Part shown: positions 1 through 35,358 of the stretch, piece after piece | Position numbering within the stretch: the stretch's first letter is position 1 | How the letters are laid out: each line of letters begins with the position of its first letter | Virus record (IMG/VR): IMGVR_UViG_3300029951_001066 | Location: 1-35,358 of that record | Source: a virus | Reading direction: 5' to 3' (one strand) | DNA: 35,358 nucleotides | The notes under the pieces: model-generated | Databases searched by the model: none | Told to the model about the DNA's origin: nothing | The model's input: the letters and a program-made list of their open reading frames with translations, nothing else | Translations under genes and position numbers: made by a program

Positions 1-588
1 GGCTCGATTACCGTTGTCACTCAACCAGCTTCCGGCAGCACCATCGTCGTCAATGGCGTCACCTTCACGTTCGTCAGCGAACTGACCGGCGCAAACAACC
101 AAGTGCTACTAGGCAGCACCGTCGCCGCTACCGCAGCCGCATTGAACGAAGCGCTGGTATCTTGCACTTCGTTCGGTCAATTTGCAGCGGTATCGGAAGC
201 GTCGTACGAAGTCACTGGTGCAGTTGTTGGCGTTACCTTCAACGTGACGGCGGCCGCTGGCAATGCGTTCACGCTTGGAGCAGGAACAGCAGGCGCCGCA
301 ATCACGATGTCCGGCACAACTCTGTTGGGTGGCACCGATGGTATCAACGACTACGTTGCGGTCTCGAACGGCATCGGCACCAACCTGTTGACCAACGCGA
401 AGCCACTGCGTCTGCACCCCGTTTCCAACGCAATTGGCGACACTTCGGACGATTTGGTGATTCCGTTGGCCGCAACTGCCGGCGCGTTGACCTTTGCCTA
501 CAACTTGGAAAAAGAGCGAATTTACAACGTCGACTTCAACGGCTACCCGAACTCGTCTACCGGCCAACTTTTTACGGTTGGAAACTAA
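1..588 (+). CDS. Major tail (tail tube) protein, 3' part only
   Basis: The reading frame is open from the first base and has no start codon in the window, so the 5' end is missing; at least 195 residues are present. It would form the tube of the long flexible tail. Support is mostly positional: it lies directly before the frameshifted tail chaperone pair and the tape measure, the usual place of the tube gene in siphophages. The C-terminus (KERIYNVDFNGYP then LFTVGN) resembles the ending of phage tail tube proteins, where a late beta strand precedes a short tail. The first 40 residues (ITVVTQPASGS, VVNGVTFTFV) look like an inserted beta-rich domain. Its TAA stop is the first triplet of a palindromic element at 586-603. 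The family assignment is an inference from order and these short similarities. Confidence 0.7.
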   Translation, partial: GSITVVTQPASGSTIVVNGVTFTFVSELTGANNQVLLGSTVAATAAALNEALVSCTSFGQFAAVSEASYEVTGAVVGVTFNVTAAAGNAFTLGAGTAGAAITMSGTTLLGGTDGINDYVAVSNGIGTNLLTNAKPLRLHPVSNAIGDTSDDLVIPLAATAGALTFAYNLEKERIYNVDFNGYPNSSTGQLFTVGN

Positions 589-603
589 GTCACAGGTGAC
601 TTA
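586..603 (+). promoter_or_regulatory. Palindromic element A (TAAGTCA-CAGG-TGACTTA)
   Basis: Perfect 7-bp arms with a 4-bp centre; one of nine related elements in the window. Its first three bases are the TAA stop of the tail tube gene. At the offset where copies at 7129 and 22823 have a -10 box this copy has only GCTAAC (605-610), and no good -35 precedes it, so it may act as an operator with a weak promoter or none. It lies 63 bp before the tail chaperone start. Confidence 0.7.
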
Positions 604-623
604 AGCTAACTTTCAACCCAACC

Positions 624-647
624 AAGCCCCGTCTTTTGGCGGGGCTT
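624..647 (+). terminator. GC-rich hairpin, possible weak or attenuating terminator
   Basis: AAGCCCCG (624-631) pairs with CGGGGCTT (640-647) across an 8-base loop rich in T. Only TTATT follows, so the U-tract is poor. Located between the highly expressed tube gene and the chaperone genes, it may reduce downstream transcription or stabilise the 3' end of the upstream mRNA. Function is inferred. Confidence 0.5.
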
Positions 648-666
648 ATTCACAAGGAAATACCAA

Positions 667-1062
667 ATGGCAAAGATTCTGAACCTTGACGCACTGACGC
701 CGGCAGAGACACGCGAGTTAGTGCTTGGCGGCATCACGTACACGATTCCAGAAATGACCGTCGAGAACTTCATTCTGACGACTCAAGCAGCTCAAGCAAT
801 CCCCAAAGACGCAACCCTGGACGTGCAGATTGAAGCCACGGTCGACATGCTCGTGCGTAGCGTTCCCAACCTGCCGCGCGAGGCATTGACTGGCGTTCCC
901 TTGACTACCCTTTCCCAGATCGCCGCATTTGTTCGCGGTAACGATGTCCCAGATCAAACCGACACTTCCGCGCCAGCTCCGGCAGTCGCGACAGATGAAA
1001 CTCCGGCGGCTGACCCGGCCTCAGACGCAACGCCAGATGGAGCGGCGCCAGCGGGAAACTAA
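667..1062 (+). CDS. Tail assembly chaperone, short form (lambda gpG-like)
   Basis: A 131-residue protein starting at ATG after an AAGGA ribosome site. It occupies the gpG position: after the tube protein and before the tape measure. The N-terminal 95 residues are the folded part (LTPAETRELVLGGITYTIPEM onward). The last 35 residues are a low-complexity Pro/Ala/Asp/Thr tail, which would act as a linker in the frameshifted form. The last sense codons GGA AAC with the preceding G form the slippery heptamer GGGAAAC, immediately followed by the TAA stop. In lambda, gpG and gpGT together hold the tape measure protein for tail polymerisation. The role here rests on position and the frameshift signal, not on strong sequence identity. 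Confidence 0.82.
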   Translation: MAKILNLDALTPAETRELVLGGITYTIPEMTVENFILTTQAAQAIPKDATLDVQIEATVDMLVRSVPNLPREALTGVPLTTLSQIAAFVRGNDVPDQTDTSAPAPAVATDETPAADPASDATPDGAAPAGN

Positions 1063-1406
1063 CCGGCCCGAAGATTGAAGAAATCGATTTCGGTTTCTTC
1101 TTCTGTCGGGTCATGCACTTTTATTCAATAAGTTACGCCGAAATGATGACGCTCCGGCTCAAGGCGTTTTGGCTTTTGAGTGGAAACGTCGACCGAGTGA
1201 TGGCGCAGGCAGATATGCGCAAGTTGACCATTGCTGTATGCGGGCAGGCTGGCGAAGCTGCAAAAGAATACAGAAAGCAACTGGTCATCGAAATCGGGAC
1301 GATTGTAAAGGCGGAAACAGTAGCGCAAAACGCGCCTTTGCCCTATGAAGCCGAACGTGACGTGGCTGGTTTTGAGGGGTTAAGGATGCTTTCAAAAATG
1401 TTATAG
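667..1406 (+). CDS. Tail assembly chaperone, -1 frameshift fusion (gpGT-like)
   Basis: Slipping back one base on GGGAAAC (1053-1059) takes ribosomes from the gpG frame into the open frame that runs to the TAG at 1404-1406. The product has 246 residues: the 131 of the short form plus 115 more beginning LTGPKIEEIDFGFFFC. The downstream frame has an internal ATG at 1113 but no convincing ribosome site before it, and it stays open across the stop of the first gene, as expected for a fused product. In lambda the T domain contacts the tape measure protein while the G domain recruits tube subunits. The C-terminal part (YAEMMTLRLKAFWLLSGNVDR) is helical, like gpT domains. The tape measure gene follows after 12 bp. 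Confidence 0.85.
1053..1059 (+). promoter_or_regulatory. -1 ribosomal frameshift slippery heptamer GGGAAAC
   Basis: Read in the zero frame as G GGA AAC it is a canonical X-XXY-YYZ heptamer, and the next codon is the TAA stop. Seven bases downstream a stem could form: CCCGA (1067-1071) with TCGGG (1106-1110), and inside it GAAGAAA (1077-1083) with TTTCTTC (1094-1100), separated by a 5x5 internal loop. That spacing is typical of a stimulatory structure. Lambda uses GGGAAAG at the same place. Confidence 0.88.
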
Positions 1407-1418
1407 TTCGAGGTCAGC

Positions 1419-4400
1419 ATGTCTATCGGCAAGGAAATCAAGGTCGTTTTAACCCTGGATGACGCGGGGTTCAGTGTAAAGACCAAGAGCGCTTCCGATA
1501 CAGTCAAGCTGTTGGAAGCGGGACTCAATAGTGTCGGCAAGGTTGCCGAATCACTGGAGGGTTCCGTTTCTGATTTAACGGATAGCATTTCCTCGTTCGG
1601 TGACGGCTTCAAGTCCGTCAACAAGAATCTCGAAGGTATCTCCAAGCAACTAAGCGAGCTTGGCGGCAAGTTCGCTAGTGTTGGCGAAAAGGCAGAAGCC
1701 GCGTCTGATGGCGTCGATACCCTTGCGGCATCCACCAAATCTCTTAACGCAGCGTCACCGGATCGCTGGGCAAAGCTCTATAGCGAGAGCCTGACAACGC
1801 TAGCGCCGGCAATTCGCAGCACAGTTGCCAGCATTCTCCAACTTGATGAAACAAACGCCGCCAGTGTCGCGGCAGGTAAGCGTGCGGCCGAAGGTACTGC
1901 CGCAAACCGTCTGAAGGCGCTGGAGGCGGAACGCGCCGGCAATCTCAAAATCATCGCCTCCCGCGAGGCCATGCTTGTAGAGCTGGAAGCATTGCAAGGA
2001 AAATTAAACCACCTGCATGGCGCGAATGTCGCGCCGGCCAAGAACTACTTTGGAAAGAACGCCGCGAAGGGCGAGCAAATCAAAGCGGAAGCCTTGCCGT
2101 TTGCGCAGGGGGCGAGCGAAGCGGAAGCTGAAGCAAAGCATGTGCAGGCAACCGTTGATGAAATGAAATGGAAGAATGCAGAGATTGAAAAATCGATCGC
2201 ATTAATCCAAGAAGAGGCCGCTGCGTCATCGGTTGCTGCTGCCGTCGGAAAGGCAAATGCCGAAGAGGTGATAAAAATCACCCAGATGAGCGCCAACGCT
2301 GCCCGCGCTGCTGATGCCGAGAAGCGCGCATCAGCGGTAGAGACGGCTCGAACTATCGCCGCAGCCAATCAAGAAGTCGCGGATGCGCAAAAGAGACACT
2401 TCGCGGAGCAAAAAGAGCTAGGCGCCCAATCCAACGATATGTGGAAAGGTTTGGCCGAACTCTACGCCGCCGGCAAGATAGAGGAAGCGCTAAAGGCTTC
2501 AGTCAAGGACGCTGACGAGTACCAACGCATCGTCGATCGTATGCGCGGCGCCGGAATTGACGGTGCCCAAGGCGCGAAGAACACGCTCGAACTGGCAAAA
2601 AAGGTCGAAGATGCAAATCCGAATCTGGGTCGAACCGATTCGCTGAAGATGACTATGGCGGCAACCGCCGGCACAGTAAGCACCGACCAGAAGAACCTGG
2701 GCGTGATTGTTCCAGAGATAGCCAAGGTGCTGACCGTTCTGGAACGGGATTTTCCTGCGCTTGTCGCCAACAAGGAAGATTTCGCCAAGAACGTGATGGG
2801 CGTGATGGAGGCGCGCGGCATTACCCAAGACCCGAAAAAAATGCTCGACACGCTGGACAATCTTGCCCGCGCCATCACATTGAGCCAAGGGAAGATGGGC
2901 GTGCAGGATTACGAAACGCTGATGCGTCGTGGCGGTCCTGGTAATGCGGTTGCGAAAGACAACGAATCGATCCTTTGGGACTATGCGGCAGCGGCGCAAT
3001 TCAAGGTTGCCGGCGGTGGTGGCGGGGGAGGCGCGGGCGGCGTGTCAACCTTTGCCACGATGCAGAAGCAATCCGAGAAACGGGCCGCTGGGGGTGTCGC
3101 CGAAACACAAAACGCAGTCGACCTTCTGACCGAGTTCGGCGTTATTGACAAGAGCCAGCTTCATAAGGCAAATGGGGTAGGTGACGACGACTCGTTGCCG
3201 AGTCATTTTAAAACGGTTGCATACGCCGGATCTGAACACGCGGCCGAGAACATGACCAAGTTCGCAATGGACATGGTTAACGAGGTGAAGAAGAAGCTGG
3301 CAGCATCCAATCCCAACGACTTCCGCTTCTTTGCCCCTGGCGACGACAGAAAGTCAGATGCCGCTCAATCGAGAGCGTTCAACAAATACGCCCAAAGCGC
3401 ATTCAGTAACACAAGCGAATCGCAGTATTATTCGACGTTTGCCTCGCAGGGTACGCAAGACCGGATCGGGAAAGAGGTACAAGCATCCAAAGACGCGCCC
3501 TCGTATGGCAAAGACCAGGAAGAGATAATGAAGTCCTGGGGGATGGCTGTACAGACGACAAACGCCCAATTGGAAAAGTTAGGCGTAGTTGTCGGCAACA
3601 TCCTAATTCCAGTTCTCAAGCCGATGATGGAAGTCGTCACGTCCGTTGTGACTACGCTTCGCGAATTCGGCGAGAACGATCCAACTGCCGCCAAACTCGC
3701 TGTGATTGCCACAGCCGGCCTGGCTGTCAATATGGCCTTTCAAGGCTTCAAGAGTGTATTTGGTGTCGTTGGCAACCTATCGAGTGTGCTGAGTAGTGCG
3801 TCCAACTCTGCAAAGGGGATGGAGGTATCGACCAGCGGCCTTGCGACCTCTACCGCGAGCGCGCGCAAGGAAATGGTCGCCAATCTTGCAACCGCTGAAA
3901 GTTCGGCCCTCGCCCACCGCGAATTGGCACAAATTCAGCTTGCCGAGGCGCAGGCGACGGTATCAAACGCCAAAGGCTACGGTCAGTGGACAAGCGCAGT
4001 CAATCAGCTCATTCCGGCGCAAGCAAACGCTACGGCTAAAACAATCGCGCACACGACCGCGCAGACGGCATTGCAAAATGCACAGAAGGCATCAACACTT
4101 GGCGCGCGGGCATTGAATGGCGCGCTTAGTCTGTTCGGCGGCCCAATCGGTTTAATAATTACCGGGTTGACCGTTGCTATCGGGCTGTGGGATGCGTTCG
4201 GCGACCACGCCGCGACCGCTGCTGAAAAGGCCAAAGAGAAGACCGGCGAGGTTGTCGCGGAGGTCGATCAGGCGATCAAGCGCATGCAGGAAGAGCTGCA
4301 AGTTGCAAGCGGAGGCGAGAATGCGGTAGCCCGCAATAAGATTTCTGACAGCATTTCCTCTGACAAGACAAGTTTGGAGCAAGCGAAGCGGGATGCCGCA

Positions 4401-6719
4401 GCGGCCGAGCAAAACTTCGCAGACACTTCAAAACATGCCGGTGGAGATAGCGGCGAGGTGGCTATTGCCGCGAGCGCCAGTGCCGCAAGCAAAGCAGAAG
4501 CGGCGGTCAAATCGCTTGAGGATGGGATAAAACTCAAGGAGCAGAAGCTCAACGACTTGAACGAGCAAGAAAACAAGAACATTCTTGCTCGCGCAGCCAA
4601 TACTGCAAAAGCGGCCGAACAGGCGCAGAAGCTATTATCGGACGCAACCAAGGCGGGCGCGGCGAAGGCTGACGCTACGAAGGGAGGGGCGACCCCGGCC
4701 GACCCTGGCGCCTTTACGCCGCCTAAGTCGAACTTTTCGCCAGTAAGTAAAGAACGCGCACCCGCAGAAGATCCACTGACAGCGGCGCTCGCTACCGCCG
4801 CAGCCAAGGTCGATGAGCAACAGATCAAGTTGGAGTCCATTATCAGCGGCGGCGAGAAGCTGTCCGATCTGAATGCAGAAGCAGCAGCAGTTATTGAGGG
4901 AAACCGCAAAGCTGGACAATACGACACGACTTCAAGAGATAGCAAGGGCAAAGAAACGCGATCCACGCCAGGCGCAGATTCGTCGCGCATCGCCGACCTA
5001 AAGGCCCAAACAGCCGCCAATATGCTGTTGGCCGAGCAGATCAAAGCCGTTACCTTTGCCAATGAGCGTGTCGCCGCCGCACAGGATGAAACAGACTTTG
5101 CGATGGATCGCCTCGATGATGGCAACTTGTCCAAGCAAACCGACGCCTTCCGCGCGCTGACGCGGGAACTGGATCGGGCTGAAGAGCGACTTGGCGCCGG
5201 CGCAAAGGCATTTGAGGCGTGGGGTCAAAAGAAGGACAAGGCGCTTTTGGGGCAGGCGCTTGCCGACGGCGCGAACCAGGCCGCAAACGACAAGCAGTCG
5301 CAAAAGACCGACACCAGCGGCATGTCACACAACGAAGCCATTACGTCAGAGCAAGGTGACGCCAACAAGAAGATCAATGACGTCCTTGATTCGCGCGAGG
5401 ACGCCATCAAGGATAGTCTTGCCAACTCGATTAACGACATCAAGGCAAACCTTGACGCGCAATTAGAGCTGTATAAGGGCAACGACCTGGCGCGGCAGGT
5501 TTTGGAAATGCAAGCAGCGGACCAGATCGAACAGGTCAACCGCCAGGCAAATGTCGTCATCGAGGCGCTGGACGCCGACCGGACGGCCAAAGCAAAGCAG
5601 CAGGCCGCAGAGCTGAAAAAGGCACTCGAAACGCCGATGGATGGCCTGGCGAAGCAATGGGCAGACACGCAGCAGCAATTGCAAGGGCTGCAAGATCAGT
5701 GGGCGAACGGCTTTATCACGTTGCTCGAAACGACCATGCATAAAGGCGAAAGCCGCCTGAAGCAATTCAAGCAAACCGTGTCGTCCTATATGAAGCAAAT
5801 CCTGACCGGCATCATGGATATTGCTATCAAGAAGGCGATGGGCGATTCGATGAAGACCGTCATCGACTCGGCAACGTCTGGACTTCAGTCGGAGTTTGCG
5901 AGCCTGTTCGGCTCGTCGGCACCTAGTGGCGGCACGGGCCTAACGGGATCAAACACGCCCGCGTCCGGCGCGATGACACAGGCGGGCGACTACGGCATGA
6001 GTTCGGCGGCGAGCGGCGTGTCGGGTGCGGCGTCGAACGCGGCGTCGACGGCTTCGCAGACGGCAGCGACAACTTCAGCCACGACAGCGTTGACCGGCTT
6101 AACAACCAGCGTCACGCCATTGGTAACCGGTTTCGAATCGTTGCTCACTACCGCCATCACGCCATTGACAACCGCCGCGCAAGCGTGCGCGACAGCACTC
6201 AACAGCGCAGCTACGTCCGCAGGTGGATCTAGCGCCGGCGGGATAGGCTCGGCCGGCGCCGGCATGATGGGCGGAGCGAGTAGTGCAGGCGCAGCTTCAG
6301 ATGCGGATATGTTCGCTTCTGCCTTTGCGAACGGCGGGATCATGACCAACGAGGGGCCTTTGTCATTGCGCAAGTATGCGAACGGCGGTATTGCAAATAG
6401 CCCGCAGGTCGCAATCTACGGTGAAGCTGGCCCTGAAGCCTATGTCCCGCTGCCTGATGGTCGCACGATCCCTGTGACGATCAATACAAGTGGCGGCTCA
6501 AGCTCCGAATCAGCGAGCGCCGCTCCGGCCATCACTGTCAACGTCATCAATCAAAGCGGGACACAAGTGGCGGCGCAGCAGCAGGGTCAACCGACCATCA
6601 ACGCGGGTCAAACAATCTTGAACGTGGTTCTGACCGCAGTAACGCAACCCGGTAGCTTCCGTACCGGCATGCAGAACGCGCTCAGTTCGTCTTCCTCGTC
6701 GTCCTCTAAACCAGCGTAA
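1419..6719 (+). CDS. Tail tape measure protein
   Basis: A 1766-residue protein, by far the longest tail gene, starting at ATG after GAGGT. Tape measure proteins set tail length and enter the host envelope during DNA ejection. The sequence is dominated by Ala/Lys/Glu/Gln helices (residues about 100-320 and 930-1500) that fit long coiled coils. A Gly run lies near residue 535. Hydrophobic segments occur near residues 725-795 (NILIPVLKPMM, LAVIATAGLAVNMAF) and 900-925 (GGPIGLIITGLTVAIGLW), the expected membrane-active parts. The C-terminus has the motif seen in lambda-type tape measures: FANGGIM, then YGEAGPEAYVPLPDGR, then a Ser run before the stop. No lysozyme or peptidase motif was recognised inside it. 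Confidence 0.93.
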   Translation: MSIGKEIKVVLTLDDAGFSVKTKSASDTVKLLEAGLNSVGKVAESLEGSVSDLTDSISSFGDGFKSVNKNLEGISKQLSELGGKFASVGEKAEAASDGVDTLAASTKSLNAASPDRWAKLYSESLTTLAPAIRSTVASILQLDETNAASVAAGKRAAEGTAANRLKALEAERAGNLKIIASREAMLVELEALQGKLNHLHGANVAPAKNYFGKNAAKGEQIKAEALPFAQGASEAEAEAKHVQATVDEMKWKNAEIEKSIALIQEEAAASSVAAAVGKANAEEVIKITQMSANAARAADAEKRASAVETARTIAAANQEVADAQKRHFAEQKELGAQSNDMWKGLAELYAAGKIEEALKASVKDADEYQRIVDRMRGAGIDGAQGAKNTLELAKKVEDANPNLGRTDSLKMTMAATAGTVSTDQKNLGVIVPEIAKVLTVLERDFPALVANKEDFAKNVMGVMEARGITQDPKKMLDTLDNLARAITLSQGKMGVQDYETLMRRGGPGNAVAKDNESILWDYAAAAQFKVAGGGGGGGAGGVSTFATMQKQSEKRAAGGVAETQNAVDLLTEFGVIDKSQLHKANGVGDDDSLPSHFKTVAYAGSEHAAENMTKFAMDMVNEVKKKLAASNPNDFRFFAPGDDRKSDAAQSRAFNKYAQSAFSNTSESQYYSTFASQGTQDRIGKEVQASKDAPSYGKDQEEIMKSWGMAVQTTNAQLEKLGVVVGNILIPVLKPMMEVVTSVVTTLREFGENDPTAAKLAVIATAGLAVNMAFQGFKSVFGVVGNLSSVLSSASNSAKGMEVSTSGLATSTASARKEMVANLATAESSALAHRELAQIQLAEAQATVSNAKGYGQWTSAVNQLIPAQANATAKTIAHTTAQTALQNAQKASTLGARALNGALSLFGGPIGLIITGLTVAIGLWDAFGDHAATAAEKAKEKTGEVVAEVDQAIKRMQEELQVASGGENAVARNKISDSISSDKTSLEQAKRDAAAAEQNFADTSKHAGGDSGEVAIAASASAASKAEAAVKSLEDGIKLKEQKLNDLNEQENKNILARAANTAKAAEQAQKLLSDATKAGAAKADATKGGATPADPGAFTPPKSNFSPVSKERAPAEDPLTAALATAAAKVDEQQIKLESIISGGEKLSDLNAEAAAVIEGNRKAGQYDTTSRDSKGKETRSTPGADSSRIADLKAQTAANMLLAEQIKAVTFANERVAAAQDETDFAMDRLDDGNLSKQTDAFRALTRELDRAEERLGAGAKAFEAWGQKKDKALLGQALADGANQAANDKQSQKTDTSGMSHNEAITSEQGDANKKINDVLDSREDAIKDSLANSINDIKANLDAQLELYKGNDLARQVLEMQAADQIEQVNRQANVVIEALDADRTAKAKQQAAELKKALETPMDGLAKQWADTQQQLQGLQDQWANGFITLLETTMHKGESRLKQFKQTVSSYMKQILTGIMDIAIKKAMGDSMKTVIDSATSGLQSEFASLFGSSAPSGGTGLTGSNTPASGAMTQAGDYGMSSAASGVSGAASNAASTASQTAATTSATTALTGLTTSVTPLVTGFESLLTTAITPLTTAAQACATALNSAATSAGGSSAGGIGSAGAGMMGGASSAGAASDADMFASAFANGGIMTNEGPLSLRKYANGGIANSPQVAIYGEAGPEAYVPLPDGRTIPVTINTSGGSSSESASAAPAITVNVINQSGTQVAAQQQGQPTINAGQTILNVVLTAVTQPGSFRTGMQNALSSSSSSSSKPA

Positions 6720-6727
6720 GGATCAAT

Positions 6728-7120
6728 ATGTCAACATCAACCATCAGCACGGCGTCACCGGCGCCTTTCTTCCCTGTTCTCTCGACAGAGCAGGACTCGA
6801 AATATTACTCGGTCGAAATGGAAGACGTCGCTGTCGTATCCGATACGGATGGCGGTTATATCGTGTCGCGCGCCAGAACGACCAAGCCGCCGCGTACCAA
6901 GTTCACGAGCGGCTTTACGGCAATCAGCAACGCCGATATGCAGTTGCTCCAGGCGTTTTACGCTTCAGTCCAGGGCGGCTCGGTGATTTTTGGGTGGAAT
7001 GACCCGATCTCGGCCACGACCTATCAGGTGCGCTTCATGGACAAAAAGCTCAATTTCAAGTACACCGGTGTCGGCTTCTCTAGCCTGTGGGACGTACAGT
7101 TCACGCTTCAATCGGTTTAA
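6728..7120 (+). CDS. Minor tail protein, gpM-like
   Basis: A 130-residue protein 8 bp after the tape measure, with an AAGGAT ribosome site. It is rich in beta structure and has the features of the lambda gpM family: an N-terminal FFPVLSTEQDSKYYSVEMEDV, a central segment describing a jelly-like fold, and a C-terminus of alternating hydrophobics (LWDVQFTLQSV). gpM helps complete the tail tip together with gpL, which is the next gene. Function comes from family resemblance and gene order (tape measure, M, L, K, I/J). It ends the transcription unit that begins at the chaperone genes; a promoter/operator element follows directly. Confidence 0.8.
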   Translation: MSTSTISTASPAPFFPVLSTEQDSKYYSVEMEDVAVVSDTDGGYIVSRARTTKPPRTKFTSGFTAISNADMQLLQAFYASVQGGSVIFGWNDPISATTYQVRFMDKKLNFKYTGVGFSSLWDVQFTLQSV

Positions 7121-7124
7121 TGTG

Positions 7125-7153
7125 TTGATAAGTCATCGGTGACTTAGTATAAT
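7125..7153 (+). promoter_or_regulatory. Promoter with palindromic element B in the spacer
   Basis: TTGATA (7125-7130), 17-bp spacer, TATAAT (7148-7153). The spacer contains the perfect palindrome TAAGTCA-TCGG-TGACTTA (7129-7146). The predicted transcription start is 7159-7161, that is, at the ATG of the next gene (7160), so the transcript would be leaderless. A factor bound to the palindrome would sit between the two promoter boxes, blocking or remodelling RNA polymerase binding. This is the best promoter match in the window. Confidence 0.85.
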
Positions 7154-7159
7154 CGGACT

Positions 7160-7789
7160 ATGCCTAAATCACTTTCCATTGCCAGCGTAATCGAGAAAAA
7201 CCGGCTCTCTTCGGGCACGCCTTGGCTTATCTGCATCGATATTTCCGTCATCGATCCGGCGTCTGGTACGCTGGTCGAGAAGATTTACCTCGTCCGCAAT
7301 ACGGAAGGGATAGTCTTCAACGGCAACACCTACATTCCAGCCAGCTTCGACATTCAGTTGATCGACGAGTCCGGCAAGCTCAACACGGTGAATCTGGTCA
7401 TCAAGGATTATACCGGCGCCATTCAAGCGCAGATGCAGCTTTATCAGGGCGGTGTTGGCTTTGCTGTCGCGGTCTCTATCGTCAATGCGGGCAACCTGTT
7501 GCAGCCGCCCGAAGTGGTCGAATACTTTCAGGTTGTCGGCGCGTCATCGAGCGTCTACGCGGTCACCTTCTCGCTAGGCGCACCGAACTTGCTGACGAAA
7601 GCATTTCCAAATCGCATTCAGTACCGCGACTTTTGTCAATGGCGCTACAAGGGGCCGCAATGCAACTATACCGGCCCGATGAACGCATGCGACCTTTCAC
7701 TGAATGGCGCGCAGGGGTGCGTTGCGCATGGCAACCAGGCGAACTACGGCGCATTCCCTGGCATCAACACTCAAAACACCAGCGCATGA
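7160..7789 (+). CDS. Minor tail protein, gpL-like, with four-Cys cluster
   Basis: A 209-residue protein between gpM-like and NlpC/P60 genes, the gpL position. The N-terminal 145 residues are a beta-rich domain of the DUF/gpL type (IYLVRNTEGIVFNGNTYIPA). The C-terminal part carries Cys159, Cys168, Cys177 and Cys187 in the pattern FCQWRYKGPQC...AC...GC; in lambda gpL an equivalent cysteine quartet binds an iron-sulfur cluster. There is no Shine-Dalgarno sequence before the ATG, and the -10 box ends only 6 bases upstream, so it is probably translated from a leaderless mRNA. Its TGA overlaps the next ATG (ATGA). Confidence 0.83.
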   Translation: MPKSLSIASVIEKNRLSSGTPWLICIDISVIDPASGTLVEKIYLVRNTEGIVFNGNTYIPASFDIQLIDESGKLNTVNLVIKDYTGAIQAQMQLYQGGVGFAVAVSIVNAGNLLQPPEVVEYFQVVGASSSVYAVTFSLGAPNLLTKAFPNRIQYRDFCQWRYKGPQCNYTGPMNACDLSLNGAQGCVAHGNQANYGAFPGINTQNTSA

Positions 7790-8166
7790 TCGCGCCTAAT
7801 TACGTCGACCTGATCGGTGCGCCATTCGAGTACGGTGGTCGCGGCCCAGGCAAATTCGACTGTTACGGGCTTGTGATGGAAATGCACAAGCGAAGCGGTC
7901 TCATCTTGCCCGACTTCGGCTTTGCAGACGACAAGGCGCTCATTTCCGCAATGATGGGCGTGACGATGCCGCAATGGAAGGAAGTCAAGCCGCGACCTGG
8001 CGCCGTTGTCCTGATTCGGATTCAGGGGCACATATCGCACGTCGGCTACATGATTGACCAGCATCAAATGATTCATACGTGGGAATGTTCCGGTGGTGTA
8101 ACGGTCATTCGCGCCGATCGATGGAAGCAACGAATTGTAGGGTTCTACGAATATGTCGGCAACTAA
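7786..8166 (+). CDS. NlpC/P60 tail peptidase (gpK-like)
   Basis: A 126-residue cysteine peptidase domain. I chose the ATG at 7786 because it overlaps the preceding stop (ATGA); a longer reading of the same frame only covers the gpL gene in another frame. The catalytic Cys26 sits in GKFDCYGLV, His85 in HISHVGYM, and a third polar residue is probably His97. The size fits an NlpC/P60 domain alone; the JAMM/Mov34 domain present in lambda gpK is absent. Such tail-tip enzymes cleave peptidoglycan cross-links during genome entry or tail maturation. The gene overlaps the start of the gpJ-like gene by 14 bp, suggesting coupled translation. Confidence 0.92.
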   Translation: MIAPNYVDLIGAPFEYGGRGPGKFDCYGLVMEMHKRSGLILPDFGFADDKALISAMMGVTMPQWKEVKPRPGAVVLIRIQGHISHVGYMIDQHQMIHTWECSGGVTVIRADRWKQRIVGFYEYVGN

Positions 8167-11100
8167 ACAGCCAAAGAAGCGCGCCCGCAAAGCAAAGACG
8201 GTATCGGCGGCAAAGATTCAGATACCCGTTATCCGAATCGTCAATCCGTTCAACCCGCGTGAGTTCGTGCGCGAAGAGGTGGTATGGGGCGCAACCAAGA
8301 CGCTGAACGACTACTTCCCCGAAGTGCCATCGGTGGTGTCGAACCAGAACGCTGTCGTTTCCATCAACGGCAAAATCGTTCCAAAAGAGCTGTTTTCTGT
8401 CACCTACCTGGACAAGACCGACAACTTGGTCGTTTGCCCGATACCGGCCGGCGGTGGGGGAGGTAGCGGCGGTGGCGGCGGTAGCGGCAAGATGATTCTT
8501 GAAATCGTCGCGATGATCGCGCTCGCTGTCGTTACGGCAGGCGCTGGTCTCGCCATTGCTGGCGCGATTGGTCTCAGCGGAACGGCGCTGACGGTTGGTG
8601 GCGCAATCATTCAAGCTGGCATTATGATGGCCGGCTCGATGCTGATTCACTCGCTTTGCGCTCAAAGTTCGCCCACCCAGACATCCACGGCGTCGTCAAG
8701 TTACGGGATCGACGGCGCCAAGACGACATCGACCGAGGGTATGCCGGTGCCCGTATCGTACGGCACATTCCGCATGGCGGGCAACATCGTTGATATGTAC
8801 ACCATCAATGACGGCAACACGCAATTGCTTTACATGCTGCTTGCCGCCGGCGAGGGCGTCGTTTCCAGTATTACCGACATCGAGATCGATCAAAATCCGA
8901 TCACCGACTACACGCAGATTCAGACCGACATCCGGCTTGGGCAGCCAAGCCAACCTGTACTGCCGTGGTTCAATCAAGTTATTGCGCCGTTCTCTGTGTC
9001 GCAAAGCCTGACGCCAACGCCGATTTACTACACAACGACGGCCAGCATTGACTCTTTCCGCATCGACCTTACGTGCCCAGGCGGACTCTATCGTACCGAC
9101 CAAAGCACCGGCGCCCTGGACATCTGGCCGGTTGGTGTTGTTATCCAGTATTGCCTGACCGGCACGAACGAATGGCAAAACATTCAGGTGACAAATCAAG
9201 TCATCGGCTGGCGCGCGGTCACGGCTATCGTCAGTAACTATCTGGCATCAGGGCTGTCCGATGTTGACGCCGATAATATCCAGATTACGGCAGATGGCGT
9301 TGCGATGGCACTCAACACGACGACCAATCAATATCAAGTCGTGCAGCCAAACTACCAGTGGGTATTTCCCGCAGGCGCAGAAGATCCAAATGGCGTAACG
9401 TATGCTGATGCCGGTCAGCCTGTCACAGACCCGACACAGCTCGCCTACCTGAACGCGAACTACGCCTATGACACGGCCAACGCGCAGATTCCCCTGTACG
9501 GTTCGGCCCTCACGCAATATGGCGCCGGTCAAGTGGTTCTTCAGGCTGCACAACAGGCCGCCTTCCGCGCCTCGTATTACTCTGGCGCGATCCCGAACGG
9601 AATATACGACATTCGCGTGTCGCGGACGATTCTCAAATCGACCGACCCAACGGTCTCGGACGACACCTGGCTGACCGACGTCAACGAGATTCAAAACCAG
9701 GCAATAAACTACACCAACACGGCGCTGGTTGGGGTCTTTGCGGTTCTCGGCACACAAATCACCAGCGTTCCGAACGTCACCTTCCTACACCACGGCATTC
9801 TGATCAACGTCTGGGGCGTGCCTGGCACATGGGCGACAGAAGAGCAATGGTATCCTGCCGCCAGCAGCAATCCGGCATGGATTCTATGGGATATGCTGAC
9901 CAATACGCGCTATGGCGCCTCAATACCGGAAGCGCAACTGGATCTGCCAGCATTCCAGAATTGGGCAAACTATTGCGTAGAGGAAGACCTGAACTGGAAT
10001 GGCCCGTTCGACACGGCGTCAAACATCTGGGATGCCTCGCAATTGGTATTGCGCGTCGGTCACGCGCAGCTCGTGTCGATCGGCACGATTTACTCCATCG
10101 TTACCGAGGCCCCAAGTACGCCGGTAATGATGTTCTCAGTCGCCAACATGATCACGGACACCTACACGGAAACCTGGCTCGGTACGGCTGATCGCGCGAC
10201 AGAAATCGACGTCACCTATTTTGATTCGACGGACTTCTACACGCAAAAGACGGTCAAAGTCTACGACCCAACCGCGCTCCAAGCCGGACGGCCTTCGAAT
10301 CCGTCCGCGATCACGATGTATGGCGTAACGGACGTAGCGACGGCTTACAAAGAGGCGCAGTTCATGTTGAACATGAACCAGTACATCCTCAAGACGGTGA
10401 CATTCAGCGCCCCGATGGAGGCAGTCGCCTGTAACCTTGGCGATCTGGTTTATATCCAGCATGACATGCCGAACTACGCCCAGGCGGGGCGGTTTCCGGC
10501 CGGCAGCACGACTTCGGTCATTAATCTGGATCGACCAGTCACGTTGAATTACGGCATTCAGTACATTCTGCTCGTGAATCACGACACGGCTGTCATGGCG
10601 ACCGGCACCATCACCAATATCGCCCTCGACACGATATTCATCACCGGCTTTAGCGGCACGCAGACGGTATCGCGCTTTGTGGTTGGCTCCATCGACACGC
10701 GCGTATCGGGAACCTTCGAAATCGCACCTGGCGTCTTTGGGGTAACCGTAGACGACCCAACGGGGCTTGCAGTAGGCGATACCTACACACTCTACGAAAC
10801 GGATTATGTAGAAACGGCAAACGTCGTCAACGCTACAACGCCGGACTCGCCAGCCGTAACGACCACGCTGACGCTCCAACACCCATTGATGCAGGCTCCT
10901 GCGCTCTATGCAAATTGGATGTTCGGCGACGTCACCAAGGCGCAGCAGATTTTCCGCATCACGAAGATCGAGGGGTCGCAAGATTACCGGCGCGACATTA
11001 CGGCGCTCCAGTACAACCCCCTGGTCTATGACTTTTCGCGTTACAGCTCGTCCATCCCGCCAATGCTTGAGGCGACATCAGGCCCGATCGGCCAAGTAAC

Positions 11101-13291
11101 AAGCGTGACCGCCTACGAAGAAACCTACGTCGCAGGCCCGACCGTGGTCAGTGAAGCGCAGATCACATGGGTTGCGCCGGCCGACGGTCTATATGCCGGC
11201 GCGGACATCTGGGTTGCGCGCAATGGTGGCGCCAATGCCCTCTACGGCTCAGTCTCGAATGTTGTTAGCGCGGCAATCAGCGCGGTCAAGAACGACACCA
11301 TTATCGTGACCGTTGTCGCGTTCGATGTTAATGGCAACAGGGCGCCGCTTACCGGTGCGCCTTCTTCAACGGTCTTCATCACCGGTACTCTGCCGGTAGT
11401 GAGCGTGGGTGGCGTCACTGGCACCGAATTCCTCTGGGTTGGCCGCGATCTTCTGTTGAATTGGAATTACAACTCGACAACCGCCTCGTACGAATTCGGA
11501 TCTGAACCGACCGGCGCCGACGCCGGATCGCTCGACCCGCAATTTCAAGACTATCAAGTTCAAGTGTTCGATCAAACGGGCACCGTTCTGCGCAGAACCG
11601 AGTATGTGACGGCCAATAGCTACTTCTACCCGTATGAACACAACTTCTCGGATGGACTTGAACGCTACCTGCAAGTGCAAATTTGCATGCGTGACACGTC
11701 CAATAATCTGGGCAAAGTGTCGACGGTAGATTGTTTGAATACGCCGCCAACGATTACCGGCACTACCGCAACGGCGAACTTCGACAGCGCGGCAATATCG
11801 TACACGTATTCGACCTGTGCTGACTTTGCCGGCACGATCGTCTTCATGTCAGAAGCGGAAGAGGATATTTCTGGCGATATCACGTCGACGGCAATGCAGG
11901 CATTCAAGGTATTCGACGGCCCTGACTCGGTTATCAATCTGACAAACTTGATGTTTGCCACGAACTACTTCTATCGCATTGCCGCGTATGACGTATTTGG
12001 CGAGACAGAACTGACGCCGTTTGCACCTTGCGCTTTTGCCACGACTAATCTGAATGTCGCAGCAATTGCCGCTGGCGCGCTTACAATTCCAATGCTCAGT
12101 ACCGATCTGCAAACTCAGATCGAACTGATCAGCGGATCGCCAGATATGGCCGGCAGCGTCGCCGCGCAGATATTGGTGTCGGCAAATGCGCAGACGGCGG
12201 CATTGGAGGCAGAGGCGCTGGCGCGTGGCACCGCCGTTACCGACCTGACAAACTCGCTCAACACGGCGACGACAGGGATAGCCACGCAGATCGATACGCT
12301 CACTGCGACGACGAACTCAAACGCTGCCGCCATCGAATCAAACCAGGCAGCACAAACGACCATCAATACGTCGACAGCGGCGTCATTGACTACGTTGCTG
12401 GCTGATGTTGGGGCCAACGGCGCAAGTATTATCGCCAACGCCACTACAGCCGCAACCGCAACCTCGGCCGTCGCGTCCGAAGTTGGCGCCTTGCAGTCGG
12501 CGGTCAGTGGCGCCCAAGCGCTTATCACGACAAACGCCCAAACGGCTGCTGCGGCGAACGCTGCGACAGCGCAATCGCTGAACCTGCTATCGACTACCGT
12601 CGGCAACAATACGACCACCATTGATGAGGCAATGACCTCAATCAACGGGTTGAGCGGCCAATACACAGTCAAGATCGACACCAACGGCTACGTGGCGGGC
12701 TTTGGCTTGGCAACGACGGCAGCGAACGGCGCCCCAACGTCCGAATTCCTCGTTCGGGCCGATTCGTTCGCAGTCACGATGCCAAGCTACCCATCGGTCA
12801 ACCCGTTCACCATCGGCGCGGTCAATGGCGTTCCAGAGGTAATCCTGTCAAGCGCCCTGATTGGTGACGCGACAATTTCGACCGCAAAGATCGGCAACCT
12901 TCAGGTCACGAACGCGCAGATGGCAAGTCTAACCGTCGGCACCAATCAAATCACCGGTAACGCGGTTACGCAAACGGCCGCCGCCGCAGGCTCAAGCTCG
13001 GTAAGCGTGCCACTGACAACGATCGGCGGCAACGTCCAGATTCTTTGCCAGGTGACAGGCATCGCGGCGGGCGCAAGCGGCTATCAAAACACGACAGCCA
13101 CCCTGACTAGGGTCGTGAGCGCCGGCACCGTGATTACGACAAACAGTTGTGCCGTTGAAAACGGACAGGCGGTGACAATTCCAATTATGTGGCTTGATTC
13201 GCCCGCAGCGGGCACTTACTCGTACGTGCTTACGACGTCTGGCTTCTCATCCTGCTCAACATTTATCTCGGTACTGGAGCTGAAAAAATGA
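8153..13291 (+). CDS. Central tail tip protein, gpI-gpJ fusion (host specificity)
   Basis: A 1712-residue protein. Residues 1-98 resemble a small gpI-like domain (basic N-terminus, then VNPFNPREFVREEV). Residues 100-112 are a pure Gly/Ser linker. Residues 114-168 are strongly hydrophobic (IVAMIALAVVTAGAGLAIAGAIG), like the membrane-associated part of gpI. From about 190 the gpJ core begins (GMPVPVSYGTFRMAG) and includes fibronectin-like repeats. Residues about 1370-1510 are an Ala/Thr-rich coiled coil, followed by a DUF1983-like tip region (VIGDATISTAKIGNLQV style). It would trimerise at the tail tip and contact the host surface. In lambda I and J are separate genes; here one frame covers both. 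The last base overlap is ATGA with the next gene. Confidence 0.9.
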   Translation: MSATKQPKKRARKAKTVSAAKIQIPVIRIVNPFNPREFVREEVVWGATKTLNDYFPEVPSVVSNQNAVVSINGKIVPKELFSVTYLDKTDNLVVCPIPAGGGGGSGGGGGSGKMILEIVAMIALAVVTAGAGLAIAGAIGLSGTALTVGGAIIQAGIMMAGSMLIHSLCAQSSPTQTSTASSSYGIDGAKTTSTEGMPVPVSYGTFRMAGNIVDMYTINDGNTQLLYMLLAAGEGVVSSITDIEIDQNPITDYTQIQTDIRLGQPSQPVLPWFNQVIAPFSVSQSLTPTPIYYTTTASIDSFRIDLTCPGGLYRTDQSTGALDIWPVGVVIQYCLTGTNEWQNIQVTNQVIGWRAVTAIVSNYLASGLSDVDADNIQITADGVAMALNTTTNQYQVVQPNYQWVFPAGAEDPNGVTYADAGQPVTDPTQLAYLNANYAYDTANAQIPLYGSALTQYGAGQVVLQAAQQAAFRASYYSGAIPNGIYDIRVSRTILKSTDPTVSDDTWLTDVNEIQNQAINYTNTALVGVFAVLGTQITSVPNVTFLHHGILINVWGVPGTWATEEQWYPAASSNPAWILWDMLTNTRYGASIPEAQLDLPAFQNWANYCVEEDLNWNGPFDTASNIWDASQLVLRVGHAQLVSIGTIYSIVTEAPSTPVMMFSVANMITDTYTETWLGTADRATEIDVTYFDSTDFYTQKTVKVYDPTALQAGRPSNPSAITMYGVTDVATAYKEAQFMLNMNQYILKTVTFSAPMEAVACNLGDLVYIQHDMPNYAQAGRFPAGSTTSVINLDRPVTLNYGIQYILLVNHDTAVMATGTITNIALDTIFITGFSGTQTVSRFVVGSIDTRVSGTFEIAPGVFGVTVDDPTGLAVGDTYTLYETDYVETANVVNATTPDSPAVTTTLTLQHPLMQAPALYANWMFGDVTKAQQIFRITKIEGSQDYRRDITALQYNPLVYDFSRYSSSIPPMLEATSGPIGQVTSVTAYEETYVAGPTVVSEAQITWVAPADGLYAGADIWVARNGGANALYGSVSNVVSAAISAVKNDTIIVTVVAFDVNGNRAPLTGAPSSTVFITGTLPVVSVGGVTGTEFLWVGRDLLLNWNYNSTTASYEFGSEPTGADAGSLDPQFQDYQVQVFDQTGTVLRRTEYVTANSYFYPYEHNFSDGLERYLQVQICMRDTSNNLGKVSTVDCLNTPPTITGTTATANFDSAAISYTYSTCADFAGTIVFMSEAEEDISGDITSTAMQAFKVFDGPDSVINLTNLMFATNYFYRIAAYDVFGETELTPFAPCAFATTNLNVAAIAAGALTIPMLSTDLQTQIELISGSPDMAGSVAAQILVSANAQTAALEAEALARGTAVTDLTNSLNTATTGIATQIDTLTATTNSNAAAIESNQAAQTTINTSTAASLTTLLADVGANGASIIANATTAATATSAVASEVGALQSAVSGAQALITTNAQTAAAANAATAQSLNLLSTTVGNNTTTIDEAMTSINGLSGQYTVKIDTNGYVAGFGLATTAANGAPTSEFLVRADSFAVTMPSYPSVNPFTIGAVNGVPEVILSSALIGDATISTAKIGNLQVTNAQMASLTVGTNQITGNAVTQTAAAAGSSSVSVPLTTIGGNVQILCQVTGIAAGASGYQNTTATLTRVVSAGTVITTNSCAVENGQAVTIPIMWLDSPAAGTYSYVLTTSGFSSCSTFISVLELKK

Positions 13292-13677
13292 CCATGCTGG
13301 TTGATCCATCAAATCCCAATAATCCGACTCTGTTTGTGTGTCACGACCAGGCCGGCCTAATCACGCAGGTAGGCGTAGTGCCGGCTTACGCAATGGCGCT
13401 TCTGACGACATCGACAGTAAGCGTGATTGAGGGAACGGCCGATCTCAATTTGGACTACGTGCTTAATGGGGTGGTGACGCCACGCCCAGCAAACTCTGCG
13501 ACGATTGCCGGCACGGAGCTGTCGAACCTACCGAACCCTTGCACGATTTCGATCAATGGTTCGCCGTACCCTTGCGCTGACACAAGCGCCGCGCTCTCGC
13601 TTACCCAAAGCGGCACCTACGCTGTAAAGGTGTCGGCCTTCCCCTATCTCGATGCCAATTTTACGGTGACAGCATGA
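13288..13677 (+). CDS. Unknown protein next to tail tip gene
   Basis: A 129-residue protein overlapping the gpJ-like stop (ATGA) and the next start (ATGA), so it is translationally coupled on both sides. The N-terminal half is compact (LFVCHDQAGLITQVGVVPAYAM). The C-terminal half has the strand pattern of an Ig-like domain (CTISINGSPYPCADTSAALSLTQSGTYAVKV) with two cysteines that could pair. Its location between the tip protein and the tail fibre suggests a structural or tail accessory role. No named family was recognised. Confidence 0.75.
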   Translation: MTMLVDPSNPNNPTLFVCHDQAGLITQVGVVPAYAMALLTTSTVSVIEGTADLNLDYVLNGVVTPRPANSATIAGTELSNLPNPCTISINGSPYPCADTSAALSLTQSGTYAVKVSAFPYLDANFTVTA

Positions 13678-13868
13678 TAAAGATTACGCACACGGAAGAC
13701 TACCGCAAGTTGCGGGCGAAAGAATACCCGCCATTGGTGGACTTTGCTGACGCAATGTATTGGCACACGCAGGGGGATGATTCCTCGTTGCTGGAGGCTT
13801 ATATGGCTAAATGCGCAGAGGTCAAGAAAAAGTACCCCAAGTTGCCTCTGCCGCCAAAGAAAGATTAA
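13674..13868 (+). CDS. Small tail-fibre-associated protein of the YPP type
   Basis: A 64-residue protein coupled to its upstream neighbour by ATGA. It has the pattern Y-x3-R-x3-YPP-L-x-D-x-x-DA followed by a Lys/Pro-rich end (KKKYPKLPLPPKKD). Short proteins with this REYPP...DA arrangement are common next to tail fibre genes in phages of Proteobacteria, where they are sometimes listed as assembly chaperone-like. The function is not established from the sequence. It closes the transcription unit that began at 7160. Confidence 0.75.
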   Translation: MIKITHTEDYRKLRAKEYPPLVDFADAMYWHTQGDDSSLLEAYMAKCAEVKKKYPKLPLPPKKD

Positions 13869-13883
13869 TTGCGGCCTTATACA

Positions 13884-13910
13884 TAAGTCACCAATGACTT
13901 ATGTTAGAAT
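13884..13910 (+). promoter_or_regulatory. Palindromic element C with extended -10
   Basis: Perfect palindrome TAAGTCA-CCAA-TGACTTA (13884-13901) followed at once by TGTTAGAAT (13902-13910), an extended -10 box. The -35 region is weak (TACATA). The predicted start near 13917 would give a short leader of about 21 bases containing the GGTGGA ribosome site of the tail fibre gene at 13938. Confidence 0.75.
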
Positions 13911-13937
13911 TTGCAGAATTCGAATTGGTGGAATGAA

Positions 13938-16661
13938 ATGAGTCAAGTTAAGCAGACCTGTAGCGTTACAAGCGGCAGCGCGACGGTGGTTATTCCTGGC
14001 GTAAATCTTACGTCGAGAATTCACCAAAACTCCATTTTCATGGTGGTGGGCGTCCTGACACCCTACACGGTGGCGATTGACTCGACATTCGACGGCAGCA
14101 ACACCATCGTCACGCTGACCGGCAACTATGTCGGCACCACGAACCCATCGCAGGCGTGCGTCTTCGTCGTTGATTTCACGTACCCGGACAACTTGCCTCT
14201 GCTTTCGCAGGGTGACGTGGGTACGGCGGCGATTTACAACGCTTCGATGCATGCGCTTCAGATCATGATGACCGATGCATCGCCGACAGGCTTTGCACAG
14301 AATGCGGCCAACGTGGCAATCGTAACGGCAGCGGTCGCAACCATTGCAGCGGATATGGCCTCGGCAACCACGGCATCGACGACAGCGACGACTGAGGCGA
14401 CAAGCGCCACAAATAGCGCCACGGCAGCATCCGGCTCCGCTACCGCAGCGGCCACCAGCGCGACCAGCTCCGCTACTTCCGCCACGAATGCGGCAGGCTC
14501 GGCAACGGCAGCGGCGACATCGGCAACAGCACTGACGGCGGGCTTGGCGTCATTCAACGCAAGATGGCTTGGTAGCCAAGCCACCAACCCAACGCTGGAT
14601 TTGAACGGTGCCCCTGTAGCGGTGGGTGCAGAATACTGGAATTCGACGAACCAAATCCTGATGATCTACACGGCAACAGGATGGCAGGCGAATGATGCGG
14701 CAGCGGTCGCGCAGAACACAGCAGCAACGCTGTCTGCGACTCAGGCGGCAGCTTCAGCGTCGTCGGCAGCCACATCGGCAACAACGGCGACCAATGAAGC
14801 CGCGACCGCCGCGACCGAGGCGGGCATCGCTACTACCCAGGCGACAAACGCGGCGACAAGCGCAACCTCCGCTGCTAATTCGGCCACGACAGCGACCAGT
14901 GAAGCAGGCGTGGCGACGGCGCAGGCTGGTGTTGCAACGGCGCAGGCCACGAACGCAAGCGGCAGCGCCACAGCCGCAGCAGGTAGTGCCAATTCTGCCG
15001 CCAGCTCCGCTACAACGGCAACTAATCAAGCGACGACGGCCACGAATCAAGCCGCCATTGCCACTTCCGAAGCCAGCACCGCAACAACACAAGCGACCAC
15101 GGCAACCACTCAGGCGACAAATGCGGCTGGTAGCGCAACGGCGGCCGCTGCATCGGCTACAAACGCAAGCGGCAGCGCAACATCGGCGGCGGGATCGGCA
15201 AGCGCAGCAGGCAGTTCCGCCGTAAATGCTGCCGTCAGCGCCACCACAGCCACCACACAAGCGACCAGCTCCGCCACAAGCGCAATGTCAGCAGCTCAAA
15301 GTGCGGCCCAGGCTGCCGAGTCGGCGCAACAGGCGACGGTAGGGCAGATCAATTCTGACTGGAATGCCACAAGCGGCACTGCCGAGATCCTGAACAAGCC
15401 GACGTTCGCCACAGTTGCAACCTCCGGTTCCTATACCGATCTGACAAACACCCCAACCGTCACAGCGGCGGGAATTGGCCTGGGTAACGTCAACAACACG
15501 AGTGACGCCAATAAGCCCGTGTCGACGGCACAAGCTGCCGCTGATGCCGTAGTGCTTGCGTCGGCAGAGGCTTACGCGAACTCTATCGTTGTCGGCATGT
15601 GGAACGACTGCGGATCTTTTAATGCCTCTGTCAACACCTACCCGACCACGGGCGGCACAGGAACGTCCGGGGCCATTGTGAGAGGCGATATCTGGACAAT
15701 TGGCACGGTTGCGACAGCGGGGCCGCTAAATGGCGACGCGATTGGCACGACTGTTCGCGCCCTGGCGAACGCTCCTGGGCAGACTGCCGCAAATTGGGCC
15801 GTTGCTGAAGTTGGGCTGGGGTATGTGCCATACAACTCCACAAATCCGGCCGGCTACATCACTTCGACAGCAAATATCACCGGCACTTCCTCGAATATCA
15901 CCGGAATCGCAGCGCCCGCAAATGGCGGCACTGGCGTCAACAACGGCTCTAATACGCTTACAGTTGGAGGCAATATTGCCTTCAATGGCGCGTTCGCGAC
16001 GAATATCACCGCTACCGGCCCGACGAATGTCACGCTGCCGACATCGGGAACGCTTCTCAGCACGGCGTCGGCTATCGGGACGTTTCCAACGCTTAATCAA
16101 AGCACGACAGGCAACGCGGCAACAGCCACAAACATGCCCTGGAGCGGCCTGACCGGAACGGTGCCAACATTTAACCAAAGCACGACAGGCAACGCCGCAA
16201 CGGCGACACTGGCGAGCGGACTTGTGGCAAGTGCGATACTCACGACACCAACCCTTGCGGTCACGCCAGCGACATCCGATAACTCGCTCAGTGTCGCCGA
16301 TACCGCGTTTGTCAAGGCAGCAATAACGTCCGCGCTATCCAACGTGACGACGACCTGGACTTACGTTAACGCGGCAACAGTGACAGCGGCCGGCGGCACC
16401 TATATGGCCGTCGCTGGCGGCGCGTACGACATCGACACCAGCACTGGCCCCGTAACCATCACCTTGCCGACGCTCACTGCCAATCAAACGGTAGCGTGGC
16501 GCGACTACGCTGGAACCTTCGCTAACCCCACCGGCAACGCGACAATCGCCCTTAACGGCAACAAGGTCAACGGATCAACAGTCAACTTGATTAGCGATAT
16601 CAATTATGAAACACGTCAGCTCACTTGGACTGACGCTAACGTGGGATGCCTTATAGCATGA
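13938..16661 (+). CDS. Tail fibre protein with Ala/Ser/Thr repeat shaft
   Basis: A 907-residue protein from ATG 13938, chosen because GGTGGA lies at a suitable distance; a TTG at 13911 in frame has no ribosome site and would overlap the predicted transcript start. Residues 1-90 are a folded attachment domain (QTCSVTSGSATVVIPG). Residues about 130-190 and 250-460 are long Ala/Ser/Thr heptad-like repeats typical of trimeric fibre shafts. A segment near 505-535 (GLGNVNNTSDANKPVSTAQ) is a motif common in tail fibres. The C-terminal third has repeated NQSTTGNAATAT units, encoded by an identical 20-base repeat (16098-16117 and 16176-16195). The stop overlaps the next gene's ATG. Confidence 0.9.
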   Translation: MSQVKQTCSVTSGSATVVIPGVNLTSRIHQNSIFMVVGVLTPYTVAIDSTFDGSNTIVTLTGNYVGTTNPSQACVFVVDFTYPDNLPLLSQGDVGTAAIYNASMHALQIMMTDASPTGFAQNAANVAIVTAAVATIAADMASATTASTTATTEATSATNSATAASGSATAAATSATSSATSATNAAGSATAAATSATALTAGLASFNARWLGSQATNPTLDLNGAPVAVGAEYWNSTNQILMIYTATGWQANDAAAVAQNTAATLSATQAAASASSAATSATTATNEAATAATEAGIATTQATNAATSATSAANSATTATSEAGVATAQAGVATAQATNASGSATAAAGSANSAASSATTATNQATTATNQAAIATSEASTATTQATTATTQATNAAGSATAAAASATNASGSATSAAGSASAAGSSAVNAAVSATTATTQATSSATSAMSAAQSAAQAAESAQQATVGQINSDWNATSGTAEILNKPTFATVATSGSYTDLTNTPTVTAAGIGLGNVNNTSDANKPVSTAQAAADAVVLASAEAYANSIVVGMWNDCGSFNASVNTYPTTGGTGTSGAIVRGDIWTIGTVATAGPLNGDAIGTTVRALANAPGQTAANWAVAEVGLGYVPYNSTNPAGYITSTANITGTSSNITGIAAPANGGTGVNNGSNTLTVGGNIAFNGAFATNITATGPTNVTLPTSGTLLSTASAIGTFPTLNQSTTGNAATATNMPWSGLTGTVPTFNQSTTGNAATATLASGLVASAILTTPTLAVTPATSDNSLSVADTAFVKAAITSALSNVTTTWTYVNAATVTAAGGTYMAVAGGAYDIDTSTGPVTITLPTLTANQTVAWRDYAGTFANPTGNATIALNGNKVNGSTVNLISDINYETRQLTWTDANVGCLIA

Positions 16662-18751
16662 GAACAAGTCAACTTTTTAACTCGCAGAACACACTCCTAT
16701 CGTTTGTCAACACCGGGTTCCGCACAATTCAGCCTGGGGATAAAGTGTTGCTGGGGTATGACGGAAATGTCAGCGCGCCGCTGTACAGAGCGAATTTCCC
16801 CGTGACGAACACGACCTCTGGCAACACCTATTTGAAGAATTCTAATAATGCCTCGGCAATGGCAGGATACGGCAAGATAGAATTCCCCGGCACCGGCTCC
16901 GACACCAACCGCGATTTTGTCTACGACACGGAGACTGACTCTCTGTATGGATACCTCGACGGCTCTGCCGGCAATAATGCATGGCCCTTCTGGACACGGA
17001 TCAGCAGGACAAATGGGAATCTAAATTACACCAATTTTTCTGTCGCAACACCTTTGCCGTACCAAGTAATGCCATCACAGCCCGTAAAGATTTTTGATAA
17101 TAGTGGCGCAAACGATGTTTGGATGACACTTGTAACTTACAACTCTATCGTTTACGCCGTAATGTGTAACGGCTCGACGGGAGCGGTCATTGGTGGCGAA
17201 ACCGAAGTATCTGGAACAATCACGACCTCGTACAGCATCGCTTTCGTAAAAGTGCAAAACGGATACGGGGTAATCGCTGGCGAGACTGTCGGAGGACTTC
17301 AGGCGGTATCTGTTACTTCGGCAGGCGCGCTAACGGTAGGAACCAACCAGCCTGTTGCAACGCTGGGCATTACTGCGGGAGGAGCAGTTGCAAATATCGA
17401 TCTTATCCCGCTTGGAAACACTGGAACCTTCTTGTATTTCCGCTCGGATATCGGCACTTACGGCACGCTGTATGTTGTTACCCTGAACACATCGGGACTT
17501 ACCTTTACGATCAATGCCACGTATGCCTTGACTGCTGCGCAGGCAAATTTCACCGGGCGCTCTGGATCTGGTTTCATGCTGTCGCCTTTGAACTCAAGCA
17601 ATCAGATTGTTTTGTACCAATACTCTGCTGGAAGCCCCAGCGGAGCAATTGCTGGCGCACTCACTCTGCTGACCTACGTTCCTGGCACAAAGACACTGAC
17701 GATAGGCAATGTGGTTCCAATTCTCGGACCGAACAACACCTTTGTTAATACGCCCACCCCCTCGGCTCCTCTGTCTCGCTGTGGAACTGGCTCGCACACG
17801 TATTACGATGGTTACAATTTTTACTACATCGAGGCAAACTGTCACCTTAAGATTCCTTTTACAGGGGCGGCTATCACCTCCGGGGGGATCGTCGCATACT
17901 CCAAGGCGTACTCGCCGATAGGTGGAATTAATAATGCGGCGATTGGCTGGGCCTACGCATCAAACAATGCGCCGGTCGGTATCACATATATCCCTATGTT
18001 CTTCCCAACTACAGCGTCCTCCACCTCCGGTTATGCATCAGGTTATTGGACTACTGCGGAAGAGTCACTAGATAACACCTTTGCGTATGGCGTTGAAATA
18101 GGAATCGCGACGACAGGCGCAGCAAAGGGCGCTTCTGTGACTGTCGCAGTAAGTAACGCAAAGCTATCAAGCGCACTCGGCACCACAGGAACGGTCGGCG
18201 CATTATGCGAGAATGGGGCCGCAATATACGTTACGCCAACGCAGCTTTATGCGGTTGCCGATTTCGACTTGGCATATCCGCGTCTCCCTAGTCAACTAGC
18301 TACGGCAGCGCCAAACGCCAGCGTAGCAGACGGCTCCTTAACCTACGCGAGTGGGGCACCCGCCTATAAAAGTCCGCCTTTAAATTACGGGCCAATCTGG
18401 AATGGGTTGCAAAACCTCTCTGCCACCAAATTGGAGAATGGCAGGCAGTCAATTTTCACGATGAGTTACCCAAACGTCGCATATACAACTGTTGGAGCCT
18501 CTGGCTCCGATGCATCGATGATCGCTCTTTTGATGAGCTTTGATGGCATCTTTATGCCGCAGGCCGGGTATCTCATTCAAGGAGGAGGGAGTGCATCCTA
18601 CGTTGTCGGAAATTTTGACTTTATCGATGCTGTGTATGCGCTTAACCGCTCTGGAAATTGGTCTTTCCGCAATGAATTCGGCATCAATCGATACGACAAT
18701 ATTGAAACTTCTGCCTACTATACGCAGCTTCGCTACCAGACAAAGGATTAA
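16658..18751 (+). CDS. Probable receptor-binding or fibre-tip protein
   Basis: A 697-residue protein from ATG 16658, chosen for its ATGA overlap with the fibre stop; an in-frame ATG at 16646 would add four residues and is possible. It has no detectable coiled coil and is composed of many short beta-strand blocks with Gly/Asn/Ser/Thr turns (such as VWMTLVTYNSIVYAVMCNGSTGAVIGG), a pattern like a beta-propeller or beta-sandwich. Its place straight after the fibre suggests it recognises the host surface. By eye it is more AT-rich than its neighbours, which suits an exchanged host-range module. I know no close family by name. Confidence 0.75.
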   Translation: MRTSQLFNSQNTLLSFVNTGFRTIQPGDKVLLGYDGNVSAPLYRANFPVTNTTSGNTYLKNSNNASAMAGYGKIEFPGTGSDTNRDFVYDTETDSLYGYLDGSAGNNAWPFWTRISRTNGNLNYTNFSVATPLPYQVMPSQPVKIFDNSGANDVWMTLVTYNSIVYAVMCNGSTGAVIGGETEVSGTITTSYSIAFVKVQNGYGVIAGETVGGLQAVSVTSAGALTVGTNQPVATLGITAGGAVANIDLIPLGNTGTFLYFRSDIGTYGTLYVVTLNTSGLTFTINATYALTAAQANFTGRSGSGFMLSPLNSSNQIVLYQYSAGSPSGAIAGALTLLTYVPGTKTLTIGNVVPILGPNNTFVNTPTPSAPLSRCGTGSHTYYDGYNFYYIEANCHLKIPFTGAAITSGGIVAYSKAYSPIGGINNAAIGWAYASNNAPVGITYIPMFFPTTASSTSGYASGYWTTAEESLDNTFAYGVEIGIATTGAAKGASVTVAVSNAKLSSALGTTGTVGALCENGAAIYVTPTQLYAVADFDLAYPRLPSQLATAAPNASVADGSLTYASGAPAYKSPPLNYGPIWNGLQNLSATKLENGRQSIFTMSYPNVAYTTVGASGSDASMIALLMSFDGIFMPQAGYLIQGGGSASYVVGNFDFIDAVYALNRSGNWSFRNEFGINRYDNIETSAYYTQLRYQTKD

Positions 18752-18753
18752 TC

Positions 18754-19119
18754 ATGTTCGCAACAACCGACCCACCGGCATACGCTGCCCCACCAGCGCC
18801 AGTACCGCCAGCATACCTCTGGTATATGGACGTTGGTGATTTCTTTGACCGCTTCGGCAACTTGCAATTGGCAGTCTTGATGAACACCGATCCGGCAGCG
18901 CAGGCGATGATCAAAAACATCACCGCGCGAAAGTGGGTGGATCTTCAGAGGGCGGACACGATCGCCGCTGTGAATTACCTGGCGGGCGTTGCTTTGCCTG
19001 GCGTTGGGACGATCACGGTTCCAATTTCGGGCATGACAACAGACCTTGCCAATACAATCCTTACAACGCAGCCAACCGCCACCGAACAGCTTACCACCGT
19101 CAAGCTATATTTTTCTTAA
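18754..19119 (+). CDS. Small conserved phage protein after tail fibre genes
   Basis: A 121-residue protein that starts 2 bp after the previous stop. After a Pro/Ala-rich N-terminus (PPAYAAPPAPVPPAYLW) it has a helical region containing FFDRFGNLQLAVLMN and ITARKWVDLQRADTIAAVNYL. The arrangement of a phase with R-F, then x-x-DL-x-RADT-x-x-x-V-x-x-L, recurs in small proteins encoded downstream of tail fibres in many phages, whose role is unknown. Coupled position suggests a structural or assembly role. Confidence 0.7.
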   Translation: MFATTDPPAYAAPPAPVPPAYLWYMDVGDFFDRFGNLQLAVLMNTDPAAQAMIKNITARKWVDLQRADTIAAVNYLAGVALPGVGTITVPISGMTTDLANTILTTQPTATEQLTTVKLYFS

Positions 19120-19133
19120 CACTGGAGGAAACA

Positions 19134-19526
19134 ATGAGTCAATTCTTAAACAAATTGCGAGTGGAGTTGGTCGATGACATCACCGATGGGACGTGGAGCG
19201 TGCTTGAGGCGTTCTCCTACCAATCTGACGTGGCCGCACAAACCTTTACCGTGCCAGTCGGCTTCGAGACGGACTTCTGCTCGGTGCCGCGCATTCCTGG
19301 TGTGTTCGACATCCTGGGTGATCGCGCACGACGGGCCGGAACGGTGCATGACTTCCTATACACGGCCCACCCTGTAGACCGGGAAACTGCCGACAAGGTA
19401 CTGAAGGAAATGGTTCTACTATGCGGCGTGGATGAAGTTGAAGCTGAAGCGTTCTACGCGGCAGTGAGGTTGGGCGGCGCATCTCACTGGACGCCAAATT
19501 TGTCTTCACAAATAAGTAAGCGGTGA
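19134..19526 (+). CDS. DUF1353 family protein
   Basis: A 130-residue protein with a strong GGAGG ribosome site seven bases before ATG 19134. It shows the DUF1353 signature: TVPVGFETDFCSVPRI, then AGTVHDFLYTAHPVDRETADKVL, then a helix ending near VRLGG. DUF1353 proteins are frequent in tailed phages near the lysis region; no biochemical role is assigned. The Asp/His/Asp positions (TDF, HDFLY, AD) are conserved in the family and could be a catalytic or metal site, but that is inference. Its TGA lies inside palindromic element D. Confidence 0.85.
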   Translation: MSQFLNKLRVELVDDITDGTWSVLEAFSYQSDVAAQTFTVPVGFETDFCSVPRIPGVFDILGDRARRAGTVHDFLYTAHPVDRETADKVLKEMVLLCGVDEVEAEAFYAAVRLGGASHWTPNLSSQISKR

Positions 19527-19537
19527 CTTGATTAAAT
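19513..19537 (+). promoter_or_regulatory. Palindromic element D with -10-like TTAAAT
   Basis: TAAGTAA-GCGG-TGACTTG (19513-19530), one mismatch per arm relative to the consensus. At exactly the offset seen in copies B and G it is followed by TTAAAT (19532-19537), a 4/6 match to a -10 box; the -35 position (CAAATA) is weak. The TGA stop of the DUF1353 gene is inside the right arm. It would drive the first lysis genes. Confidence 0.62.
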
Positions 19538-19541
19538 CAGC

Positions 19542-19565
19542 GGAGCCTGATAGACTTCAGGCTTC
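19542..19565 (+). promoter_or_regulatory. Stem-loop at predicted 5' end of lysis transcript
   Basis: GGAGCCTGA pairs with TCAGGCTTC (9 bp with one G-U) around a 6-base loop. No U-run follows, so it is unlikely to be an intrinsic terminator. The predicted transcription start of element D (about 19544) would place this hairpin at the extreme 5' end of the mRNA, where such structures can protect against RNase E. Function is inferred. Confidence 0.4.
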
Positions 19566-19627
19566 TGTACCTTTGCGAGCGAGTGACGAAGGAATGACAT
19601 GGACAACCAGGATCACAAGGAACCGAA

Positions 19628-19984
19628 ATGCCTCCTGACCACTCGCTTGAATCGCAGATGAAGCAGATGCAACAGGACATTCGCGACATGCGCGACAGCA
19701 TGAAGCTGGTTGCGGAAGCAATCACTCGCCTGGCCGTGCTGGAAGAAAGGCATGCCAATACTGCGGAAACCATCAAGCGCCATGACGTCGCCATTGGTGC
19801 GCTCGAAGAACGTGAGCGCGCAACCGAGCTGAAGCAGGCTGCGAACATCGGCAAAGAGGCTGGAGCCAACCACACGATGAAAGTCGTCTGGTCAATTGTC
19901 GGTGGCGTGGTCACCTTTATAGCAACTCAAATTTTCACGTCCCTATTCGCGGCTCATGGCGTGACAGCTACACCGCCGCACTAA
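19628..19984 (+). CDS. Coiled-coil membrane protein of the lysis cassette (XhlA-like)
   Basis: A 118-residue protein. Residues 5-75 form a charged amphipathic helix likely to be a coiled coil (MKQMQQDIRDMRDSMKLV...LAVLEERHA...GALEERERAT). Residues about 85-110 are one transmembrane segment (VVWSIVGGVVTFIATQIFTSLF) near the C-terminus. This N-coil, C-membrane layout is that of XhlA-type holin-associated proteins. It directly precedes the endolysin by 12 bp, which supports a lysis role. An overlapping 20-codon reading frame (19599-19661) with its own GAAGGA site lies at its start and may couple translation. Whether it forms holes itself or regulates the holin at 20543 cannot be decided. Confidence 0.72.
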   Translation: MPPDHSLESQMKQMQQDIRDMRDSMKLVAEAITRLAVLEERHANTAETIKRHDVAIGALEERERATELKQAANIGKEAGANHTMKVVWSIVGGVVTFIATQIFTSLFAAHGVTATPPH

Positions 19985-19996
19985 CCAGGAGAAACC

Positions 19997-20524
19997 ATGT
20001 TTTTTGGATTCACACACCACGCCGACGTTGTTTTGGTCGAAAAACCAGACTTCCACGTCGCAATCAACCGTCTGCTCGGCAATGAAGGCGGCTATGTCGA
20101 CGACCCGCATGACCCAGGCGGCGAAACCAATTGGGGCATCAGCAAGCGCAGCTACCCGACCGTTGACATCAAGGAACTGACTCGCGAACAGGCAATTGCG
20201 CTCTACAAGCGCGACTTTTGGGACGCAGCGCGTCTGGACGAACAAGCGTTCGGCGTCGGCTTCCAGATGCTCGACTTCGCGGTCAACTCCGGCATCAGCA
20301 CAGCAATTCGCGCTTTGCAGCGCGCAGTTGGATGCGCAGACGACGGCCATATCGGCCCCGTCACCCTGGCTGCGGTCAAAGCGATGGCGGCGCACGATTT
20401 CATTATGCGCTTCCTGGCTGAACGTCTGGTCTTCATGACCGGATGTAAGAATTGGGATCATGCTGGCAAGGGGTGGGCGCGACGTATTGCGGCAGACCTG
20501 CGTTTTGGCGCACAAGATAACTAA
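19997..20524 (+). CDS. Endolysin, GH108-type muramidase with peptidoglycan-binding domain
   Basis: A 175-residue protein after AGGAG. The motif LLGNEGGYVDDPHDPGGETNWGIS (residues about 26-50) is the active-site region of glycoside hydrolase family 108; Glu30 is the expected catalytic residue. The second half (DFAVNSGISTAIRALQRAVGCADDGHIGPVTL) matches the predicted peptidoglycan-binding domain that follows GH108 in Zn-independent phage muramidases. There is no clear signal peptide (N-terminus MFFGFTHHADVVLV), so release would need the holin. The TAA stop is part of palindromic element E and the holin gene starts 18 bp later. Confidence 0.93.
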   Translation: MFFGFTHHADVVLVEKPDFHVAINRLLGNEGGYVDDPHDPGGETNWGISKRSYPTVDIKELTREQAIALYKRDFWDAARLDEQAFGVGFQMLDFAVNSGISTAIRALQRAVGCADDGHIGPVTLAAVKAMAAHDFIMRFLAERLVFMTGCKNWDHAGKGWARRIAADLRFGAQDN

Positions 20525-20539
20525 GTCACCGATGAGGTA
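20522..20539 (+). promoter_or_regulatory. Palindromic element E, diverged right arm
   Basis: TAAGTCA-CCGA-TGAGGTA; the left arm is intact and the right arm has two changes that create GAGGT, the ribosome site of the holin gene at 20543. The TAA is the endolysin stop. No -10 box fits, so this copy may have been retained as a binding site or reused as a translation signal. Confidence 0.5.
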
Positions 20540-20542
20540 AAT

Positions 20543-20974
20543 ATGGAAAAAGTAATGGATTTACTCTCGTTGTTCCGTAAGGGCAACGAGGTTGCGAACC
20601 CTGAAGCCTGGCACGACGGCGGTAACGCTGCCGCCTTGTTGGCGACGGTACTGACTGCTTTGGTGAAGGTTGCGGGAGATTTTGGCTATGGTATTAAATT
20701 GGACACCCCCACCGCCATCGCAATTGCTTCTGGCATCGTTGCTGTTGTGCATGTCGTGCTTAACAACATCACGAGCAAGAGCGGAGGATTATTGCCATCC
20801 AAAGGAGGCGACGCCGCTCCAGAGAGCGATCCGATCGTCCGCCAAGGAGTGCCAGCCGAAGTTGATCTCCCTAGCGACACTGAAGAGCGCACTGACACCG
20901 AAAGTAGGGTGCGGCATATCGGTCAAGCCGGAGTTCAGGACGACGCAGAGGGAGGAAACGCCTACTTCGGTTGA
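20543..20974 (+). CDS. Holin
   Basis: A 143-residue membrane protein. After an N-terminal FRKGNEVANPEAWHDGGN it has two hydrophobic segments: residues about 29-47 (AAALLATVLTALVKVAGDF) and 56-74 (PTAIAIASGIVAVVHVVLN), then TSKSGGLLP. This matches a phage holin family with the pattern KGxxVANPxAW...vlNvvTS...GLP. The C-terminal 60 residues are charged and probably cytoplasmic. Position after the endolysin supports its role in timing of lysis. A second frame overlaps its 3' half and runs past its stop (see the next entry). Confidence 0.82.
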   Translation: MEKVMDLLSLFRKGNEVANPEAWHDGGNAAALLATVLTALVKVAGDFGYGIKLDTPTAIAIASGIVAVVHVVLNNITSKSGGLLPSKGGDAAPESDPIVRQGVPAEVDLPSDTEERTDTESRVRHIGQAGVQDDAEGGNAYFG

Positions 20975-21071
20975 GTCGCCAAACAACACAACCGAAACGC
21001 CGGAACAAATAGCAGCAAATATCCTGACCTCGATTGATGGGGTCATTTTTGAAGTGAAATGTATCAACTGA
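20670..21071 (+). CDS. Overlapping frame in the holin 3' half, possible second lysis gene
   Basis: A 133-codon frame from TTG 20670 (or ATG 20688) to TGA 21071. It overlaps the holin in another frame and is the only open frame covering 20975-21071. The start region has hydrophobic residues and cysteines (SQLLLASLLLCMSCLTT) that could be a lipoprotein-like signal, recalling embedded spanin genes, but such sequences also arise by chance when a membrane segment is read out of frame. The C-terminal stretch (TPEQIAANILTSIDGVIFEVKC) looks like real coding sequence, and the next gene follows with a good ribosome site. Alternatives: a holin C-terminus reached by frameshifting, or a decayed gene. Low confidence. 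Confidence 0.35.
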   Translation: MREILAMVLNWTPPPPSQLLLASLLLCMSCLTTSRARAEDYCHPKEATPLQRAIRSSAKECQPKLISLATLKSALTPKVGCGISVKPEFRTTQREETPTSVESPNNTTETPEQIAANILTSIDGVIFEVKCIN

Positions 21072-21082
21072 AAGGAAATACC

Positions 21083-21388
21083 ATGTTTAATTTTAGCGCA
21101 GCAGTATCGACAGTTGAAGGTGTCGCAGGCTTAATCCCTGCCGGTATCTCGCTGATTAACTCCATCGAGACAAGCCTCGGCCCGAACGCGCCAGCCGACA
21201 CCAAGCTGAACTTGGTCAAAGCTGGCTTGAATTCGGTCTACACGCAGTTCGGCAATGCTGAAGTGGCATTTGAATCGGTCTGGCCGCATGTCAGCGCCGT
21301 GATTGCCGCTTACCAGGCGACTGGCCTGGCTGGCGTTGTTGCCGCAACCACACCGGCTCCAGCAACACCGGTTCCTGCTGCGGCGTAA
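21083..21388 (+). CDS. Small unknown protein after the holin
   Basis: A 101-residue protein from ATG 21083 after AAAGGAA; an in-frame ATG at 21059 has no ribosome site and overlaps the upstream frame. It is Ala/Val-rich with an amphipathic N-terminal half (VEGVAGLIPAGISLINSIE) and a Pro/Ala tail (TTPAPATPVPAAA). No known domain was recognised. It is the last gene before the strong terminator, so it belongs to the late transcript. A membrane-peripheral or virion role would be a guess. Confidence 0.7.
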   Translation: MFNFSAAVSTVEGVAGLIPAGISLINSIETSLGPNAPADTKLNLVKAGLNSVYTQFGNAEVAFESVWPHVSAVIAAYQATGLAGVVAATTPAPATPVPAAA

Positions 21389-21410
21389 TTGATAAGTCAC
21401 ACATGACTTA
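21389..21410 (+). promoter_or_regulatory. Palindromic element F with TTGATA
   Basis: TTGATA (21389-21394) merged with the perfect palindrome TAAGTCA-CACA-TGACTTA (21393-21410), as in copies B and G, but the -10 position holds ACAAAG, which is not a functional-looking box. It sits 4 bp before a strong terminator. It may be an operator without promoter activity or a decayed promoter. Confidence 0.65.
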
Positions 21411-21413
21411 GAC

Positions 21414-21446
21414 AAAGGCAGGCTCCTTCGAGTCTGCCTTTTTTAT
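21414..21446 (+). terminator. Strong intrinsic terminator at end of late genes
   Basis: A 12-bp stem (AAAGGCAGGCTC with GAGTCTGCCTTT, one G-U pair) with loop CTTC, followed by six T residues. It closes the tail and lysis region. The next gene starts 20 bp later without any clear promoter between, so its expression may need read-through. Confidence 0.9.
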
Positions 21447-21465
21447 CGACCAAATTTCCGCTTAT

Positions 21466-22794
21466 ATGATTCCAACTGACATGCAGCGCTTCATCGAGGT
21501 CTACAACGACCTTGAGACCTACCCAACACTCGCAGATGTTGCAAGCGAATTGGATGTCTCTATCAAGACAGTACGCAACAAGGCTGGCACATTGCGCAGT
21601 CTTGCCAAGGGCGATTCGACAGCAACCAAGCTGATCTTGCGCGCCTCAATGGCTGAAGTGCCTATGTCGGAAGACGCATCAAAGTTCATGATCGACTGGA
21701 CGGCAGAAGACTGCATCAAAGAGCTGCGCCGCATTGCCCAGATCGACACGGAAAAGGTCATCACCCGCAATTACTTCCGCAACCATTCAGGTATCTCCGA
21801 GTCGACCTGGAACCGGTATTTCGGCACCTTCCTCGAATTCAAACGCCAGGCAGGAATCACCCTGTCGCGCCAGCAACACGGACTTGAGCGCAGCATCGCC
21901 AAGCATGCCTCAGTAGATCACTACCGGCAGATGAACATCGATCGGCAGGATTACGATGTCAAGTACCTGAAGGACGGCAGCGGTCGATTCAAGACCATCA
22001 TGGTCTGCTCGGATCTTCATGACATCGAGATCGACGAGTTCTACCTGCGAGTATGGCTCGATACCGTCAAGCGCGTACAGCCGGACATCATCGTGTTCAA
22101 CGGCGACATCTTTGACCTGCCTGAGTTCGGCAAGTACGGCGTCGACCCGCGTGAGTGGGATGTAGTAGGGCGCATCAAGTTCGCTCACGAGCGCATTCTT
22201 GGCCCAACACGCGCCGCCGCACCCCAGGCACAGATCGACTTTATCGAAGGGAACCATGAAGCGCGGCTCTTGCGTCACCTGGCTGATGAGTCGCCGGCGA
22301 TCCGCGCAGTGCTGGCAGACCTGCATGGCTGGACGGTAGCGAAGATATTGGGCCTAGATGCGTTCGAGATCAACTACATCGCCAAAGCCGACTTGGCCGC
22401 CTTCACCAAACGCGACTTCGAAAAAGAGCTGGCCCAGAACTACAAAATCTATTACGACACCTTCGTCTGCCATCACTTCCCATTCGCTCGTGACTGGAAA
22501 ATGCCTGGTGTGAACGGCCACCACCACAAGCACATTGTCTGGCCCGACTTCACTCCGATTTACGGCGCGTTCGAGTGGCACCAGCTCGGCAGCGGTCACA
22601 AGCGTAGCGCGTCGTATTGTGAGGGCGAGAAGTGGCATTGCGGCTTCGACATCGCCCATATCGACACGCAGACGCGCGCCACACTGCACGACTACGTGAC
22701 GATCACAGACTTTGCGGTGGCGGGCGGGAAGATGTATTGCCGTGCGCCGAGCGAGGTTGATTCGCACGTTGTCAAGGTCTTGCAAATGAAATAA
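21466..22794 (+). CDS. Metallophosphoesterase with N-terminal helix-turn-helix region
   Basis: A 442-residue protein. The N-terminus has two helix-turn-helix-like stretches: residues about 15-45 (TLADVASELDVSIKTVRNKAG) and about 95-130 (NYFRNHSGISESTWNRYFG). The C-terminal catalytic domain has the calcineurin-like set: D183-x-H185 (SDLHD), G-D214 (NGDIFD), G-N263-H264-E (EGNHE), HH in VCHHF, and G351-H-H-H (NGHHHKH). Such enzymes hydrolyse phosphodiesters or phosphoesters using two metals; phage versions may be nucleases or nucleotide phosphatases. No ribosome site precedes the ATG, and an alternative ATG at 21481 is no better. Fusion to DNA-binding modules suggests a nucleic-acid substrate, but this is inferred. 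Confidence 0.88.
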   Translation: MIPTDMQRFIEVYNDLETYPTLADVASELDVSIKTVRNKAGTLRSLAKGDSTATKLILRASMAEVPMSEDASKFMIDWTAEDCIKELRRIAQIDTEKVITRNYFRNHSGISESTWNRYFGTFLEFKRQAGITLSRQQHGLERSIAKHASVDHYRQMNIDRQDYDVKYLKDGSGRFKTIMVCSDLHDIEIDEFYLRVWLDTVKRVQPDIIVFNGDIFDLPEFGKYGVDPREWDVVGRIKFAHERILGPTRAAAPQAQIDFIEGNHEARLLRHLADESPAIRAVLADLHGWTVAKILGLDAFEINYIAKADLAAFTKRDFEKELAQNYKIYYDTFVCHHFPFARDWKMPGVNGHHHKHIVWPDFTPIYGAFEWHQLGSGHKRSASYCEGEKWHCGFDIAHIDTQTRATLHDYVTITDFAVAGGKMYCRAPSEVDSHVVKVLQMK

Positions 22795-22818
22795 AAAATA
22801 ATCCCGCTTTCAGCTTGT

Positions 22819-22847
22819 TTGATAAGTCATCAGTGAGTTATTATAAG
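22819..22847 (+). promoter_or_regulatory. Promoter with palindromic element G in the spacer
   Basis: TTGATA (22819-22824), 17-bp spacer, TATAAG (22842-22847). The palindrome TAAGTCA-TCAG-TGAGTTA (22823-22840) lies in the spacer, with one change in its right arm. Predicted start near 22854, leaving a 28-base leader for the PhoH-like gene. It is the second clear example of the same promoter/operator architecture as at 7125. Confidence 0.82.
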
Positions 22848-22881
22848 GCTCTGACCAACCAACCATCTGGAAGCGGAATTT

Positions 22882-23655
22882 ATGGCACGTAGTGATAAGT
22901 CAGACCGTAGCGGCAAACGTCAAGCGAAGCGCGCAGGAATACTCCCCGAACAGCAATTCTCAGATTACACAGTGCCGGCACGTCCGCTGCGCGCTGCGCC
23001 ATTTGAACCCAAGACCGACAAGCAGCGCAAGTACGCGGCAGCAATTCGCCTACCGGGTAGCGTTGTGTTCGGGATGGGGCCGGCGGGTACGGGCAAGACC
23101 TATGTGGCGGCTACCCTGGCGGCAGACGCACTGATGGAAAAGAAGGTTGACAAGATTATCCTGACGCGGCCGGCAGTCGAGGCGGGCGGCGAGAACTTGG
23201 GCTTTCTGCCAGGCGACAAGGAGGAGAAGTTCGATGCCTACTTCGATCCGGTGCGCGACGTATTCGAGGAGCGCCTGGGCAAGTCATTCGTGGACTATTT
23301 GATCAAAGAGGGGCGGATCAAGTGCGAGCCGTTCGCCTACATGCGCGGCAAGACCTTCAAACGCGCCTTTGTGATGCTTGACGAAGCGCAGAACGCGACA
23401 CCGGAGCAGTTCAAGCTGTTCCTGACGCGGATCGGTGAGGACGCAACCGTGGTTGTCAACGGTGACGAATCGCAGGTGGACATCAAAGGGCAGTCTGGCT
23501 TTGTCGATGCGGCCAACCGGATCATGCACATATCCTCGGTCAAGGTCGTATTGTTTGAAAAGAAAGATATCGTGCGTAGTGGCTTCGTGCGGGAGATCGT
23601 GGAGGCGTACGAGCAGCCGGCGCCGAGCCGCATCAACCCTGTGCTTTTGCGATAA
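22882..23655 (+). CDS. PhoH-like P-loop ATPase
   Basis: A 257-residue protein with the PhoH core. Walker A is GPAGTGKT (residues 66-73), Walker B/DEAD-like is VMLDEAQN (DEAQN 167-171), and ILTRPAVEAG plus GDESQVD are the other conserved PhoH blocks. The N-terminal 45 residues are basic and probably disordered. PhoH proteins are ATPases with RNA-helicase relatives and are very common in phages, though their role in infection is unsettled. The gene is the first of a two-gene unit behind promoter G. Confidence 0.92.
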   Translation: MARSDKSDRSGKRQAKRAGILPEQQFSDYTVPARPLRAAPFEPKTDKQRKYAAAIRLPGSVVFGMGPAGTGKTYVAATLAADALMEKKVDKIILTRPAVEAGGENLGFLPGDKEEKFDAYFDPVRDVFEERLGKSFVDYLIKEGRIKCEPFAYMRGKTFKRAFVMLDEAQNATPEQFKLFLTRIGEDATVVVNGDESQVDIKGQSGFVDAANRIMHISSVKVVLFEKKDIVRSGFVREIVEAYEQPAPSRINPVLLR

Positions 23656-23692
23656 GAAACAAAGATGGACAAGTGGGTGGGGCCGGCGCCTC

Positions 23693-23799
23693 ATTCACTT
23701 GGGAATGCCACGCTTAACATAAAGTCTTATCTATAATAAAGAAGTACAGATTTAAAGAAATACAGAATATACGCGGAGAGAGGCGGTTCCCAAGTGAAT
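23693..23799 (+). promoter_or_regulatory. Inverted repeat pair flanking an internal -10, covering a GTG start
   Basis: ATTCACTTGGGAA (23693-23705) and its exact reverse complement TTCCCAAGTGAAT (23787-23799) are 81 bp apart. The second copy contains the GTG (23794-23796) that starts the next gene, so base pairing in a long transcript would hide the start. Between the copies is TATAAT (23732-23737) in an AT-rich tract; a transcript starting there would lack the first arm. A 23-codon frame (23665-23736) also spans the first arm. Role inferred from geometry. Confidence 0.5.
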
Positions 23800-24519
23800 C
23801 AAGTGGAAGAGAAAGACACGCACGGCCCCTATTTTGGGTCGGAGCTAACCCGGAGTGAATGTGATGTGCTGGCGATAGCGAACATCGGCGTCAAGCTGCG
23901 GGATCGCGAGCAGGCGCTCATGAAGGATAAATGGTTCGACTACCGGCCCATGCACCCGACCCAGGCGACATACCTGTTTGCGCATCATTTCAACAGGGCG
24001 TACGGCAACTTCATGAATGTCGGGTACGGCAAGGGCGGCGGCTTCATGGCGTCATTCAAGGGCAAAGACTTCATACAGGTGCGGGAGAAAACGTCGTTCT
24101 GGAGTCTTCGTCAAAAGGTCGACGAGCTTGGCGTGCGATACGACTTCTTTTGCCGCAAAGCGATGGATTGGCACCTTGAGCGCGGCTGGCGACGGCCGCC
24201 GCGCCCTTGTCATGTGGTCAACAACAACGACATGATCGTGTATGTCATGAACGCGTGGGCGGAAGAGTGCGCCAGTAAGATCCAGTTTGCCAAATCGTCG
24301 CGCTTTACCGCCGCGCAACACGTCGGCGGCGAAGATCAGCTTGCGTACGAGGATTTCATCGTCGAGCAGATCAAACGCAAACAACATCCTAAATTCGCTC
24401 TGTACAGTGCGTTATATGTGCATGACGCAATTCGCATTGAGACAGCAATGCTGCACTTTTCTGAGGAGGTTATCTGCGAGGCCCGTGAATACAATAATTC
24501 ACTTTCTCAAGAAAGATAA
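23794..24519 (+). CDS. Unknown phage protein following PhoH
   Basis: A 241-residue protein. GTG 23794 is the first start in a frame closed by stops at 23734-23739; GGAGAGAGG lies ten bases upstream (another GTG at 23803 is possible). It contains many aromatic, His and Arg residues (HPTQATYLFAHHFNRAYGNFMNVGYGKGGG, HLERGWRRPPRPCHVV), suggesting nucleic-acid contact, and a helical C-terminus. I recognise no domain. Co-transcription with PhoH suggests a shared function. Its TAA stop belongs to palindromic element H. Confidence 0.75.
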   Translation: MNQVEEKDTHGPYFGSELTRSECDVLAIANIGVKLRDREQALMKDKWFDYRPMHPTQATYLFAHHFNRAYGNFMNVGYGKGGGFMASFKGKDFIQVREKTSFWSLRQKVDELGVRYDFFCRKAMDWHLERGWRRPPRPCHVVNNNDMIVYVMNAWAEECASKIQFAKSSRFTAAQHVGGEDQLAYEDFIVEQIKRKQHPKFALYSALYVHDAIRIETAMLHFSEEVICEAREYNNSLSQER

Positions 24520-24538
24520 GTAAGTGGTGAGCTATAAT
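24517..24538 (+). promoter_or_regulatory. Palindromic element H, diverged, with TATAAT
   Basis: TAAGTAA-GTGG-TGAGCTA (24517-24534) overlaps TATAAT (24533-24538). The left arm supplies the TAA stop of the upstream gene. Compared with copies B and G the -10 box is 3 bp closer, and no good -35 is spaced for it. Predicted start near 24545, leader about 40 bases for the Hfq-like gene. Confidence 0.55.
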
Positions 24539-24584
24539 TGAATTGTTCGAGTGAATAAGCAATCAGCAAATTACCAGGAGATTT

Positions 24585-24995
24585 ATGTTTTCAGCCTCAA
24601 AAACGCTACACGACAGCGTAGAACGTCAGCAGCAAATCGAAGAGGGCGCACGTCTGGCTCGTGAAGAGGGTGTCACGCCGGTATTGCAACGTACGACGCT
24701 AAAGCTGAAATCTGGCGCCCGTTCGTCTGCGGCACCAAAGAAGGAGCAGCCGAAGGGTCATGAAGCATTCTTGAAAGCGCTGGAGACTTCCGGTGCATCA
24801 ATTATCGTCGAGAAGTGCGACGGTACGGTAGTAAAGGGAGTCGTAAAGCATTCCGACAAGTACACCATCACGCTGCGCGCCCCAATCAACGGCGCACCAG
24901 AAATGACAATTGATCGTGTCGTCTTCAAGCATGACATCAGCGAGTTCTCACCGGCAACGCCACGCCCAGCAGTCAAGGAAGAAGCATGTCTGTAG
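24585..24995 (+). CDS. Hfq/Sm-like RNA-binding protein, phage-encoded
   Basis: A 136-residue protein with AGGAG before ATG. Residues 58-123 align along their length with bacterial Hfq: HEAFLKAL matches the QDxFLNAL start helix; the Sm1 part has C-DG (79-80) and D91-K-Y-TITL; the Sm2 part has VVFKHDISEFSP, matching the VYKHAIS..P signature (Lys115 and His116 equal to Hfq K56 and H57; Phe114 for Tyr55). A 7-residue insertion (RAPINGA region) separates the two motifs. The distal-face Tyr25 position is Glu, so RNA preference may differ. A basic 57-residue N-terminal extension is unusual; bacterial Hfq extends at the C-terminus. It overlaps the helicase start by 10 bp. Confidence 0.82.
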   Translation: MFSASKTLHDSVERQQQIEEGARLAREEGVTPVLQRTTLKLKSGARSSAAPKKEQPKGHEAFLKALETSGASIIVEKCDGTVVKGVVKHSDKYTITLRAPINGAPEMTIDRVVFKHDISEFSPATPRPAVKEEACL

Positions 24996-26437
24996 CAGCG
25001 GTAGAGGCAGAAGACGCGGTAGCCGCAATGATCGGCTCGGCCTATTCCCTCACCGCGTCGGCCCCAGGCGTAACGATCGAGGCGGACAAGTTCGACTTCG
25101 GTGCTGAGTTCCAGACCAAGATCGCCACGCATGTCATGCGTGACATCGGCTTTATGCGCAAGGTTGGGCATCTGGTAATGCCAGACTACTTCGAAAACGT
25201 GGGAGAGGCGGCTATCGTCAATCTTGCGCTGAAGTATTTCAAGAAATACAACGAGGTGCCAGAGGCGAAAGTCGCGATTCAGTTGGTCAGGGATGCGAAG
25301 ACGGATAAGACGATTCGCGGCGACGACCTGGCACTGGCTGGCGAAGCAATGCGGGCCGTATTCAGCAAAGACGCAAGTATCGGCAATAGCGACAGCATGG
25401 CCGAATCGGTCGCGTCGTTTGCTCGGTATCAAGCAATGTCGGCGGCGATCTTGAAGTCAGCAGAAATGCTCGACAGCAAGATCAATAAGGACGAAAAGTT
25501 CAAGAAGATCGAGGCGTCGATCAAGCTGGCCGCGTCTGTCGGCATGAACGTCGACGGCGAAGAGTACGACTACTTCGAAAGAATTACCGAGCGCACCAGA
25601 GAGCGCCAGGAGAAGACAGTGGCGGGCGCGGTGCCGGCCGGAATCACAACCGGCAACATTCAAATCGACAACCTCCTGTACCACAAGGGTTGGGGGCGTC
25701 GAGAACTATCCGTCATTATGGGCGGCGCCAAGTCGGGTAAAACGACCGCATTGCTGCATTTTGGGAAGTGCGCCGCGCTGTCGGGCCGCAATGTGCTGTA
25801 TGTGACGTGCGAAGTCGCCGGCAAGATCCTTGCGGAGCGTCTGGACGCGTCGATTTCAGGTATCGCGGTCAAGCAGCTTGAACTGAAGATCCATGATGTC
25901 GAAGACGTGATTCTCAAGCTGCCGAAACATGGCGCATTGAAGATTCACGAATACCCAAGCGGCACGCTGACGCCAGCAATGCTCAATGCGCTGATTCAGC
26001 GTTACAAGTCGCCACGGTTGAACGCGGACGGATCAACGGCGCCGGCAATCGTATTCGACATGGTAGTGGTCGATTACGCCGACATCATGTCGCCGGACTT
26101 CCGCACCAATGACGCTATCGAGAATTCCAAGAACATCTGGCTCGGTCTGCGCGCGATTGCGTTCGAAGAAAATCTCGCCATGCTGACTGCCACGCAAACC
26201 AATCGCGAAGGCAATAAGTCGGCGGTGGCAAAGGCGACAGACGTAGCGGAAGACTTCAACAAGATTCGGACAGCCGATATTGTGATTTCGATCAACGCGA
26301 CAGATGAAGAGCGTGCGGCCGGTGAAGCGCGCCTGTACTTCGCGGCGTCACGTAACCAGGAGTCGGGCTTTACGATCTTCATTAAGCAGGCGCTGTCCAT
26401 GATGCGCTTCATCACTTCGATCATCAAGGTGGAGTGA
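24986..26437 (+). CDS. DnaB-like replicative DNA helicase
   Basis: A 483-residue RecA-fold helicase. Residues 1-200 are a helical N-terminal domain (possible primase or loader contact). The core has Walker A GGAKSGKT (246-253), Walker B MVVVDYAD (Asp363), and the H3-like TATQTNREG segment, followed by SRNQESG near the C-terminus, all expected of DnaB-family hexamers. It overlaps the Hfq-like gene upstream and its TGA overlaps the primase ATG downstream (TGATG), so hfq-like, helicase and primase form one translationally coupled unit. It would unwind phage DNA at the fork. Confidence 0.92.
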   Translation: MSVAAVEAEDAVAAMIGSAYSLTASAPGVTIEADKFDFGAEFQTKIATHVMRDIGFMRKVGHLVMPDYFENVGEAAIVNLALKYFKKYNEVPEAKVAIQLVRDAKTDKTIRGDDLALAGEAMRAVFSKDASIGNSDSMAESVASFARYQAMSAAILKSAEMLDSKINKDEKFKKIEASIKLAASVGMNVDGEEYDYFERITERTRERQEKTVAGAVPAGITTGNIQIDNLLYHKGWGRRELSVIMGGAKSGKTTALLHFGKCAALSGRNVLYVTCEVAGKILAERLDASISGIAVKQLELKIHDVEDVILKLPKHGALKIHEYPSGTLTPAMLNALIQRYKSPRLNADGSTAPAIVFDMVVVDYADIMSPDFRTNDAIENSKNIWLGLRAIAFEENLAMLTATQTNREGNKSAVAKATDVAEDFNKIRTADIVISINATDEERAAGEARLYFAASRNQESGFTIFIKQALSMMRFITSIIKVE

Positions 26438-27531
26438 TGCACGACAACGAAGAACTTGACGAGGCGATACGCTCCATCGATATCGAGAATTGGCTCGATC
26501 AGGAGGGTGTTGACTATCGTCAGGCGCGCGGGTCGAGCGGGCGTCAGGCAAACATCAAGACGTGCCCATGCTGCGGCAATTCGAAGTGGAAGGTCTACGT
26601 CGGATTGGAATCTGGGCTAGGCAACTGCTTTGTGTGCGAAATGAAGTACAACAAGTTTTCCTTCATTCGGGCGCAGCTCGGCGTGTCGGGCAAGGATACG
26701 GTCGAGCATATCAAGGCGTTTGCGCGCGAACAGGGCTGGAGACCGGCAAAGCGAATTGGTGCGGCGGTCAGCTTGTCGCATGCCAGTTTGAAGCTGCCGG
26801 CGTCCATCGCCTTGCCGCATGAAGGGCGAAACCTGAAGTACCTGGAGAACCGGAATATCACGGCTGATGTTGCCAAGTATTTCGCGTTCCGATTCTCGCA
26901 GAAGGGTAAGTTCAACTATGAGGATGACAAGCACCGCAAGCTGTTCCAGGACTACAGCAACCGGATCATTATTCCGGTCTTTGACCTGGAAGGCGATCTG
27001 GTCAGCTTCCAGGGTCGCGACATCACCGGCAGGGCGGAAAAGAAATACTTGTTCCCGCCCGGCTTCGCGTCTACCGGCAAGCATCTGTACAACGGCCACA
27101 ACGCGGTCGGCGCGGCGCGTATCGTGATCGGGGAGGGGGTATTCGACGTGGCGGCAACAAAGATCGCTCTGGACGGTGATATGGCCCTGCGTGATGTTGT
27201 TCCGGTCGGCAGCTTCGGCAAGCACCTGTCGCACGGCGACGAAGATAGCCAACTCGCCAAGATCATGCGGCTGAAAGAGAAGGGGCTGAAGGAAGTAACG
27301 ATCATGTGGGACGCCGAGACTGCCGCGCTGGTTGCCGCTGTCGAGACTGGTATGAGGTTGATTGGCTGCGGGATACGAACGCGCATTGCTGTTCTGCCGG
27401 CGGGTTGCGATCCAAATGAGACTTCGGCAGCGAACGTGCGCGATGCATTCTGGAAAGCGGAAGTGGTCACTCCAATGATGGCGACACGATTGCGGTTACA
27501 GGCAAATCGATTAGGCAAGGTTGCAGCATAA
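26437..27531 (+). CDS. DNA primase with zinc finger and TOPRIM domain
   Basis: A 364-residue protein from ATG 26437 (GTG 26434 just before it is less likely; GGTGG fits the ATG). The zinc ribbon has Cys43, Cys46, Cys64 and Cys67 (KTCPCCGN ... NCFVC). The TOPRIM region has the Glu block IGEGVFD (Glu233) and the Asp block IMWDAE (Asp292), giving the primer synthesis core as in T7 gp4 or DnaG-type phage primases. It is shorter than host DnaG (about 580 residues), as is usual in phages where helicase is a separate protein. It ends at a TAA that is part of palindromic element I. Confidence 0.92.
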   Translation: MHDNEELDEAIRSIDIENWLDQEGVDYRQARGSSGRQANIKTCPCCGNSKWKVYVGLESGLGNCFVCEMKYNKFSFIRAQLGVSGKDTVEHIKAFAREQGWRPAKRIGAAVSLSHASLKLPASIALPHEGRNLKYLENRNITADVAKYFAFRFSQKGKFNYEDDKHRKLFQDYSNRIIIPVFDLEGDLVSFQGRDITGRAEKKYLFPPGFASTGKHLYNGHNAVGAARIVIGEGVFDVAATKIALDGDMALRDVVPVGSFGKHLSHGDEDSQLAKIMRLKEKGLKEVTIMWDAETAALVAAVETGMRLIGCGIRTRIAVLPAGCDPNETSAANVRDAFWKAEVVTPMMATRLRLQANRLGKVAA

Positions 27532-27546
27532 GTCACAAATGACTTC
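27529..27546 (+). promoter_or_regulatory. Palindromic element I
   Basis: TAAGTCA-CAAA-TGACTTC; one change in the last base. Its TAA is the primase stop. No -10 box fits at the usual offset. A single TGACTTA arm recurs at 27574-27580, overlapping a possible promoter TTGCCT (27549-27554), 17 bp, TATGAC (27572-27577). The unit 27614 onward probably begins here. Confidence 0.6.
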
Positions 27547-27613
27547 GTTTGCCTGAATGCGGTGAATAAACTATGACTTATCGGTCAAGCGCACAGTGCG
27601 CGGGAGACGTTGG

Positions 27614-28096
27614 ATGTATGAGATTACGACAAACTTTTTAGAGCATGACGGCGGCACAAAGTTTTACGAAACGGTGCGGATCAAGGTTGTGTCGGACGAC
27701 CGAACCATTTTGATTAAGCGGTACGGTTCGATGAAGCAAAAGAACGGCGGCGGCGCAACAAAGATCGAGCGCTATAGCAACAGCGCTGACGCCACGAGGG
27801 CGAATTTTGCAATCGTGAAAGAGAAGACCACGCCTCGCACTGGTAAGGGGCAGTACCTAATATCGTCGTTTCCGTTGCATGGCTTTCACGTTCACAACGG
27901 GAAGCCGCCAATTTCGACTGATTCAGTTATCGACACGGTGCGCTACCACTACGCGGACAAGGAAACGAGCGAGGCGATCACGGCATATCTCAGCGTTGAC
28001 GCCATGCGAGTTTGGATCGACGAGGCGATAGGTATTGTAGATACAACAAAAGACGAAGCGCCAGTAGATCGAGGCGGTTCATGGGCAAGCTGGTAA
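27614..28096 (+). CDS. WGR-like domain protein
   Basis: A 160-residue protein from ATG 27614, chosen because GGGAG precedes it at the right distance; a GTG at 27596 is in frame but has no ribosome site. Residues about 3-85 follow the WGR outline: a beta-rich start (NKFYETVRIKVV-type), a RYGSMKQKNGGG turn in place of W-G-R-x-G, then SADATRANFAIVKEKTTPRTGKGQY, resembling the A-x-x-F-x-x-x-x-x-K-T...G-Y pattern. WGR domains bind nucleic acid in PARPs and in some DNA-repair proteins. A DNA ligase is encoded two genes later. The rest (HFHVHNGKPPISTDSV) is unknown. Family assignment is moderate to low. Confidence 0.6.
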   Translation: MYEITTNFLEHDGGTKFYETVRIKVVSDDRTILIKRYGSMKQKNGGGATKIERYSNSADATRANFAIVKEKTTPRTGKGQYLISSFPLHGFHVHNGKPPISTDSVIDTVRYHYADKETSEAITAYLSVDAMRVWIDEAIGIVDTTKDEAPVDRGGSWASW

Positions 28097-28109
28097 CAGG
28101 AGAATAACG

Positions 28110-28820
28110 ATGATCGAAAATTTACCGACGACGGAAGTCGACAAGAATTACCCGCCAGAACATTCGGCAAGCCCATACAACGCCTATTACCTACGCGGGT
28201 GCCCTGTCGTTGAGCGCAGTCCGGCCTACGCGTCGTGCCTGTACAAAGTCTCGGAACTGGAAGCTGGTCGACCTGTCGCTACCGCCGCCGACTGCAACCA
28301 GGCGATTCAATGCAGGCGCTGTCAGGCGAAGGATATGCAACAGCAAGAGAAATTGAAAGGCGTAGCACTGTTCTTTTTCCCAAGTCTGGCGTACCAAAAC
28401 AAGGCGATAACAAACCTGACGCCGGAAAGCGAACTGCCGCGTCGTCAGAATGGCGACACGCGCCAAGCGCCGTTCGTGAGCAACGTATATGGCGCGGCCA
28501 ACTATCGCGGCCGCTATCAAGAATACGTGCCACCGGCCGGCCGCAAAACTGGTATCGCGGCAGTGCCGACCGTTCCTGCGCTCAAGTCAACCATCAAGGC
28601 GCCGCTTATCGACAGCGGTAGCTACGCGGACGCATTCAACACGGCAATGACTAGCGTGCCAGAAGTGCCCAAGACAACAGTGGCAGCGATCGCCAGGCCG
28701 GCCTCGACCCTGACGATCAAAAGCATTTCAGGGCGGCCAATGATGCTGCCCAACGAATCACCTTTGCAGTACGCGCGGCGCATTGCTGCAACCCTTAATC
28801 AACAAACGGAGAATGTATGA
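28110..28820 (+). CDS. Unknown Cys-containing protein before DNA ligase
   Basis: A 236-residue protein with CAGGAG before ATG. Five cysteines lie in the first 72 residues (Cys31, Cys43, Cys62, Cys68, Cys71), the last three in DCNQAIQCRRCQ, which could bind zinc. The middle is Tyr/Arg/Gly rich (NVYGAANYRGRYQEYVPP), suggesting a flexible or nucleic-acid-binding section. The C-terminus ends with a helical MLPNESPLQYARRIAATL. It overlaps the ligase start by ATGA, so it may work with the ligase. No family recognised. Confidence 0.72.
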   Translation: MIENLPTTEVDKNYPPEHSASPYNAYYLRGCPVVERSPAYASCLYKVSELEAGRPVATAADCNQAIQCRRCQAKDMQQQEKLKGVALFFFPSLAYQNKAITNLTPESELPRRQNGDTRQAPFVSNVYGAANYRGRYQEYVPPAGRKTGIAAVPTVPALKSTIKAPLIDSGSYADAFNTAMTSVPEVPKTTVAAIARPASTLTIKSISGRPMMLPNESPLQYARRIAATLNQQTENV

Positions 28821-30250
28821 AACTCGAAATGAATAGCGACGAAGTGTTTGGACTGATCAAGACGATCGGAGACACGCCAGGCAAGAACGATAAGGAAGCG
28901 ATGCTGAAGGCTTGCGCGAGCAGTGAATTGCTTAAGCGCGTCCTCAAGGCGGCCTGCGACCCGACGATAAGCTACGGCATCAAGAAGGTTCCGCCGCGCG
29001 ACGCGCCGGCAGTCGCAACACGAAACTTCAATGAAGACACTTGGGCCGTTCTCGAAGCGATGCGCACGAGAGCGCTAACGGGCAACGCCATGCAAAGCGC
29101 GGTATCGAACGAACTCAACAGCTTGACGGCAGAGTCGGCCGAGCTTTTCAAGCGCGTCATGCTGAAAGACCTGCGGGCCGGCTTTGCTGAAAACACGACC
29201 AATAAGGCGTTTCCCGGTCTGGTGCCTGACTTCCCCTACATGCGCTGTTGTCTGCCGAAGGACACCGACATGAGCGATTTCGATTGGTTCAAAGGCGAGA
29301 TTTCGCAGGAAAAGGCCGACGGCATGTTCTTCAATGTCGATCACGAAGCCAGCGGCGAAGTGTTCTTGTCATCGCGCGCGGGTAGCCAGTTCCCGACCGA
29401 TGAATTCGGCGACTTGATCGCGGATGTGAAGCGAACACTCAAACCAGGAACGCAAAGTCACGGCGAGGTCATCGTTGAGCGCGACGGCTCAACGCTTGCC
29501 CGTGAAATTGGCAATGGCATTCTCAACAGCGTCTTGAAGGGCGGCGTGTTCGGGCTAGGCGAGAAACCGGTGTTCCTCGTATGGGATCAGATACCACTAA
29601 CCGCTGTCGTGCCGAAAGGTAAATACGTCGAGCCATACAGAAAGCGCCTGGCCGACATTCTGACGCAGGTCAATGCTGTCAGAGAAACTTCTGGCGGCCA
29701 TGTTCTTTCCTGCGTTCGCTTGATACCGACACGCATCGTCAAGAGCCTCGAAGCGGCTTACGCGCATTACGGGGAACTGCTTGCGCAAGGCAAAGAAGGC
29801 ACGGTGTTAAAGCGCGGCAAAGCGATCTGGCGAGACGGCACAAGCAAAGATCAGATCAAGCTCAAGCTGGAGTTCGTGGTGGATCTGAAGGTTGTCGCGA
29901 TCGTTCCAGGCAAGGCAAACGGCAAGAACGCTGGGCGCCCCGGTAGCTTGGCGTGCGAAACGTCTGAAGGTTTGCTGCGCGTGGATGTGACCGTCAAGAA
30001 TGAAAAGTTGCGCGACGAGATTGAAGCAAATCCGGCAGACTGGATCGGCAAGATCATCAAGGTGTGCGCGAACGGCATCATGAAACCCTCTGACAGCAAC
30101 ACTCTTTACTCGCTGTTCTTGCCGCGCATGGTCGAGGCTTGTTACCGTCTGGACAAGTTTGAACCCGATAGCCTGGAGCGCGTATTCGAACAAGAGGCTG
30201 CGGCCAAGTCCGGTGCGGCCATTGCAGAAGCTATGAAGAAGGCGGCGTGA
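28817..30250 (+). CDS. ATP-dependent DNA ligase
   Basis: A 477-residue enzyme of the T4/T7-type nucleotidyltransferase family. Motif I is EKADG with adenylated Lys166. Other landmarks follow: SSRAGSQFP (motif Ia), GEVIVE (motif III Glu), EGTVLKRGKAIWRDG (motif IV), and QIKLKLE (motif V lysines). The N-terminal 150 residues are helical (DNA-binding), and the last 120 resemble the oligonucleotide-binding domain. It would seal nicks using ATP, during replication or repair of phage DNA. The gene is coupled at both ends (ATGA overlaps). Confidence 0.9.
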   Translation: MKLEMNSDEVFGLIKTIGDTPGKNDKEAMLKACASSELLKRVLKAACDPTISYGIKKVPPRDAPAVATRNFNEDTWAVLEAMRTRALTGNAMQSAVSNELNSLTAESAELFKRVMLKDLRAGFAENTTNKAFPGLVPDFPYMRCCLPKDTDMSDFDWFKGEISQEKADGMFFNVDHEASGEVFLSSRAGSQFPTDEFGDLIADVKRTLKPGTQSHGEVIVERDGSTLAREIGNGILNSVLKGGVFGLGEKPVFLVWDQIPLTAVVPKGKYVEPYRKRLADILTQVNAVRETSGGHVLSCVRLIPTRIVKSLEAAYAHYGELLAQGKEGTVLKRGKAIWRDGTSKDQIKLKLEFVVDLKVVAIVPGKANGKNAGRPGSLACETSEGLLRVDVTVKNEKLRDEIEANPADWIGKIIKVCANGIMKPSDSNTLYSLFLPRMVEACYRLDKFEPDSLERVFEQEAAAKSGAAIAEAMKKAA

Positions 30251-30570
30251 TGGACTCATTTATCTTTGACCTGATAAGGCTTGCAATCGTCGCGTTCTTA
30301 CAAAACATGGCGTTCACATGGGTAAGCCGCAGCCGTAACAGCGGCGACCCGAACTATCACCGCTACGCCGCCATCTGCTCGAACGGCATTTGGTACGTGA
30401 CAAACATCTTGATCACGATGCAGGTATGGCAGTCAGTCAAGACCGGCAACTGGTGGAACATGGTCGCGGTCGGTGTGGTGTACGTCGTCGCCACAACCGA
30501 AGGCTCAGTTCTGATGATGAAGATTTTGTTGAAAAAAGAAACTGGAAAACGAAAGGTTGGAGCAGCATGA
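30250..30570 (+). CDS. Small integral membrane protein
   Basis: A 106-residue protein from ATG 30250; a GTG two codons earlier is in frame but the ligase stop overlap favours the ATG. Three hydrophobic segments can be seen: FIFDLIRLAIVAFLQNMAF, CSNGIWYVTNILITMQVW and MVAVGVVYVVATTEGSVLM, ending in a basic tail (LLKKETGKRKVGAA). No family was recognised. It is embedded in the ligase operon, far from the lysis genes, so a holin role is unlikely but not excluded. Confidence 0.75.
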   Translation: MDSFIFDLIRLAIVAFLQNMAFTWVSRSRNSGDPNYHRYAAICSNGIWYVTNILITMQVWQSVKTGNWWNMVAVGVVYVVATTEGSVLMMKILLKKETGKRKVGAA

Positions 30571-30791
30571 ATGATGAGGAATTTCAAGCAGTAAAGGCAA
30601 CGATGCCCTGGACGGAACGCATGTTCCGTACGCCAAAAGGTGGACTTGTCCAGGTCATCGACAAGAACGGCGCCGAAGTGCCAATGTTCACCATGACCCG
30701 CTTTCTGGTCATGATCACCAACAAGATCGCTGCCGGTGCGACCGAGCAGCCTAAAGCAGAAACGCCAACCCCAGCGGAGACGACGGCATGA
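30567..30791 (+). CDS. Small unknown protein
   Basis: A 74-residue protein coupled by ATGA at both ends. The core is MPWTERMFRTPKGGLVQVIDKNGAEVPMFTMTRFLVMITNKIA, followed by a Pro/Thr/Ala/Glu tail. No motif gives a function. Its value is mostly as part of the tight early operon 28110-31683. Confidence 0.72.
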   Translation: MNDEEFQAVKATMPWTERMFRTPKGGLVQVIDKNGAEVPMFTMTRFLVMITNKIAAGATEQPKAETPTPAETTA

Positions 30792-31024
30792 CTTTGAAGC
30801 GATTTTTAATCGAGCGTACGGTGACCTCCGCAGCAGGCACACAGATATTTTTCGTCGACGCCAATTCGGAAGAAGAGGCTTTGGCGAAACACAAGAATGG
30901 AGACGGTGGGATGTATTCGAGCGAGGTAGAGGTTCAAAGTCTTGGTGAGCCATGCATATCCGGTACTACAAATCTCGATGACGGCGGAGACTTCGCCAAC
31001 AACCCAAATAAGGAGGAAGTATGA
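30788..31024 (+). CDS. Small unknown acidic protein
   Basis: A 78-residue protein overlapping both neighbours by ATGA. The sequence starts KRFLIERTVTSAAGTQIFFVDANSEEEAL, an alternating pattern of a small alpha/beta fold of the kind often seen in phage-encoded hypothetical proteins, and it ends with acidic, Gly-rich residues. An AAGGAGGAA ribosome site for the next gene lies in its last codons. Confidence 0.7.
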   Translation: MTLKRFLIERTVTSAAGTQIFFVDANSEEEALAKHKNGDGGMYSSEVEVQSLGEPCISGTTNLDDGGDFANNPNKEEV

Positions 31025-31683
31025 AGCGCATCACCACATTGACAGGGCCGTCCTGTTCCGGCAAGTCAACCCTCGAAGCGATGATGGCGGAACGCGGCTG
31101 CCTCAAGGCCATTTCCACGACCACCCGTTCACCCCGCGCCGGCGAAGTGAATGGTAAAGATTACTACTTCGTGAGCCAGGACGAGTTCGCCGCGATGCGT
31201 GACGCAGGCGCATTTGTCGAGTATGTCCAGTTCGGCGAACACTGGTACGGCATGTCGACCGATGAGCTGCTGCGGCTTTTCGCGATTGGGGATCACGTCG
31301 TCATCGTTTGCGAGCCAATTGGCGCCAAGCAGATTTACCAATACTTCAAACATAACGCCAGCTTCAAGTTGGTTCAGGTCTTCATCGACAATGCCAAATC
31401 GGTCATCAATCAGCGATTCTTGAAACGCTTTGGCGATGACTTGGTAAAGGCGCTGGTCAAGGGCGACTTCAGCCACCAGAAGGTTATTGAAGACGGCGCA
31501 AAGCGCATGGCGATCATGACGACGACCGAGCAGAAGTGGATCAGCGACGCATACATGCCAGAAGGCGATTTCCGCTACAGCCTGGTGGTGTCGAGCTTTA
31601 CCGAAGACAACTGCGACAGTGTTGCCAATGCACTGACGAAGACAAAAATGGGATTTCGCAACACTGTGGGGCTACTCTTATAG
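31021..31683 (+). CDS. Guanylate kinase-like nucleotide kinase
   Basis: A 220-residue protein with a P-loop GPSCSGKST (residues 9-17) and the guanylate-binding block TTTRSPRAGEVNGKDYYFVSQDEF, which closely follows bacterial Gmk (T-x-R-x-P-R-x-G-E-x-x-G-x-x-Y-x-F). The middle (FGEHWYGMSTDELLRLF) matches the usual GEHYG region. The C-terminus extends the family (about 205 residues in hosts) and diverges. It would phosphorylate GMP or dGMP to raise dNTP supply during infection. A strong AAGGAGG site precedes the ATG. Confidence 0.85.
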   Translation: MKRITTLTGPSCSGKSTLEAMMAERGCLKAISTTTRSPRAGEVNGKDYYFVSQDEFAAMRDAGAFVEYVQFGEHWYGMSTDELLRLFAIGDHVVIVCEPIGAKQIYQYFKHNASFKLVQVFIDNAKSVINQRFLKRFGDDLVKALVKGDFSHQKVIEDGAKRMAIMTTTEQKWISDAYMPEGDFRYSLVVSSFTEDNCDSVANALTKTKMGFRNTVGLLL

Positions 31684-31722
31684 ATTGACCAGTGGTATCC
31701 TTGAGTGTTGGAGGGAAAGTAC

Positions 31723-32370
31723 ATGCCAGCACTCAAGGACGTTGGTCGCATCGCCGGTCTACTCGGCGTTTCGCCACTCTCAACATCGCCGCTCTGGAGT
31801 CGAGCGGTCGACAAAATCAACACACACGCCATCTATGCTTTCATCGCCCAAATGTCCGGCGATGGCAAGCGCGACCAAGCGGAAACAGCCATCAGTATCG
31901 CGATCAACGAGGTCAAGGCAGCGGTCGAACGCGGTGAGTTTCCAGAACCACAAATGGTCGATTACAACCCGCCAGAGCGTGTCTACCTAACTGCGGGCGA
32001 GCTGCGCAATGGACTGCGCTATGCGAAGCAACCGAAAGCGGCAGCCATATTGTTTGCGCTCGAAACGCACCTGACGCCGGCCGAGGTCGAAGGTTTGACC
32101 TGGACGCAGGTAGCGCGCATGAAGCGACAGCAGCAACTCACCGAGCTGGCCGAGAAGTGCCTTTTGGCCTGCCCGCAGCAAATCCGGTTCAAGTATGCTT
32201 TTTGGCAACAAAACGACATTGGCGGCCTGGAGCCGATATTTGGAATCGATCACGCTGTCTTCGATGCGTTTGGCATGATCTGGGCCGAACTGGAAAATGG
32301 CTACGCGAACCTGATTCGAATAGATGGCCCTGCGGATCGAAAATCGGTCGAGACCTATTTGCGGAACTAA
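31723..32370 (+). CDS. Tyrosine-recombinase-like protein lacking the catalytic residues
   Basis: A 215-residue protein from ATG 31723 after GGAGGG; a TTG at 31705 is in frame but overlaps the ribosome site. Residues about 85-130 (VYLTAGELRNGLRYAKQPKAAAILFALETHLTPAEVEGLTWTQV) follow the pattern of the tyrosine recombinase catalytic domain start, where a T-G-x-R-x-x-E block is expected; here it reads T-H-L-T-P-A-E, so the first catalytic Arg is replaced by Thr. No HxxR or Tyr nucleophile block follows. It could be a DNA-binding relative without strand-exchange activity, or a remnant. It lies 560 bp before the attachment sequence. Confidence 0.55.
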   Translation: MPALKDVGRIAGLLGVSPLSTSPLWSRAVDKINTHAIYAFIAQMSGDGKRDQAETAISIAINEVKAAVERGEFPEPQMVDYNPPERVYLTAGELRNGLRYAKQPKAAAILFALETHLTPAEVEGLTWTQVARMKRQQQLTELAEKCLLACPQQIRFKYAFWQQNDIGGLEPIFGIDHAVFDAFGMIWAELENGYANLIRIDGPADRKSVETYLRN

Positions 32371-32379
32371 TGCTAGTAT
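32371..32379 (+). promoter_or_regulatory. Extended -10 element (TGCTAGTAT)
   Basis: TG-C-TAGTAT just after the stop of the recombinase-like gene. No matching -35 is seen, as is tolerated for extended -10 promoters. It could start a separate transcript for the secreted protein. Weak evidence. Confidence 0.35.
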
Positions 32380-32425
32380 TTGCTGTATGTTGACGATTGG
32401 CAACCTTTTTGATCGGACGAAGAAA

Positions 32426-32812
32426 ATGATCTCACGCGCTACCAAAATGGTCGTAGTCCTTACAGCGGTAGGTTTGCAGATGCCGACACAGGCTCAAAAA
32501 CTTCCCATTGCGTGCGAACAGTATTTCGCCGCTTACGCGACTTGTACGCAGAGTCTTGTTGGCTATTATGAGAGAACGGATATTCCAGCCGCAAACCAGT
32601 TGAAGGATCAGCAGGCTCAGATTGAAAAAATGAAAGCCGACATACGCAAGTTGATTGCATCAAAGGGAGAAGACTTCGTTGCGGAACGCTGCACCAGTCC
32701 TCAATTTGTGAAAGGCATGATGGATGCGTTATCCCTAGAGATAGCGACCATGAGGTTTGCTAACGCTCTCGATACCAAGTGCGTTGCCAAATTCAACGAA
32801 ATCGCGCATTGA
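32426..32812 (+). CDS. Secreted four-cysteine protein, possible lysogenic conversion gene
   Basis: A 128-residue protein from ATG 32426; an in-frame ATG at 32387 is possible but would put 13 residues before the signal. The N-terminus is a typical Sec signal: basic MISRATK, hydrophobic MVVVLTAVGLQM, then PTQA-QK as a likely cleavage region. The mature part has four cysteines (PIACEQYFAAYATCTQ, AERCTSP, DTKCVAK), likely forming two disulfides in the periplasm. Many periplasmic hypothetical proteins of Burkholderiales carry a C-x2-Y-x5-C pattern like this. It has no phage assembly role and sits at the element's end, so it may be expressed in lysogens. Confidence 0.7.
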   Translation: MISRATKMVVVLTAVGLQMPTQAQKLPIACEQYFAAYATCTQSLVGYYERTDIPAANQLKDQQAQIEKMKADIRKLIASKGEDFVAERCTSPQFVKGMMDALSLEIATMRFANALDTKCVAKFNEIAH

Positions 32813-32933
32813 TCCTGCCGAATATACGAATCGACTTATGTGCGTTATACTGGATGCAGGGCGGATGAGAAAATAGGCTGGGCGTTTATCAAGGCGGATA
32901 TGTATCGTAAGTAATTGATTTTAAATGATTACC

Positions 32934-32983
32934 AGCGGCCTGCAAAGCCGTGTAGACCGGTTCGACTCCGGTCCCCGCCTCCA
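32934..32983 (+). other. tRNA-Cys(GCA) 3' fragment, attachment site core
   Basis: The sequence reproduces the 3' two thirds of a tRNA: an anticodon stem CGGC...GCCG with loop CTGCAAA (anticodon GCA), a variable stretch, a T arm ACCGG-TTCGACT-CCGGT, and the 3' acceptor strand CCCCGCC-TCCA. The 5' acceptor (expected GGCGGGG) and D arm are missing upstream, so it is not a working tRNA gene. Such a 3' fragment is what a tRNA-targeting integrase leaves or carries. The similarity fades left of 32934. Confidence 0.85.
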
Positions 32984-32997
32984 TAATATCAAGGACT

Positions 32998-33044
32998 TAG
33001 CCCATGCTGGGCTAGTTCAAGGTGGTTTGGCGCTAGTTCGCCAA
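32998..33044 (+). repeat. Inverted and direct repeats beside the attachment site
   Basis: TAGCCCA-TGC-TGGGCTA (32998-33014) and TTGGCG-CTAGTT-CGCCAA (33027-33044) are two stem-loops. GCTAGTTC occurs at 33011-33018 and 33032-33039, 21 bp apart (two helical turns). A third inverted repeat, ACGGC...GCCGT, lies near 33064-33081. Candidate integrase arm-type or directionality-factor sites; inferred. Confidence 0.45.
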
Positions 33045-33116
33045 TGTGGTAATACCCCCTTGAAACGGCCAATTTGCCGTAGACAGTCTGAAAGCTCGTC
33101 GACACCATACTTAATT

Positions 33117-34220
33117 ATGTCGACGATAAAATCATTCCCAAACGGGAAATTCCAATTACGTGTTACGAACAAATCACTCGATAAGCCGTTCTATGCGACT
33201 TTCGAATCTCGCGAGCAGGCACTTGCTTACGGTGCGCAGCTAGAAGGTTTGTTGGCACAGGGAATTGTTCCGACCTTCCTTCTTGATCGTAAGCACGGTC
33301 TGGAGACTTGGACGATATCCCGATGCATGAACGAATACCTGCGTGATAATTCTGTTCCCGTTTCCGATGTCAAATTGCTGCATACTATTCGCCCCTCATT
33401 GCTTACCTGCACAACCGGTTTTTTGAATTACGATTGGGCGGAGGGATGGATCCGTGAAATGAAACGAGTCCAGAATCTTTCCCCTTCTACGATTCGACAC
33501 CGGCACGGTGCCCTCGCGCGTTGCTTCGATTGGATGATCAGAAAACATCCCGACATCATGGCGCAAAACCCATTGCGTCTTCTCAAGCGTGGTTTTGCTT
33601 CCTATACGGAAGAGGATAGTCAACTCCTCATTGCCATTGGTAAGAAACCTAAATTCGACGTGGAACGTGATCGGCGTCTCGATACCGATGAAGAAAAACG
33701 CATCCTAAAAATTCTGGGGAACACGCCGGACGAAAAAGTCTTCTTCATTCTTGCTCTCGAGACGGCCATGCGTATGCGAGAATGCTATACGCTTAGCGTC
33801 GATCAGGTTAGCCTGATAAAAAAGACCATTCATCTTGAGCGCAGTAAAAATGGCGACAATCGACAGGTGCCGCTTTCAAGCACCGCCATCGCGTTATTGG
33901 ATGACTATCTGAGAATTCATGCAAAAGGAATCAAGGGGAGGGAGGGGCGGTTATTCCCGTTTTGGAACGGCAGCCGGAATGAGCGTGAACTCGACATTAC
34001 GACAAGCGATTTGTCGCGTACGTTCAGAGGTATCTTTATAGACTCAGAGGTCGTTGATCTGCATTTCCATGATCTTCGGCATGAGGCTACCTGCAGATTG
34101 TATGAAAAGACCAAGCTGTCCGACGTTTTGATATCAAAGATTACCGGTCATCGGGACGTCAGGATGTTGCAACGTTACGCAAGCTTGCGTGGGAGCGATC
34201 TGGCCATTCATCTTTGGTAA
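33117..34220 (+). CDS. Tyrosine-family site-specific integrase
   Basis: A 367-residue integrase. I chose ATG 33117 because the longer frame (from 32925) reads through the tRNA fragment; no ribosome site is visible for either. The N-terminal 75 residues resemble an arm-binding AP2-like region (STIKSFPNGKFQLRVTNKSL), then a SAM-like core-binding part (WAEGWIREMKRVQNLSPSTIRHRHGAL). Catalytic residues are in place: Arg219 (ETAMRMRE), His318 and Arg321 (HDLRHEA), His345 (GHRDV) and Tyr354 (LQRYAS). It would recombine at the adjacent tRNA-Cys sequence. By eye its GC content is lower than the phage body. Confidence 0.92.
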   Translation: MSTIKSFPNGKFQLRVTNKSLDKPFYATFESREQALAYGAQLEGLLAQGIVPTFLLDRKHGLETWTISRCMNEYLRDNSVPVSDVKLLHTIRPSLLTCTTGFLNYDWAEGWIREMKRVQNLSPSTIRHRHGALARCFDWMIRKHPDIMAQNPLRLLKRGFASYTEEDSQLLIAIGKKPKFDVERDRRLDTDEEKRILKILGNTPDEKVFFILALETAMRMRECYTLSVDQVSLIKKTIHLERSKNGDNRQVPLSSTAIALLDDYLRIHAKGIKGREGRLFPFWNGSRNERELDITTSDLSRTFRGIFIDSEVVDLHFHDLRHEATCRLYEKTKLSDVLISKITGHRDVRMLQRYASLRGSDLAIHLW

Positions 34221-34341
34221 GTCCAGGGTGGGCTCTCGGGCTCCCTTCGGTTGGCCACGATGTCTCGGTGTGTAATTACGCCATTGTGTAGCGACACGCC
34301 TGTATTTGATCCGCCTGGAATGTACCGGATGGGCGTGATTC

Positions 34342-35358
34342 TTATCGACCTGCGGCATTGGCCTTCTGTTGTATGACCCGACAGCGTTCCAGCAATGTGT
34401 CGAACGGTTCAGGGTCATCAAGGAACAATCCGTCATCAATCATGTGTTGATAGTCCGCTGACAATTTCACCAGTGCACCATCGCCAGGGATAAGTTGCAG
34501 GGCGCCCGATACCGCCGCTCGATAATCGATGACGTCACCTTGCGTGTTTTTCTCCGCAAAGAAAGCACTTTTGTGTTCGGCTACCGCGCTAGCGAGTGCT
34601 GTGTCAGCGATGGCAGCATCTACGAAGCCGGCAGCATCCAGTTGAGATACGTCATGCCAGTGACGCGCGAAGCGCTCGCCGCCACGGAATGCGCCTTGTG
34701 CGCAAAACACGTGAATTGCCGTCGCCTTTTCCCTGAATGTGCGTTCAGCACGCATGACTTGTGGCGTAGCGGTTGGAAACTCTATTCCTGGCAGATAAGC
34801 AGCTGCATCGCAGCGTATAGCGCGCGGTTCGCTAGGCTCTCCGGTTGAGCGGGCACCAAACTCCAACATGACTGTAGAGGCGACATAGCCGGTGCCTTTT
34901 GCTAACGGTATGTAATCGATGAATACGTTGTCGTTTTCAGATCGCACGGTTGCCGGTAATCCCGAGTGCTCAAGATCCTGCTTGAGTCGAGGCGCGATCT
35001 CTGCGTCGACCCAGCCAGCGAGGCGTGTTCGAATTTCCTTGCTCCATCTCTTCTCTTGGCTCTTGGTGACCGGCAAAGGCGAATCCGCCTCGCCCACAAT
35101 GTCGGCAGCGATCGCACGGATATCGTAAGTCCAATCCACGTCCTCGGAAAAGCGTTGGATGACACCGTAAGCCTTCGATAGCGAGGTGCCGCCCTTGAAT
35201 ACCAAGTGGTCAGCGTATGGTCCGGTAAAGAGGTGCCGCAATGTCCAGACCACCCAAACGTCTTTCTCCAAAAGATGCGGCAAAAGGCCCGATGTGCTGG
35301 CGGCCGCGTCGAGGGCGTCCAAGCGTTCGGTCGTAGATAGCTTAAAGAACTCAGTCAT
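34342..35358 (-). CDS. AbiEii/MenT-type nucleotidyltransferase toxin
   Basis: A 338-residue protein on the minus strand; its ATG is the last triplet of the window. It has the nucleotidyltransferase core FKGGTSLSKAYG (residues 54-65) and SEDVDW with Asp73 and Asp75, which are the metal-binding residues of AbiEii toxins. A later REKATAIHVF helix (KxxA-type motif) is also typical. AbiEii toxins pair with an AbiEi antitoxin, normally encoded directly upstream; here that would be to the right of 35358 and out of view. Such pairs give abortive-infection defence and stabilise mobile elements. It converges on the integrase gene with a 121-bp gap that holds nothing recognisable. Confidence 0.85.
   Translation of the reverse strand: MTEFFKLSTTERLDALDAAASTSGLLPHLLEKDVWVVWTLRHLFTGPYADHLVFKGGTSLSKAYGVIQRFSEDVDWTYDIRAIAADIVGEADSPLPVTKSQEKRWSKEIRTRLAGWVDAEIAPRLKQDLEHSGLPATVRSENDNVFIDYIPLAKGTGYVASTVMLEFGARSTGEPSEPRAIRCDAAAYLPGIEFPTATPQVMRAERTFREKATAIHVFCAQGAFRGGERFARHWHDVSQLDAAGFVDAAIADTALASAVAEHKSAFFAEKNTQGDVIDYRAAVSGALQLIPGDGALVKLSADYQHMIDDGLFLDDPEPFDTLLERCRVIQQKANAAGR

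Follow-up and report, generated by a model that had tools for sequence, protein, structure and literature searches.

Dispersed palindromes in an SSU5/AB-type phage-plasmid fragment: predicted operators of a candidate lysogeny repressor

Genes and palindromes of the locus

The window (the whole stretch of DNA analysed, 35,358 nucleotides of IMG/VR virus record IMGVR_UViG_3300029951_001066, itself a linear 35 kb fragment) carries genes in the conserved order tail - J - fibre - endolysin - PhoH - DnaB-like helicase - primase - ligase. With local differences, the same order is found in Pseudomonas phage nickie, Rhizobium phage RHEph10, the E. coli phage-plasmid Cyrano and the Acinetobacter baumannii plasmid p6200; the order-matching group consists of ~110 kb siphovirus-type phage-plasmids and virulent cousins, and Cyrano is described as SSU5-like (PMC9928086). 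Megablast of the window against phage records gave no near relative. Its closest relative is G001, with orthologous proteins mostly 43-85% identical (helicase, 65%). Judged by gene order and by this homology to the SSU5/AB-type lineage, the window very probably comes from a phage-plasmid of the SSU5/AB type, ~110 kb in full length; the genes for plasmid replication and partition would be in the part not covered by the fragment.

Allowing up to three mismatches, the window has 10 matches to the palindrome TAAGTCA-N4-TGACTTA, whereas shuffling predicts 0.52 by chance and gives no more than 3 in any of 100 shuffles. Nine of these copies had been noted in the original prediction, and all nine are present where it placed them: four perfect, two with one mismatch, two with two and one with three (Table 1). 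A scan with a matrix built from sites of the window and two relatives returns exactly the same nine palindromes above 7 bits (scores 15-29) and avoids the genes, as the predicted enrichment in gaps would have it. Coding sequence makes up ~95% of the window by a curated list of genes, and the nine palindromes are confined to the remaining ~5% of non-coding gaps, 3-97 bp from the next start codon. Each precedes the first gene of a transcription unit, the units so delimited being tail assembly, tail tip, fibres, lysis (two), metallophosphoesterase, PhoH, helicase-primase and the ligase block. The earlier statement that no copy lies inside a gene is therefore right as to placement in gaps, but needs a small correction: at 586, 20522, 24517 and 27529 the first TAA is also the stop codon of the preceding gene, a 3-base overlap. 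The tenth match, at 27563, probably represents a second, decayed site paired with that at 27529, because the orthologous gap of G001 holds two sites with identical spacing.

Table 1. Palindromic sites in the window, their surroundings and their counterparts in relatives.
Site	Position	Strand	Mismatches	Sequence context	Next gene	Counterparts
A	586-603	+	0 (perfect)	TAA is stop codon of Ig-domain tail gene (103-588); terminator-like hairpin downstream	at 63 bp	site and hairpin orthologous in G001
B	7129-7146	+	0 (perfect)	within promoter TTGATA-17-TATAAT (7125-7153)	minor tail gene at 7160, 13 bp on	site, TTGATA and TATAAT kept in G001
C	13884-13901	+	0 (perfect)	followed by -10-like TAGAAT	tail fibre gene, 36 bp on	site and TAGAAT kept in G001
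D	19513-19530	+	2	terminator-like hairpin downstream	lysis block at 19628, 97 bp on	sites in G001 and G029
E	20522-20539	+	2	TAA is stop codon of endolysin gene; right arm TGAGGTA, GAGG being a Shine-Dalgarno-like core	ATG at 20543	
F	21393-21410	+	0 (perfect)	intrinsic-terminator-like hairpin from ~5 bp downstream	metallophosphoesterase gene, 55 bp on	orthologous site in G001
G	22823-22840	+	1	within TTGATA-17-TATAAG	phoH, 41 bp on	orthologues in G001 and G029
H	24517-24534	+	3	right arm runs into TATAAT (TGAGCTATAAT)	Hfq-like gene and helicase, 50 bp on	TGAGCTATAAT likewise at orthologous site of G001
I	27529-27546	+	1	TAA is stop codon of primase gene	WGR-like/ligase block, 49 bp on	sites paired in G001
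Tenth	27563-27580	+	3	degenerate; probable partner of site I, 34-bp spacing		same spacing in two-site cluster of G001

Sites in relatives and their promoter register

The sites had been expected to be conserved in related phages, and in G001 this is so for nine of nine: every orthologous gap has a site, at a near-equal distance to the next gene start. The orthologues in nickie have none, and neither a pattern search nor an unseeded palindrome count detected the motif in that phage. Further relatives were IMG/VR contigs collected by helicase homology, not by motif. The richest relatives overall have 24-35 sites at no more than one mismatch (29 in G003 and in G005, 25 in G008, 24 in G015), and matrix refinement gives ~35-57 sites per genome in most of the complete ones, leaving out the refined counts for G016 (102 matches) and G002, for which the matrix may have drifted. 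In the non-coding DNA of G003, an unseeded palindrome count finds AGTCA-N4-TGACT 27 times against 0.03 expected, and in further relatives such counts recover lineage variants of the motif. Relatives with sites are spread over many Pseudomonadota, some lineages having altered spellings: the Cyrano operator is TAagTAagTActTActTA, of TAAGTAA type, and that of A. baumannii p6200, with 37 sites, is TTAGTAAGCGCTTACTAA. In Cyrano, gaps make up 13% of the genome and hold or adjoin 29 of the 32 predicted sites. In host genomes, among the matches listed, sites cluster on a few contigs (e.g., C3, C4 and C7 of G048; C8 of G047).

Two copies in the window had been described as filling the spacer of a promoter, and this applies to those at 7129 (with TATAAT; promoter score 11/12) and 22823 (with TATAAG), but it understates the association: more than two copies are promoter-linked, -10 boxes also adjoining the palindromes at 13884 and 24517. 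Among relatives, 178 sites oriented by their downstream gene give the consensus TAAGTCA-NNAN-TGACTTA, with the next start a median of 41 bp away. A TATAAT-like hexamer (5 of 6 positions) stands at the exact register +16, where the terminal TA of the palindrome is the TA of the TATAAT -10 box, in 11 of 45 sites of the window and G029 (0.11 expected) and in 8 of 55 sites of G015 and G025 (0.08 expected). Register +16 showed no clear enrichment of TATAAT in G003, G005 or G008; in G003, many -10-like boxes are found to the left of the operator instead. With TATAAT fixed at the terminal TA, the predicted operator therefore fills the -35/-10 spacer in several lineages.

The observation that left arms are better kept than right arms is valid for the window (mean mismatches 0.12 vs 0.62) and for G029 (0.19 vs 1.14), but does not generalize: the arms are approximately symmetric in five other lineages. 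Our explanation for the weaker right arm in the lineage of the window is its overlap with a -10 box or Shine-Dalgarno sequence; the pattern is visible, the association of right-arm decay with such overlap is not significant (Fisher p=0.47), and the explanation is not statistically proven. Overall, the original prediction is partly supported, and its core, namely a symmetric protein-binding operator at unit boundaries, kept in relatives and in some cases part of a promoter, holds up.

A candidate repressor

The candidate for the binding protein is a conserved 434-Cro-like helix-turn-helix (HTH) protein of ~135-150 aa, in the family of CYRAN_45 of Cyrano. CYRAN_45 is annotated as a “putative repressor” with an HTH and an integrase neighbor, and is transcribed in the LF82 lysogen (PMC9928086). 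With a profile built from CYRAN_45, every motif-bearing genome examined gave a single strong homologue, and a family member is encoded in all 30 of the records that are 80 kb or longer and have at least three sites. Five large records fall below three sites. Of these, G002, G026 and nickie have no family member at the cut-off; G009 gives a weak match, to a distant HTH relative, and has no detectable motif; and G010 combines a strong family match with a different palindrome, TCAATCAA-N2-TTGATTGA. The co-occurrence of sites and HTH family in large records gives a Fisher p of 0.0015 with kinship of records ignored, and the counts are not independent because some record pairs are related.

All 14 of 14 family members match PHROG_8, a transcriptional regulator family; HTH_3 is found in 4 of the 14, and in the p6200 member at 7e-9. 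The AlphaFold2 model of the G001 protein (pLDDT 85) has a 434-Cro-like HTH, and Foldseek matches the predicted HTH fold to 434 Cro (2cro; TM 0.80) and to the controller protein C.AhdI (TM 0.76-0.79). By these profile and model matches, the candidate is an Xre/434-Cro-like HTH protein with a Cro/C1-type domain.

In p6200, the HTH gene is in the same place, by the integrase and ahead of cobT-like genes, and from the synteny of G001 and p6200 the candidate repressor gene of the window is expected ~2 kb beyond its right end. No HTH repressor gene was found in the window itself, and no contig of the metagenome from which the window comes matched the G001 HTH protein as query. The opposite-strand gene at the right end of the window (34342-35358) was considered as the repressor and rejected as AbiEii-like. 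Most candidate repressor genes have weak sites upstream, in the region that they have in common with the divergently oriented cobT-like gene. Those of L288-L290 are directly past the candidate's own -10.

Operator spelling changes partly in step with the recognition helix: AGTCA occurs with YDKPN-type helices, AATCA with YDRAN and YPKAN, and AGTAA with the divergent helices found in Cyrano and p6200. G010, too, combines its different palindrome with a different recognition helix. The pairing is not a simple code for G003, with a divergent helix and the standard operator, or for Phyllobacterium, with a KPN-type helix and AATCA.

Regulatory models and their meaning

We consider it very probable that the palindromes are operators at which a single master repressor, encoded by the phage, upholds lysogeny (maintenance as a plasmid). 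Operators of such a repressor would explain the placement of the sites, their symmetry, the promoter register, the co-occurrence with the HTH family and the co-variation with its helix. Both the binding of the repressor to the sites and the role of the sites in keeping lytic genes off are putative, being based on co-occurrence, co-variation and fold.

A bound protein might instead resemble the L5 repressor and act mainly by halting RNA polymerase during elongation between units, with initiation not the main target. The sites at 586, 19513 and 21393, which have no clear -10 and stand just before terminator-like hairpins, would suit such a roadblock, as would the retention of the hairpins at the G001 counterparts of 586 and 21393 and the four sites that start on an upstream stop codon. 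As a general account we nevertheless think it unlikely: in two lineage groups operator and -10 box are joined at a constant register, terminators across relatives are not commoner downstream than upstream of sites (18 vs 26, of 178 sites), and stoperators, unlike these symmetric sites, are asymmetric and act in one direction (PMC6550527). Only the three copies with downstream terminator-like hairpins may still serve as roadblocks. The comparison with stoperators in the original prediction needs adjusting: with promoters at more than two copies, and their register repeated among relatives, operator is the better term for most of the sites.

Location at promoters would also be expected of an element read by a phage sigma factor, a possible reader being the sigma-70 region-2-like protein encoded beside cobS in many relatives, and present in most relatives checked and in RHEph10. 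This reading, to which we assign very little weight, was rejected because G003 and Cyrano have dozens of sites and no Sigma70_r2-like protein; in addition, the motif is a full two-fold palindrome within the spacer of consensus sigma-70 promoters, and no sigma factor is known to read such a palindrome there. Occupation of the -35/-10 spacer at several sites might equally suggest a symmetric activator, turning units on from the spacer in the style of MerR. The ideal spacer is 17 bp, and MerR promoters are stretched to 19-20 bp; here the spacer is an unstretched 17 bp, the candidate protein is Cro/C1-like, and the position relative to the -10 differs among lineages, which repression would tolerate better than activation, so that activation too seems very improbable. 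Least credible of all, and close to negligible, are RNA-level signals (terminators, attenuators, processing hairpins) or non-regulatory repeats such as REP-like elements. The sites are indeed inverted repeats in gaps, some of them near terminators, but their arms are short (7 bp) and AT-rich with no T tract, and their placement is conserved at orthologous gaps despite gene divergence. The arms also diverge without compensation, as had been noted at the outset, and conservation extends to sequence, beyond pairing.

Under the preferred model of master-repressor operators, the 14-bp core AGTCA-N4-TGACT would be bound by a Cro/C1-type HTH protein of ~140 residues, acting as a dimer, whose gene would lie just outside the window on its opposite strand, between the integrase and cobT/cobS-like genes. 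The bound dimer would cover the spacer or the -10/start region of the host sigma-70 promoter belonging to each lytic unit. With RNA polymerase excluded, most phage blocks, among them those for tail, lysis, replication and ligase, would stay silent together, and loss of the repressor would open all of them simultaneously; the weaker sites at the repressor's own promoter would allow negative autoregulation. The suggestion that one factor controls the tail, lysis, replication and ligase blocks was drawn too narrowly: the putative network spans whole ~110 kb phage-plasmids. By the published expression data for the Cyrano lysogen, 1 of 9 expressed genes at unit starts has an operator, compared with 23 of 69 silent ones. 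The difference points the expected way but falls short of significance (p=0.26) and is confounded by strand, most expressed genes being on the minority strand. Expression in the lysogen thus agrees with repression and does not prove it.

Several known systems are similar. The 434 operators have a 14-bp symmetric core, as does the palindrome here, and the predicted HTH fold matches 434 Cro/repressor and restriction-modification controller (C) proteins; those proteins act at a few clustered operators, however, whereas the present family has dozens of single sites and an extra helical C-terminal part. The C1 repressor of the phage-plasmid P1 silences lytic genes through 22 scattered operators (PMC8546580). 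The likeness lies in a phage-plasmid with many operators dispersed over its genome, but P1 operators are asymmetric 17-mers (ATTGCTCTAATAAATTT), and the sites here are two-fold palindromes of another consensus, ~35-57 per genome by matrix, with a small 434-Cro-like HTH protein as candidate, so the window sites are not members of the P1 C1 system. In Bacillus phage SPbeta, the repeated intergenic promoter element SPBRE was likewise first seen in sequence, and later found to be bound by MrpR (YopR; PMC10516654); MrpR has a tyrosine-recombinase fold and binds ~10 promoters, and sequence, hosts and fold all differ here. As in P1 and SPbeta, many copies are found at promoters or gaps across the phage genome. 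Mycobacteriophage L5 and other cluster A phages have many gap sites for one repressor, with spelling that co-evolves with the repressor and sets immunity (PMC6550527). Here too there are many sites in gaps and one candidate repressor, but L5 stoperators are asymmetric 13-mers, mostly without promoters, and the window sites are two-fold palindromes, often promoter-fused and many with a registered -10, so that they do not belong to the L5 stoperator system. CYRAN_45 itself is a lysogen-expressed member of the same HTH family; its operators are spelled differently (TAAGTAA type) and are not among the Cyrano features in the sections of that report considered here (PMC9928086). By analogy, the proposed network is like those of P1 C1, SPbeta MrpR and L5 in operation, but with its own predicted repressor and operator.

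A broader proposal is that, in all of the SSU5/AB superfamily, almost all lytic units (dozens of promoters) are under the direct control of one small Cro-like repressor, with spelling and helix co-evolving into separate immunity groups across Pseudomonadota and a subset of sites before terminators acting as elongation roadblocks. This we offer tentatively, as a possibility that we would not yet call probable.

Klebsiella, Salmonella, E. coli and Acinetobacter commonly harbor phage-plasmids of the SSU5 and AB types, which can carry resistance genes (PMC9600943). In the open-access literature, to which our search was confined, we found no description of such a network in them, or of how their lytic genes are silenced. 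An operator, its lineage-specific spellings and one candidate repressor can now be named, and immunity groups and induction should therefore be predictable from sequence and testable. The lineages may also provide a natural series of repressor/operator pairs, in which to follow how dozens of operators change along with one protein.

Possible additional regulatory genes

Most of the relatives compared have homologues of a phage protein that is similar to region 2 of sigma-70. It is commonly encoded next to cobS in these phage-plasmids and may direct a later phase of expression. The helicase-primase unit of the window begins with a gene for a short Hfq-like protein, an unusual type of protein for a phage. 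One relative (G051) carries a diverged second copy of the candidate repressor family, possibly an anti-superinfection protein or a Cro-like partner.

Features of the window and its relatives
Feature	Record	Coordinates	Strand	Remark
Hfq-like protein	window	24585-24995		Pfam Hfq match, just above cut-off
Integrase	window	32925-34220	+	
AbiEii-type nucleotidyltransferase toxin	window	34342-35358	-	next after integrase
Sigma-70 region 2-like protein	p6200 (L268, NZ_CP010398)	12210-12875		similarity to region 2 only
Sigma-70 region 2-like protein	RHEph10 (L267)	39826-40461		similarity to region 2 only
Second repressor-family copy	G051	57432-57812	-	diverged
Phosphoethanolamine-lipid A transferase	p6200 (L268)	36843-38519		from annotation

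Toxin and cargo genes

The AbiEii-type toxin gene occupies a region where the repressor of relatives stands nearby; no antitoxin partner was found within the window. In the Acinetobacter baumannii phage-plasmid p6200, the transferase gene lies near an IS1008 transposase, as part of a cargo segment that does not belong to the operator network.

Hosts and lifestyles

Several contigs of a MAG labelled uncultured Chloroflexi (G046, L278) belong to this phage family and carry operators of Pseudomonadota type; the MAG is probably mis-binned. The relative Pseudomonas phage nickie (NC_042091; L173-L175) lacks both the sites and the repressor, and its annotation includes no integrase; together these absences suggest a virulent offshoot. 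The 4.2 Mb chromosome record of Halomonas sulfidaeris (AP019514; L285/G049) contains the helicase, repressor homologue (at about 1.96 Mb) and AGTAA-type palindromes of a relative, and some family members may therefore integrate into the chromosome.

Follow-up and report, generated by a model that had tools for sequence, protein, structure and literature searches.

A gene directly ahead of a DnaB-type replicative helicase in a 35,358-nt viral sequence (IMG/VR record IMGVR_UViG_3300029951_001066, positions 1 to 35,358; hereafter the window) encodes a 136-residue protein that, by structural modeling, has the Sm/Hfq fold. Judged from aligned sequences, the family of this protein keeps the proximal base pocket of Hfq and has lost the distal and rim surfaces. 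We give a probability of about one half to the reading that it is a phage-specific Sm/Hfq-fold protein acting with the replication machinery or its RNAs. The features of the window that bear on this reading are collected in Table 1.

Table 1. Positions of the Hfq-like gene, its neighbors and the dyad elements in the window
Feature	Position	Strand	Basis
PhoH-like ATPase, start of conserved module	22882..23655	+	Pfam PhoH, E = 2.1e-72
phrog_2500 protein, conserved upstream neighbor	23794..24519	+	phrog_2500, E = 2.2e-60
Dyad ATAAGTAA-GTGG-TGAGCTAT overlapping a TATAAT -10-like element	24516..24545	+	Dyad scan
Hfq/Sm-like protein, 136 aa	24585..24995	+	Pfam PF17209 over gathering cut-off, AlphaFold2 fold, PDB matches, family alignment
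Sm/Hfq domain core, residues 58-124	24756..24956	+	Joint alignment with bacterial Hfq, structural alignment ranges
DnaB-type replicative helicase	24986..26437	+	Pfam DnaB_C, E = 1.5e-11; phrog_19, E = 4.7e-73
DNA primase, same module	26434..27531	+	phrog_47, E = 1.9e-53
ATP-dependent DNA ligase, same replication block	28817..30250	+	phrog_114, E = 1.8e-106
Dyad copies	585, 7128, 13883, 19512, 20521, 21392, 22822, 24516, 27528		

Predicted fold and protein layout

The original prediction, made from the sequence of the window, had proposed an Hfq-like Sm fold for this protein. Searched as a single sequence against Pfam, the open reading frame matched the Hfq family PF17209 at 28.2 bits (E = 1.5e-6), only just above the gathering cut-off of 27 bits, and it missed the NCBIfam Hfq equivalog cut-offs for functional orthologues (TIGR02383, 19.3 versus 61.7 bits; NF001602, 20.2 versus 95 bits). 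PF17209 was matched by 26 of 27 aligned relatives (E ≤ 1). A search of PDB sequences with the family profile placed Hfq at the top (best E = 7.6e-5), and each of the 26 chains scoring below E = 0.4 was an Hfq; profile-profile comparison with host-type Hfq aligned 57 columns (E = 3.4e-6, probability 88%). The protein is a member of the PHROGs profile phrog_5258 (E = 2.5e-11) and its family also matches phrog_19781 (E = 4e-7); both are listed as of unknown function.

AlphaFold2, given the family alignment and a single chain, predicted an alpha-beta5 Sm fold with a mean block pLDDT of 92-96 over residues 61-120, in which a helix (residues 58-69) is followed by strands at 72-77, 82-90, 94-101, 104-114 and 118-124. 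All 50 matches listed by Foldseek for this model in the PDB were Hfq, and structural alignment to Caulobacter Hfq (VIA) gave Z 11.0 and an rmsd of 1.1 Å over 63 residues. The proposed fold is thus borne out at the level of prediction. Profile comparison links a divergent sister clade, with the motif W-S/N-H-Q-D-D-L, to the window family (E = 2.5e-9), and the model for this clade likewise has an Hfq fold (Z 10.5; best Foldseek E = 1.1e-3). Compared with Sm/Lsm proteins (PF01423), the window clade was closest to Hfq; the sister clade was about equally close to Hfq and LSM by sequence.

Outside the domain core, the layout comprises a separate N-terminal helix (residues 7-27), a basic linker (about 35-57) and a short C-terminal tail. 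The extension had been described as basic, which agrees with a net charge of +4 over its 57 residues and +5 over the last 30, and nearly all relatives have such an extension. The insertion noticed between the Sm motifs corresponds to an L4 loop about 8 residues longer than that of host Hfq, the extra length varying among relatives.

Conservation of the RNA-binding surfaces

In the proximal site of Hfq, the aromatic residue at position 42 and residues 8, 41 and 56 contact the base and His57 contacts the ribose 2'-OH; position 42 is Tyr in Staphylococcus aureus Hfq and position 41 is Lys in Bacillus subtilis Hfq (PMC10628458). The distal site is formed by Y25, L26, N28, I30, Q52 and T61 and the annealing rim by R16, R17 and R19 (PMC10628458). 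The window protein shares with bacterial Hfq (PF17209, TIGR02383) the Sm fold, the (Y/F)KH Sm2 motif, Asp40, the aromatic residue at 42, Lys56 and His57. Its proximal-pocket residues are H59, which replaces Gln8, together with D91, K92, Y93, F114, K115 and H116, the last three being the F-K-H signature that had been pointed out beforehand. It differs from bacterial Hfq at the distal face, where Lys31 is replaced by Val and Tyr25, as previously noticed, by Glu (E76), as well as in its longer L4 loop, its basic N-terminal extension, its location in a phage replication module and a score far below the equivalog cut-offs. The distal ARN site is lacking, with E76, K77, D79, T81, R111 and E120 at the positions of Y25, L26, N28, I30, Q52 and T61, and these positions are unconserved across the family. 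The rim arginine patch of the Gram-negative type is likewise lacking: the window protein has E67, T68 and G70 in place of R16, R17 and R19, and most family members are without the rim arginines.

Because many loci were found with the patterns FKHDISE and GHEAFLK, conservation counts from them are partly circular, and we used a helicase-seeded set for the key claim. This set was scanned by the helicase alone, and Hfq-like reading frames were then recognized in the fetched DNA by the family profile, so that the test is free of the search patterns, yet not of all sequence similarity. Among its 25 distinct sequences, which include the window protein and its nearest relative, the Gln8 position is His in all 25, as invariant as Asp40, an aromatic residue at 42 and Lys56; 24 have Gly34 but just 12 have His57, and the positions of Tyr25, Lys31, Arg16, Arg17 and Arg19 are unconserved. 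The same picture was seen in 51 distinct, mostly pattern-found sequences, except that 48 of them have His57. Since the ribose contact of His57 is lost in half of the helicase-seeded set, single-stranded DNA is a possible ligand, and the lack of His57 in most members of the sister clade likewise suggests that the ligand may not be RNA. The earlier suggestion that the protein may bind different RNA is reasonable, given a kept pocket and lost distal and rim sites.

A slot before the replicative helicase

Scanning viral contigs gave 24 relatives, and with the family alignment the number rose to 64 loci in IMG/VR. A helicase lies downstream of the Hfq-like gene in all 64, and phrog_2500, phoH and primase genes flank it on contigs of sufficient length. 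The overlap with the helicase start that had been reported for the window amounts to 10 nt. Across the 63 loci in which both ends could be placed, the Hfq-like stop lies at most 20 nt from the helicase start in 62, and the two genes overlap in 28. The next junction in the window is also tight, the primase gene overlapping the helicase stop by 4 nt.

The same order occurs in the Nickievirus phages Nican01, phiK7B1, hairong and nickie, and the same slot before dnaB is used on Acinetobacter (pABTJ2 type) and Aeromonas plasmids wherever the neighborhood was read. In the plasmid collection, 165 records contain a match, 151 of them from Acinetobacter and 11 from Aeromonas, and most plasmid records among the matches listed are 100-115 kb long; the other three are two from Cupriavidus and one from Microvirga that is annotated hfq. 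Phage Hfq homologues had been called rare, which is right only in part: within one large group of phages and phage-plasmids of about 110 kb, the family occurs regularly.

Starting from the helicase, we found an Hfq-like reading frame in the slot before it in 34 of 49 loci. In eleven of the 15 loci without a match, the matched parts of phrog_2500 and the helicase lie just 180-281 nt apart, which leaves no room for the gene; two more loci are cut by the contig end and two have very distant helicases. The gene is also absent from the same block in SSU5 (SSU5-like), Cyrano and several Rhizobium phages; since SSU5-like and Rhizobium phages run the module without it, the gene is not essential to the helicase. 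Two candidates were set aside. A 69-aa reading frame in the same slot of the Stenotrophomonas phages ANB28/BUCTxx99 (locus L032, 2781-2990) has no detectable similarity to the Hfq-like family; it overlaps the helicase start by 8 nt and possibly encodes another small barrel. A match in pPa_SNUABM_DT01 was taken as chance, as it is weak (E = 2) and maps to a gene of 2,691 nt that neighbors a tail-fiber gene, with no adjoining helicase.

Helicases of the window clade begin with a conserved peptide, approximately DSVAxMIGxSFxG, followed by a variable linker (24986-25090 in the window). About 36 residues precede the helicase core in this clade, against 6-27 in phages without the Hfq-like gene, and the peptide is missing both from the helicases of those phages and from those of the Hfq-positive sister clade. 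In locus L024, the helicase (6149-8960) carries an in-frame insertion of more than 400 residues directly after the P-loop GGPKAGK; it starts with Cys and ends with His-Asn and is a probable intein. Farther downstream in the window, the replication region encodes a guanylate-kinase-like protein (31021-31683). A tyrosine integrase gene (32925-34220) is followed by an AbiEii-type toxin gene on the opposite strand (34342-35358), which runs to the contig end; the region could be a boundary between prophage and host, or cargo. The window contains no tRNA.

Dyad elements and the leader of the Hfq-like gene

The window has 9-10 copies of the dyad ATAAGTCA-N4-TGACTTAT, most of them intergenic, against 0.8 expected from a simple base shuffle with up to 4 mismatches allowed. 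We searched for it across 13 whole virus records of 81-118 kb. In 11 records there were 22-44 forward matches versus 1-6 for a reversed control pattern; G007 had 29 matches versus 11 for the control, and G014 had no excess (5 versus 4). The repeated dyads look like operator sites for a single phage regulator. The exact pattern of dyad plus CTATAAT was present in 15 fetched loci, once in each, directly before the Hfq-like gene. A dyad lying over a TATAAT element, as a single copy before this gene in 15 loci, suggests that the unit has its own regulated promoter, and the element in the window is the probable promoter/operator of the Hfq-helicase-primase unit. Consensus searches for sigma-70 -35/-10 promoters and terminators gave results not above shuffles. 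A Shine-Dalgarno sequence, AGGAGA, lies 5' of the Hfq-like ATG.

Action of the protein on phage leaders near palindromes had also been proposed. This idea finds no footing here, as the palindromes are the DNA dyad repeated genome-wide and the leader of the Hfq-like gene in the window is no more structured than shuffled sequences (z 0.2). Over all relatives, the average leader z is -0.28, and no Rfam family was found in the window. In many relatives (L004-L015, L025 and L039-L041) the leader opens with a short hairpin, the stem of which differs in sequence from phage to phage; the hairpin is absent from the window and from L003.

Possible roles of the Hfq-like protein

In our main reading, the Hfq-like protein belongs to a replication module that runs phoH, phrog_2500, Hfq-like gene, dnaB, primase and ligase. 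The protein most likely assembles into a ring of the Hfq type, which would bind short single-stranded U/A-rich nucleic acid through the proximal pocket only (H59, K92, Y93, K115, H116), and the basic N-terminal tail may help in this binding. The overlapping genes are consistent with protein and helicase being made together by translational coupling. The targets would be the replication machinery or its RNAs, that is, primers and replication-gene or copy-control transcripts. The protein would not be a general sRNA-mRNA matchmaker, a reading that is weak given that neither the distal nor the rim site is kept. Hfq affects the replication of ColE1-type plasmids, and E. coli Hfq is without effect on lambda plasmids (PMC4963395). 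Adjacency alone is no proof of functional interaction, since phoH and phrog_2500 are equally conserved neighbors. A more specific proposal, which we regard as rather doubtful, is that a six-fold Hfq-type ring is the dedicated partner of the six-fold DnaB-type helicase and holds U-rich primer RNA or single-stranded DNA at the fork or origin, as an Sm-fold component of the replisome or of copy control.

A serious alternative, to which we give somewhat less than even odds, is a phage riboregulator. Its proximal face would bind U-tails on RNAs of the phage or the host and affect how stable these RNAs are or how they are translated in infection or lysogeny; the protein would then be an Hfq of reduced function or would compete with the Hfq of the host. 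This reading would account for proximal base-contact residues that are kept or are known variants (Tyr42 as in S. aureus, Lys41 as in B. subtilis), except for His at Gln8 (PMC10628458), and for the ribose contact retained in most of the pattern-found set, and a plasmid-encoded Hfq with physiological effects, Hfq3, does exist (PMC5348863). Yet the toxicity of Hfq3 needed distal-face residues (PMC5348863), whereas here the distal ARN site and the rim arginine patch are lost; the window contains no Rfam RNA, the gene's own leader is unstructured, and a fixed slot beside dnaB is unexpected for a general riboregulator. The stronger claim that the protein redirects host small-RNA control is not supported, as it lacks the surfaces with which Hfq holds mRNA and anneals sRNA to mRNA, and the single host genome available for checking, a metagenome-assembled genome containing locus L026, encodes a normal Hfq (G011, 103 bits). 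The protein might still compete for U-tails by way of its proximal pocket.

The Sm ring could instead be a protein-protein adaptor of the helicase, a loader or stabilizer for which nucleic-acid binding is secondary. Six-fold symmetry would fit a DnaB hexamer, the two genes are tightly coupled, and the N-terminal peptide and linker of window-clade helicases are lacking in phages without the Hfq-like gene. But phylogeny confounds the link between the peptide and the presence of the Hfq-like gene, and helicases of the Hfq-positive sister clade are also without the peptide; a pure adaptor has no need of invariant base-pocket residues, and Pfam and PHROGs searches found no similarity to known loader families, so that we consider this role unlikely. 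Least credible of all is a chance resemblance of an Sm-like beta-barrel with no relation to Hfq: a single-sequence score barely over the Pfam cut-off and the missed equivalog cut-offs would fit it, but profile, PDB-profile, profile-profile and structural evidence each indicate Hfq, and K56 is invariant among sequences reached through the helicase.

Related proteins and significance

Genes of this kind are already known, and NCBI automatically names some relatives 'Hfq'. Our search of the open-access literature, outside which most subscription journals lie, returned no paper on a phage-encoded Hfq or on these relatives, and an Hfq fold that keeps the proximal site alone and has a constant position before the replicative helicase appears to be undescribed there. 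Rule-based labels such as 'RNA chaperone Hfq' suggest a host-like riboregulator; the comparison points elsewhere, to a family with only the proximal pocket, linked to the replicative helicase in some 100 loci as well as in phage-plasmids that are widespread in Acinetobacter and Aeromonas. The family offers a simple test of whether Sm rings serve phage or plasmid replication, and if they do, that would bear on the long-noted but poorly understood connection of Hfq with plasmid replication.

The nearest named counterparts are the Nickievirus 'hfq' of Pseudomonas phage Nican01 (XAI70047.1) and its homologues in nickie, phiK7B1, ZY21 and hairong, which occupy the same slot between phrog_2500 and dnaB. 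They are 26-31% identical to the window protein and match Pfam Hfq, hairong above the cut-off, but have a shorter N-terminus and, in Nican01, phiK7B1 and nickie, Ser at His57; in our search they were met with solely as automatic annotations. The homologues on Acinetobacter (pABTJ2 type) and Aeromonas plasmids of about 100-115 kb, named 'RNA chaperone Hfq' or unnamed, show about 30-43% identity over the core and share the slot before dnaB; in pABTJ2, RepM lies upstream where the phage module has phoH. Hfq3 of pXO1 is likewise an extra Hfq on a mobile replicon, but its toxicity on overexpression requires the distal face (PMC5348863), a surface that the window family has lost. A predicted Hfq-like fold in phages is also found in BFVD for the Mycobacterium phages Tonenili and Phabba, whose proteins match weakly (E = 8e-5 to 8e-4) at 11-14% identity. 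In one bacterial genome, a 212-aa open frame beside a normal Hfq contains a second, divergent Hfq domain (50 bits; G058:C2:1082362-1082541).
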